A stretch of DNA of 64,000 bases, from contig JBCFYV010001001.1 in assembly GCA_039000515.1 (NCBI GenBank), forward strand, positions 4,391,993-4,455,992, in the 5' to 3' direction. Made by a program: the position numbers and the translations under genes. Positions 1 to 64,000 of this stretch are shown one piece after another (the stretch's first letter is position 1; every line of letters begins with the position of its first letter). The notes under the pieces were generated by a model. It searched no databases and was not told where the DNA came from. It saw only the letters and a program-made list of their open reading frames with translations. Origin of the DNA: Timema cristinae. Its lineage: Eukaryota; Arthropoda; Insecta; Phasmatodea; Timematidae.

Positions 1-220
1 AAGGATACCAAAGAAAATGCAAATGAAGTATGTATGAAAAGGACCACAAGGGAGGTCAAGAAGGAGATGAGAGGAACAGATAACAGAAAGTGTACAATTA
101 AGAGGAGAAGAATGGAAGAAATGAAAGGAGGAAGAGTAATAGAAGGATAGAGGAAAATGGAGGCATTTTAATAAACTGACCCAGCTACAGGCTGTAAACA
201 GTTAATGATGATTTTTTTAT
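1..220 (+). mobile_element. 3' tail of an RTE-type LINE, degenerate
   Basis: Same 3'-end text as other copies in the window: AACAGATAACAGAAAGTGT, then GAGGCATTTTA, then an ACAGGCTG..AACAGTTAATGATGAT ending. Terminal TGATGA-type repeats are typical of RTE LINE 3' ends. It starts before the window or is 5' truncated. No open frame survives. Confidence 0.65.
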
Positions 221-289
221 TTTTACCTCCATGGGAATTACATTTTAGCTGTCATGAGGCTAAACACTAGGAATCAAACTATCAAGGAG

Positions 290-490
290 AAAGGAAAGAA
301 TACCAAAGAGAATAATTGAGATTATGTGTGTAGGAAAAAGACTGCAAGGGAAATTGAGAAAGAGATTGGAGGAGTAGATAACAGAAAGTGTGTGAAAGCA
401 AAAATAGGAAGAGGGATGGCGGAAGGATAGAGAAATTTGGAGGCATTTTATCTGACACAGGCTGGAAACTATGGTGGTGGTGGTAGTCTA
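290..490 (+). mobile_element. Second degenerate RTE LINE 3' tail
   Basis: Contains GTAGATAACAGAAAGTGTG, GGAGGCATTTTAT and ACAGGCTGGAAACTATGGTG, parallel to the copy just upstream. It ends in a GGT/TGG run instead of TGATGA. It is a separate or tandem 5'-truncated insertion. Confidence 0.55.
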
Positions 491-544
491 TTTCTTTTTA
501 TTAGCTGTTATGTTGTTCTCTAGTTGAGGAAAGGGAAAGTGGGG

Positions 545-650
545 AACCTTCATCAGTATTCATGACCAGGATTTGAACCCCAGTTTCACTCTCCTGAGAA
601 ATCCAGTCCAACACAGAGTGACATGTTAGACCATTCAACCATTGATCTAT
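545..650 (-). mobile_element. tRNA-like SINE head, minus strand
   Basis: On the minus strand an A-box-like TGGTTGAATGGTCTAAC (624-640) is followed by a B-box-like GGGGTTCAAATCC (569-581), the spacing of a long-variable-arm tRNA gene. Flanks do not form a clean acceptor stem, so a SINE is more likely than a functional tRNA. Confidence 0.55.
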
Positions 651-863
651 GTAACTTGTGAACAAACTGTTATTTCAAGAGAGGCATATTAAAACCAATG
701 AAGGGAAGTTGACTTCTTATGGTAGCTGAGTTTTCAGAGTTTTTGGAGGCAAAATGACAATTTGTATCCAAGAAAAATTGAATTCGCTCGGTCTTTATTT
801 ATCGTTATCTATCAAGTTTTGTCACAAGTGTGTTTTTGTGTTGTCAGGTTCTTCTCCTTGCAG

Positions 864-991
864 GCGACGAGTCCCTGGGGTTCAACGACAGGGTGAGAAT
901 CGAGATGGAACATAACATTTGTCGAGAAGAAGGTCCATTGCCTGACTGCTTTCAAAAACCGGTCAAGATAGTGACAAAAGTTCTTGAGAAG
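864..991 (+). CDS. Akap10: Akap10 exon a: second RGS domain, C-terminal part
   Basis: 128 bp between acceptor cttgCAG and donor AAG|GTACAC. Two bases complete a codon from an upstream exon outside the window, then 42 codons begin DESLGFNDRVRIEMEHNICR. The motif LGFNDRVRIEMEHNICREEG corresponds to vertebrate LGFDDVVRLEIESNICREGG in the second RGS domain. The sequence upstream (1-863) is intron. Confidence 0.93.
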
Positions 992-1246
992 GTACACTAT
1001 ATTTGTTAGATGCAAAATTACAATCGAAATTTGTTTAATTTTCTTTTTTTTTTTAACTCTATTTTCATTATTTATTATCCTTGTCTGGATATTCAAACTT
1101 AACAAATAGTTATGAATAAATGTCTGATTATTACTAAGAATATTAAAAAGAAGTTAAGTAAACACTCTAGTATGCGTATGTAAAATTTGTTTCCCCATTA
1201 CCCTACATTGTAATTGCTATCAAAATAATAATTAATAATAATAATA

Positions 1247-1282
<36 letters not shown>

Positions 1283-4200
1283 TACCCTACATTGTAATTG
1301 CTATCAAATAATAATAATTATATATTATAATTTTAATTATTAGCGACGCGTCTTACTACCCGTTCTGGTTATACACACTTACACTAATGTGTAATGGCAG
1401 GGTGATTGTGAGATGAAATGAAGGACCTACAGTTTAACATGGAATCCGAACCACGGTGGAGGCTGGCATTCCCCACATATCAAAATAATCAATCTTAAAT
1501 TAAATTTGGGTGAATTCGCTACTGTACAAATCTAAATTCAAATCTTGGAAACAATTATGAACCTCAAAGAAAATACAAACATAATGTAATAATAGTAAAT
1601 AGAAATAATAATTAAATGTTATAACAATTTCTTACAATCCATTTATTATAACATTCATACATTCAGTTAAGTATCTGACACCTTAATTCAGTTGGTAGCG
1701 TGTCTCTTTACTTAGCTAAGGGTCCCAGGTTTGATTCCCGTCATGGCAGAAATATTTATCATTGGTGAAATGTGCGTTTACCCTTTCACAGTGATGAATT
1801 AATGGCTGGGGACTGGATGTTGTGTCACTCCTAGTCTTAAGTTAGATTATAAGGCATATGAAGTTATGACAGGCCTAGCAAGCAGGGAGTAGAAAATATA
1901 TGGCTTGAATAAACAACTGACCCACAGAATGAAAACAGTAATGGATGTAAAAAAAATCATTTACCCGTAAGTGTTAAATTAGTTGTCAGGGCCTGGTTGT
2001 TGAGTTTGTCCTATAATTATGTTAATCCTAGACCACCATTCAGAACTATTAAGAGGTTTAAAACAAATTTTAATTGAAAAATTGAAAGAAAAAAAATTTT
2101 ATGGGTTCGAGTCTCGAATTTACAAATCCTCAAGGATTTGAGGGTTCCATTCCTAATGTTAATATCATAATTTTCACTATTTTGATTCTCAACTCACATT
2201 AAATAAAAGTTTCAGCATAAAAACGAAACAGCAAAATTTGTAATTGGGTAATTTTTCCTTGTGTCCAAAATTAGTTTTCACTTTAGTACAAGAAAATTGT
2301 AAATATACGCGACCTGACCTTTGTATTCTAATGGTCTTGCATAGATTGGTGATTTTTTAAAGTTTTTTTTAAATGTGTACACTTATTATGTTTCTTTCAT
2401 TTACACTACTGTACAGTATTTAAATAAATAACGCATTTAATGTGAGGTTAAAAGTATGGAAAAAGTATTTTAATTGTAAATGTTGAAGTATGAGAATTAA
2501 AAATGGTGGTTAACAGCTAAGAATTAAAATTGGGGAAGTAACAAATTAGGACAAAATCATCAGGAACTGTTTCCGGCTTCAATCGTCTGTCCTTCCACCA
2601 TTCGTACTCCTTTAATGGCTTCTGTTCTTTTCCTCTCACTTGAACACTTTCTGTTATCTGCTCCTCCCACCTCTTTCTTGGTCTCCTTTGCTGTAATTTT
2701 CCTACATACTTTATTTCCATCATTCTCTTTGGTATTTTTTTCTTTTTTCATCCTCGTTACATGCCCATAACATCTCAGTCTTGTTTCCTTTATTATTTCA
2801 TATACGCCCACTCTTTCTCAGATAACATCATTCTTAATCCTGTCTCTCCTTGTGACGGATAACATGCTCTCCATGGCCTCCACTTTCCTGGTCTCTCTTA
2901 CATTCAATGTCTGTGTTTCTGCTGCATACACCTTGTATAACACTTCAAGGGCACTTCTCTTCTCCATAGCAGGTCTCTTACAACTCCCCCATCTACCCTT
3001 TTATTATTACATTCTCTCTACTCCCACCCTTTATCTCACTCATGCTTTCAAGATGCTTTACATTCTGTACCTTCCTCAGCTCAACTCCATCCAACTGTAT
3101 AGCTTTACTAGGCCATATCCTCTTCCTTGTCGTTACCATCACTTCACACTTTGCCATTGCTAAATTTCACTCCATTCTCTTTCACTTCCTCATTCCATTC
3201 CTGAAGCTGTTCCTATAATTCCTCTTTCCTCTGTCCCCATACCACCAAGTCATCACCAAACATCATGGCTTTCATTCTTTCTTCCCCGAGTTTTTCTGCC
3301 ACTCTATTCATGACCATTTTCATTGTCATTACAAATAGTAGTGCTTCCCTCCATTTTTGTTTTTATTTTGAATGACTCCATCTGCCCCCTTTTCGTCTTA
3401 ACACAACTCATGTTATCCTCATTCATACTCATCACTCTCATTTTACATTATATGTGTGACCCATCATTTCACAAAATGTTCTTTATTTCTAGAATTGTTT
3501 GTAGACACTCTGTTAAAGCAGTGGCTAAGATTTAAATTGTGTCCACATAATGTTTGTTTCAGAACTTCCTTCAACCATTCCTCACCTCCCAGCTGTACTT
3601 CAGGTACCTGAGTGAGCTCATCAACACGATTCAGGCCAACCCTCCTTTACTTACAAGACACAGGAGAACAGGTGGGATTATTTCACTTGTACTAGACTCA
3701 CTATTGTTCAAATAAAAACCTCACCTGTTACATGTTCCTATAATTCTTTATCGATTTCCTTTTTTCCCCTTTGTTTATTTTATTTATTTTAGGAAATTGT
3801 GTTTCCTACTCCCTCCTGATTAATGCTAATAAAATGAAACCTAGGTTGAGGACTTGAGCGGTAATGATCCATTTTATTCAAGAGGCAACCATTGCCTCTT
3901 TGTCCAGTGGCAGCAGTGTAAAGTGTGAAATGTATTATTTTCATTGTAAAAGCCATATTGGGTTTGTTCTCTTTTATTTGTTTCTATTCACCTTTTCTGT
4001 ACCTTCTTCCAAATATAACAAAATGTATCTCAAAAAGTGAAACGAGGTTTTCCTTAAAGAAACTAAACTCTTATCTTACATCTATTAGAATAGCTTTATT
4101 TCTCTGCCTTCTACACAATTTAACTTTTTAAACTGTTGCAATTGACTAAATTTCTGATGATGGGCAGATCAAGGTTCAAATCTTGGTCAGATCTATCGAA

Positions 4201-7200
4201 GCTGATTTTGGCATCAATTGTTTCAGACTTGTGAAAATTCCACCTTCTTCATCCTTAACTCGATGGTGTAAATATGAGCTAAACCAATCGAGTAGTAATA
4301 CATGTGGCACAAAAAAAACTTGTAAAATACTTGGTTCCTGCACCACATTTACTATTTGAACGGGCTTGAAGCATTTTGGGCACATACGTGATCCATAAAG
4401 TCTCTGAACTGAAACAATTTCCCTAAAAGTCCCTTTTTTTTATCCTAGGTCCCATAAGTCTCTAAAATAGATAAATGAAATTATTTTGAATAATAATTGT
4501 AAATTTGTATGATTTTCAGTATAATTTTTTACTCACATTGCAAAATTTCTGGCTGTGATGTCTTTAAAAAAAATTAGTAAGTTTCAACATTTCTTCCCCG
4601 GTAGGACGTTAATCTGCCTCTTCGATGATGAGAAATAAGTTTTTGAAGCAAAGTATTCATTGAATGACACAAAATGCAGGGAAGTAACAAAAGTAATTAA
4701 AGCCTGTCTTTCATTGTCACCTGATAATGGCGATGTTGAGAGTGGTATTTCAACATGTGAACAGGTTATTACAGAACTGACAGCTCCTATGAAAGAATGT
4801 GCTTTGAATGAACGATTAATTGTCATAGATGTGTTTAAGAACTCATTGACTATGGGAGAAATGCAAGACCAAGCTTAGAAAAAAGAGACTTAAAGAAAAT
4901 AAGGAGAAAGAAAGAACACAGTAAAAGAAAAACCACTAAGCGTATGAAGTGAACCAAAGAGGTTTATGATGATATGAAGAAACACTTTGCTATGAAAAGA
5001 AAATAAGTTCAGAATAAAGTGTAGCTGACAAACTCCTTGAGCAAACATCACCACAAATTACATCTGCGCTGAAAAGACAAAGCTTTGAAGAACTGCAGGT
5101 AGCTTATGGGTTATTATCGGAAGGCTATAAAGTAGAGATGTCATGTGATACCTGTTTTACTCGATTCTGATTCTTAATTTCAACCTCAATTTTCGATTCC
5201 GATTCTTGAACATTTCTTTTTTCATTATTTTCCCAAGCATTATTGTATAGAAAAGCTAACATGCCTGATACCCTCTTCCCCCCTCAATGCGAAACTCGGA
5301 CTCGACCATTACAACACATGGTCACTTGAATATTTAATTTCACAATTATATAGATATTTATTAATATTTATTAAACACACTAAAAGTCCTCCAAGCTAAA
5401 AATCAAAACAAAAAATTAAAATATACTCCAGATTTTATAACGGAAAGAAGAACACGTCACATAAAATTTAAGTCGTCCGTCCACCATAACTGATCCTACG
5501 GATGTTAGCTCGTCCGAAATTAGTGATGAAGTTTTGGCAACGATATATCTATAATCTATTGAATTTAATAAATATAACTTTTTTTGCTCTTTTCTTACTT
5601 TCATATTATTGAACTTATCCTATTCAATGGGCTGGATAAAATATTAAAAATTGAAAAGTGACAAATAATATAACTACAGGAGACTGACAATTTTAATTTG
5701 ATAAGGATAGATATATCAATAAATAATGGAAAATTACCACCCCTAGTCGACATATGTATATATATGATTGTTTGTTTAGAATCAATTCATGTATTCTGAC
5801 AGTCTCACTTAACTTTTACTTTTATAAAAAAAAAGGGTGTCAAAGTTGTTGAGTTCTCATGCTACTGTCATAATTTCAGGTCGTATTTTATTCGAGATCA
5901 TTTATTTTTCATATAAAACACCTCAAAATGTTAGGGTCATATATATTCGAGGTCGTACTATATTCTGTTCTTTACAGTTATCAATCTAGCGAGAATTGTA
6001 ATATTAAGATCGATTCTCGTTTATTTTTATATCAGTAAGAATCGAGTTTGACAGCCCTAATATAAAGTTTTAAAACCGAAAAGAATAAGGCCAATAAAGA
6101 AACATACACACAAGCAAATACATTGGAGAAAAGTTCATTTTTTGACAGGTCTGCCAGGAAAGAAAATTAAAGTAGTAAAAGGATCAATTAACTTGCAACT
6201 TAACTTTCAACCAAAGTTAAATATGATATATAATATTTAAGGGGCATATTAAAAAGAAATGATAATTAGGAGAGGTGTAAAAGTACCTGTGCTCTGTATA
6301 TTTGTATATTTTGAATATAAATAAAAATTGGCTATACCCATCCAAGGTCAAATCAAAAAGTTTTTTTTTTAAATTCAATATGGCTAAAATAATCATAATC
6401 GATGAACTCAAAAGTTGAGCTAAAGTTAAAAGACAAGCTAAAAGTTGAACTTAAAGATTTAATATGCTTTGAAAAGTTAAAGAAAAAAAAAATCTTTTCA
6501 TTGGCTTAGTAATGTTCTATTTTTACAATAAAAACATTATTTTGAGTAACTTTTTGTTCCCATGGTTTTTAAGAGGTCCCTTTTTTTGACCTGAACATAC
6601 CCTAAAGTCCCTAAAATAGACCTGAATATGAAGTATGAGACTTGCACATTTAATTACACCAATAGATTAGAGATGATGAAGATATAGCTTGGGTAAATGT
6701 ACCTGCATTTGTCTGGAAGGAAAGTGTAAAACCACATTATATACATCTGTCCATTATTTTAACCCCAACTGTCTAATCACAGATAAAACTCACAAGATGG
6801 ACCTACCATTATACTTACTCGCCAAATCTTTAACAAGAAACTGGCAGAAGTACCGAGGGTAACCAGACAATGCATTATATGGGTACCCCAGGCAACGCTT
6901 TTATTTGTTTCAAACAGACGAGAAAAATACTTCATTTTAATAATATAGATTTGTTTCATGACCAATGTTGATTCTCTCAACAAAACAAGTACTCACATAC
7001 TTTTATTCGTTTATTTTTTTATTTTTCACAAAAATGTTACATATTTAAATATCCTAGTATTCAAATATAGATTCAAGATTAGTTATATTTTTATTTGATA
7101 ATAATAATAACTGTATTTGTTCGATCGCTCCACGTTTTGTGTGCAAATTTTGACTTGTGTTGTTCAGGGTCTGAATGCAGTAGCGAGTTTAGTATCTCAA

Positions 7201-10200
7201 CCCAGAACACACTGCTGGCCATGGAAGACTCTGCCCCTCCACGCAAGATACTGCGTAACGTGGACCACCATGAGCTGAGTATTGACTTGCAGCAGTTGTA
7301 TGACCCAGATTCTCTCTGGAGACGGCGACATCATAATTCCCACAAACACGTCGAGTTGGGGTAATTAGTGCTGGGGACATTTTAATAAAGAACAAATTGA
7401 AGCTTGACCTCATTATAAGGCAATGTATAGTCAAATAGAGAATTTTAGAAAATACAAACCAATTACTAGATTATTGTTAGTTCATTAAATTAAATATTGA
7501 ACAGAGGATGGAAGAGCAATGCCTACACACTTCCCAGAAAACTGTAGAGTCTCAAAGTTCACTATTAAAACCCGAGAAAACACATAATTGTGTAATTTTC
7601 GAGGTACATCAGTCCCCCTCTTCAGCAGTTGAGAGTAAAACACAGATTGTACTATGGCATCATGACTAGAGGTAGGTCATGGTCACTTAGATACTATTTC
7701 TTGATTCATAAAAAGGTTTAGGCTTGGATTCTGCAGTTGCCTGTTCAAACTTGTGTTTTAACTCTTGGATAGATGGATAGAATGTTGTATGTACATTATA
7801 TATTATTATTGAATTAAATTATCTGTTGGTATTGTTTGCATACAAATGACTGACTGGTGTGAGTAGGTCTTCTTGGAAGAAAGCAAGGTTGTGACCAGGG
7901 GGGTGCCTGGATTTGGCTATACCATATTTTTACAAATCTAAGACGAGTTTTTTCCCCCAAAATTGTAGCTTCAAAATGTGGGGGTTGTCTTAAAATCATA
8001 GACTAAGGAATGGTTAGGCCTACATCAAAAGGTAACATTTCACATATTTATTTAATATTAATACAATAGTGTAGGGATGCCATTTTTAGAGATTTGATTC
8101 ATTTTTACAGATTTTAAAGTTTTAACACAGATCACAGGATTTTTGGTTAGTTACTTGGATTTTTAGGCTATTTTTTAAGTTATCGTTAAAAAAAACTACC
8201 TAGTTGTGGCCCGATACACTAAAAATCAATACATGATAATACATGTGACGACTAAAATACCTAAACATAACTCAATGTATTTAATTAGTGTATAATTTAA
8301 AGCCTGTTACGTATACTAACTTTTATTTAACAATTTTGTGTGTGTGTGTATATATATAATGTATTTTTACTTAAACTATACTAAATTAGCTTAATAAATA
8401 AACATTGTGATCGTGAATCTTTTTTTCAATAGTTGGCACAATGCTTAGCTTGCTTCACATGAACATCATGACCTGGGGTTTAAAAAGTGAGCTAATTGGC
8501 CAATTACTTGTGGGCGAGCGGAAGGAAATGTGTTGCAACCACCTAGACATTGGGAAAGGTCATTAGAGCCTCCCTAGTTTACCTTGGTTTCCAATTGTGT
8601 TAAGTAGAAAATTTTGGAAGAAGAATTACTTAAAATACAGTATTCTTGGAATATGAACCAATATTAGTTTTAAAATTAATAATTCATTACATGTATATGT
8701 ACATGTATATGAGTTCGCAACGACAGCATTGAATTAAACAAAAAACTAGTCCATATCATTATGGGTATGTGGTGCAGGACTAGCATACCCGGAGAATACG
8801 CCACTGCTTCATAGAGTTACAATTTCCAAATGTGTATGTGTCTAAGAATATTATTATATTAAATTGAGATCTTAATACAATAATGTTTATAATTTAGTGA
8901 CTGGAAAACCTGGAAAAGTCAGGGAATTTTAAAATATAGTTTTGCTGGACACCCTGAGAATATCTCAAAAAGGTAAAAAGAGCTATGCCTGAAGGAGATA
9001 TATTATTTGTCAATATATTAGGGAACTGCACCTGCATGGAATCATATGTAGGTATTTAGCACCCCTAAGCACCTTATTGTCAATTAATATTACTTAAAGT
9101 ACATATTTGGAAAAGTTTAACCATGTGATGCTGCAAACTGAATTTCGTCATTTTAAAAATGTTTCTTGGATTTCTCCAAATCACAGACTTGTTAGTGAAA
9201 TGCGCTATTAGAGTTTATTGTCTTTATTTTCCAATATATCAAATCCTGGCTTAATATTTTAAAGGCTTGTGCTAATTTCGATGTTGATTATACTTTGTGT
9301 TTCTTATTAGTGGACTAAATGTAATTTCATTTAGTATGGTTTTTTCCAGTTTCTCAAAAGTCAAAGCTAAATCTTATGGATTCCCAACTTTTCTTTTCTC
9401 AAATATATATAAATTTCCTATAAATTCTACTTTCCTAATTATCATATTTAATTTTTTTTTAGCCTGGCTGAGTAGTAAGACTAGTAAGGGAAATTTGTGC
9501 TTAAAATAAGGTCTAAATAGTAACTTACCCAGGTTAAGGGTTAAAATAAGGTCTAAATAGTAACTTACCCGGGTTAAGGGTTAAAATAAGGTCTAAATAG
9601 TAACTTACCCAGGTTAAGGGTTAAAATAAGGTCTAAATAGTAACTTACCCGGGTTAAGGGGTTAAAATAAGGTCTAAATAGTAACTTACCCGGGTTAAGG
9701 GGTTGAAATAAGGTCTAAATAGTAACTTACCCAGGTTAAGGGGTTGAAATAAGGTCTAAATAGTAACTTACCCAGGTTAAGGGTTGAAATAAGGTCTAAA
9801 TAGTAACTTACCCAGGTTAAGGGGTTAAAATAAGGTCTAAATAGTAACTTACCCAGGTTAAGGGTTAAAAACATTAATTGATATTAGTTATTTACTTGCA
9901 AACTAATGCCAGTTTCACCAACAGTTCTTTTAACTGACACGTTTGATTTTTGATTTTTAGCGGACTCAGCTTCGGTCGGATCAATGAGATGGGGAGATTC
10001 GAGACTGACTTTGAGCCGGAGCCTGGCAAAAAAGGAGGTAGGCTGTTTTCTAAAAACGTTCACATATTGCTCTCTAATCTTAGTCTGGTTAAGTTTGCAA
10101 TTTGAGGGTCTAGTTTAAAAATTCCCTTAATAATCATATTTTAAATTTCATTCTCACTTAAAGTGTTTCATTTTCTTTTTTATTTGCAGAATCAAAGATT

Positions 10201-13200
10201 ACCAAGGTGATGAAAAAACTGGTGAACATGGAGGAAGATAAGGTGTGTAATCTATAAAATAGTAAATTTAAATGGACATAAAAAGGTATAGAAAAGGTGG
10301 ATAAAAACACATAAAATAAAACATAATCGATAGGCTTTTACAATTAAAAGAAGACCACAGTTTATATTTTACCTTGCTGTCACTAGACAAAGAGGTAATG
10401 GCTGCCACTTGAAAAAAATCATTCAATACCGCCCAATCCTTGAACCTGGGTTTCATTCTATCATCATAACTCATCAGTAGAGTGTGAGAAACACAACTTC
10501 CTAAAGCTTAATAAGCACTTGGAAACATTGTTGGCCAACTGTTCCCCAACTGTTGGCCAACATGGGAAACAGATTGTTGGCAAACAATAAAGGAAAATTA
10601 TTTTTTGAGTTCGTGTTAATTTACACTAACTGAAAACATGTTTTGTATGCAATTTCTACGGTCCTCAACTGTCACATCCCACAACAGTGTATTTGTATTA
10701 AATATTTCAATCCGTTCCGGAGTTTTCCCGGCTGACCACCACACAACAAAAGGAGATATCAGTAACTGATGTACTCGGGGTGTTATGCAAGAATGCTTAG
10801 TGGACCGATAGTGTGGTCCCGAGTACACTTTTCAACCTATGATGATTCAAGCAAACACACGCTAGTGTCAACAAAGCATCCAAATAGCAGATTCAGACTG
10901 GCCCACGTTGCTTGTCGGAAATGTTGGCCAACATTGTTTCTTGAAACCCATTTGAAATGGATCACGGGAAACATGTTTTCCTCTCTGGGAAACACAAGGG
11001 CAACATGTTGGCAAACAATGTTGGCAAACAATGTTTCCTAGTGTGTACTAGGCTTAATAGGAAGTAAAAAAAACACAAAAGGGACAGACAAAAATTTGTA
11101 AAGAATGATAAGATACAAAATTGAAAAATTTAAAAGAAACTTTTCTATTCATCTTTCCTGTACCTTCTTCAAAATATAACAAAATTTTCCTCAAATGCAA
11201 AAAAAAAAAAAGTTTTGTTTAGAAAGATAATTAAATAAGTAACTTGGTTTAGACTGGACCTGATTCATAGCTGAATTCACAATGTGAAATATTTCTGAAG
11301 CTGAATCAACTGTAGCATGTCAATTATGTAAAATTGACATCTACACCATGAGCCTACATAAAAATACTAAATTATGATAATTATTATAGCGGAATCCAAA
11401 GAAGAGAATTAAAATTGACATATTTATGAATAATATGCTTCAACACCTACTTTCCATGACTGGATGGGCTCGGATGCAGTCACCATGCTTCTGAGAAGAA
11501 AATACTAAGAGTGGGTAAAATAACACTCATGAGACAAATTCTTATAAAAATACTGAAGAAGATAATTAAACTGATTTATTTAGTAATAATATCCTTCAAG
11601 ACTTACTCACCATTACAGGATGGGCTCTGATACAATAAGCATACTTTCAAGGAAATTACGACGAGTATGGCGGGGTTACCAGCATGGCAATTCTCACACA
11701 CCTCCGCTCGCTGCATCACCCGATAGTTGAAATGGACGGGACCGGCCTGGGATCAAAATCACGAGCCTGGAGCGCTGCTTCTCTTGTGGCGTTCCTTGGT
11801 ACTTCTGTCTTTCCTTCCTCTCTTTCTTTCTTTTCCTTTCCCCCCTTTTTTCAGTCTCTCCCATTGCCTGTGTTTTACGCCTTATTGTTTTTATTCCTGT
11901 TTGGTCAAAGAAATTGTATATAATGAGTGTCGCTCAGATTCACTTATTGTAGTTCACCACATTGTATCGTACCAGCTCGCCATGAAGGTTGGATTGTGGG
12001 TCTCACCACGTCGTCGAGGGAAATCCTCTTCGATCTTCTAAGTATCAAGGCGTTATTAATAAGTCCATCAGACTTATGCGTCTAGTCCAAAAGACTAGAA
12101 TTTGATATCATGTCCTTCAGACTTAGTTTATATAGTCGAGGTGACTCTAAAATGTTTATCTAGATTTCTTATTTCTGTCAAAGTGACTAGATTTTGGTTT
12201 TGTGTCCTTCTGACTTAGTTGGTGTAGTCAAAGTGAATAATGTTTTCTCAAGTTCTTCAAACTTCTTATATTAGTCCAAGTGACTAAGTTTTTCCCTATA
12301 CCCATATGATATAACTTAAATATAGAAGCCTTGAGCTCCAGAGGTAATAAGAACTTAGTCTTAAAGGTTGCTCTTCTCCACAAGTACAGTACTTCCTTTT
12401 TAGTCCTTATGACTAGTCTGTTTCCCATGAAGCCATGGATGTCGTGTTCAGTTGTTTAATTTTTGTATGGCTACAACCAGGTTGTCAGTCCTTTTTCATG
12501 GACCCAGTTGGGTTAATGTGTTGAATCATTCTTGTTGACACTTTGCGTGTGCTATTAGCTGGGGTGGGTAAAGCTCGGAGCTCTACTAGTTTCCATAATG
12601 GGGTCCACGTAGATAATGCCTTTACTTTTAGCCTGTCGTTGGCTCTTATTGACTATGTATTAAACGTTAGTGTGTTCTAAAGGAAAGGTGTACCCCAGGG
12701 GGTGGGTTATTGTATAAATGTACTATTGAGTGCTCTGGCAGTACCTATTGGGAAAAGGACCAGCCATGGTACTATTTGGTGTTGACGCCTGTTTGCTAGC
12801 CATCTACTAATGTAATTAACAAACCTTTCTCATATCATTCATTATCCAATGTATCTTCAGGACTTTCTTGAGTCTCAATCAAGCAAGATAGTTCAATTTA
12901 TATTTATAATAGTAACTCGAAACTTATAGGATTTACAGTTAACTTTCATTGGTAATTGGTAATTATTTCACTGTTTTCCTTTTAGAGCCTACTGACAGTA
13001 GCCTGGCGCTTTCCCAGCTGTTTTGATAGGGAATAGGCTCTTCCAGCCTACTGCCTTGGACGCTTATTTACCCGAGCAGCTGCAAGACAATCCTATAGTT
13101 TGGACTTGCTATATATCAACACATCTTGTATTTAACGTAAAGTTTTCCATGATCTACGATATGTTCACTTGTTTTCCTGAACTTATATGTTACACATTCA

Positions 13201-13907
13201 ATTGTCAACCAGCATTAATCTTGTATAACTATTGTAATCTTATATCTCATTTATGTTTTTATATAATAAATCTACTTATTGCTAACTTAATTATTTGTCT
13301 TAATTAATTATCCCAATAATAAATCAGTTACACAACATTCCAGTAATTTTTTTTTATTGTTATGTTGTAAAAATAAAAGTTGTAATTAGCATAACTATAC
13401 AACTTAAGGCACAACAAATGGTTTACATATTGTTTTATTGCAGTAATGTTTAACACTGTTCAGCTTAAGCTGATTATTCAAGTTATTTTCCCAGCATGCA
13501 ATTCAATTACTGCAGATTTGATGTAAAATGAATGTTAATTTGTAATTCACATAGCTGAATAGAAAGAGATGGGAAGAACTGATAACAGAAAGTGTTCAAG
13601 TGAGAAAAGAAGGATAGAGGAAGATGAAGGCATTTTACTAAACCAACCCAACCACAGGCTGGAAACAGTTGATGATGATGATGATAACTGAACATGCTTT
13701 GTCAAAACTAAATTATTTCATTTTATTGAAGTAACATTTTTCTAAGTGTCTTACTATTACTACTTTTACTTTCAATTAAGTAAACTAAGAGGTGTTTATG
13801 TCTTGTTTGTGCAGGCTAAGGAAGAGGTTGCATGGCAGATTGCCGAGCAGATTGTCAAGGACATTACAAATCTAACTCTAGGAGGTCAAGAGACATCACA
13901 GTCCTGA
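864..13907 (+). CDS. Akap10: A-kinase anchor protein 10 (D-AKAP2), C-terminal part, six coding exons
   Basis: AKAP10 tethers protein kinase A by binding its RI and RII regulatory subunits and carries two RGS-like domains. Coding exons read here are 864-991, 3563-3671, 7168-7360, 9961-10037, 10190-10242 and 13815-13907, giving about 216 codons. Every junction has GT-AG borders and joins in frame. The first exon contains NICREEGPLPDCF and the second FLQPFLTSQLYFRYLSELI, which align with the end of the second RGS domain of vertebrate AKAP10. The fourth contains SFGRINEMGRFETDFEPEP, like the vertebrate FGRVSDLGQF...SEPEP segment. The last has EEVAWQIAEQIVKDI, the PKA-anchoring amphipathic helix. 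The N-terminal part, first RGS domain and promoter lie upstream of the window. The protein ends in SQS, whereas I recall the vertebrate protein ending in a PDZ-type STKL. Alignment is from memory of the family, but the match is strong across five separated exons. Confidence 0.95.
1190..1330. repeat. AAT/ATT microsatellite with small flanking duplication
   Basis: An (AAT)n/(ATT)n tract (about 1230-1280) lies between two copies of ACCCTACATTGTAATTGC (from about 1200 and 1284). It abuts the tail of a minus-strand SINE, so it probably grew from that SINE's ATA-repeat tail. Confidence 0.75.
1335..1485 (-). mobile_element. SINE, minus strand, head missing
   Basis: On the minus strand it reads AATGCCAGCCTCCACCGTGG...GGTCCTTCATTTCATCTCAC, then ATTACACATTAGTGTAAGTG and GTAGTAAGACGCGTC. 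This is the body and tail of the complete SINE at 22048-22335. The tRNA-like head is absent here. Confidence 0.7.
1680..1960 (+). mobile_element. tRNA-derived SINE
   Basis: Head with A-box-like TTCAGTTGGTAGCG (1687-1700) and B box GGTTTGATTCC (1729-1739) 28 bp apart, as in a tRNA gene. The body has no similarity that I recognise to the SINEs at 21.1 and 22.0 kb. The stem is imperfect, so it is not called as a tRNA. Confidence 0.6.
2550..3440 (-). pseudogene. RTE-type LINE remnant, reverse transcriptase C-terminal part
   Basis: Read on the minus strand: a motif-B-like stretch ESFKIKT (near 3370), the catalytic motif as MMFGDDLVVWG (near 3240-3270; family norm F-A-D-D), KVMVTTRKR and IQLDGVELRKVQ (near 3070-3140), and the 3' end RRPRKRWEEQI (about 2645-2690). 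These occur in this order in RTE/BovB-like insect LINEs. Several frames are needed to cover them, so it is dead. The 3' end near 2553 carries a TGATGA-like end. It sits in the Akap10 intron after exon a. Confidence 0.8.
3563..3671 (+). CDS. Akap10: Akap10 exon b: end of second RGS domain
   Basis: 109 bp, acceptor gtttcAG, donor ACAG|GTGGGA. It encodes 36 codons plus one base. FLQPFLTSQLYFRYLSELI matches the last helices of the AKAP10 RGS domain (vertebrate FLPGFLSSNLYYKYLNDLI). The tail after it is a low-conservation linker. Confidence 0.93.
3757..4060 (+). repeat. Dispersed repeat family, copy 1
   Basis: A ~300-bp sequence with landmarks ACTCCCTCCTGATTAATGCT, AATGAAACCTAGGTTGAGGA, TTGTCCAGTGGCAGCAGTGT and TACCTTCTTCCAAATATAAC. 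The same landmarks recur near 10.3, 11.1, 15.1, 16.1 and 16.4 kb on both strands. No coding capacity; family unknown to me. Confidence 0.75.
4590..6200 (+). pseudogene. Transposase-like remnant split by a MITE
   Basis: Codons from 4660 to 4878 include KACLSLSPDNGDVESGIST and LNERLIVIDVFKN. This resembles the C-terminal dimerisation region (LSHGNAxVERGFS-type motif) of insect hAT-like transposable-element proteins. A lysine/glutamate-rich stretch follows to about 5130, with frame breaks. A hAT-like MITE interrupts it at 5133-6059. The family call is from motif memory. Confidence 0.45.
5133..6059. mobile_element. hAT-like non-autonomous element with 8-bp target duplication
   Basis: Ends are TAGAGATGTCA (left) and, read from the other side, TAGGGCTGTCA (right). 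Both are followed inward by an ACTCGATTCT stretch. Flanking octamers CTATAAAG (5125-5132) and ATATAAAG (6060-6067) match at 7 of 8, the target-site length of hAT elements. The interior is AT-rich with no transposase frame. Confidence 0.65.
6200..7167. other. Akap10: Akap10 intron, nothing recognised
   Basis: AT-rich intron sequence before exon c. Short open frames on both strands look random. The phrases AGAGGTCCC and AAAGTCCCTAAAATAGACCTG near 6570-6625 recur loosely at 4425-4475, so part of it may be old transposon sequence. Confidence 0.5.
7168..7360 (+). CDS. Akap10: Akap10 exon c: linker between RGS domain and PKA-binding helix
   Basis: 193 bp, acceptor tgttcAG, donor TTGGG|GTAATT. Two bases finish the glycine codon from exon b, then 63 codons, then two bases. 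The Ser-rich start and KILRNVDHHELSIDLQQLYD followed by PDSLWRRR correspond to vertebrate KILKNFDEAIIVDAASLDPESLYQR. Reading through the donor gives an immediate TAA, which supports the splice site. Confidence 0.92.
7361..9500. other. Akap10: Akap10 intron, mostly unremarkable
   Basis: AT-rich intron. A stretch at about 7890-8000 (GGGGGTTGTCTTAAAATC and neighbours) resembles the end of pogo/Tigger-type elements, but I see no matching opposite end. A TG/TA microsatellite lies at 8337-8358. I see no exon or RNA gene. Confidence 0.5.
9501..9864. repeat. 40-bp minisatellite, 9 copies
   Basis: Nine near-identical units of 40-41 bp, each containing AGGTCTAAATAGTAACTTAC. Variation is limited to CCAGG/CCGGG, TTAAAA/TTGAAA and one extra G. 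It lies in the intron before exon d, ending about 97 bp from the acceptor. Each unit carries a GGTTAAGGG core. Confidence 0.95.
9961..10037 (+). CDS. Akap10: Akap10 exon d: conserved FGR...EPEP segment
   Basis: 77 bp, acceptor gatttttAG, donor GGAG|GTAGGC. One base completes the split glycine codon, then 25 codons starting GLSFGRINEMGRFETDFEPE. This is a conserved AKAP10 stretch just before the C-terminal helix. The intron just upstream ends in a 40-bp minisatellite about 97 bp from the acceptor. Confidence 0.93.
10190..10242 (+). CDS. Akap10: Akap10 exon e: short exon before the anchoring helix
   Basis: 53 bp, acceptor atttgcAG, donor AAG|GTGTGT. It encodes SKITKVMKKLVNMEEDK after a split glutamate codon, equivalent to vertebrate SQAMKKWVQGNTDE. 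It is separated from exon d by a compact 152-bp intron, and the next intron is 3.6 kb and transposon-filled. Confidence 0.92.
10265..11100 (-). repeat. Dispersed repeat copy 2, split by a MITE
   Basis: Reverse complement of the family at 3757-4060: CACTAGACAAAGAGGTAATG, CCTGGGTTTCATTCTATC, GAGAAACACAACTTCCTAAA. After the MITE at 10514-11051 the family resumes (AACACAAAAGGGACAGAC), so the MITE is the younger insertion. Confidence 0.7.
10514..11051. mobile_element. hAT-like MITE with perfect 8-bp target duplication
   Basis: GCTTAATA at 10506-10513 and again at 11052-11059. Near both ends lie inverted arms GGAAACATTGTTGGCCAAC (10521-10539) and its complement with one mismatch (11020-11038). The interior holds more copies of TTGGCCAACATTG-type words in both directions. 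The outermost bases of the two ends differ in length, so the left tip may be eroded. No transposase. Confidence 0.75.
11135..11235 (+). repeat. Dispersed repeat copy 3, fragment
   Basis: ACTTTTCTATTCATCTTTCC and TACCTTCTTCAAAATATAAC match the last third of the 3757-4060 family. It directly follows the inverted copy ending near 11100, giving a head-to-head arrangement also seen at 16.03-16.33 kb. Confidence 0.6.
11400..11675. repeat. Diverged tandem duplication, ~155-bp offset
   Basis: TATGAATAATATGCTTCAAC...GGATGGGCTCGGATGCAGTC (from 11423) recurs as TAGTAATAATATCCTTCAAG...GGATGGGCTCTGATACAATA (from about 11580). Source element unknown. Confidence 0.5.
11676..13320. mobile_element. GC-richer intronic insert, probable transposon fragment
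   Basis: Base composition is richer in G+C than the flanking intron. It contains a pyrimidine tract (11790-11870) and a degenerate ~65-75-bp tandem motif (12060-12430). I found no terminal repeats, reverse transcriptase or transposase motifs, so the class is open. Several open frames of 60-104 codons look accidental. Confidence 0.35.
12060..12430. repeat. Degenerate ~65-75-bp tandem repeat
   Basis: Recurring words: GTCCTTCAGACTTAGTTTAT, GTCCTTCTGACTTAGTTGGT, AGTCCAAGTGACTAAG, GTCAAAGTGACTAGATTTTG. Three to four diverged copies. Confidence 0.6.
13560..13692 (+). mobile_element. RTE LINE 3' tail with TGATGA ending
   Basis: GAACTGATAACAGAAAGTGT, GAGGAAGATGAAGGCATTTT, CACAGGCTGGAAACAGT, then (TGATGA)n. 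It is the best preserved of the plus-strand tails and sits about 120 bp upstream of the last coding exon of Akap10. Confidence 0.8.
13815..13907 (+). CDS. Akap10: Akap10 terminal coding exon: PKA regulatory-subunit binding helix
   Basis: Acceptor tttgtgcAG, then 30 codons and TGA at 13905-13907. AKEEVAWQIAEQIVKDITNL forms the amphipathic helix, with hydrophobic V, A, I, I, V, I on one face as expected for docking to the RI/RII dimerisation domain. Vertebrate counterpart: EELAWKIAKMIVSDIMQQ. The tail TLGGQETSQS is short and does not end in a PDZ ligand. Confidence 0.95.
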   Translation, partial: AKEEVAWQIAEQIVKDITNLTLGGQETSQS

Positions 13908-15035
13908 TAACACCCAAGTAACCTCTCTGGTAAGTTGAAACACCACTTCATGAACATTCCTTGTTGGTATAGTTCATCAACGCTGAATTGTTTTTTGGCA
14001 ACAGGCGGTAAAACCGACTTTTCACACATTATTTGCATGCACTAATGTCTAATTCATCTCTCTGAGCCAAGTGTGGGTAGGAGCCCCAGCAACACAAAAT
14101 AAAATTGGGACGGCCCTGCTTTGAAATGTTATTATTGCTACTACTACACTTGTGTATCGCCAATTTAAATATCTCACAATAACAATAGAATGACCTGTCA
14201 AATTGTCTTAGGACAGATAATAATATTGAAAAAGTGGATTTGGCCTCTCTACTCAGTGCAGGGGGTAGGAAGGGATGGATTACTTTGTGTCTCAAAATAA
14301 AACAGGACATCATAAAGTTTCAAAACACCCTATACTTATAATGAGTGGTAGAGAGAGATCCTTTGAATCCTGAATCTTGTAAAGAATTATAAACATAAGA
14401 GGAAATAAGAATATAACAGGAAAGTTTTCGAATATCCATATGGATTTGAGGGCCTTATCCTAATTATAATTTAAGTATTGTTAAACATGTAACAAGAGCA
14501 TCACTTGTTTTGCACATGTATCTGGTTCTCCTCCCCTCGACTCACTGTCCCTTGTCTAAACTCAGACGTAGCAAATAGTAAAACAATATTTTTCATTTAA
14601 TTATGTTCATTTTTGTTTTTCAGTGGTGGGAGCAAGAGAGAATATATCTAGTCAAGCCTTCCAGGTGCATTTTAGTAAACCGTCTGCATTTACAGAAAGT
14701 GTTTGTAGTCATAATTTGTACTATAATATGGTTGATGGAAGCGATTTAGCGTTTCTATGTGATAAATAGCTGAGTGACATTAATAATGATCCAGGAATCA
14801 AATAACATTAATCAAATATTTATAATACTCTTATGTTCCATTTTGGTTCATTCTGTATATTTTGTTAATAGTGTTCCTATTTATTGTGCTTGGAGGAAAT
14901 CAGGACCAAAAGGATAATAGCAAGAACAAATTAACTTTATCTTAATTTTAGTTAAAAATAGTCTTCACAAAAATGAGATGTTGTTTATACTTGTTAACCT
15001 ATATATAAAAATAAAATTGGTATTGGAGGATAGGA
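13908..15035 (+). other. Akap10: Akap10 3' UTR with a probable 3'-UTR intron
   Basis: A strong donor CTG|GTAAGT lies 22 bp after the stop (GT at 13930). A pyrimidine-rich acceptor tttttgtttttCAG ends at 14623. Splicing would join 13908-13929 to 14624 onward. With so short a gap after the stop (under 50 nt) this intron should not trigger nonsense-mediated decay. The UTR end is inferred from the poly(A) signal near 15010. Confidence 0.6.
15010..15015 (+). terminator. Candidate poly(A) signal for Akap10
   Basis: AATAAA about 390 bp into the putative last UTR exon, followed by a TG-rich stretch (ttggtattgg). A second AATAAATAAA cluster at 17502-17515 could serve a longer isoform. Both are motif calls only. 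Confidence 0.4.
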
Positions 15036-15082
15036 CACTTAGATAGCTTAGATAGAAGTGTCCTATCCTTTGCCAATTTCCT

Positions 15083-15370
15083 TTTTTCTGCCTTTGTGTT
15101 TTTGGTTTCCTCTTCTAGGAAGTTGTGTTACACGTTTCACACTCCTCCCTGATGAGTTCTGATATAATGAAACTTAGGTAGCAGGATTGGTCAGTAACGA
15201 TCAATTTTCTTCAAGAGGCAGCCATTACCTCTTTGTCCAGTGGCAGCAGTGTATAGTGTGAACTGTGATGTTCTTTCCATTGTAAAGGCCATATTATGTT
15301 TGTTGCTTTTATATATATTTCTCTCTGCCTTTCCTGCACCTTCTTCCAAATATACCTTTTTCATAATAAG
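15083..15370 (+). repeat. Dispersed repeat copy 4
   Basis: Best match to copy 1: GGAAGTTGTGTTACACGTTT, ACTCCTCCCTGATGAGTTCT, CTTTGTCCAGTGGCAGCAGT, CACCTTCTTCCAAATATACC. Located just beyond the predicted end of Akap10. Confidence 0.75.
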
Positions 15371-15814
15371 AAATACAGACACAAATAAATTGGCAGGCAC
15401 TTATTTGAAAAAGCTGGAAGGTAACTTAAACGTTTAGTGGTGCCAGATTAATACTGCTGGATGGTGGCTTGGATAGGTAGATAGGTCGATAAAAAAATCA
15501 TTATTATAATTAAATGTTGTCTGAATTTGATAACCCTCAAACTCTTAATATTTGTAGCTGTCATTTTATTTTTATCTTCGCTTTTTTGTTTATGCAAGCG
15601 CCTCTGTTCACATCTTGACTCAAATAGTTGCAAAATATCAAATATATTTTCTTTTATTATCAAGTAATGTAAGCCATTTCTCCAAACTCTTGCTTTATTC
15701 AACTATTTTCAAATACAAATAAACGAGCGGCAAGGTAATAAAGAATGGCAGGACGTTCAAAAGGGGTGATGAAGGAGAAAGATAGGAAAGGAACAGTAAA
15801 TATGTGAACAACAC

Positions 15815-16028
15815 GTCACCCGAGAATGCGAGTGTTCTATGTAAGTTTGACCTTTTGTATAAAACCAATGTTACTAGATGACAACTCGAGCTTGTATCTT
15901 CTTAAGTAATTATATAGTAGTAGGGTCAATCTCACTTCAGGTGAACCATGCGCATTCTAAATAGACGTAAACACCAAATATCTCAAATTTAACAATTTGG
16001 AGATAGAACACTTGCATTCTCGGGTGAC
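15815..16028. mobile_element. Short MITE with 26-bp inverted ends
   Basis: Left end starts GTCACCCGAGAATGCGAGTG (15815-15840) and the right end (16003-16028) is its complement with one mismatch in 26. Total 214 bp, no coding capacity. No convincing target duplication. Its right end abuts a minus-strand copy of the dispersed repeat. Confidence 0.75.
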
Positions 16029-16029
16029 A

Positions 16030-16330
16030 ATATATCTACTGACAAAGAGATAATGGCTGCCTCTTAAAGAAAATCGTTCGTTATCGCCCAATCTCTGGAC
16101 CTAGGTTTCATCCTATCAGAACTTATCAGGAGGGAGTGTGAAACACAACTTTATAAAAGAAAAAAAGAAAATATCCAGTGAAATCATTGTATAATGTAAA
16201 TTGTGTTCTTATTTTACCATATTGGGTACGTTCCCTTTTACTTGTTTCTATCCACCTTTACAGTACCTTCTTCCAAATATAATAAAATACCTCAAAAGCA
16301 AAAATAAAAAAAGTTTTCCTTAAAGATAAA
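16030..16330. repeat. Dispersed repeat copy 5, inverted composite
   Basis: 16035-16150 is the family on the minus strand (GAGATAATGGCTGCCTC, GACCTAGGTTTCATCCTATC). 16212-16325 is the plus-strand end (GTACCTTCTTCCAAATATAA). A further minus fragment runs from 16380 to 16500 (AGAAGGTACAAAAACAAG, CACTAGACAAAATTGTAATG). Confidence 0.65.
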
Positions 16331-16499
16331 TAGATCTTTAATAAAAACCTTTATTCGTTGTACGAGGTAAATTTTGCCGTGCATAGAAGAAGGTACAAAA
16401 ACAAGAGATAGAAATGAACAAAATGATTTTTACAATAAAATATAAAAAACAGTTTACACTTTAAACTGGTGTCACTAGACAAAATTGTAATGGCTATTT

Positions 16500-18000
16500 T
16501 TTCCCAATGGCATGAATGTAAAATGAGAGCTGTGTTCTTTTCATTGCAAACCCCATTTTGTTTTCATATCATTCTTTCCCGCGCCATCTTACTTGTTGTG
16601 TATTACAATAAAATGAGGTTACTTATAACCAAAATTTAAAAAAAGAAAATCTCTAGTTTCTTGTAAAAATTATGGATGATACATTTACAATTTCTTAGAT
16701 TGCATCACCCATGCTTTCTACAACAAAATGGAGATTAACATTCATACTACATGTTAAAAATGTAGTGCAAATTAACCTGGTTTTACAGTATTTAATATGG
16801 ATAAAAAAAGTCCATCCTTGATTGGATAGTTATTTTTCACTTGCAAATGCTTATTATTTTCTTTAAAATGTAATTTTTCTTCTTGCATTTCTAAACTAGT
16901 TAGTGGGTATTGTAAAAAAAGAATCTCCTGGTGTTGAAAACAACTGTTTCTTTGAATATTGTTTTTTATTGTTAAGTGGTGGCTTGTTTTAGCTGCGCGA
17001 AGTAGGCCTTGACTGGGTTCTGATTTACAATCTGATGTCCCAGCGGTCAGGCCAGGCCTGCACAGTGTACTCCTACCACTACTTAGTGATAGGACTGAAA
17101 AACTAAACACATTTATTTTGGATTTGTTTCCACGCATTCAACCATGATTTGTGGATGTCCCAATAAAAACATTATAATTTTAATCACAGCCCATCATGGC
17201 TAAAATAAAAATTAACTCTCAGAATACATATTTGAACTGTGTTTTAAATTAGGAGGGGTAGCCAACGAATCTTAATGATACTGAAGTTGTTTAAATAGAA
17301 CACTAAAAAACACACAAACATATTTTTTAACACAATCTTTCATTACTACAGGTATAGTCTGATTTTTAGATGGAGTATGTCATTTCTGTTTAGAATTTTA
17401 TTTTAATGTTGTTGTTTTTTCTTAAAATTGTACCTTTTATCATATTTAGTAAATATTGTATTTGTATATTATCTTAAACAAATTTTGTTTGTTGAAATTG
17501 GTAAATAAATAAATTGTTATATTATTTTGTAATCATTAAGGTTGGGGAGATATAGCGTGAGTTTGTATTTTTACAGTTTTGATTACAAACATTTTCACCA
17601 ACAAATATTTCTTTAGTAGATACATTTAGTTTAGTTTTCTAAAACATGCTGATCTCACTGTTCTTGAATATCTTTTTGGGGATTGTAGAATTTGTTCAGA
17701 AAATTGTCTGGTTCAAATTGTGCACTGCTCACAAGACATCTTTAGAAATTCTCGAGATTACTATGTGTAGAAAATTAAACTAAATTTATCTATTGGAGCA
17801 GTTTCTTATTTATTTTGAGAAAAAAAGTATTTTGCTATAAAGGTTTATAGATACAGGCTCAAACTCACTTTCTCTCCTCAATGATCTAACACCTGTTTTA
17901 AAGGTAAATCTTTTTACTAATATTTTATATTAGTGAAAATGTTCAATGACCAACAAAACAAATATTGCAATATAATTTTTTTTTTAAACATAGATATCAC
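16500..18000. other. Intergenic, no gene recognised
   Basis: AT-rich. A minus-strand open frame of 121 codons (17137-16772) has no domain I recognise and low-complexity lysine/asparagine use. I do not call it a gene. AATAAATAAA at 17502-17515 could end a longer Akap10 transcript. Confidence 0.5.
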
Positions 18001-18114
18001 GTTTAGTGTCCATAGTTGAATGTGAGCATGACAGAATTTAAACAAATATTCAGTTCCAATAGACATATTTTCACTTTGCCTTTAAGGATATTGCCAAGAA
18101 AGCAGTTAAGACAT

Positions 18115-18480
18115 GTTCATCATCATCATCATTCATCTCTTCTTCTTCTTCAACAACTGTTTACAATCTGTGACCGTGTCATTTTAGCAAAATGTCTCCA
18201 TATTCCTCTATTCTTCCACCACCTTCCTCCTTTAATTTCTTCCATTCTTCTCCTCTCACTTGAACACTTTGTTATCTGCTCTTCCCATCTCTTTCTTGGT
18301 CTCCCTTGTGGTCTTTTTCCATTCTCGTTACATGTCCATACCATCTCAGTCTTGCTTCCTCTACTATCTCATGTACTCCCTGTACTTCCACTATTTAAAC
18401 TGATATATCTTCATCCCCATGCCTCCACTTTCCTAGTCCTCTTACATTCACTGTCCATGTTTCTGCTGCATATCTGAAAA
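18115..18480 (-). pseudogene. RTE LINE 3' end, minus strand, with ATG repeat tail
   Basis: Minus-strand reading gives GRPRKRWEEQITKCSSERRR, then a TGATGATGATGATG tail at 18117-18132. It matches the remnant at 2550-3440. 5' truncated near 18480. Confidence 0.8.
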
Positions 18481-18673
18481 TGGGTACACTGTACATACTG
18501 TTTATAAGTATTTGAAAATAATTTAGATAGACTCAAGTTTTAATAAAACATAGATTTTTGATTAAAATTTAAGTTGTAAAAATCATTACCTTTCATAAAC
18601 CATTATTTGCGCCAGTCTCATTAAAATCAAAATTGGATAGTTCATTATTTACTCACTTAGGATCTTAACAAAA

Positions 18674-18740
18674 TTTCATCTTTCCACAACTATATATATT
18701 ATATTACTGTTAATATATAATTTTCTGTGGAAAGATGAAA
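18674..18740. repeat. Perfect 15-bp inverted repeat
   Basis: TTTCATCTTTCCACA (18674-18688) and its exact complement (18726-18740) enclose a 37-bp AT-rich loop. Could be a tiny MITE or hairpin; no flanking duplication seen. Confidence 0.7.
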
Positions 18741-19059
18741 TAAATATTGGTATATATATTTATTTTTGATTTACACATAATAAATGCTAATAAAATGAGG
18801 TAAAATCTTAATTGCGCTATAGATTCTTTTTAGAACCAAGTTTATTAATAAAAATTGTATGTTATGTGCAAATGCAATTTGTATCGTCTTAAATAACCAT
18901 ATATTGAGGGTTATATTGTAATCAATAATAAATATTGACAAACTGCTCTGTAACATATAGTTATGTAAAATGTTTAACCATTATTTGTTAAAATATATCT
19001 AAAGTTTTTGAAAAAAAATATTTTTTTTTTATCCATCCCTTTTCCCATGTATTTTTTGT

Positions 19060-19395
19060 TATAATAAAGGAAATTGATAAAACTAAAGAAAAAGGAAAAA
19101 TAGACTATTAAAAGTAAATTTGATGAAGAAAGCCCACCAAGGGAAAGAGTAATAAGGAAGGCCATTGTTAGTGTTATTTGTACTCTCTTCTTCTTTGTGT
19201 TTGATAAAGGCAACAATCCGAAATATTATTTTTTGTGTTTAAAATGTGTGTGTACTACTTCTACTATAGAAGACAGAAGAAAGGAAGAAGATGTCACCTT
19301 TGTGCATTGGATTCTTCCCACATCTTTCCTCTTTCCCTAGGTGGGCTTTCTTCATCAAATTTATTCTTAGTAGTTTATCTTTCCTTTATTATAAA
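19060..19395. mobile_element. Fold-back element with 34-bp inner arms
   Basis: 19116-19149 (core GATGAAGAAAGCCCACC) pairs with 19329-19362 at 33 of 34 positions. Complementarity resumes further out (ATAATAAAGGAAA against TTTCCTTTATTAT) after a ~25-bp insertion on the left arm. No transposase. Confidence 0.7.
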
Positions 19396-19549
19396 ATTAT
19401 TTAGCCACTGGGCCACCTCATTTTTAAACTTTTCCCGTGTATAATATTGATTAAATAATTAGTTTACTCAATTTTATATTGCTTAAAATTGAGGTTTTAA
19501 TTAAACAGATTATATAATATAGCTATGCTTCCATTTTGTATTAAATCTC

Positions 19550-20130
19550 GGAATGCCGGGCCTTTTGTCCTCTATTCAAAGGCATTTTCCCAGAACTTGG
19601 TTGAGAGTACCAGTAAGGTGTTTCAGAGGCATAGTCGCAGCATACCATCTGTGTATAGTAATATCGTAGGTTATCAGTAATTTTGGGGAGATGGAGGTGT
19701 TGTCTATATAATGCCATCAAAGGGGTTGCGTGAGGGGAGTGGGGGGGTTAAGCCAGGAACCTAGCACTGAAATAAAGATTGAGCCTGTTTTCTTCTTCTT
19801 TGGGTCTCAAGCCTAGGATTGGTTTGCAGAAATTCTCTATTCCTTCTTACTGCCTTCCTTTTCATCTACATGTAGGTCAAATCCTACATCCGACCTTATC
19901 TGGTGCATTTATTCCAGGTGTGGTCTTTCTTACCGGCTTGTCTTCAGCGGCACCTTCCACTATTGATCAGCGTCACGTCTTAGTTGAATCTGATGCCACA
20001 GACTTTTTGATTCCCGAGCTTTAACGTACATCTAGTTCATCACTTTGTCCGCTCAACTAATCTTGAGCATCCTCAAGTATCCCCAGATTTCCAGTGCTCC
20101 GAGCCTCTCTTTTCCTTCACTCCCAAAAGC
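19550..20130. other. GC-richer block, possible old LINE fragment
   Basis: 19780-20050 reads on the minus strand like a retroelement C-terminus seen in insect genomes (words such as ACCTACATGTAGATGAAAAG and GACAAGCCGGTAAGAAAG). The frame is broken. Low certainty. Confidence 0.3.
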
Positions 20131-20559
20131 CATGTCTCAAATTGAATGTATAAAAAACAACGGAGAAAAAAAATGTCTGTGCTAGGAGGGCCTAGAAAGA
20201 TTTACTACGATCTTCTGTGTGTTTATTAGGAGGAAAAGATGTAAAGAATGTAATTGTTATTTGTCAACTATTTAAAAAGCCGGGCTTAGGTTAAATTCTA
20301 TTTTTTAATGGTATGTATTATTTATTTTTGTTGTGAGTATTATATTTTAAAGTCCGGGGGCCTACTCAAAGAGGGCAAGATTCTTTAAACTTATTCTTTG
20401 TCATAATATAGAGAGGGAAAATATCATTAAAATCCACAAAATAAAAGTGTAATAAAATATATTTCAAAGTTAATTCTATGAAGATGTTAATCCAGGTTTG
20501 CACGTTTCCTTGGAAGTAAAAGAGTGTCGAGTTATCCTGCTGAGAATGGTGTATTATCA

Positions 20560-20860
20560 CCTGTTGACTCGCCGAGCATCGTACGACTGATGGACCTGGC
20601 TTGTTTGATAGAATGTAGAGATCAATTAGTTTGAAGTAATAACCAGTAAAAAACCTTGTTTGGTGATTGGTTGTCTAAATAGTAGGGGGCGGAGCTTCGT
20701 GATAGATGAAGAGAAGCCGTGCTGTAGTGCATAGCTAAGGAAGCCGGTTGGCAGCCATCTACAAGAAGACGGTGTAGAGGCTCGAACTCTGTTCCTTAAT
20801 GCGACAGTAGTGTTGTAGTTAAGGGTAGCTATCGATCGTGCACCGCGTAGCAACAAAAGG
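20560..20860. promoter_or_regulatory. Promoter-like GC-richer patch
   Basis: An inverted CCAAT (GATTGG, 20665-20670) lies next to a GC box GGGGGCGGAGC (20685-20695). About 170 bp of unusually C+G- and CpG-containing DNA follows (for example CGATCGTGCACCGCG). Could be a promoter or first exon for either strand. I see no linked coding exon. Confidence 0.35.
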
Positions 20861-21094
20861 GAGGTTTTAAAATAGCAAGTTTCCAATATATATTGTATAT
20901 AATTATCAAATTAAAACAATCAGGATGTGAAAAATAAGTTAAATTTAATGTCTTAAAGCTATTTTAACAAAAATATGATGTCAACATACATTGTGAGGAA
21001 TAATAATCCTAATAAATGTTTAAGAACATCCACACAAATATATTAAATTTATAATATCATAGCATACATGGTTTTAAATAACTAAACAAACCCT

Positions 21095-21300
21095 GCTTCG
21101 ATGGCCGGATGGTCTAACGCGCTAATCTCATGTTGGATTAGACTGCTGATGATGAGGAGATTGGGGTTCGATCCTGGTCGGTCCATTCAAACGCAGCTGT
21201 ATTACCTCTAAATTAAGCCTTCCTAATCACTAACCCATTAGTGTAATTAGTACATACGCATATAACCTGAACAGGTAGTAAGAAGCTGTGCCAAAAATAA
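21095..21300 (+). mobile_element. tRNA-derived SINE, long-variable-arm type head
   Basis: A box TGGCCGGATGGTCTAACG (21102-21119) and B box GGTTCGATCC (21165-21174) spaced as in Leu/Ser-type tRNAs. The tail (GTGTAATTAGTACATACGCA, ATAACCTGAACAGGTAGTAA) is a diverged version of the tail of the next SINE. Confidence 0.75.
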
Positions 21301-22047
21301 TACACAAAGCTAATAAAAAACTCTCTTCTATTAATATAAATTCTATTTAACTTTGATTAAGATTCTGATCTAGTTATAAAAAAAATATTTGTTTATATGT
21401 GTAATGTAAAGGCAATGCTCAGGTGTGATACTTTATTAATGTATGCCAAACCATTTTACTAATGATTCCTAATTAATATATTAGACTTAAAATAAATAGA
21501 ATTAACTAGGGGCCATAGTTAAACCATCAAGCATTGAGCCGTTTGCACTAAATACATCTAAATTTATTAAATATTTCAGAATCTGTTTTGAATAGAAAGA
21601 ATAAAATAAATTTTATCTGAAAATCATGTTTTTTTGAAAATGACAATTTTCTTAGTTTTTGCATTGAAATTGTAATAAGCTTACCTATCAGGCTAACAGT
21701 AAATGTGTCTCTTACAGTTCCTGTCCAACCCCTTTGAGTGAATTTCTGGATTGGATCATGGGTGAAGTCAAATATGCTTAGTTTAAAATTTCAAATAGGG
21801 TGCATGAAAGCAGTTGAGAAGTAATAATCAGAATACAAATGAGGTAAAAGACACAAAAACCTTCCATTTTTGGCGAGAGCTCAACTATTAAACGTTTATA
21901 GCTGTTTGGTATATGGTACGTTTTTTATTATGTATTTTATTTTCAGTATTCATTTTCACTTTAATTTGAGGTATTTAACGTTCACATTCTGAACTGGCTG
22001 ATTATATAAAAACATCCACCATGTGGGAATTTGAATGAACTATATAT

Positions 22048-22340
22048 CGGGTGACCTGGTGGTCTAGGGGTAAGGTGTCGGACTTCTGTGCTGGGGTCCG
22101 GAGTTCAATCCTTGGTCCTGGCACAGATTCATCTGATTACCAAACCCTTCCTTCACCTCTGACAAGACGTGTATTAATCACAGCTTTTGAATGTGAGGAA
22201 TGCCAGGCCTACACTTGGTTCGGATTCCACGTTAAACTGTAAGTCCTCCATTTCATCTCAAAATCACCCTACCATTACACATTAGCGTAAGTGCGTATAA
22301 CCCGAATGGTTAGTAAGACGCGGTATGATAATAATAATAA
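22048..22340 (+). mobile_element. tRNA-derived SINE, full length
   Basis: A box TGGTGGTCTAGGGGTAAGG (22057-22075), B box GGAGTTCAATCC (22100-22111). The body includes TTCGGATTCCACGTTAAACT and GTCCTCCATTTCATCTC. The tail has GCGTATAACCCGAATGGTTA, then an ATA-repeat end. The truncated minus-strand SINE at 1335-1485 is the same family. Confidence 0.8.
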
Positions 22341-22344
22341 CTAC

Positions 22345-23700
22345 CTATCTCCCCATCACCGACCGGATATCCTGTGTATAGCGAGCCTTCTGTGCAACTA
22401 CTAAGCGGGAGATTATGTTGTTGTTATCCCAACTATGTAAGGAGAGAATCTAATAAAGGTTTTTAAAAAACATTTTAAAACACAACATAAAATACCAACA
22501 TCAGGCTAGAGGGTACCCAAGTCTAATCCCGTCCTGTCGGTCAGAGAGATAAGTCTGAAACCTTAGAAAAATTAATCCTGCCGCCATTCGAGGAAGTAGG
22601 CCTAAATGTCCTCAATATTAATTCAATTACTTTAAGAACTGGAAGAAAATAATAATTGAAAACAGTTTGCTTTAATAATTTGCTTGCTAGAAAACAAAGA
22701 ATTTGCTTATATTTTTTCTCATTTATATTTTTGTTTTGAAATTATGAGCTTTATTATGCAAATTGAATAAAGGCAGGTTTTTTAATGAATTCTCCAACAT
22801 TATAGAAACAGCCACGCTCAATATTATATCCGGATAGATTTCAAACCTTATTTTGTGAGTCATAGCCAATATAGCTTACACAAACCAAGTGGTTGTAACA
22901 GAAGTAAATTGGCTTCTTGAGCAAATAAAAAACTATATAAATTAATTACAAAATAGCCGTGTCTAGTAACAGCTGTACTTTTGGTAACAAAGGTCTTTTT
23001 TCCTAACCCAACCCTACTACTTAGTGGAGTTAAGGTAAAGAAAAGGACCTTCTGGAACGTCTTTTCAAAATCCTGCATACACTAATTCTAATTCCCAAAT
23101 AATTAAACAAAGAAAATAACCTTAAAATATTAAACGAATCGGAATATCCTGGTATTTCTTTCAAAATAACATACTTTTGACAGCTTGGTGGTTTAATGAG
23201 TAGACATTATTTGATTGATTTGGAGGGGCTTACCTTCAAACCCAACCGTTTGCGCAGAATGTTATTTTTTATGATAATGGTGTTACATTATTTCCTTAGG
23301 GTTTCCTCATTGCGTGGCAATTTGATTAATATCTAAATTAAAGAAAAAAAGTGTACTTGATTGCATCATGATATTCAATAACATCGAATGTCGTTCAAGG
23401 TCTTTATCATAAGAAACACGCTAAATAATAAGTTTTCTTTCAATCACTGAATAAAAATAATTATCATGTAATGTAGATATAGAGTTATTTGAATAGGATA
23501 ATGTATTTTTCTAATTTTATAAAATACAAGTTAAATTTAGTCAATTAATTATTTGACGCATTTAAAAATAAGCATTATCTAAAATTTAGTGTTTTAGAAC
23601 ACATCGAAAGTTTTTCCAAACATAGGCAAATTAATTTTAAATATCTTTGTTTTATTTTAGATGCTAAAATAATTTCACTCATAATATTAGAAAGAATCTG
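22345..23700. other. Intergenic, no feature recognised
   Basis: AT-rich, no coding exon, no clear repeat ends. It precedes the heat-shock promoter. Confidence 0.5.
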
Positions 23701-23839
23701 AACATTATTTTACGGACTACGCTTTAGCCGCCATTTTTTGCAGGTTTGGGTAGGGTGTATTGATTAGTCTATTTGTGAAACCTTGTTATTGAGCTGCGTA
23801 GGGAGTGGATTCCGCTATTGCGCAGCGCTTCTGCTTGAT

Positions 23840-23865
23840 GGAAAATTCCACTTCTAGAACTTTCC
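23840..23865 (+). promoter_or_regulatory. Heat-shock element cluster
   Basis: TTC (23852), GAA (23857) and TTC (23862) at exact 5-bp steps form a perfect three-unit heat-shock factor site, CTTCTAGAACTTTCC. A further inverted pair GGAAAATTCC lies just upstream (GAA 23841, TTC 23846), offset by one base. Four or more alternating nGAAn units with a TATA box 22 bp further on is the arrangement of strong heat-inducible promoters. Chance occurrence of the whole set is unlikely. Confidence 0.85.
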
Positions 23866-23886
23866 ATGACGAGGACAAAGCTCGCC

Positions 23887-23894
23887 TATATAAG
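23887..23894 (+). promoter_or_regulatory. TATA box of the heat-shock promoter
   Basis: TATATAAG, 22 bp after the last heat-shock unit. Predicted start of transcription is about 23915-23925, within GC-richer sequence, followed by an A-rich leader (AAGACTAAACAAGTTGTGAA) like those of insect heat-shock mRNAs. Confidence 0.8.
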
Positions 23895-23968
23895 AGCTCT
23901 CCGCGTGACGTAGGGCCTCTGTTGGTGCTGGAAGAAAGACTAAACAAGTTGTGAAGAAAATTAGAATC

Positions 23969-24073
23969 ATGGTGTTGATTAATTTTTTATATCTAAAAAG
24001 TAATTGCATTAGTTTTAGGATTAAAATGTTAGTTTATTCAACTATATTCTTTGGTGACGAGGATAAGAAGTAA
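23969..24073 (+). CDS. Leader ORF of 34 codons behind the heat-shock promoter
   Basis: The first ATG after the predicted start site, in good context (A at -3, G at +4: AATCATGG). It runs MVLINFLYLKSNC... to DEDKK and stops at TAA 24071-24073. No similarity to heat-shock proteins. By position it is comparable to the 23-27-codon ORF-omega of Drosophila. Translation is unproven, and it could be chance. Confidence 0.35.
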   Translation: MVLINFLYLKSNCISFRIKMLVYSTIFFGDEDKK

Positions 24074-24145
24074 ACAAGAGGAAATATCAAACTTTTCAAC
24101 ATGTGAAGTTGCATCTAAGGCGTTGCACATTTCAAAGGTATTCAG

Positions 24146-24151
24146 GTACGA
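24146..24151 (+). other. Possible first splice donor
   Basis: CAG|GTACGA, about 225 bp after the predicted start site. A weaker alternative AAAG|GTATTC lies at 24138. Acceptor not identified. Confidence 0.35.
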
Positions 24152-25169
24152 TATGTTATAAGTTGGGTAATACATCTTGCTTATTTAGCACCTTAAAATA
24201 CCTATTTTCGATATCCTTACTATAGACGGAGATATTTCGCGATTGTTAATGCTATCTCAACTGGGTTTGTTTAAAGGTTATAGCCTATTTTCTGAAACAC
24301 GATAGCATTTATATTTATTCTAAAATATTTTCACACTAATAATATACAGGTTAAATAAATATTCACAAAATTAGCAGTTTTCTAAGTCGTTTATCGTAGA
24401 GTTAAATAAGTGTTATATAATTAAGGTTCATTATTTGACTACATTTATGCTTGTATAATCATTTAAGACTATGCAATTGCTTGAACATGTCAACAGAATC
24501 GATATTAAGTAGAATTACCTAATGCTTAAAATATAAGTACATAGTTTAAATTAACCTATAATCTTGTAAAACCTTGCTAAACGTAATAAAAACTGATCAC
24601 TGTTTTATATCGACGGAAAAAAACAAGCTAATATCTAGCTATTCAAAGGTCCAGCTTTAATTTCAGACAAATTATTTTGGTACTTTAATTTCAACTATTA
24701 ATAAAAACAATGCGAGTTAAAGTAGGCCAAACCAATATAAAATTCCCTTGCGTGACATTCTTCAATAGCCCTTAATTATAGAGTTAAGACCATTTGTGAC
24801 CAGTGACAGCTACACCAAAGTTACATCTACTCTTTATGTATTCACTGGCCTAACTAGACCTAGGCCTGATATGATTTGCATGCTCTTGTGTCACTTGGCA
24901 CTTTCACAATTTTTAGTGCCTTATTTCTAGAGTAAGAGGTAAACCTGCCAAAACGAGGGCTGTTCATGTCTTAACACAAGCAGTAATGCAGATATTTACA
25001 AATGAAAAACTTATTTGACTAAAATTACTAATTTGTGAGTTAAAAGCCTTCGATACAAGGCACTGTCCAGAGCAAGGGTCCTTTCACATCCTAGAGGGTG
25101 TCTTATTTTAACCTTTTGTGAAGTTCTGGTGTGTGCTGTTGAATATGTTGGTTTTTCTGCTATTTTAAA

Positions 25170-25830
25170 GAATCTCGCAGTAGGCCTAGCGAACTGCGTG
25201 CCCGCTGGAGACGAACATCTGGACGATTGCTGAAATTATGGTGGCATTAAGTTGGTAGTATCTAGTAGTAAGAAAGCTTAGCTACGATAAATAATTTGAT
25301 ACATCAATGATTCAAAATAATTGAGATAATATACAATTTGTTTGCCTCTAAAAATCTACTTTCAAAGATAATCTAAAAAGCTTAACCTACATGTAGAATA
25401 AAAGTAGGCTTATAATTGTTTAGGAATTCTCTAGTAAAAATATTTGGCACTAAACCTTCTTGCAAGATAATATTTTGCGCGAGGTAAATATTTGGATGGT
25501 TTAAATACAAGCTAAACTTTTCCCTTAAGAGGCTCAAAGTAAATTAAATTTTCCCTTAAGTTATTTTATAACACTTTTCATAAGTTGAGTTCACTGTACT
25601 AATGCAATTTTCCTTTATAATAAACATGTCAACAGATTCATCATGAGTTCCCTTACTAGAAGAAACGTATCAAATTCACTCGGATGTTATTCGTAAGCTT
25701 CACGTAGGGCTGTTGTAAATTGCGCAGCAGTATCCGAACTGATCGAAAGCTCCACTCCCTGTAGGGCTGTCATTCGTTCTTCGGCAGATTTGGTGTGTTT
25801 TTGGTGGTGACATTTATCTTAGTGGCAGTT
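25170..25830. other. Two small GC-richer islands inside the putative transcript
   Basis: 25175-25255 (GCGAACTGCGTGCCCGCTGG) and 25690-25810 (ATTGCGCAGCAGTATCCGAA, CACTCCCTGTAGGGCTGTCA) stand out from the AT-rich surroundings. Both ATTGCGCAGC and a GTAGGG-type word also occur around the heat-shock promoter (23.79-23.92 kb). They may be exons or alternative promoters. Confidence 0.3.
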
Positions 25831-28800
25831 TTGTGATATAAAATAAGGAAGACATCAATTAAATGATTATATGAAAGACTTGTTGGCTTAGGATATTTTG
25901 TAAATAATCTAGAATTAAATTAAATATTGCGTTGTATGTGATAAGACTTAAATTGTAGATATAAGTTTAGATTTAAGTTGAAGTGTAGATAACGTCCATG
26001 ATATGCAATAATTTTAAATTATCTCGATAAGTAATTTAACAAGACAATGCGAACCTGTCCATTTGAATGCCGTGCACATACACAATGTGTAATCCCATAG
26101 AACATTAACTTAAAACCTCAAAAGTACTGTGAACAAAATGTTTTTGTTACTTCTAATAGGCACTTGGTAAGGCTGACTTTATTTACAAGCTTTTTATCCA
26201 ACCCATTTCACTTATAAAACTGGCTATTTGGTTGCCTTTAGTTTGAACAAATCGGTTAGATACTTTGAGGCATTCATTTGGGGTTCTCAAATCTGTAAAA
26301 TTAAGACTCGAGTTTATTTGTTGGATAGGTAAACTGGTTTTCTGTTTTCAATATTATGTATGAATTTCACAATGAGAGTTAACTTGTATAAAAAAACTGG
26401 TGAGGCTGTTGTGATAATATTAAACAGACCGAATAAATAAACCTCATAAAATTATTTTGTTTTCGTGGTTTTTGTTATGTAAACCTTGTCATTCATATGT
26501 ATTTTTATATATATTCAGGTAATTCATTCTACACATTAACATGGCAAATATATTTGTCATCTTGGGGATAATCTCAACTATATATTTTTATCTATAAATC
26601 TGAATACCAAAGTAACATTCTTTAAAATGTCTTGAGTTAGGTAATACTTATATAATTGCTTAAGGAAGGATAGATTAAATCAAGTGGAAAATTTGATAGT
26701 CTTGAAGTGATTGGTTGTCATTCAAGAATAGGACTGGAAATTTACTTTTTAAACTTAACTTTTTTTAATGAATGTAATTTAAATTGAATGCCATTCCATA
26801 ATATTTAGGGGTTGGCTCATTTGAAATAGTTTTGGGAGATTGTGTTAATTTGACATGGCCCACTTTCATGTTAATATAAAATATGCAGATGTAGGACAAA
26901 TTATAAATCTACTTGATGTCTTTCAATAATAATGTGCATTATAAACTTAACTTAAAAAATATTTATCGTAAATCTCCAGTCATTTATTTTCTTAAAAAGA
27001 AATTCCATTTGGTTTCAGTGATGCTTATAAGTTAAGAAAGATCACAATGAATAAAATGTACGAGTACCCATGACTTTTGGTTTGTTTCCGACTATGAAAG
27101 TTAAACTAATATTTAGTTAACTGTTGGGTTCACTTAAAAACATTTACTTTTATGCTTGCATCATTGTTAGGGAAGAAAAGTACTTTTTTAATCTTTGGGA
27201 ATAGTGTGCAGTGAGGGTGGGATTCTATATTTATGTGGAAAATTATTATGAATTTAATATTCTCAAGCACTTGATACACACAATTAAACAAATTTCATAT
27301 TGTGAAAAAAATTTTGTCATTAATTCCAGAAAAATTGCCTGATTCGCGAGGAACATTACAATAGGCTATTTTGTCTGTCTTGATCTTAATTTCTATCAAA
27401 TTGTGTTACTTATTCATACATACCTGTATGAAAGGTTAGGTTACAGCCTGTTAGGATCTTTTTATTTAAAAAAGAAAATTTATGATAATAAAAATTTCTC
27501 TGAAGTGCTAGAAAACATTAAATTTTGATTAAATTCACACAAAAAAATGCTGGTCTCCGCTTCATTCTTGAATTTTTATGCCATTGGACAAAATGACTAT
27601 TACTTCAGGTACAATATTAGTTTTATTATCCTAAATACAGTATTCTCAAAGTTCTTATTAAATATTTGCCATGAGCATTTTGGTATTTGACCAGAAACGT
27701 TAGTTTAAGGAGAAAAATGCCTGGCCATGAAATTACTGTGTAGCAAGTTAAAAAAACTAAGTATATACTAGGTACTTTACATTTGTAAAAAAACATCTGA
27801 GATTTAACAAATTTTCTTGTATTACAATTCAAAATGAGAAAGTATTTATGGGTTGTATTATTTTCAGTATGGCTTAAACTAGCAAAGCATTTATTCTAGT
27901 TGAAAATGTTCATGCAAAACAGGTTGGTTCATAAAATATAAATTTATTATCCGCTCTTGTGTAATGGAAGTTACTTTAGGGAGTAGGGTTAGTGTGCCTG
28001 CCCATCTTGCTGAAACCTTATTTTGAGAATATATTAGTTTAACTGGAAGGGGTAGGATATTGATTGAACCTAACTAAACAAGAGTTGGATATTCTAAGAT
28101 TAGGATAGTTAAAAATGTGGGTATAACTACTGGTGTGTGTCAACGACTGAAATCTCCTAGAGGAAAGATTGAAACAAATATCTCGTATTTGCTGAACCAC
28201 TTACATTGAAGAAATATTGAAGGTATGTTTGAAAATGTTTGTACTTAAATTGATTTGCTGTTGTGTTATTTGATAAATACTGAGGGGGAGTGAGATTGTT
28301 CCTACAGATCCATTTTTGACTCATTCCATGGCTAAAAATATTTTATAAACATGCTGGCAAGCTTGAAACTTGTGATAATACTAAATTAAGTTAAGTTTGA
28401 GAACAACGGTAAATGAAAGGTAATTTAAGAATACATACAACCAACACTAGTGTGTCAAATCACATGGTTAAGCTAAGCTATACAATAGTTGACATCACAG
28501 TGTCTCGCATGTCATGTCTGGCTTTGCCCAAGTTTTGTTGCGTTAATTGTCTTTTTTCCCCCTCAGTATACTGAGGATGAAGCGACCAATTACCCAGTGT
28601 TATAATTAACAAAAATACAATACATTCTATTCTTACACGACCTTGTACCCATCAAAAATGATTTTCAATTTTCTACATTATTAAGTTTGTACCCAAGCCC
28701 TGATTTGTTTATACGCTAATTTTTTTCCCCATTTTACCAAGTGTTTTACCCTAAACCTTATATTTGTAAAATTTATTTTAGTGTGAAAACTGTAAATATA

Positions 28801-30500
28801 TGTTATAAATTTGGGCAAGTGTGTAATGTTTTTCTATCAACAAAATTAGTTAACGATGTGTTTCTTCGCTAATATTGGCATAAGTAATGTCCCCTTCAGC
28901 CCCATCACGTTATTGTTTACTCATCCTTTTATTCTACTTGTTGCCTTAAACAGATTGCAACAGTTTAGAACATACTAACCCTTTACACATTTTTTAAATA
29001 GACTTACTAAAACAAATTAAAAACTATCTATCCAGAACTTGTGGGATGTATAAATAGGCCTTATGAAACAGCCTTAAGAACACTTGAGAAAGACTTTTGA
29101 TAACTCAAGATTGGTTAGTCTGCTACACATTATGTATGCATCATTAAACCTTTGAAAAATTTGTTTACGGACATATTTGAGCATAATTTATTTTTCCTAG
29201 CACTGCATTTATTTTCATACCTGTTCAGGTTATATATAACTGGATAATATTATTTAAGTTGATATTTTATTATAAACTTGTTAATTAGGTACATATTTAT
29301 TCTGTAGCATATTTGATCAACCCGTTTTTATGACTTGTGTTTAGACCTATCTACAACAGGTTTAACAATATTAATCAACCTCACAGAACCTAACCTTCAA
29401 ATTGATAAGTACATGCAATGTTAAGCTTTGTCTGGAAGAAGTAGTGTTTGTCAAAGAAGTGGTTAAAGTGAGAACTAAATTCTATCTCTTAAATGAATTA
29501 TAAAAAAAGGCCGCAAATCGCCTTGGCTGAAAACTATTGAACAATTATCAAATATGTCCAAAGTTAGGCCTAATACTAATTGAGAGGACCTGGACAGATT
29601 TGTCAAGTCATTTACCGAACATACTTCAATATTATGCTGCCCATTTTTGAGTTTAACTTGTATGATGGTATTCCTGTGGGTGTCAAAATTGTAACTAGTG
29701 GACACATTGTGGTCAGACGAAAGTTGAGAAATTTAAAGGTATGTTAGCCACCTTTTTTTTTTTCTCAATTTTCCTACACTTAGTTACTTCTATTATTGGC
29801 TAATTTAATCATCAATAGTTAGCTTGATAACTTTAGTAAACTTCTTGCACAACTGAGAATATTTTAATATCAGTTTGGATGAGCATGTGGAGTATTGGTA
29901 AACATTACCTGAAATCATCCCCTCCCTCAACATACATTTTTTCTTGCAAATGGGAAATCATTCCGTTAGGGTTTTATATGTAGTCTATTCCACAACAGGT
30001 TTTAGTTTTGCATTCAATGTCAAATATATGTTGCTAACAACTTTTTCTTATTCATATTAGACAACTCTTTCTGGAAGGGGGTGTGGAGACATAATTTTTT
30101 TATTCATATTAGTAAAAAAAAATGGCTATAGTAGTTTTGCGCTCCTTGAGTGGCTCCTTTATAATCTCACACATTTTCAGCTTTATCACTCACTGGGAAG
30201 TTCTAAAATTCTATAGTTGGATGTGTACATACATATACATTACTTTTAATAAATATATTAAATTAAATTATTTAGTCAAAATTATCTGAAACTGACCTAG
30301 AATTAATGATTAATGTGTCTGTTTGTGCTTTCACTCCTAGGGGGTGCCCAATCTTGAACAGTATTTGGACTGAAGTTTTGTTAAGCACTTTTCCATGCAA
30401 ATTCTGTTTATTTTTACCTCTGTGCTTTCACCATGGCAACATTTTTATACTCATTTTACATATCCTATTTTGAGCAAAATAGGTTTTCACATTGTGCAAC
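25831..30500. other. AT-rich, no gene recognised
   Basis: No frame over about 75 codons, no RNA gene signature and no repeat ends seen on either strand. Confidence 0.5.
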
Positions 30501-30507
30501 AGTTTAA

Positions 30508-30521
30508 GGGGGGGGGGGGGG
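30508..30521. repeat. Poly(G) run of 14
   Basis: Uninterrupted G14 on the plus strand in AT-rich DNA. A second run of 16 G lies at 31645-31660 and one of 10 at 45583-45592. Confidence 0.95.
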
Positions 30522-30889
30522 CTCTTTGTCAGAAATTGTCTTGCGGATGTCTGCTCATTCTTAATTTGTCAAACAAGTGATTTTTTAAATCATTATAAAA
30601 ATTAAGGTGTTAGGCCTTATCTATGAAAATTACTTTCTGTTCTAAGGCTCACAAATGATAAATTATGAAGAAAAAAAAATTATCTGGTTAAATTTATCCT
30701 CTAAAGCACAAACTGGTACAAAATTGTTTTAAAATGTTAAAATGCCAAATTTAATTTGCGTTGCAATCACCAGTTTATCTGAATGAGCAATTGTCATATA
30801 AGTTTTGAGTATCAAGCGCTTAAAACACATGGTTCCACTTTGTACAGCCCGGGTGTGAGCAATTTTAAAATAGCTAGCTCCAGGAGAAA

Positions 30890-32320
30890 ATAAATGGTAC
30901 AGAACTCTGCTTTTCGCTCTTATTGTTTGAAAATTGAGATATTTACTTAAAACTCTAATATATGTGAAAAGAAATAATATACACTAGCAAACCCAAGCAT
31001 AAATTGCAATATACTTAGTAAAACTTTTTTCTTTTGAGTTATAAACAACACTTGGTATTAAAATCTCAACTCTGCTATAAAAAAAATTCACATTTTATTA
31101 GCTGTTGCAATTCTTTCATCGCATTGCTATTAAATTCCTCATTTATAAATTTTGACCAATAAAAATTTAAATATTGATTACTGAGTCTAAAATTGATATA
31201 AATCATTGTACAAACATTTCTATGAGGTTTATGGAAAAACAAACCTTTAGAGACTGACTTTATATTACTCTATGGCATTGGAGAATTATTGTGTTAAAAA
31301 CTTTAATATCTCTTTACAACTAAAGCTCATAAAATTGTATTTTGCCAATTATCTCTGAAACTGTTGGATTTATAAAAATATATTTCATATAAAAGTTTAT
31401 TTTTAATAGTACTAACATTTTGCATTAGTAGGTTATTTAGTTTCTCAAATAGTTGTCGAGATATGGAAGTTTCTGCCTTTGTAAAGTACCCTAAAATTCA
31501 TATTCATGGTGAAATGAAAATAGCCAGTTTATTTATAATCTTAATAAACACCTAGATAGGATTTTAATCTAAATCGTTGATTTTGAGAAAATCAATTTTC
31601 TCTTTTCGCCCTTTAACTATTGCAAAGACCACTTTTTAGAGTGTGGGGGGGGGGGGGGGGTCTTTAGACATTATTGATATTTCAGGTTAGATTATCTTTT
31701 GCGGTGACAATATTTTTACTCTTTGCTTTCGGAAAGTTAAAAATTAAAAATATGTATTTACGTATAGCTTGAAAGTTATTGGTTTTATAAAAATATGCTT
31801 ATAAAATATTTGTATTATTGAGACCTACATATTTGTAAGAATAAGCAATTTCATATCAAAAATTCTTTAAGAGATTAAAAAAAAGATAATTTACGCATCA
31901 GACTAATGCCCTTAAGTTATTTTTCCAAAATATTGGGAGAAGCCATTTTGTTTGGAATATTTAGAAATGTTTAGAAATGAAATTTAATCAAAATCGCTTA
32001 AACCAATTTATAGAAAAATTGACTTTTTTGCCCTTCAGTAAACCACCCTTATTTTAAGGGTTGGATATCAATTTTAAAAAAAACTCTGGGCAACCCAATG
32101 AAAACCCTAACCAAGTTTTACCCTGATAAGTAAAATAGTTTAGGCTCTAGTTGGAGGTACAGACAGATGGACGAAAAGTCAAAAACTATTTTTTATTTAT
32201 TTGGAGGGCAGGGGGGTCATGAAACCAAGATTCATCAAAATCTTCCGATCACAATACTTCCTCTACCTGTAAGATACCGAGAAAGTAATAACACAGCATT
32301 AGTGTGGCTACCAAATAGTC
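30890..32320. repeat. Probable interspersed repeat, type unknown
   Basis: Contains the phrases ACAGACAGATGGACGAAAAG and GATTCATCAAAATCTTCCG, which I associate with a repeat common in insect genomes. No ends or coding frames seen. Confidence 0.35.
31645..31660. repeat. Poly(G) run of 16
   Basis: Uninterrupted G16. Length is likely to be unstable and error-prone in sequencing. Confidence 0.95.
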
Positions 32321-32817
32321 ATCTCTGGTTTTAGGTAACATTCAGCTACAGTGAACCTAATTCATTGGTTCCAACAGGTTATACGCACCCAACCCATATA
32401 AATTTCAATGTGTGTTAAAAATTTTTTTTTATAATTAACCCTAAAGGTTGATAGAAAACAAAACCCCTGATAACACTAAACCGAATAATTATATGATCTT
32501 ATTACATGCCAAGTTCCTGATTCTATATTACTATACTATATACATATAGACTTTTTTCATGATTCCCTGAAACCGAAAAAGTGGATTTTGAATGTCTGGA
32601 CTAGAGCAGAAACCATCTTATATCTTTGTTAACTATTTTGACTTTAAAACCATTGATTTATAATAGAAGCAGAATGTTTACTATTCTAAATAATTTTAAA
32701 TATGTAATACAATATTTTAACTCTTTAAACATAATATAAGATTAAAATAACAAAACAATAGTAAGACATTAAATCAAGTAGACTAGTGTTGAGAAAATTT
32801 AATCAACCAATTTTAAG

Positions 32818-33243
32818 CTGCATTGCTTGAAATTTCTTAAATGATGGAATTAGACTCCCTTTTTAAACATCTTCCTGTGCAATACTATGCACAATTTGAC
32901 AAGCTAATGCTTTTACATACCTCCCTAGAATGTATTATAAATTTGTATAAGACATAACATTTTTAAGGTGTTAATGTTCTTAAATAACTGCAAAACACTT
33001 CTTTTTCAAAGTCAATGACTCTGTGTGGTTCTGCATTGCTTGAAATTTCTTAAAGATGGAATTAGACTCCCTTTTTAAACATCTTCCTGTGCAATACTAT
33101 GCACAATTTGACAAGCTAATGCTTTTACATACCTCCCTAGAATGTATTATAAATTTGTATAAGACATAACATTTTTAAGGTGTTAATGTTCTTAAATAAC
33201 TGCACAACACTTCTTTTTCAAAGTCAATGACTCTGTGTGGTTC
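32818..33243. repeat. 213-bp direct tandem duplication
   Basis: 32818-33030 and 33031-33243 are nearly identical, each beginning CTGCATTGCTTGAAATTTC and ending near GACTCTGTGTGGTTC. A few small differences separate them (AAATGATGG/AAAGATGG; AAAACACTT/ACAACACTT). Recent duplication. Confidence 0.95.
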
Positions 33244-33872
33244 ATCATTTAGTCACATAAAAATTCATTATTATATGTGAACATTCCAATTATATAATCT
33301 CGGGTAGATGATCCCATGAAGTGATAAGTATGTAATAATGTTACACACTGTAGAACTAACAATAGGATGAAATAACTTATATTTTCTGTATAAGGTTATA
33401 AGCAAATCATTTTAAAAGAAAAAAAAATTAGCTAACAAAGACCAAAAATAGTAATTTTTTATGAAGTTTTTTACAAATTTATTTCAGTTAAGAATACTTA
33501 TACATATTTTGTATTACATGGTTTACCAGGAACTTTATAAATGTATACCAAGTCTGTTCCAAAATGAAGTACACCAATGTGGCCCAAAAATGTTTGCCGC
33601 TTGAATAAGGTGTATTATTAGTATGAAATAAATATACATTTAAATTAACAACATAGATACTTTGTAAAAAAATAATGAAGACTTAACTATGCCATTTGTA
33701 CCTACAGAGATATTATACTGCCCTCTTAAGTTCTTATAATTATAATACACTTTTCTAACCCAATAGGACTTTAATAATGTGCATCAATGCAGGTCTTGTT
33801 GATCATAATATCAATGCAGGTGTTGTGCTACTATATTAAATCCACAGAACATAAGATATTCTACCTACCCAA

Positions 33873-34345
33873 CCATACAGGACTTATGGTACTCTACGTG
33901 CCCTCGCAGGTCTTATGGTACTCTATGTGCCCTTGCAGGTCATATGGTACACTACTGCCCTCGCAGGTCTTATGGTACACTACTGCCCTCGCAGGTCTTA
34001 TGGTACACTACTGCCCTCGCAGGTCTTATGGTACTCTCCCATGCCCTCGCAGGTCTTATGGTACTCTACGTGCCCTTGCAGGTCTTATGGTACTCTACTG
34101 CCCTCGCAGGTCTTATGGTACACTACGTGCCCTCGCAGGTCTTATTGTACTCTACGTGCCCTCGCAGGTCTTATGGTACTCTACTGCCCTCGCAGGTCTT
34201 ATGGTACTCTATGTGCCTCGCAGGTCTTATGGTCCTCTACGTGCCCTCGCAGGTCTTATGGTACTCTACGTGCCCTCGCAGGTCTTATGGTACCCAACTA
34301 CTATCACAATCCAGATTCTTATGGTACAACTTTGCTAGTCTTATT
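33873..34345. repeat. 26-32-bp minisatellite, ~17 copies (array block 1)
   Basis: Unit core GCAGGTCTTATGGTAC followed by TCTACGTGCCCTC or a shortened spacer. All three plus-strand frames stay open for over 140 codons because the unit lacks stops. This is a by-product of the repeat and not a gene. First block of the large array downstream of the heat-shock promoter. Confidence 0.95.
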
Positions 34346-34930
34346 GTAAAATTCAAATGTCATGTCTATTTACAGTAATTCAAGTTTTGGAACATCTGTG
34401 CGCTTAATCTCATATTCGAGGACTATACCACCCCTTAAGTAATTTTAATTATTAGAGTGATCACTTCCCTGTTTAACCTCCCGTAGACCCAAGGTCCAAT
34501 TTAATAACGTGCTAGAAGTTTTGCGTACTTACGTCCCCTGAGTTAAAGACAACGGGAGGTTTTTTATGATGGACTCAAGTACATGATCTTATTAAAGTTA
34601 GATGGACAATTTCTTGCCTCCTGAAGGTTATGGTACATAATGGTAACTCAGTATGCATCTTATGGTATTATACTACTAACATGATTTCACCCTAAAATAT
34701 ATTACATCAATATGTTCCAGAGAGTTTATAGATTTTGAGGACTAATAAAAATATGCTAAACTTGTAAAAATACTAAATTCATCAATACAATGAAAAACAC
34801 TAATGACTTCAAATAATCAACAAAATAAATTTTATTCGCAGTATACATACTAATAAATGATAGTTGCTAACTAAAGTAAAAGTTTAAGCTGATATTATTT
34901 ATATATTTTTTTAGTTAGGCACAAATCTTA
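34346..34930. other. Spacer between arrays
   Basis: AT-rich, with isolated array-like words (GGTTATGGTACATAATGG, CATCTTATGGTATTAT). An inverted AACCTCCCGT/ACGGGAGGTT pair occurs at 34478-34487 and 34552-34561. Confidence 0.5.
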
Positions 34931-35770
34931 TTGTGTCATCCCACTTAATAATTATGTATTGATAGCACTTCCCCTTCACAAAAATGTCTACCAATATTGC
35001 TTTTTTTATTTATGTGTCATCCCACTTAAAAAATTGTTTGATAGCACTCCCCCTCACAAAATGTACTCCAATATTGCTTTTTTTTTATTGTCATCCACTT
35101 AAAAAATTATGTTTGATAGCACTTCCCCTCACAAAATATCTACCAATACTGCTTTTTTATTATTGTGTTATCCCACTTAAAAATTTGTTTGATAGCACTC
35201 CCCCTCACAAAATGTCTACCGAATATTGCTTTTTTATTTGTGTCATCCCACTTAAAAAATTGTGTTGATAGCACTTCCCCCTCACAAAATGTTACCAATA
35301 TTGCTTTTTTATTTATTGTCATCCACTTAAAAAAAATGTGTGTTGATCAGCACTTCCCCTCACAAAATGCTGACCAATAACCATGTTTTGTTTTTATTGT
35401 CACCCACTTAAAAAATTTGTTTAAATATTAATACTTACAACCTACAAAATTTAAGAATATTGCTTTTTTATTTGTGTTATCCCACTTAAAAAATGTTGTG
35501 TTGACAGCACTTCCCCCTCACAAAATATCTACCAATACTGCTTTTTTTATTGTGTCATCCCACTTAAAAAATTGTGTTGATAGCACTTCCCCCTCACAAA
35601 ATGTATACTGAATATTGCTTTTTTTTTATTGTCATCCACTTAAAAAAATTGTGTTGATAGCACTTCTCCCTCACAAAATATCTACCAAATATTGCTTTTT
35701 TTATTGTGTCATCCCACTTAAAAAAATGTGTTGATAGCACTTCCCCTTCACAAAATGCTGACAGATTAAT
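34930..35770. repeat. ~75-bp tandem repeat, ~11 copies
   Basis: Unit has GTCATCCCACTTAAAAAATT, then GATAGCACTTCCCCCTCAC, AAAATGTCTACCAATATTGC and a T-run. One copy near 35400-35460 is badly eroded. It is unrelated to the 29-bp monomer. Small frames on both strands are repeat artefacts. Confidence 0.95.
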
Positions 35771-37370
35771 GTAAACCATGTGATTAATGTGAGGCAAACA
35801 AGTTCTTTACGATGGTTCACCAACCCAGTGGATAAAAATATTTTGTCTTTTTAAATAATTTGAAATACATTAAAGTAACCATAAAATAATTTAAGAAAAA
35901 GTGCTAGTATTTTCTCTTTTTGTATTAAAATTTACTAATGTATGCACTATATTACACATCATAGATAACATTCCAAAACAAGACTTAGTATTTTATATTA
36001 TCTTTAAAATATTGTTTAGTATTGGATAAAAAGAAATTATATAAAGTAATTTAATAGTGTGAGAAAACAAGTTTATTATTTTTAATGTAAAATATAACAT
36101 GTAATTAGAAAACTTATCATTTATAATACAACAGTGATCTTTTACAAGTTTTGACAATCCAAAACCTAAAAAGTATGATTTTTCAACTATCGTTTAGATA
36201 AAAAAAAAAGACATACCTGTTTGTTCTTTTTAATAAACATATACGCATAGTAAACAAATCACTAAAAGTACATTAAGCTACTTGACTCCTAAAATAAATA
36301 AAACATGTATTGAATGTTGTTGGTTTATTATACAGACAATATTCGCTATGTTTTATTATATCTCCAAAAATTAAGTAGCCATTTAGTACATAATTAGTTT
36401 AAATATGGAAAAAGAATAAACTACCCAAACCACTCAAAATACAATACTAAGGTGTAATAAATATATAACACATTTATAAAGTATACAAAGTAATTATATA
36501 ATATTAATAAATGGTACCAACTGTTTTTTTTTGAGGGTGCTAGGTAGAATTAAAAGCTACCATATTAATTGAATACAAAAATAAAAATGTTATAATATTA
36601 TTAATTGTTTATGATACAATTAATTTTACATTAAGATTTGGAGAAAGTTTAAAGTTAACGATAACAAGCTTATTACTAAAGATATCATATAGATAGTACT
36701 TGAATAAAGATTTTCAAAAAGATAAATAAACCGGTATAGTATAATTGATTGATTCCATAGATAAATCATATTATCATTCTACAAAGTTTACATTTAGTTA
36801 AGTTTACAGAATAAGTTATGTTTATGATAGCAAAATGCATCTATAATTAGAATGAGTTTATAGATAAATCATCATAATAAAATTTAAGAAATGTTTTTAG
36901 TCCACCTAAATCATTCGAATACAGTACAAAATTGTAATTTATTAGATCAATTATTAAACTTATTAAATTAATGGCAAGGATAATAGTAAATTGATGAAAA
37001 TCCCCTTGGTCATAAAATTTAAATTTCATTAGTATATTTAAACATTCCAAATATATAATCTTAGTTAAATGATATAATGTGATGAGTGTCTGAAATAATT
37101 ACATGGGAATTTAGGATATAATAAATAGGTTATTTGATAGTACTAAACAGAAACATAATCTAAGCCAATAATAAATAACCCAATCATTAATGAATGTTAC
37201 ACACAAAAAAGAAGTAAATTAATAGTCCAAGTAAATGTATCTTGCCTAACATAAACAATTACAACCCATTTTTAATATAGTTTTAAATTAATGCAGACTG
37301 TCATTCTGGTTAACTTTGCTAAAGATTGTTTAAAATATTAAAAGTAGGTTGAATTAACTATAAAATATTT
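35771..37370. other. AT-rich spacer, partly duplicated elsewhere
   Basis: No gene. 37035-37140 (AACATTCCAAATATATAATC, GATATAATGTGATGAGTG) resembles 33275-33370 (AACATTCCAATTATATAATC, GAAGTGATAAGTATG), so it is an old duplicated flank. Confidence 0.45.
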
Positions 37371-38385
37371 ACCCACTTCGTTTTATTAAATCTGATGTAC
37401 CTTCATAGGTATAATGACATTCAAAATATAAATGTAGTTTTCATTCAACTATAAATACTTAGGCAGTATACTACCCATGATAATTTACACACCCATCAAA
37501 TTTTACTATACTATAAATACCAATTAATGTTTAGGTATTTTATTACCCATATCACTCATGATAATCTACACACCCATTCCAGTTATATGATAATATACTT
37601 GCCCATTCAAATTTATTATTAAGCTAATCACATGCTCATTCAAATTTTATCATAATCTAGGTACTCAAATAATGTTTTATATTTATACCCACTAAAGTAT
37701 TATGATAAATGCAACCAATCTTTTAATATTCAATGTCCCCATTAAAGTCTTATAATTTATGTACCCACTCAGACTGATTTTATGATATAATTCACGTACT
37801 CACACAGAACTTATACTTTACGAATCCATTGAATTAGCATAGTCTACATACCCACTCGGCTCTTATAATAATCTATGTAAACATTCATGTCTTATAATTT
37901 TATGTATATATGCAAATTGTATGATTCTCCATGAATACACATAGGCCTTATGGTAATCCACTTATATGCTAAGGTAGTACTTTAATATATGTTTCCACGC
38001 AGATATTTTCACTCAACTCTTATGATAACCCACTCAAATCTTGAATTAATCTATGTACCCAAGCAGGCCACATACCCATTAAGATATTCCATTAATCTAT
38101 GTATCCAAGCAGGTATTATGCTAATCTATAAACCCACTTATTAGGTCTTACGGACACCCAAGAAGTCATTATTCTACTCAAATCCAATTAGGTCCTATGA
38201 TAATCTACATAACTCAGATCTGATGGCATAACCACTCAATTATTTAGATATTATTTGCACCCCACCAAGGTCTTGAGGTAATTTACATAGATCTGCTCTA
38301 CGAATCCATTTATATCTAATGATAATATACATACCCACCTATTATGTGTTATAATACTCGTACCCAATCCAGTCTTGTGATAATC
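37370..38385. repeat. Degenerate 29-bp-type monomers
   Basis: Loose repeats of the pattern TCTTATGATAATCTA followed by GTACCCACT-like words. Divergence is high and unit lengths vary (about 25-35 bp). Confidence 0.75.
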
Positions 38386-38850
38386 TAGATACCCACGGTT
38401 GTGATAATTTAGGTACCCATGGAGTTATTGTGATAATATATGTACCGACGAAGTTGTGATAATTTAGGAACCCAGGGAGTTGTGATAATCTAGGTACCCA
38501 CGAAGTAGTTGTGATAATCTAGGTACCCATGAAGTAGTTGTGATAATCTAGGTACCCACGAAGTAGTTGTGATAATCTAGGTACCCACGAAGTAGTTGTG
38601 ATAATCTAGGTACTCACGAAGTAGTTGTGATAATCTAGGTACTCACGAAGTAGTTGTGATAATGTAGGGTACCCACGACAGTTGTGATAATCTAGGTATC
38701 CACGAAGTAGTTGTGATAATGTAGGTACTCATGAAGTAGTTGTGATAATGTAGGTACTCACGAAGTAGTTGTGATAATGTAGGTACTCACGAAGTAGTTG
38801 TGATAATTTAGGTACTCACGAAGTAGTTGTGATAATCTATGTACACACTC
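38386..38850. repeat. Homogenised 29-bp block, ~15 copies (array block 2)
   Basis: Unit GTTGTGATAATCTAGGTACC plus CACGAAGTA. Copies differ mainly by CCC/CTC and TCTAG/TGTAG changes. It ends at GTACACACTCAAGTTTTAAA, exactly as block 3 does at 45.45 kb. Confidence 0.93.
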
Positions 38851-39010
38851 AAGTTTTAAACTCTGTCCAGACTAGAGAGCTGAACCGCGAACCGAATCTT
38901 AACTTTCCTGGGATGCAATAAACACGTAAAAATATAAATTACCTGCCGCGCATAATAACTATATGTAGTTGTATTTTTATCAAGCTGTTTGTTTTATTAT
39001 AGTTTTTCCC
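38851..39010. repeat. Non-repeat module, copy A
   Basis: Starts CACACTCAAGTTTTAAACTC, includes GAGAGCTGAACCGCGAACCG and AATTACCTGCCGCGCATAAT. The same module follows block 3 at 45453-45620, so block plus module were duplicated together. Confidence 0.85.
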
Positions 39011-39364
39011 ACAAAGGGATTCTGATAATCGACATACCCACTCAATTATCATATTAATAAACGTTCCTGTGGAGGTATTTTGATAATTGACATACCCAAT
39101 CGAATATTATAATAATTTACGTTTCAACTATTCCAATAATCAATGTACCATTAATAAACGTTCCCGTGGAGGTATTTTGATAATTGACGTACCCAATCGA
39201 ATATAATAATAATTTACGTTTCAACTATTCCAATAATCGATGTACCGACTAAGATATTATTATAATCGACTAAGATATTATTATAATCGATGTACCCACT
39301 CAAAGTTAATATCTACGTACAAATTTAGGTCTTGACATAACGTTCCCATTCAGGAAAAATTGTG

Positions 39365-39365
<1 letters not shown>

Positions 39366-39402
<37 letters not shown>
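39366..39402. repeat. (TA)n microsatellite
   Basis: About 18 TA units directly upstream of the hAT-like element's target site. Confidence 0.95.
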
Positions 39403-39404
<2 letters not shown>

Positions 39405-39418
39405 CAGTAAGAACTTAT

Positions 39419-40842
39419 TAGAGATGGGCGAAACCGCGATTTTACGATATCAGTAAATACAGTGACGTGATTTTAAAATATCTTTTAAATATGATTTTAA
39501 AATATCTTTTAAATATCGCTGATTTTGACCAGTGATTATTCAGTGTTTCGATGTACATTTTTTCACTTTCCAACCACTGTCAAGTTTAGTATTTAGCTGC
39601 TGTCTGAATCCATTCGAGTATGGAGTATTTAAGAGTCTTGAGTATTGGGTATTTAGTATTTACTCGAATAGTCCCATGAGTATCGGTTGGAAGGAAAACT
39701 AATTACTCAGGTGTTTGGTGGCTTGCAATGAAATTCGATACTTAAAGGCCTAACATAAACTCTTCTTGTCCCCACTGATATTGACAATCAACATACAGCT
39801 ACCTAATCTTTCAAGGTTTCATCTGGGTTTCATGTTGCCTGACTAATGTACAGTCAATACAAAAGTATGTGTTTTAAGATGTTTCATACAGTTGATAAGA
39901 AAAGAAAGCAAAACATATGTTATTAATATTTTATAGTGAATTGTTATTTAATTTGGGCAAAATTAGTTGTCCAACAAACATTATGTTAAACTTTAATACC
40001 AATATTAAAACTTATTTGTTAAACTTGAATACAAATATTAAAACATATTTGACGTACAATGAGAAACTCTTGTAATTGTGTAATTTATTTAGTGATTTGT
40101 TTTACTATAGTCAAAATTTGTTACATTAAAAATGAACATAACATAATAATGGCGATTGGTTTAGGAAATATTGTATGGAATGCAGGTCATATATTATATT
40201 ATTGTAGTGTTATTTTATTTTAAATACCATACATCTAATAGTAGATGAACTATACAAATATTAGAAGCAAATAAACTTTAGATTGGACTATATGATGATT
40301 ATAATCATAAACACATAGTAAATATTAAGGTTTATCTCTATTTTGTTATATTAATTTATTATTAGCGATTTTAGGGATAGGAGCACAGAAAAAAATATTT
40401 TTTTCTTAGCTTATTTTTAAAAAGAATCCGAAATGTGATTTGCTTAGTAAGCAAGCTTTTCGATTTTGTTATTAACAACAAATATTTGGCATTGAAAACG
40501 CATTTGAATGTAACATTTAAACCATTAGTCATTTTTACATAACAATCTAATACTGTTTTTGAAAAATGAGCTCTACGAAATCAAGTGTTTTAAATAGAAA
40601 TAGCACGTAAAACATGCCAGTCAATAAGGTCGATTCTCATTTATCTGGTAGAAAATAAAAGAATAAGGGTTGTGAAACGAGTGTCTTGAGGAAGCAATAC
40701 TAGCTCGTAACTGTTGCCATACGATGCGAGTATGGAGTATCTCCTATCACTGATATCTCAATAACCGATCGAGTCACTGGGAGTATCGGTGATCAAGTGG
40801 TATTGATGAAAAAATCAGTCAGTGATTTATCGCCCATCTCTA
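39419..40842. mobile_element. hAT-like non-autonomous transposon, intact ends
   Basis: 13-bp perfect terminal inverted repeats TAGAGATGGGCGA / TCGCCCATCTCTA, flanked by the identical octamer GAACTTAT at 39411-39418 and 40843-40850. Length 1,424 bp, AT-rich, no transposase frame. 8-bp target duplications and TA-starting ends are typical of hAT elements. It interrupts a 29-bp-type monomer, which reads through once the element and one octamer are set aside. Confidence 0.92.
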
Positions 40843-40850
40843 GAACTTAT

Positions 40851-42490
40851 TTTTATCTATGTACCCACTCAAGTATTATGATGATCTACAAACCAACTTA
40901 GGTCTTATAATTAAGTACCCACTCAATCAAGTGTTATGACAATATACAAGCCCAATCAGATCTTATTATACTCAACCTACACAATCATGTTTTATGTTTA
41001 ACTAAGTGACCAACTAGGTATTATAATACCTGACGAAACCACTTATTTAAGTCTTAAGATAATCTACATTCCCAATATCTCTTTATTCTACTCAACGAAT
41101 CTACCTAGGTCCTATGATAATCTACTTAAACATAACTCAATAATTAAGATAATCTATAAACCCCACCCATATCTTATGATAATCTATGTACCAATGCTAA
41201 TCAAGTACTGTCTACAAATTCATTCAAATCCAATGATAATCTAATTACCCACTCAGTAATTGTGATAATCTTCGAATCCACTTGTCTTAAGATAAGATGT
41301 GTACCCATTGTGTTCTATAATAAATAAAAAATCTATTCATGTCTTATTCTCTGCATATATACTTAAAATTTAGTGATATTCTACAAATCTATCAGGTCCT
41401 CTTATCCCCAATGCTCACAATCACATCTTTAGACAATCTACATGCTGTCTAAAGTTTTAAAATAATCTACGTGCCCAAAATTAAAAAGTAAAATTAATAT
41501 AATTTACGTACCCAAAGAAGTCCCATGACACAAATCTTTATTGCTATTCTATGAATCCATTCAAGGTCTTAATGATATAATTTAATAAGTACCCACCCGG
41601 CTAATAAAATAATCAAAATTCCTCTGCAGGTCTTATATGCATCCATGTTCTCTATCAAATTTTACGTTAATCTATGCGATTACTCAGTATAATATTCTAG
41701 GTTCCTGTGCATCTCTAATGAAATTCCATGTATTCACTCAGGCTTTATGATAATCTATGAATCCTTTTGTCACTTGTACTAGTCTACAATCGACGTACCC
41801 TATTAAATAATATAATAGTACTCACCCAATTAATATCATAGTATATATACACCCACTCAAATCTTAAAATATTTGTACCGACTTATATCTTTCAATCAAT
41901 ACTCTATGAACCCATTCAGGTCTTACCATAATAATTTATGTACCAACTCTATCAGATTTTATTATAATAAATGTACCCCAACAGATCTTATAATAAATCT
42001 ATATACCCACTCAAGTATAATATAATACTTTCCCCACATATTTAGTTTGATAGTTTATGTTCTCACAAAAGTATTTTGATAGTTTATGTACCCATTCAGT
42101 AACTATTATTATCTACATACCCACTGAAGTATTATGATAATTTATGTACACACTCTTATTTTCCCACAGAGGTATTTTGATAATCTACGTAACCATTCAT
42201 ATAATAATATAATCTACATATTCACTAACTATTAGGATAATCTACGTACCAACTCAGATCTTATTATAATCTATGTAGCTATTAACTCTGTGATAATCTA
42301 CGTACCCACACAGATCTTATATGTACCAAGCAGATATAATTAAATTCAATGTACCATGCTGTTCAACTACTATACTAATCAATTTATGTCTAATGACAAA
42401 TTTACATACCCACTAGATATTATGATTACGTACTCAGACTAAGATTGTGTCAATCTAAATACTCTTGAGATAAATACAAATTCAGGTCTT
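40851..42490. repeat. Degenerate 29-bp-type monomers (higher-order copy A)
   Basis: Monomers with GTACCCACTCAAGTATTATG-like text. Segment 41029-41450 (CCTGACGAAACCACTTA, AATATCTCTTTATT, CTCACAATCACATCTTTAGA) recurs at 45823-46270, a ~4.8-kb offset. Confidence 0.85.
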
Positions 42491-42496
42491 GTGTTA

Positions 42497-42745
42497 ATCT
42501 ACGTAACCAAGCAGGTTACATACCCACTCGGATCTTCCATTTATCTATGTACCCAAGCAGTTTACATACCCACGCGGATCTTCCATTTATCTATGTACCC
42601 AAGCAGTTACATACCACGCGGATCTTTCATTTATCTATGTAACCAAGCAGGTTACATACCCACTCAGATCTTCCATTTATCTATGTACCCAAGCAGTTTA
42701 CGTACCCACGCGGATCTTCCATTTATCTATGTACCCAAGCAGGTA
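42497..42745. repeat. 46-bp tandem repeat, ~5 copies
   Basis: Unit ATCTATGTACCCAAGCAGTT followed by TACATACCCACGCGGATCTT. Built from two fused, shortened monomers. One frame stays open for 87 codons by virtue of the repeat. Confidence 0.92.
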
Positions 42746-43179
42746 TTATGCTAATCTATGAACTCTCTTATTAGGTCTTACGGTAATCTATGTACCCAAG
42801 CAGTCGTTATTCTACTTAACTAATCCAATTAGGTCCTATGATAATCTATATAACTCAGATCTGATGACTTAAACACTCAATATTTAGATATTCTATGAAC
42901 CCCGGCCAAGGTCTTAAGACAATTTACATACAAACGCTGACTAAGCTCTGCTCTACAAATCCATTTGTATCTAATGATATATGCATACCCACCTATTATG
43001 TGTTATAATATTCGTACCCACTACAGTCTTGTGATAATCTATGTACCCACGGCGTTTTTGGTAATCTATATATCCATGGAGTTGTGTAATCTATGTACTC
43101 ACGGATTAGTTGTGATAATTTAGGTACTCACGGATTAGTTGTGATAATATAGGTACTCAGGGAGTAGTTGTGATAATTT
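42746..43179. repeat. Degenerate monomers, duplicate of 38.1-38.4 kb
   Basis: TATTAGGTCTTACGG, CCAATTAGGTCCTATGATAA, AACTCAGATCTGATG and CCACCTATTATGTGTTATAA occur in the same order at 38127-38370. Offset about 4.65 kb. Confidence 0.85.
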
Positions 43180-45452
43180 ATGTTTCTACAGAGGTCTTGT
43201 GCTATTCTGTGTTTACACAGAGGTATTGTGGTATTCTATGTTTACACAAAGGTCTTGTGATAGTCTATGCTTACACAGAGGTTTTGTTAAAATCTATGTT
43301 TCCACAGAGGTCTTGTGATAATTTGTTTCCACAGAGGTCTTGTTAGAATCTATAGAATCTATGTTTCCACAGAGGTCTTGTTAGAATCTGTACCCACAGA
43401 GGTCTTGTGACAATCTAGGAACCCACGGAGTTGTGACAATCTGTGTTTCCACAGAGGTCGTGATAATCTATGTTTACAGTAGGTCTTGTGATGATCTAGG
43501 TACCCACAGAGTAGTTGTGATAATCTATTTTTCCATGGAGGTCTTGTTATATGTTTCTACAAAGGTATTGTTATAATTTATGTTTCTACAGAGGTCTTGT
43601 GCTATTCTATGTTTACACAGAGGTATTGTGATGATCTATGTTCCCACAGAGGTCTTGTGATGATCTATGTTCCCACAGAGGTCTTGTGATGATCTATGTT
43701 CCCACAGAGGTCTTGTGATGATCTATGTACCCACGGAGGTCTTGTGATGATCTATGTACCCACGGAGGTCTTGTGATGATTTATGTTCCCACGGAGGTCT
43801 TGTGATGATCTATGTTCCCACAGAGGTCTTGTGATGTTCTATGTACCCACGGAGGTCTTGTGATCTATGTTCCCACGGAGGTCTTGTGATGATTTATGTT
43901 CCCACGGAGGTCTTGTGATGATCGATGTTCCACGGAGGTCTTGTGATGATTTATGTTCCCACAGAGGTCTTGTGATGATCTATGTACCCACGGAGGTCTT
44001 GTGATGATCTATGTACCCACGGAGGTCTTGTGATCTATGTTCCCACGGAGGTCTTGTGATGATTTATGTTCCCACGGAGGTCTTGTGATGATCGATGTTC
44101 CCACGGAGGTCTTGTGATGATTTATGTTCCCACAGAGGTCTTGTGATGATCTATGTACCCACGGAGGTCTTGTGATGATCTATGTACCCACGGAGGTCTT
44201 GTGATCTATGTTCCCACGGAGGTCTTGTGATGATCGATGTTCCCACGGAGGTCTTGTGATTATCTATGTTCCCACAGAGGTCTTGTGATTATCTATGTTC
44301 CCACAGAGGTCTTGTGATTATCTATGTTCCCACAGAGGTCTTGTGATTATCTATGTTCCCACAGAGGTCTTGTGATTATCTATGTTCCCACGGAGGTCTT
44401 GTGATGATCTATGTACCCACGGAGGTCTTGTGATTATCTATGTTCCCACAGAGGTCTTGTGATTATCTATGTTCCCACAGAGGTCTTGTGATTATCTATG
44501 TTCCCACGGAGGTCTTGTGATGATCTATGTACCCACGGAGGTCTTGTGATGATCTATGTACCCACGGAGGTCTTGTGATCTATGTTCCCACGGAGGTCTT
44601 GTGATGATCGATGTTCCCACGGAGGTCTTGTGATTATCTATGTTCCCACAGAGGTCTTGTGATTATCTATGTTCCCACAGAGGTCTTGTGATTATCTATG
44701 TTCCCACAGAGGTCTTGTGATTATCTATGTTCCCACAGAGGTCTTGTGATTATCTATGTTCCCACGGAGGTCTTGTGATGATCTATGTACCCACGGAGGT
44801 CTTGTGATTATCTATGTTCCCACAGAGGTCTTGTGATTATCTATGTTCCCACAGAGGTCTTGTGATTATCTATGTTCCCACAGAGGTCTTGTGATTATCT
44901 ATGTTCCCACGGAGGTCTTGTGATTATCTATGTTCCCACGGAGGTCTTGTGATTATCTATGTTCCCACAGAGGTCTTGTGATTATCTATGTTCCCACAGA
45001 GGTCTTGTGATTATCTATGTTCCCACGGAGGTCTTGTGATGATCTATGTACCCACGGAGGTCTTGTGATGATCTATGTTCCCACAGAGGTCTTGTGATTA
45101 TCTATGTTCCCACAGAGGTCTTGTGATGATCTATGTTCCCACGGAGGTCTTGTGATGATCTATGTTCCCACAGAGGTCTTGTGATGATCTATGTTCCCAC
45201 GGAGGTCTTGTGATGATCTATGTACCCACGGAGGTCTTGTGATTATCTATGTTCCCACAGAGGTCTTGTGATTATCTATGTTCCCACGGAGGTCTTGTGA
45301 TGATCTATGTACCCACGGAGGTCTTGTGATGATCTATGTTCCCACAGAGGTCTTGTGATTATCTATGTTCCCACAGAGGTCTTGTGATGATCTATGTTCC
45401 CACAGAGGTCTTGTGATGATCTATGTTCCCACAGAGGTCTTGTGATGATCTA
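43180..45452. repeat. Homogenised 29-bp satellite block, ~75 copies (array block 3)
   Basis: Unit GTGATGATCTATGTTCCCAC plus AGAGGTCTT, nearly uniform from 43.6 kb on. Variants are C-A-G/C-G-G, GATGA/GATTA and TTCC/TACC. A 26-bp variant (CTTGTGATCTATG) recurs at about 171-bp steps (43.86, 44.03, 44.20 kb) and then ~374 bp later, showing local higher-order amplification. Non-coding. Confidence 0.97.
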
Positions 45453-45640
45453 TGTACACACTCAAGTTTTAAACTCCATCCAGACTCGAGAGCTGAGCTG
45501 CGAGCCGAATCTCAACTTTCCTCCGATCCATATTTTGCTTCATCAAGTTATGTACTTAAATGGATAAAACACGCAATAAACAGGGGGGGGGGAATTACCT
45601 GCCACGGCATAATTTATTTACAACTTTTTAAAAAAAGAGA
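45453..45640. repeat. Non-repeat module, copy B
   Basis: CACACTCAAGTTTTAAACTC, GAGAGCTGAGCTGCGAGCCG, AATTACCTGCCACGGCATAA, parallel to 38851-39010. It has extra sequence in the middle, including a 10-G run (45583-45592). Confidence 0.85.
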
Positions 45641-47200
45641 CAATGGTGGCAAACTCAATTGTTCTTAAAGGTGAGCGGTATATTGTGGAAATAGTTTGTT
45701 CCACAAACATTAATTTAAACAAATTAGTTGCCAATACCAAAACTTAACTTGGAAGGAAGGAATCATTTTATGGATAATCTACCCGCATTTCCAAAGGGGA
45801 ACGTGAAACCGTATAGATATTACCTGACGAAACAACTTAATAAAGTCTTATGATAATAAACGTTTCCAATATCTCTTTATTATACTTAGATCCTATAATC
45901 TACTTAAACCACTCTGATATATTTGGTAATATACCAAATAAACAAATATTGAGATAATCTATATACCTGACACAGGCATTTTAAAAATCTATGTACCAAT
46001 GCTAATCTAATACTATCTACGTATCCATTTAAATCCAATGATAATCTATGTATCCACTCAGTAGTTGTGATAAATCTTTGAATCTACTTGTGTCTTATCT
46101 AACTACACACTTAAGTCTTATGATAATATGTGTACCCATTCTGTTCTATAATACATAAAAAAAATCTATTCGTGTCTTACTCTCTGCGTATGTACTTAAA
46201 TTTATGATAATCTCCAGATCTAACATGTCCTATTATCCCCCACGCTCACAATCACATCTTTAGATAATCTACGTACTCATTTAAGAAATATAATAATTTA
46301 ATACAAAAAAGAAGTCCCAAGTCTTATGCTTTTCTATGAATCCATTCAAGGTCTTGCGATATAATTTTATAAGTATTCACATTGCTAATAAAATAATCAA
46401 GGTTCATCTGCAGGCCTTATGAGCATATATGTTTTCATTATAATTTTACATTAATATATGCAATTCCTGATTATAATGATTCAGGTTCCCATGCAGCTCT
46501 AATGGAATTTCACGTAGTCGCTCAGGTTTTATGATAATCTACGAATTTATCACTTTTACTAGTCTAAAAATAAACTCCGAATTTATCTACGTATCCAGTT
46601 AAATAATAATAATAAAGTACTCAACCCAATTGATATTAAAATATATATTTAAACCCACTCATCTTATAATTAATGCACCCACTCATTTAAATATTTTAAG
46701 AACCCATTAAGTTCAATGATATAAGTACAAACTCAGTTCTTATGTTAATCTACATAACCAAGCCGGTATTATGCTACTTAACGAATCCACTTAGATAATC
46801 TACGTTCCAAAGCAGCCGTTATTATATTTAAAAAAAATCAACTTATGTCCTATTATAATCTACACACTCATTTTTGATAATATACATTAACACTCAATTA
46901 TTATGATAATCTATATACCCCACCAGGGTCTTATGTTAATCTACGTACCAATGCTGATCAAGTGCTGTTCTATGTATCAATTTAAATTTAATGTCAATCC
47001 ACATACCCACACAGGAATTATATATCATTCTTACCCACTAATGTGTCACGATAATCCTACCTATTTATAACTCATGATATGCATACCCATTCGTTCTTAT
47101 AATACACAAAGAATCCATTCATGTCTTATTTATTAAAGTTTATCTGCAAGTTTTATATGCATCCATGTTCTCTATCAAATTTTACGTTAATTTATGTGAT
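45641..47200. repeat. Degenerate monomers (higher-order copy B and part of a third)
   Basis: 45823-46270 repeats 41029-41450. 46740-47040 gives a third, more diverged version of the 38.1 and 42.75 kb text (AACCAAGCCGGTATTATGCT, ACCAATGCTGATCAAGTGCT). Confidence 0.8.
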
Positions 47201-50200
47201 CACTCATAATAATCTAGTTTCCTATGCAGCTCTATTCAACTAAATTTATGAAATTACTCCCCTTCAATTTCCACAATTTTAATAGTTACGTTCCAAGGTT
47301 TTTAATTTACGAACCCTCAGAACATTAAATCTACGTCCCACTGAAATTAAAATTTGTCCCCACCTACTTTCCTAGGAAATTTTGATAGCTAAAAACCATT
47401 AAATTCTATTTAATCTCCCATTCATTTAAAAAAATTGGGGAATCACGCCCAAACTAAATTTAAAAATTTACTACTCAATCTATATCCACAAGTTTAAAAT
47501 GTTCTTTTCCCAAAGGATTTTAAAATCTACGAACCCTTTTCAATAAAATTATTTTACGTACCCAAAAAAAAGATACTCTTTCCATTTAAATTTAAGGGTT
47601 TTTTAGTCAGATCATTCATTTTTAAAAAAAGTTACTTAAAATAAGAAAAATTACGTCCCAAACCCTTTAGGATAATTTCCCCCACAAAACAAAAAAAAGT
47701 AGTACCAAAAAGTATTTAAAATTTCAACATATTTTTTTTTATATCAAACTTTCCCCCAAAAGGTTTTTTTTTTAATCTGTACCCATTCAGTACTAATAAT
47801 CTACACCCATAATATTAAATAATCTTTCCCCCACAAAATTAATAAATTTTTTTTTGGCTATAAACCTTCGTTTAAAAATTTTATTCACAAATTAGGAAAA
47901 ATCTAGCCAAAAAATTTTTTCATGAAAATCGAAACAATCTACTACCAAAAGTTTTTATAGTTACTTCCCCCAAAAGGTTTTAAAATTTAGGGAAACCATT
48001 AAATATTGAAACCCAACGTCCCACTGTATTTCCCACAAAGTTTTTAAAATTTTACCCCCCCCCTTTGAATTTTTTTCAAATTAGTACTTTTCCCCAAAAA
48101 AATTTTTTACAACCCTTGTATTATATAATCCACCCACAATTTTCCCCCCCTAATCTTTGAATAGCTTTATTGGGTTAGTAACTAAAAACTTAAAAGATAA
48201 TTAGCCCCAATTTTTCTTTACCACAAGAAGTATTTTAAACCCTTTTTAACAAGGTTTTTAAAATAAAAGTAGAAATCAAACATAACCTCGTCCCACTGTT
48301 TCCCACAAAGGTATTTTTATTACTTTCACTGAAAAATTTTTAAAATCTACGTACTAATTAATTTTATATTTAGGGGCCCAAATTTTCCCCCAAAGTTTTT
48401 AGTCATTCCCAAAAAAATTTTTTAAAATTTAAAACTCTAACGAAAAACCCTCTATAAGGTAAAGTTTTTTATTTTAAAACGTCCCAATTATTTCCCAAAG
48501 TATGAAAGTCACTTCCCAAAATTTTTTTAAAAAAACTACAACCATAATTACGTTCCCCAAAAATATTTTAAAATTAGTAACCTTCAAATATTTAATAAAA
48601 CCAAACATATTTCCCCAAGTTTTTTTAATTTACTACAAATTTTTTAAATAATCTACTTCAAAAGTTTTTTATATTCTACGTTCCCAAGTATTTAAAATCT
48701 TGTCCCCACTACCATTTCCCCAAGGTTTTTTAATTTTTTATGTTTTCATAAATTATTAGTTAAAATTCACTTAATTTATATAATTTTGGCCAATTATTTT
48801 TCCCAAATATTTAATATTAAAACCCCCCAAATAAGGTATTTAAAAAATTACTCCCAAATTTTAAAGTTTAAATCTACGTCCCCATTATTTCCCCAATTTA
48901 TTTTAATATTTGTTTTCACTTAGGTATTTTAAATTGTCCATAGTATTTTAAAATACGTACCCACTAATATTAAGAAATTTCGCCCCCAAAATACTTACCA
49001 AGGGGGATATTTTTATGGCCCTATAAACCATTCAAATTCATGATAATCTACGAACCCAACTAAATTTCATGATATTTAGGGACCCAATCAACTAGCCACA
49101 AAATTTTAAAATAGTCAACGTTCCCAAAAAGGTATTTTTATAATCTACAACCATTCAGTTTAAAATTTAAAATTTTTACGTACCCACTTAATTTATATAA
49201 TATACCCACTCTACTTTACCAAAAGGTAATTTGATATCTAAAAAATCATTCAGTTTTCATGTTAATCTACGCATTCCATTTAAATTAGGATAACTACGTC
49301 CAAACCCCTTGGGGAAATCTCCGTACCCAATAAGCTCAAAAAAAATTCTGTACCGACTCAAGTATATAAAGACTCCCACTAGTTATTTTGATGTCTACGT
49401 TTCCACAAAGGCTTTTTGTAACTACTCAAAAATATAAAAAATTTACGAAAATACTAAATTAAATTTTAAATATCCCAAAAACCTTTTTTCCAACAAGGTA
49501 TTTTCATAGTCTACTTAACTATTCAGTTTCATTAATATCTACATATTCAAAAAAATTTTTTAAATAATCTACAAAAACATTCAAATATGTTAAAATTTAC
49601 TCCAACTAAAGTTTATGATAATTACATCCCCATTCTATTTCACACAGTTTTATTTTAATAGTGTACGTTCCTATTGAGGTATTTTGATAATCTACGTAAC
49701 CACTCAGATACTTTATAATCACGTGCCCACAATATTAAAAAAAAAATCTTGAACCCAAAACTACATTCCCAAAAAGGGAATAATCGATAGACTAAAAACC
49801 TTCAGATTCTATTTAAATCTATTATTCACTTAAAAATTAGGGTAATCACGAACCAACTAAATTTATGATAATTTCGTACTCAATCTACTATGCCCAAGTT
49901 TTAATAGAAAACGTTCCTACAAAGGAGTTTTAATAATCTACGTAACCCAGTACTTTATATTCTACTACCCATTTAATTTAGATAGTCTCGTTATCCACTC
50001 TACTTACTCACAGAGGTATTTTGATAGTCTAGTAGTCATTTCGGGTTTCTTTTAATAACGCTTCACATTAAATTTTTACGATAATCTACTACCAACCTTA
50101 GGATAAATCTCCGTACCCAAAAAGATCAAAAAAAAATGTATGACCGACCAAGTATATATAAAACTTTAAACATATTTTTTTGATGTCTACTTCCCACAAA

Positions 50201-53200
50201 AAGGTTTTTTTTTTAATCAGTAACCATTCAAAAATACTATTAAATTACGGCCCACTGAAGTATTAAGATAATCTTCGTACCCACACTACATTCCAAGGGA
50301 TAATTCATAGATAAAAAAACCCATTCAGATTCTATTATAATCTACTTATTCCTTAAAAATTAGGATAATCTACGCACCAACTAAATTCATGAAAAATACG
50401 TACATAAATCTACTATGCCACAAGTATTTTTAATAGTCACGTTCCCACAAAGGTATTTTTATAACTAGTAACCATTCAGATACTATTATAATCTAGACCC
50501 ATGAAATTTAGATAATCTACTACCCCTCTACTTTTCCACAGAGGTATTTTGATGTCTTTTTTTAAAACATTCAGTTTCTATTCATACTACGTATTCACTA
50601 AAATATTTAATAATCTACGTACCCTATTACTTTCCCCCACAAGTTTTTTTATTGTCTACGTTCCCAAAAGAGCTATTTAATAATCTAGTAAACATTTAAA
50701 TCTATTATGATTAGTCCCAAACAAAGTTTATAAATCTACGTCCACATTCTACTTTCCCACAGATTTATTTTAATTGTACTTTCCCCTGAGGTATTTTATA
50801 ATCTAAGTAACCACTCAGATAGTATTATAAAACCGTACCACAAAGTTTAAGATATTCTTCGTACCACATACATTACCATAGGGATATTTTTATTAGGCTA
50901 TGAAACCATTCAGATTCTATATAATTACTTAAAACTTAAAAATTAGTATAATCTCCGAACCAAACTAAATTTCATGATAAATACGTACCTAATTTACTAT
51001 GCCAACAATATTTTAATAGTCTATCCGTTCCCACAAAGGTATTTTAATAATCTACGTCACCATTCAGATACAAATGAACCTACGTCCCACTATATTTTCC
51101 CAAAGGGATTTTAATAATTTACTTCCCAATGAAAATATTTTCATAATCTACCACTATTCAGATAAATCATTTTCTACGTAACCATGATGTATTATGATAA
51201 TCTTCGTACCCACTACCATTCCCCTAGATGTACTTTGATAGTCTATTATTAGGTTATCTAGTACAACATTTAATGATAATCTTGTAACCAATTCTTTACC
51301 ACAAAATTTTTAATTTCCACGTTACCACAGAGGTATTTTTTGACACAATGAAGTGTATGATAATCAAAGATAACATACGTACCCACAAAAGTTTCCCAAA
51401 TAGGGTATTTTGATAGTCTATTTTATTCCTGAAATAATTGTTTAATCTAACGTACTAACTAAAGTTTGTGTATTCTACGTGCCCAATTTACTTTCCTTCA
51501 AAGTATGTAAGTCAAACTTTTCCCAAAAAGGGTATTTTAATAAACTACGTAACCATAAGTCTACTTTTCCACTAAGTAAAGTTTGGAATTCTCCCGTGCC
51601 CTCTACTTTCCTTCAGAAGTATGATAAGTCTAGTCCCAAAAGTTATTTTAATAAACTACGTAACCTAAGTTACGTTCCCACAAGGATATTTTAATAATCT
51701 AGTAACCATTCAATACTATTGTAACCTACTTTACCCACTATACTTTCCCACAGAGTTTTTAATAATTTACGTTCCCACTGAAATATTTCATAACTATACT
51801 ATTAATTAAATTATAATATTCTACTCCCACTGATGTATTAGATAATTTCGTACCCACTCCGCATTCCCCCGATACTTTGATAGTTTTTTATTTCACTAAA
51901 TTATTGTTTAGTCAATGTATACTAAAATTTTTATAAATAATCACGAAACCAAATCTATTTTCCCAGAAGTATTTTAAAGTCTACGTCCCCATAAGGTATT
52001 TAAATAATCTACGTCCAATTAAATTTTGGGTGATAATCTTACGTCCCCATTCTAATTTCCCCCAAGATTTATTTTAATGTGTACGTTTTCACTTCGGTAT
52101 TTTGATAATTAACGTAACCACCGATACTTTTATAATTTACGTACCCACTGAACTTTAAATAATCTTCGTACCCCACTCCCACCAATAGGGATATTTTTAT
52201 AGGCAAAGAAACCATTCAAATTCTATTATAATCTACGAAACCAACTAAATTTCATATAGTTTATACCCAATCAACATGCCACAACTATTTTAATATTTAA
52301 AGTTCCCACAAAGGTTTTTTTTTAATCTACGTAACCTTTTCGGATACTTTTAATCAGTAAAACTGAAGGAATAAAATTTCTACGTACCAACTCTATTTCC
52401 CCAAAATGTATTTTCATAGTCTACTTAAACATTCAGTTTCTATTCATTTTAAAACTTTTACTAAAATATTTAGATAATTTACGTTCCCTATCTTTTTTCC
52501 CCCCACAATTTTTAATAGTCAAAACGTTCCCAAAGAGGTATTTAATAATCTCTGGGAACATTCAAATACTATTATAATTTACGTACCAACTAAGGTTTAT
52601 GATAATCTACGTCCACATTCTACTTTCCCACAGATTTATTTTAATAGTGTACGTTCCCACTGAGGTATTTTGATAATTAAGTAACCACTCAGATAGTATT
52701 AATTATACGACCCCAAAGTATTAAATAATTTCGTACCCAATAATTACATAGGGATATTTTTATAGGCTAGAAACTTCAGATTTTATGATAATCTACTTAT
52801 TCATTTAAAAAATTTTAAATAAATCATGAACCAACTGAATTTCATGTAATTTACGTACCCAATGAACTATGCCACAAGTATTTAATAGTTCGTTCCCACA
52901 AAGGTATTTTTAATAATCTACGTACCCATTTAATTTATGATAATCTACGTACCCACTCTACTTTGTCACAGAGGTATTTTGATAGTCTACGTAATCATTC
53001 AGGTTCTATTTTTTCTGCGAACACATTAAATTTATGGTAATCTAGTAAAAAACCTTAGGTTATCTTCCTCCCACAAAGATAATATAAAAATTATGTACCG
53101 ACTAAGGATATATAAAACTTTCCCCATGTTATTTGATAGTGTCGTTCCTACAAAGGTATTTGATAATCACGAAACTATTCAAAATAATATTATAATCTAC

Positions 53201-56200
53201 GTCAATAATAAACTAATGATAACCTACCTATCATCTCTACTTTCATACTTAGGTATTTTCGTATTATTTTAACCATTCAGTTTCTATTAAAATCAAAAGT
53301 TTACACTAAAATATTTTAGAAATCTACGTGCCCAAATACTTTCCCCCCAAGTATTTTAATAGTCTACGTTCCCATTGAGGTATTTTAAAAAATCTACGTA
53401 AATATTCAAATACTATTATAATCACGTCCCAACTAAATTTTTTTAAACAAAGTCCATATTCTACTATTTCCCCCAGATTTATTTTAAAGTGTACTTTCCC
53501 ACTGAGGTATTTTTGATAATCTAATAACCACCAAAATACTATTAAACTACGGCCCATGAAGTATTAAGAAATCTTCGTACCCCAAACTACATTACCTAGG
53601 GAAAATTTTTTATAGGCTATGAAACCATTCGATTCTATGATAAACTACTTATTCACTTAAAAATTAGGATAATCTACGAACCCAAAAAATTTCATGAAAA
53701 TCGTACCTATCACTATGCCACAAGTATTTAATGTCTACGTTCCACAAAGGTATTTTAATAACAACGTAACCTTAGATATTTGTAACCTACGTCCCCACTA
53801 TACTTTCCCCAGAGGTTTTTAAAAAATTTACGTTCCCCTGAAATATTTCATTTAAACTACGTACTATTAAGTTAATATTATATTCTACGTTTTCCCCTGA
53901 TGATATGATAATCTTCGTAACAATCCGCATTCCCCTAGAGGTACTTTGATTTAGTATTCACAAATTAAGATTAGTCAACGTACTACATAATTTATGATAA
54001 TCTACTTACCAATCTACTTTTCCCCAGAATATTTTAATTGTCTACGTCCCCATAAGGTATTTAATAATCTACGCCAAAATTTAAAATTTGTGATAATCTA
54101 GTCCCCCATTCTACTTTCCCCCAATTTATTTTAATAGTTCGTTTTAAAATTAGGTTTTTTTTGTAATCTACGTGCCCACTGAAGTTTAAGATAATCTTCG
54201 TACCCCACTACATTACTATAGGGAATTTTTTATAGGGCTAGAAATCTTCAAATTCTAGAAATCTCGAACCAACTAAAATTTCTAAGTTTACGTAAAAAAT
54301 CAACTATGCCACAACTATTTTAATGTCTACGTTCCCAAAAAGGTATTTTTATAATCTCGTAACCATTTCAGATACTATTTAATTACGTACCCATGAAATT
54401 TATGTAATTAACGTACCCACTCACTTTCCACAGGGTTTTTTGATAGTTTACTTAAACATTCAGTTTCTATTCATATTACGTATTAAAAAAAATATTTAGT
54501 AATCTACGTTTCCCTATTCTTTCCCCCACAAGTATTTTTAAATTGCTACTTCCCATAGAGCTATTTAAAATCTACCGTAAACATTTAAATACTTTAGATC
54601 TACGTACCAACTAAAGTTATGTTAATTACGTCCACATTCTACTTTCCCACAGATTTATTTTAATAGTGTCGTTCCCACTGGGTATTTTGATAATCAAGAA
54701 AACCCACCGATAGTATTATAATATACGACCCACAGAAGTATTAAGTAATTTCGTACCCACACTACATTACCAAGGGATATTTTTATAGGCTATGAAACCA
54801 TTCAAATTCTATTAAAATCTACGAACCAACTAAAATATCATGTAGTTTAGTCCCCAATCAACTATCCAAACTATTTTAATAGTCTCGTTCCCCAAAGGTT
54901 TTTTTTTAATCACTAACCATTCAGATACTATTTTTAACACGAAAATACTGAAGGAATGATAATTCGTCCAACTCTATTTTCCCACAAATGTATTTTCATA
55001 TCTACTTAAAATTCATTTCTATTCATTCTACTTTTTTCCTAAAATTTTAGATAATTTTACTTCCCTATTACTTTCCCCCAAAGTATTTAATAGTCTACTT
55101 TCCCCAAAGAGGTATTTAATTAATCTACGTGAAACTTTTCAAATACTATTATAATCTAGTACCAAAAAAGGGTTTTAAGATAATCTACCCACATTTCTTT
55201 CCCGCTTTTTTTTTAATAGTTACGTTCCCCATGAGGTTATTTTGAAATCTAAGTAACCCCAGATAGTATTATAATATACGTACCACAGAAGTATTAATAA
55301 TCTTCTACCCAAAAATTTTACAAACCATGGGGTAATTTTTTAGGCTATGAAACCATTCAATTTTATGATAATTATTATTCACTTAAAAATTAGAAAAATT
55401 TTGACCAAATGAATTTCATGATATTTACGTACCCAATGAACTATGCCACAATATTTTAATAGTCACGTTCCCACAAAGGTATTTTTTATAACTACGACCC
55501 ACTGAAATTTATGATAATCTACGTCCCCTCTACTTTGTCAAGGGGAGGTTATTTTGATAGTCTAGTAATCATTCAGGTTCTATGTTTTTCTGCGAATCAC
55601 TTTTAAATATTATGGAATCTACGTACAAACCTTAGGTTTAAATCTTCCACCCACAAAGATAATATAAAAATGTATGTACCGACCCAAGGATATATAAAAC
55701 TTTCCCACATAGTTATTTTGATAGTGTACTTTTCCTCAAAGGTATTTTGATAATCTCGTAAATTTATATAAATTATTATCTACGTAATAATGAAACTAAT
55801 GATAAACCTCCTACATCTCTTCTTAACATAGGTTTTTCGTATCTTTTTAAAAACCAATTTTTCAGTTTCTATTAAAATCTACGTATTCAAAAAAATTTAT
55901 TTAGATAATCTAGGCCCTAAATATTTCCCCCACAATATTTTAAGTCTACTTTTCCCATTGAGGTATTTTTAAAAAATCACGTAAATATTCAAAACTATTA
56001 TAATCTACGTACCAACAAATTTTTATGATAATCTACGCCATATTCTACTTCCCACAATTTATTTTAATAGTGTACTTTCCCACTGGGTATTTTGATAATC
56101 TAAGTAACCATCAGATATTAAATCTAGGCCCATGAAGTATTAAATAATCTTCGTACCCACACAATTCCATAGGGATATTTTTATGGGGCTATGAAACCAT

Positions 56201-59200
56201 TCAGATTTTTAGATAATCACTTATTCACTTAAAATTAGGATAATCTACGAACCAACTAAATTTCATGATAAATACGTACCTAATCTATTATCCCACAAGT
56301 ATTTTAATAGTCTAAGTTCCCACAAAGGTATCTTTTAATTTTCGTACCCACTGAAATTTATGATAATTACGTAACCCACTCTACTTTGTCACAGAAGTTT
56401 TTGAAAGTCTACGTAATCATTCAGGTTCTATGTTTTTCTCGAATTCACATTAAATTTAGGGTAATCACGTCAAACCTTAGGATTTATCTTTCCTACCCAC
56501 AAAATAATATAAAAAGTATGTACCGACTCAAGGATATATAAAACTTTCCCACATAGTTATTTTGATAGTGTACGTTCACAAAGGTATTTGATATTTTACG
56601 TCTATTCAATAATATTATAATCTAACGCAATAATGAAACTAATATAACCTACCTATCATCTCTACTTTATAATAGGATTTTCGTATCTATTTAACCATTC
56701 AGTTTTATTAAAATTACGTATTCACTAAAATTTTAGATAATCTAGTGCCCAAATACTTTCCCCCACAAGTATTTTAATAGTCAAACTTCCCTTTGGGAGG
56801 TTTTTTTAAAAAATCCGTAAATTTTTCAATACTTTTTAAAAATCTACGTACCAATAAAGTTTATGATAATTACTCCATATTCAAACTTTCCCAAAATTTT
56901 TATTTTAATAGTGACTTTCCCACTGAGGTATTTTGATAATCTAAGTAACCACTCAGATACAAATTATAATTACGTGCCACTGAAGTATTAAGAAAATCTT
57001 CGTACCCACACTAATTACCATAGGGATATTTTTATAGCTATGAAACCATTAGATTCTATGTAATCTACTTATTCATTAAAAATTAGGAAAAATCTCCACC
57101 AACAAATTTCATGATAAATACGTACCTAATCTACTATGCCACAAGTTTTTAATGTCTACGTTCCCACAAAGGTATTTTAATAATCAAAAGTCACCATTCA
57201 GATACTATTGTAACCTAGTCCCACTATATTTCCCACAAGGGTATTTAAATGATTTACTTCCCACTGAAATTTTTTTAAAAATCACGTACTATTCAATTAA
57301 TATTATATTTACTAACCACTGATTATATGAAAAACTTCGTACCCCTACTCATTCCCCTAGAGGTACTTTGATGTCTATTTTAGGTTAGTCAAACGTAAAA
57401 ACTATATTTATGATAATTTTACTACCCAATCTACTTTACAACAGAAGTTTTTTAATATTCCCCACGTTAACACAGAGTTATTTTGACACAATGAAGTGTT
57501 GAAAATCAAACGATAACCTACGACCCACTAAAGTTTCTCAATAGGTATTTTGATAGTCACTTATTCACTGAAATAATTGTTTAATCTACACTAAAATTTT
57601 GTGATATTTCGTGACCAATTTACTTTCCTTCAGAATAGATAAGTCTACGTCCCAAAAGGTATTTTAATAAACTCGTAGCCATAAGTCCGTTCCCACAAAG
57701 GTAAAGTTTGTGTATCTACGTGCCCAATCTCTTTCCTTCAGAAGTAGTAGTCTACGTTCCCAAAAGGTATTTTAAAAAAACAAGTAACCATAATCTACTT
57801 CCCACAAAGGTATTTTAATATCAACGTAACCATTTCAGATATTTTGTAACCTACGTCCCCACTAAAACTTCCCACAGAGGTTTTTAAAAATTTTTCGTTC
57901 CACTGAAATTTTTTCTAATCTACGTTTTATTAAGTTAAAAATTATATTCTATTCCCACTGAGTTTATGAAACCCCGTACCCACTCCGCATTCCCCTAGAG
58001 GTACTTTGAATTTATGTATTACTAAATTATTGGGTTATCAACGTACTACTATAATTTAGATAATCTACTTACCAATCTACTTTTACACAGAAGTATTTTA
58101 ATAGTCTACGTCCCTAGAGGTATTTAAATTTTAGTACCAATTAAAGTTTGTGAAATTACGTCCCCATTCTACTTTCCCAAGATTTATTTTAATAGTGAAA
58201 ACGTTTTCATTTAGGTATTTGATAACTACGTACCCATGAAGTATTAAGATAATTTCGTACCCACCTACATTATATAGGGAATTTTTATAGGCTATGAAAC
58301 CATTCAAATTCTATATAAATCTACGAACCAACAAAATTTCATGATAGTTTAGTAACCAATCAACTATGCCACAACTATTTAATAGTCTCGTTCCAAAAAA
58401 GGTTTTTTTTAATCTACGTAACCATTCAGATACTATTATAATTACGTACCCACTGAAATTTATGATAACTACGTACCCACTCACTTACCACAGATATTTT
58501 GAAGTCAACTTAAAATTCAGTTTCTTTTTCATATCTAGATTCCTAAAAAATTTAAAAAATCTACGTACCCTATCTATTTCCCCCAAAACATATTTTAATT
58601 GTCTACGTTCCCATAGAGCTATTTAATAATCTACGTATCTACGTAAACATTTAAATACTATTATGATCTCGTTACCAACTAAATTTATAAAATCACGTCC
58701 ACCTACTTTTCCCCCAAGATTTTTTTTAAATAGTGTAGTTCCCACTGAGGTATTTTGATAATTAAATAACCACTTAATAGTATTATAAATACGTACCCAC
58801 AGAATATTATGATAATCTTCGTACCCACACTACGTACCAAGGGAAATTTTTATGTCTTGAAACCTTTTCAGATTCTATATAATCTACTTATTCACTTAAA
58901 AATTAGGATAATCACGAACCAACTAAATTTTCATGATAAATAGTACCTAATCTACTATGCCACAATATTTTAATGCCCTAACGTTCCCAAAAGGTATTTT
59001 AATAATTACGTCACCATTCAATACTATTGTAACCTACGTACCCACAATATTTTCCCCCAAAAGGGTTTTTAATAATTTACTTTCCCCACTGAAAAATTTT
59101 TCATAATCTACGCACTATTCAGATAATTCATATTTAACGAAAACCACGATGTATTATGATAATTTCGACCCACTCTCTTTCCCCCTAGGGGTACTTTGAC

Positions 59201-60300
59201 AGCTATTATTTGGTTATCTACGACAATAATATATGATAATTACGTACCAACTACTTTACCACGAAGTATTTTATATTCCACGTTACACAGAGGTATTTTG
59301 GGCACAATGAAGTAGTAGATATCAAACAAACCTACGTACCCATTAAAGTTTCCCAAATTGTTTTTGATAGTTACTTATTCATGAAATAATGTTAATCTAT
59401 GTACTAACTAAAGTTTGGATATTCTACGTGCCCAATTTACTTTCCTCAGAATTATATAATCTACGTTCCCAAAAGGTATTTTAATAAACTACTAACCAAA
59501 ATCTACTTCCCACAAAGGTAAAGTTTGTGATATTCTACGTGCCCAATCTATTTCCTTCAGAGTATTATAATCTAAATTCCCAAAAGGTATTTTAATAAAC
59601 TACGAAAAAAGTTACGTCCCACAAGGATTTTTAATAATCACGTAACCTTCAGATACATTGTAACCTACTTTCCCACTAACTTTCCCACAGAGGTGTTTAA
59701 TAATTTACGTTCCCACTGAAATTTTCATAATCTACGTACATTAAGTTAATATTATATTCTAAGTTCCCCCTGAGTATTAGAAAATCTTCGTACCAACTCC
59801 GATTCCCCTAGAGGTACTTTGATAGTTTATGTATTCACTAAATTATTAGGTTAAGTAAAGTACTCTATAATTTATGATAATCTACTTACCATCTACTTTT
59901 CCACAGAAGTATTTTTTAAAGTCTACGTCCCCATTCTACTTTCCCCCCCAGATTTATTTTAATAGTGGGCGTTTTCACTTCGGTATTTTAAATAAATTAC
60001 GTAACCCTCGATTCTATTAAATCCCCACTACCCACGAACATTAAGATAATCTTCGTACCCACATACATACCATAGGAATTTTTAATAGGCATGAAACCAT
60101 TCAAATTCTTTATAATCTACGAACCAACTAAATTTCATGATAGTTTACGTATCCCAATCAACTTTGCCACAACTATTTTAATAGTTACGTTCCCAAAAAG
60201 TTTTTTTTAATTACGTAACCATTCAGATACTATTATAATCTACGTAAATACTGAAGGAATGATAATCTAGTACCAACTCTATTTTCCCACAAATGTATTT
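47200..60300. repeat. ~2.6-kb higher-order repeat region, indel-ridden
   Basis: Same monomers as 60.3-64 kb (TTCCCACAAAGGTATTTT, GAAACCATTCAGATTCTA, AAAAATTAGGATAATCTACG). Many single-base and short deletions and inserted A, T or C runs occur; 47.2-48.9 kb is worst. Anchor TATGTACCGAC..AAGGATATATA falls near 53.09, 55.67 and 56.52 kb. No genes; open frames here are chance. Confidence 0.85.
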
Positions 60301-63300
60301 TCATTGTCTACTTAAACATTCAGTTTCTATTCTATCTCGTTTTCACTAAATATTTAGTAATTACGTTCCCTATCTACTTTCCCCCACAAGTATTTTAATA
60401 GTCTACGTTCCCAAGAAGGTATTTAATAATCTTACTGTGAAACATTCAAATACTATTATAATCTACGTACCAACTAAGGTTTATGATAATCTACGTCCAC
60501 ATTCTACTTTCCCACAGTTTATTTTAATAGTGTACGTTCCCACTGAGGTATTTTGATAATTAAGTAACCACTCAGATAGTATTATATTATACGTACCCAC
60601 AGAAGTATTAAGATAATCTTCGTACCCACAATACATTACCATAGGGATTTTTTATGGCTAGAAACCTTAGATTTTAGATAATCTCTTATTCACTTAAAAA
60701 TTAGTAATCTATGAAACCAACTGAATTTCATGATAATTTACGTACCCAATGAACTATGCCACAATATTTTTTTTTAGTCTAAGTTCCCACAAAGGTATTC
60801 TTATAATCTACGTACCCACTGAAATTTATGATAATCTACGTACCCACTCTACTTTGTCACAGAAGTATTTTGAAAGTCTACGTAATCATTCAGGTTCTAT
60901 GTTTTTCTGCGAATTCACATTAAATATTATGGTAATCTACGTACAAACCTTAGGATTATCTCTACCCACAAAAATAATAAAAAATGTATGTACCGATCAA
61001 GGATATATAAAACTTTCCCACATAGTTATTTTGATAGTGTACGTTCCTACAAAGGTATTTTGATAATCTACGTAAACTATTCATATAATATTATAATCTA
61101 CGTCAATAATGAAACTAATGATAACCTACCTATACATCTCTACTTTCATACATAGGTATTTTCGTAGTCTATTTAACCATTCAGTTTCTATTAAAAATCT
61201 ACGTATTCACTAAAATATTTAGATAATCTACGTGCCCTAAATACTTTCCCCCACAAGTATTTTAATAGTCTACGTTCCCATTGAGGTATTTTAAAAAATC
61301 TACGTAAATATTCAAATACTATTATAATCTACGTACCAACTAAAGTTTTATGATAATCTACGTCCATATTCTACTTTCCCACAGATTTTTTAATTGTGTA
61401 CTTTCCCACTGAGGTATTTTGATAATCTAAGTAACCACTCAGATACTATTATAATCTACGTGCCCACTGAAGTATTAGATAATTTCGTACCCACACTACA
61501 TTACCTATAGGGATATTTTTATGGCTATGAAACCATTCAGATTCTATGATAATCTACTTATTCACTTAAAAATTAGGTAATTACGTACCAACTAAATTTC
61601 ATGATAAATACGTACCTTAATCTACTATTGCCACAAGTATTTTAATGTCTACGTTCCCACAAAGGTATTTTTAATAATCAACGTAACCATTCAGATACTA
61701 TTGTAACCTACGTCCCCACTATACTTTCCCACAGAGGTTTTTAATAATTTACGTTCCCACTGAAATATTTCATAATCTACGTACTATTAGTTAATATTAT
61801 ATTCTACGTTCCCACTGATGTATTATGATAATCTTCGTACCCACTCCCGCATTCCCCTAGAGGTACTTTGTAGTTTTATGTATTCACTAAATTATTAGGT
61901 TAGTCAACGTACTACTATAATTTATGATTAATCTACTTACCAATTACTTTTCCACAGAAGTATTTTAATAGTTAGTCCCCATAGAGGTATTTAAATAATT
62001 ACGTACCAATTAAAGTTTTGATAATCTAACGTCCCCATTCTACTTTCCTACAGATTTATTTTAATAGTGTACGTTTTCATTAGGTATTTTGATAATCTAC
62101 GTGCCCACTGAAGTATTAAGATAATCTTCGTACCCACACTAATTACTATAGGGATATTTTTATAGGCTATGAAACCATTCAAATTCTATGATAATCTCGA
62201 ACCAACTAAATTTCATGATAGTTTACGTAACCAATCAACTATGCCACAACTATTTTAATAGTCTACGTTCCCAAAAAGGTATTTTTATAATCTACGTAAC
62301 CATTCAGATACTATTATAATCTACGTACCCACTGAAATTTATGATAATCTACGTACCCACTCTCTTTACCACAGAGGTATTTTGATAGTCTACTTAAACA
62401 TTCAGTTTCTATTCATATCTACGTATTCACTAAAATATTTAGATAATCTACGTACCCTATCTACTTTCCCCCACAAGTATTTTTTTGTCTACGTTCCCAT
62501 AGAGCTATTTAATAATCTACTAAACATTTAAATACTATTATGATCTACGTACCAACTAAAGTTTATGATAATTACGTCCACATTCTACTTTCCCACAGAT
62601 TTATTTTAATAGTGTACGTCCCTCTGAGGTATTTTGATAATCTAAGTAAACCACTCAGATAGTTTATAATATACGTACCCACAGAAGTATTAAGATAATC
62701 TTCGTACCCACACTACATTACCATAGGGATATTTTTATAGGCTATGAAACCATTCAAATTCTATTATAATCTACGAACCAACTAAATTTCATGATAGTTT
62801 ACGTACCCAATCAACTATGCCACAACTATTTTAATAGTCTACGTTCCCACAAAGGTATTTTTTTTAATCTACGTAACCATTCAGATTGTATTATAATCTA
62901 CGTAAATACTGAAGGAATGATAATCTACGTACCAACTCTATTTTCCCAAATGTATTTTCATAGTCTACTTAAACATCAGTTTCTATTCATATCTACGTTT
63001 TCCCACTAAAATATTTAGATAATTTACGTTCCCTATCTACTTTCCCCCCACAAAATATTTTAATAGTCTACGTTCCCAAGAGGTATTTAATAATCTACGT
63101 GAACATTCAAATACTATTATTAATCTACGTACCAACTAAGGTTTATGATAATCTAACGTCACATTCTACTTTCCCACAGATTTATTTTAATAGTGTACGT
63201 TCCCACTGAGGTATTTTGATAATCTAAAATAACCACTCGATAGTATTATATATACGTACCCACAGAAGTATTAAGATAATCTTCGTCCCACAATACATTA

Positions 63301-64000
63301 CCATGAGGGATATTTTTATAGGCTATGAAACCATTCAGATTTTATGATAATCTACTTATTCACTTAAAAATTAGAATAATCTATGAACCAACTGAATTTC
63401 ATGATAATTTACGTACCAATGAACTATGCAAAAGTATTTTAATAGTCTTCGTTCCCACAAAGGTATTTTTATAATCTACGTACCCACTGAAATTTATGAT
63501 AATCTACGTACCCACTCTACTTTGTCACAGGAGGTATTTTGATAGTCTACGTAATCATTCAGGTTCTATTGTTTTTTCTGCGAATTCACATTAAATATTT
63601 GGTAATTTACGTACAAAACTATCTTCCTACCCACAAAGATAATATAAAAATGTATGTACCGACTCAAGGATATATAAAAATTTACCCACATAGTTATTTT
63701 GATAGTGTACGTTCCTAAAAAGGGTATTTTGATAATCTACGTAACTATTCATATAATATTATAATCTACGTCAATAATGAAACTAATGATAACCTACCTT
63801 CATCTCTACTTTCATACATAGGTATTTTCGTAGTCTATTTAACCATTCAGTTTCTATTAAAATCTACGTATTCACTAAAATATTTAGATAATCTACGTCC
63901 CTAATACTTTCCCCACAAAGTTTTTAATAGTCTACGTTCCCTTTGAGGTATTTTAAAAAATCTACGTAAATATTCAAATACTATTTAATCTACGTACCAA
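60300..64000. repeat. Clean ~2.67-kb higher-order repeat, runs off the window
   Basis: Anchor TGTATGTACC at 60985 and 63651, a period of 2,666 bp. Neighbouring text (ACTTTGTCACAG, TAATCATTCAGGTTCTATG, ATAATGAAACTAATGATAAC) keeps register. Each unit consists of many 25-35-bp monomers sharing ATAATCTACGTACCCAC. Confidence 0.92.

What the first reader, a model, noticed from the sequence alone, without database searches (positions are those of the whole stretch)
23840..64000. Heat-shock promoter leading into a giant non-coding satellite: candidate hsr-omega-like lncRNA locus
Seen: a multi-unit heat-shock element, TATA box and A-rich leader on the plus strand, a 34-codon ORF, ~10 kb without coding exons, then ~30 kb of tandem repeats. 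Known: Drosophila hsr-omega has this order and its repeat-containing nuclear RNA organises omega speckles; human satellite III is likewise transcribed under HSF1. Inference: this is an independent or highly diverged stress-inducible satellite RNA gene. hsr-omega-like loci are, to my knowledge, described mainly in Diptera.
Basis: partly seen in the sequence, partly recalled or inferred. Interest (0 to 1): 0.88.

Follow-up and report, generated by a model that had tools for sequence, protein, structure and literature searches.

The report
Stick-insect heat-shock satellite RNA locus
A genome from a Timema-like stick insect has a heat-shock-type promoter motif 10 kb upstream of a long one-directional tandem-repeat array whose exact core sequence was found nowhere else in the assembly; this layout resembles the fruit-fly stress-RNA gene hsr-omega and would likely make a giant heat-induced noncoding RNA, though no transcript has been examined.

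Summary
A perfect three-unit heat-shock element (23852-23864), TATATAAG (23887), a first-ATG 34-codon ORF (23969-24073), 10 kb without detected coding sequence, and a 29-bp-unit satellite from 33.85 kb are present. The genome is from a Timema-like stick insect, not a fly. New evidence: (i) the promoter has the layout of one of this genome's hsp70 promoters and sits in a CpG-preserved island in a CpG-depleted genome; (ii) the array runs past the window to an assembly gap at 101.5 kb; (iii) all 37 exact copies of the array core in 1.29 Gb lie at this locus, so this core is private to it, as hsr-omega repeats are and human satellite III is not; (iv) no HSP70 or HSP90 match lies on this chromosome, and no coding exon was detected in the 10 kb (short exons could be missed). 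Not shown: any transcript, heat induction, read-through into the array, or function. Against: the HSE-TATA pair is not enriched genome-wide, the spacer is 10 kb, and homology to hsr-omega was not tested. Best reading: an independent hsr-omega-like locus, plausible but unproven. A centromere satellite is the main structural rival.

The parts
23300..24500 (.). CpG-preserved island (CpG o/e 1.04) around the promoter in a CpG-depleted background (mean 0.44)
   Evidence: 0.9% of 1378 overlapping background 1.2-kb windows reach this value, boundaries chosen after looking; by CpG count in 300-bp windows the region ranks only in the top 2-8%; hsp70 controls
23841..23864 (+). heat-shock element: GAAaaTTC, then TTCtaGAActTTC (three perfect contiguous units)
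23887..23894 (+). TATA box TATATAAG; predicted transcription start about 23918
   Evidence: HSE-to-TATA layout as in the host hsp70 gene of L022
23969..24073 (+). 34-codon ORF at the first ATG of the predicted leader (context AGAATCATGG)
   Evidence: coding status not testable here
24146..24147 (+). best-scoring predicted splice donor in the first 2 kb (CAG|GTACGA)
   Evidence: matrix typed from general knowledge; prediction only
24500..33849 (+). spacer without detected coding exons; CpG o/e 0.40
33850..45461 (+). proximal, diverged and patchy part of the 29-bp-unit array with CpG to TpG/CpA decay (sub-arrays 33878-34293, 38375-38848, 43001-45461)
46000..64000 (+). distal array within the window (core ATAATCTACGTACCCAC); with its continuation to 72.6 kb it has CpG o/e 1.10, and it resumes at 91.0 kb up to an assembly gap at 101.47 kb

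Best explanation
This locus is likely an independently evolved, hsr-omega-like stress RNA gene in a Timema-type stick insect: the promoter motif at 23.84-23.92 kb is predicted to be switched on by heat-shock factor and would drive a long noncoding RNA that reads into the satellite. Shown by sequence: an HSE and TATA in the layout of a host hsp70 promoter, a CpG-preserved island around them, no detected coding exon for 10 kb, and a one-direction array of 29-bp units whose exact core was found only here. Inferred: HSF-driven transcription on the plus strand, possible splicing of a short 5' exon carrying the 34-codon ORF (as in the spliced cytoplasmic hsr-omega RNA), read-through into the array, nuclear retention, and use of the hundreds of unit copies as a multivalent scaffold that holds RNA-binding proteins during stress.
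For: HSE and TATA present. The host hsp70 gene in L022 has TTCTAGAA 32 bp upstream of TATATAAGAG; here TTCTAGAA is 35 bp upstream of TATATAAGAG. The CpG island (o/e 1.04 against a mean of 0.44) matches the upstream stretches of both hsp70 genes read, 1.35 and 1.03. No coding signal on the plus strand 23.9-33.8 kb: best codon score 11.5, simulated 95% 9.8 and maximum 12.8 of 100, against 26.5-105.4 for the 7 control exons of 123-160 codons printed; no Pfam match at E up to 1. At E below 0.01 unit hits are on the plus strand up to the gap, and 663 sites within 4 mismatches of the core were used. Exact core: 37 of 37 genome-wide matches at this locus, reversed control 0; with 2 mismatches of an 18-mer 250 of 272 here, 22 elsewhere against 11 for the reversed control. 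The distal array keeps its CpG (265 of 413 units CG, 19 TG or CA, 85 CT), as expected of germline-unmethylated DNA. One 401-nt array piece folds far less stably than its shuffles (z +5.6), compatible with an open protein-binding RNA; a second piece does not show this (z -0.9).
Against: No RNA evidence at all. The HSE-TATA pair is not enriched genome-wide (18 against 49 for the reversed control), so the motif alone could be chance. The five units are not in one register and a contiguous five-unit score missed the site. The spacer has 14 AATAAA and 22 ATTAAA on the plus strand, any of which could end the transcript. The codon test would miss short exons: control exons of 56 and 68 codons score only 11.9 and 16.7, and the controls are the training exons themselves. 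The minus strand of the same spacer scores 19.0. The spacer and proximal array look methylated while the distal array does not, so promoter and distal array are not one continuous CpG-preserved domain. No convincing exon 2 was predicted.
Confidence: 0.42

Rival explanations
1. The promoter is real and heat-responsive but drives a separate transcript (a short lncRNA, or a gene whose coding exons were not detected) that ends before the satellite; the array is a passive neighbour.
For: 10-kb spacer with many poly(A) hexamers; a usable donor at 24146; the CpG island ends at about 26 kb; exons under about 70 codons could be missed.
Against: No coding signal found in 10 kb; no HSP70 or HSP90 match on this chromosome (0 of 38; 0 of 14); the satellite's core is private to this locus. 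Small HSP (not completed), DnaJ and ubiquitin families were not tested, and 90-147 kb and beyond 204 kb were not scanned for domains.
Confidence: 0.3
2. The HSE-TATA arrangement is a chance motif, the island belongs to some other regulatory element, and the satellite is simply a local tandem expansion.
For: Genome-wide the motif pair is rarer than its reversed control; the contiguous five-unit scan missed it.
Against: Motif, hsp70-like spacing and CpG island coincide at one point; about 0.0009 strict sites are expected per 64 kb at the genome-wide rate.
Confidence: 0.17
3. The array is a chromosome-specific centromere or pericentromere repeat, which Timema is known to have.
For: PMC11691646 (outline with abstract, and sections 8, 14, 23 and 24 read) reports CenH3-bound tandem repeats specific to single chromosomes or groups of chromosomes in Timema douglasi, in 28 families. 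Here the core is private to one chromosome, 4.4 Mb from a scaffold end.
Against: The dominant families in that paper have motifs of 63-384 bp or AACCT; here the unit is 29 bp (with higher-order periods near 99 and 127) and there is no (AACCT)3 within 264 kb, though (AACCT)2 occurs at 4 places outside the array. The array lies next to a CpG-preserved promoter-like island and between protein-domain matches, RGS upstream and IFT80/172 downstream. The paper's tables of minor families were not available to me.
Confidence: 0.08

Closest known systems
Drosophila hsr-omega (93D) stress lncRNA gene
   Same: Heat-shock-type promoter, short ORF near the 5' end, no detected protein gene, single-orientation tandem repeats downstream, repeat core at one locus (fly facts from passages of PMC9865238, PMC9530788 and PMC8069800).
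   Different: Unit 29 bp against 280 bp; array span about 49 kb as assembled against 5-15 kb; 10-kb spacer; 34 codons against 23-27; recalled nonamer ATAGGTAGG absent on the plus strand; stick insect, not fly; no homology tested; no RNA data.
Human satellite III / nuclear stress body RNA
   Same: A satellite that would be transcribed under HSF in stress.
   Different: SatIII is on several chromosomes, and putative HSEs within its repeats are mentioned as an unpublished observation (passages of PMC9530788 and PMC9032817); here the exact core is at one locus and no perfect three-unit HSE lies in the array.
TCAST1 satellite of Tribolium
   Same: Insect satellite linked to heat stress (PMC4537270, search listing with the start of the abstract only).
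   Different: TCAST1 is the major pericentromeric satellite; this core is private to one locus beside a heat-shock-type promoter.
Timema chromosome-specific centromere repeats
   Same: Chromosome-restricted tandem repeats in the same genus (PMC11691646).
   Different: Dominant families have other unit lengths or are AACCT; CenH3 binding untested here.

Membership tests
hsr-omega | Heat-shock-inducible promoter | tested here: inconclusive
   HSE and TATA in the layout of a host hsp70 gene; induction itself not testable with these tools
hsr-omega | Short ORF near the 5' end | tested here: met
   34-codon ORF at the first ATG of the predicted leader; the fly ORF is 23-27 aa (PMC9865238 passage). 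An ORF of this length is not rare by chance
hsr-omega | No protein-coding gene in the unit | tested here: inconclusive
   Nothing detected in the 10-kb spacer, but exons under about 70 codons could be missed
hsr-omega | Two exons, one intron, then repeats | tested here: inconclusive
   Donor at 24146 predicted; of 14 acceptor-like sites 3 lie in the spacer, the nearest at 25788 and the best at 28567, and 11 are array units
hsr-omega | Same-orientation tandem repeats downstream | tested here: met
   unit and spacing differ from the fly's
hsr-omega | Repeats confined to one locus | tested here: met
   37 of 37 exact core matches here; 250 of 272 with up to 2 mismatches, 22 elsewhere against 11 in the control. 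The proximal sub-arrays were not tested (tool busy)
hsr-omega | Nonamer ATAGGTAGG in the repeats (recalled, no call gave it) | tested here: not met
   0 on the plus strand of the regions counted; 6 on the minus strand of 46-72.6 kb
hsr-omega | Nuclear RNA in omega speckles with hnRNPs | not testable with these tools
   no RNA or imaging data
hsr-omega | Sequence or synteny homology with the fly gene | not tested
   no fly sequence or other insect genome was on hand
Human satellite III | Arrays on several chromosomes | tested here: not met
   exact core on one chromosome only
Timema centromere repeats | CenH3-bound repeat, dominant families AACCT or 63-384 bp | tested here: inconclusive
   29-bp unit, no (AACCT)3; CenH3 binding not testable

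The most novel reading that the evidence does not exclude
Stick insects have an independently evolved counterpart of hsr-omega: one HSF-driven gene whose product is a giant noncoding RNA built from a satellite found nowhere else in the genome, scaffolding a stress body in a lineage where the literature searches here listed none. Stress satellite RNA would then have arisen at least three times: in flies, in primates and in stick insects.
Probability: 0.35. Interest if true: 0.88.

Novelty: new variant of a known kind. Interest (0 to 1): 0.68.

Why it matters
Omega speckles are described as observed only in D. melanogaster and not thoroughly examined elsewhere, and nuclear stress bodies as limited to primates (PMC9530788, passages). 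A locus with the same layout in a polyneopteran insect would show whether cells repeatedly evolve repeat-built stress RNAs, and it makes the question directly testable: one promoter, one private probe sequence, and a genus with public genome and CenH3 ChIP data. The private, CpG-preserved satellite is also unusual in its own right.

Tried and rejected
Rejected: an HSP70 or HSP90 gene from this promoter (no coding signal, no match on this chromosome). Rejected: a satellite core shared across chromosomes. Rejected: real inverted halves of the array. The contig at 101,571-136,273 lies between two N gaps and is an inverted, indel-rich copy of 67.3-97.8 kb (93.9% overall with 1002 gap openings; 11 of 20 blocks have at least 99% identity in ungapped columns), most likely a duplicate or allelic contig; I do not count it as array length.

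Led nowhere: Rfam and ARAGORN on the window (nothing); contiguous five-unit HSE score; acceptor scan; poly(A), donor and nonamer counts in the array, where for example strong donors GGTA[AG]G are 0 on the plus strand of 46-72.6 kb against 8.1 expected and 22 on the minus strand, because repeat copies are not independent; RNA folding gave opposite signs in two pieces; a protein search with the array ORF at 33809-34375 gave no hit at E 0.001 among 1191 candidates.

Literature: eight searches (open-licence PMC only). The titles and abstract openings listed showed no heat-induced satellite or lncRNA in Timema, but only 15 of 22,615 (any two terms), 10 of 22 and 10 of 24 were listed, so this is no proof of absence. 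Read by passages only: PMC9530788, PMC9865238, PMC9032817, PMC8069800. PMC11691646: outline with abstract, and sections 8, 14, 23, 24.
Full report
WHAT GENOME. The window is G000:C1001:4391993-4455992 of a 1.29-Gb, 7605-contig assembly. An Hsp70-14 protein read from this genome (504 aa) matches Timema genevievae at 99% identity over 69% of the query and T. bartmani at 84% over 54%, with the stick insects Bacillus rossius and Dryococelus next at 65-66% over the full length. I therefore call the source a Timema-like stick insect; the species is not settled.

THE PROMOTER. At 23841-23864 lie GAAaaTTC and, after three bases, TTCtaGAActTTC; at 23887 TATATAAG. Perfect three-unit HSEs occur at only two places between -40 and 147 kb, and only this one has a TATA box behind it. 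The strict pair occurs 18 times in the genome (about 0.0009 per 64 kb), while the reversed control occurs 49 times, so the pair is not enriched and motif evidence alone is weak. A contiguous five-unit score also missed the site. Two further observations make the promoter credible. First, the hsp70 gene in L022 has TTCTAGAA 32 bases upstream of TATATAAGAG, against 35 bases here; the second hsp70 gene (L023) has an imperfect HSE and TTTATAAG and was not flagged by the script; the fetched HSP90 pieces showed no comparable promoter, but they may not reach it. Second, the surrounding region is CpG-depleted (mean o/e 0.44 in 139 1-kb windows, TpG/CpA 1.15) but 23.3-24.5 kb has 1.04, reached by 0.9% of 1378 overlapping background windows (boundaries chosen after looking). 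By CpG count in 300-bp windows the region ranks only in the top 2-8%. Both hsp70 genes show the same island upstream (1.35 and 1.03). In the same call the other stretches were lower: L026 0.78, L039 and L040 0.64, HSP90 L044 0.92 and L045 0.08-0.51, but their promoters may lie outside the fetched pieces.

WHAT THE PROMOTER COULD DRIVE. The first ATG of the predicted leader opens a 34-codon ORF; in AT-rich DNA such a run is not rare, so it is no evidence of coding. The strongest donor in the first 2 kb is at 24146, just after that ORF, but acceptors in the spacer are few, the nearest at 25788, and most acceptor-like sites are array units. No Pfam domain was found on the plus strand at 23.9-33.9 kb (3 frames, E up to 1), in the 10 translations covering 14-24 kb on both strands and 24-34 kb in one plus and three minus frames (E up to 0.01), or at 1-14 kb on either strand apart from a reverse transcriptase at E 0.0064. 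Codon scoring trained on 22 host chaperone exons gives a best plus-strand score of 11.5 in the spacer, near the edge of 100 simulations (95% 9.8, maximum 12.8); the minus strand reaches 19.0 and 1-23.5 kb 21.2. Of the 15 shortest control exons printed (the training exons themselves), those of 56 and 68 codons score 11.9 and 16.7, those of 81-96 codons 22.4-61.2, and those of 123-160 codons 26.5-105.4; the 164-194 kb region reaches 57.9. A long coding exon in the spacer is thus unlikely; a short one could be missed. Downstream on the plus strand, 147-194 kb holds reverse transcriptases and IFT80/172-type and WD40 matches and 194-204 kb nothing; 90-147 kb and beyond 204 kb were not scanned. HSP70 (38 matches) and HSP90 (14 matches) have none on this chromosome; small HSP, DnaJ and ubiquitin were not tested.

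THE SATELLITE. A unit profile finds weak but tandem copies from 33.85 kb and, at E below 0.01, plus-strand hits to 72.6 kb and from 91 kb to the assembly gap at 101.47 kb; upstream to -40 kb there is one hit at E 4.2. The two spans add up to about 49 kb, not all of it recognisable repeat. Periods are 29 bp with higher orders near 99 and 127, and 2,787 in the 91-101.5 kb part. The 72.6-91 kb interval is an insertion with dUTPase-like (E 6.8e-5) and type-B DNA-polymerase-like (E 0.0032) matches in the 74-90 kb scanned, perhaps a Maverick/Polinton-type element (inference). Most important, the exact core ATAATCTACGTACCCAC occurs 37 times in the whole genome, all 37 at this locus (22 forward before the gap, 15 reverse in the misplaced contig), reversed control 0; my own count of the locus also gives 22 forward. 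Two mismatches of an 18-mer give 272, of which 250 are here by my own count, leaving 22 elsewhere against 11 for the reversed control; the 10 outside hits that the truncated list shows are single sites. The core is a weak detector of the proximal sub-arrays (0 exact copies at 43-45.5 kb, 1 at 33.8-43 kb), whose privacy was not tested because the tool stayed busy. The core is thus confined to one locus, the feature that separates hsr-omega from satellite III in the reviews seen by passages (PMC9530788, PMC9032817).

A CpG BOUNDARY INSIDE THE ARRAY. In the proximal array the central CG of the unit has decayed (33.8-43 kb: 14 CG against 24 TG and 16 CA of 83; 43-45.5 kb: 1 CG against 67 TG of 74). 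In the distal array it has not (46-72.6 kb: 265 CG, 19 TG or CA, 85 CT of 413; 91-101.5 kb: 119 CG, 4 TG, 27 CT of 172). Because distal copies have diverged, recent amplification alone is not an obvious explanation; a long-standing absence of germline methylation is the simple reading (inference). It also means the promoter island and the distal array are separate CpG-preserved domains, which neither proves nor excludes one transcript.

MECHANISM. Shown: motif, island, spacer without detected exons, one-way array with a private core. Inferred: HSF-driven plus-strand RNA, read-through into the array, nuclear retention, and a scaffold for RNA-binding proteins as described for hsr-omega. I give 0.42 to a heat-driven RNA that includes the array, 0.30 to a real promoter with a transcript that ends before it, 0.17 to a chance motif, and 0.08 to a centromere repeat. 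The last is a serious rival because Timema douglasi has chromosome-specific centromere repeats (PMC11691646), but the dominant families there have other units or the telomeric AACCT, of which no run of three is present within 264 kb.

VERDICT. As a system it is a new variant of a known kind (an hsr-omega-like layout), not a demonstrated member of that family.

Noticed in passing
window 45,461-46,000 and array on both sides: Sharp change inside the satellite from CpG-decayed proximal units to CpG-intact distal units.
   Followed up: partly
72.6-91.0 kb in window coordinates (L002 end, L003, L004 start): Insertion inside the array with dUTPase-like and type-B DNA-polymerase-like matches and CpG o/e of 0.6-1.4.
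   Followed up: partly
101,571-136,273 in window coordinates (L005-L009): Contig between two N gaps, an inverted indel-rich copy of 67.3-97.8 kb: probable duplicate or allelic contig in the scaffold.
   Followed up: yes
window 33,778-34,378: The first sub-array (29 bp x 14.5) is open in all three plus frames for about 480 bases; one frame had no protein relative.
   Followed up: partly
46-72.6 kb, minus strand: Six copies of ATAGGTAGG, the recalled fly hsr-omega nonamer, on the strand opposite to the promoter.
   Followed up: no
window 9501-9870: Separate tandem array, 40-bp unit, 9 copies; several interspersed repeat families at 3.7-16.3 kb.
   Followed up: no
window 13947-13959: A second perfect three-unit HSE without a TATA box behind it.
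   Followed up: no
-13.9 to -13.0 kb upstream (L013): Another CpG-preserved island (o/e 1.25); an RGS domain match lies somewhere within -20 to 0 kb.
   Followed up: no
whole genome: 55 COX1 matches, most as fragments outside the one full-length copy, read as nuclear copies of mitochondrial DNA.
   Followed up: no
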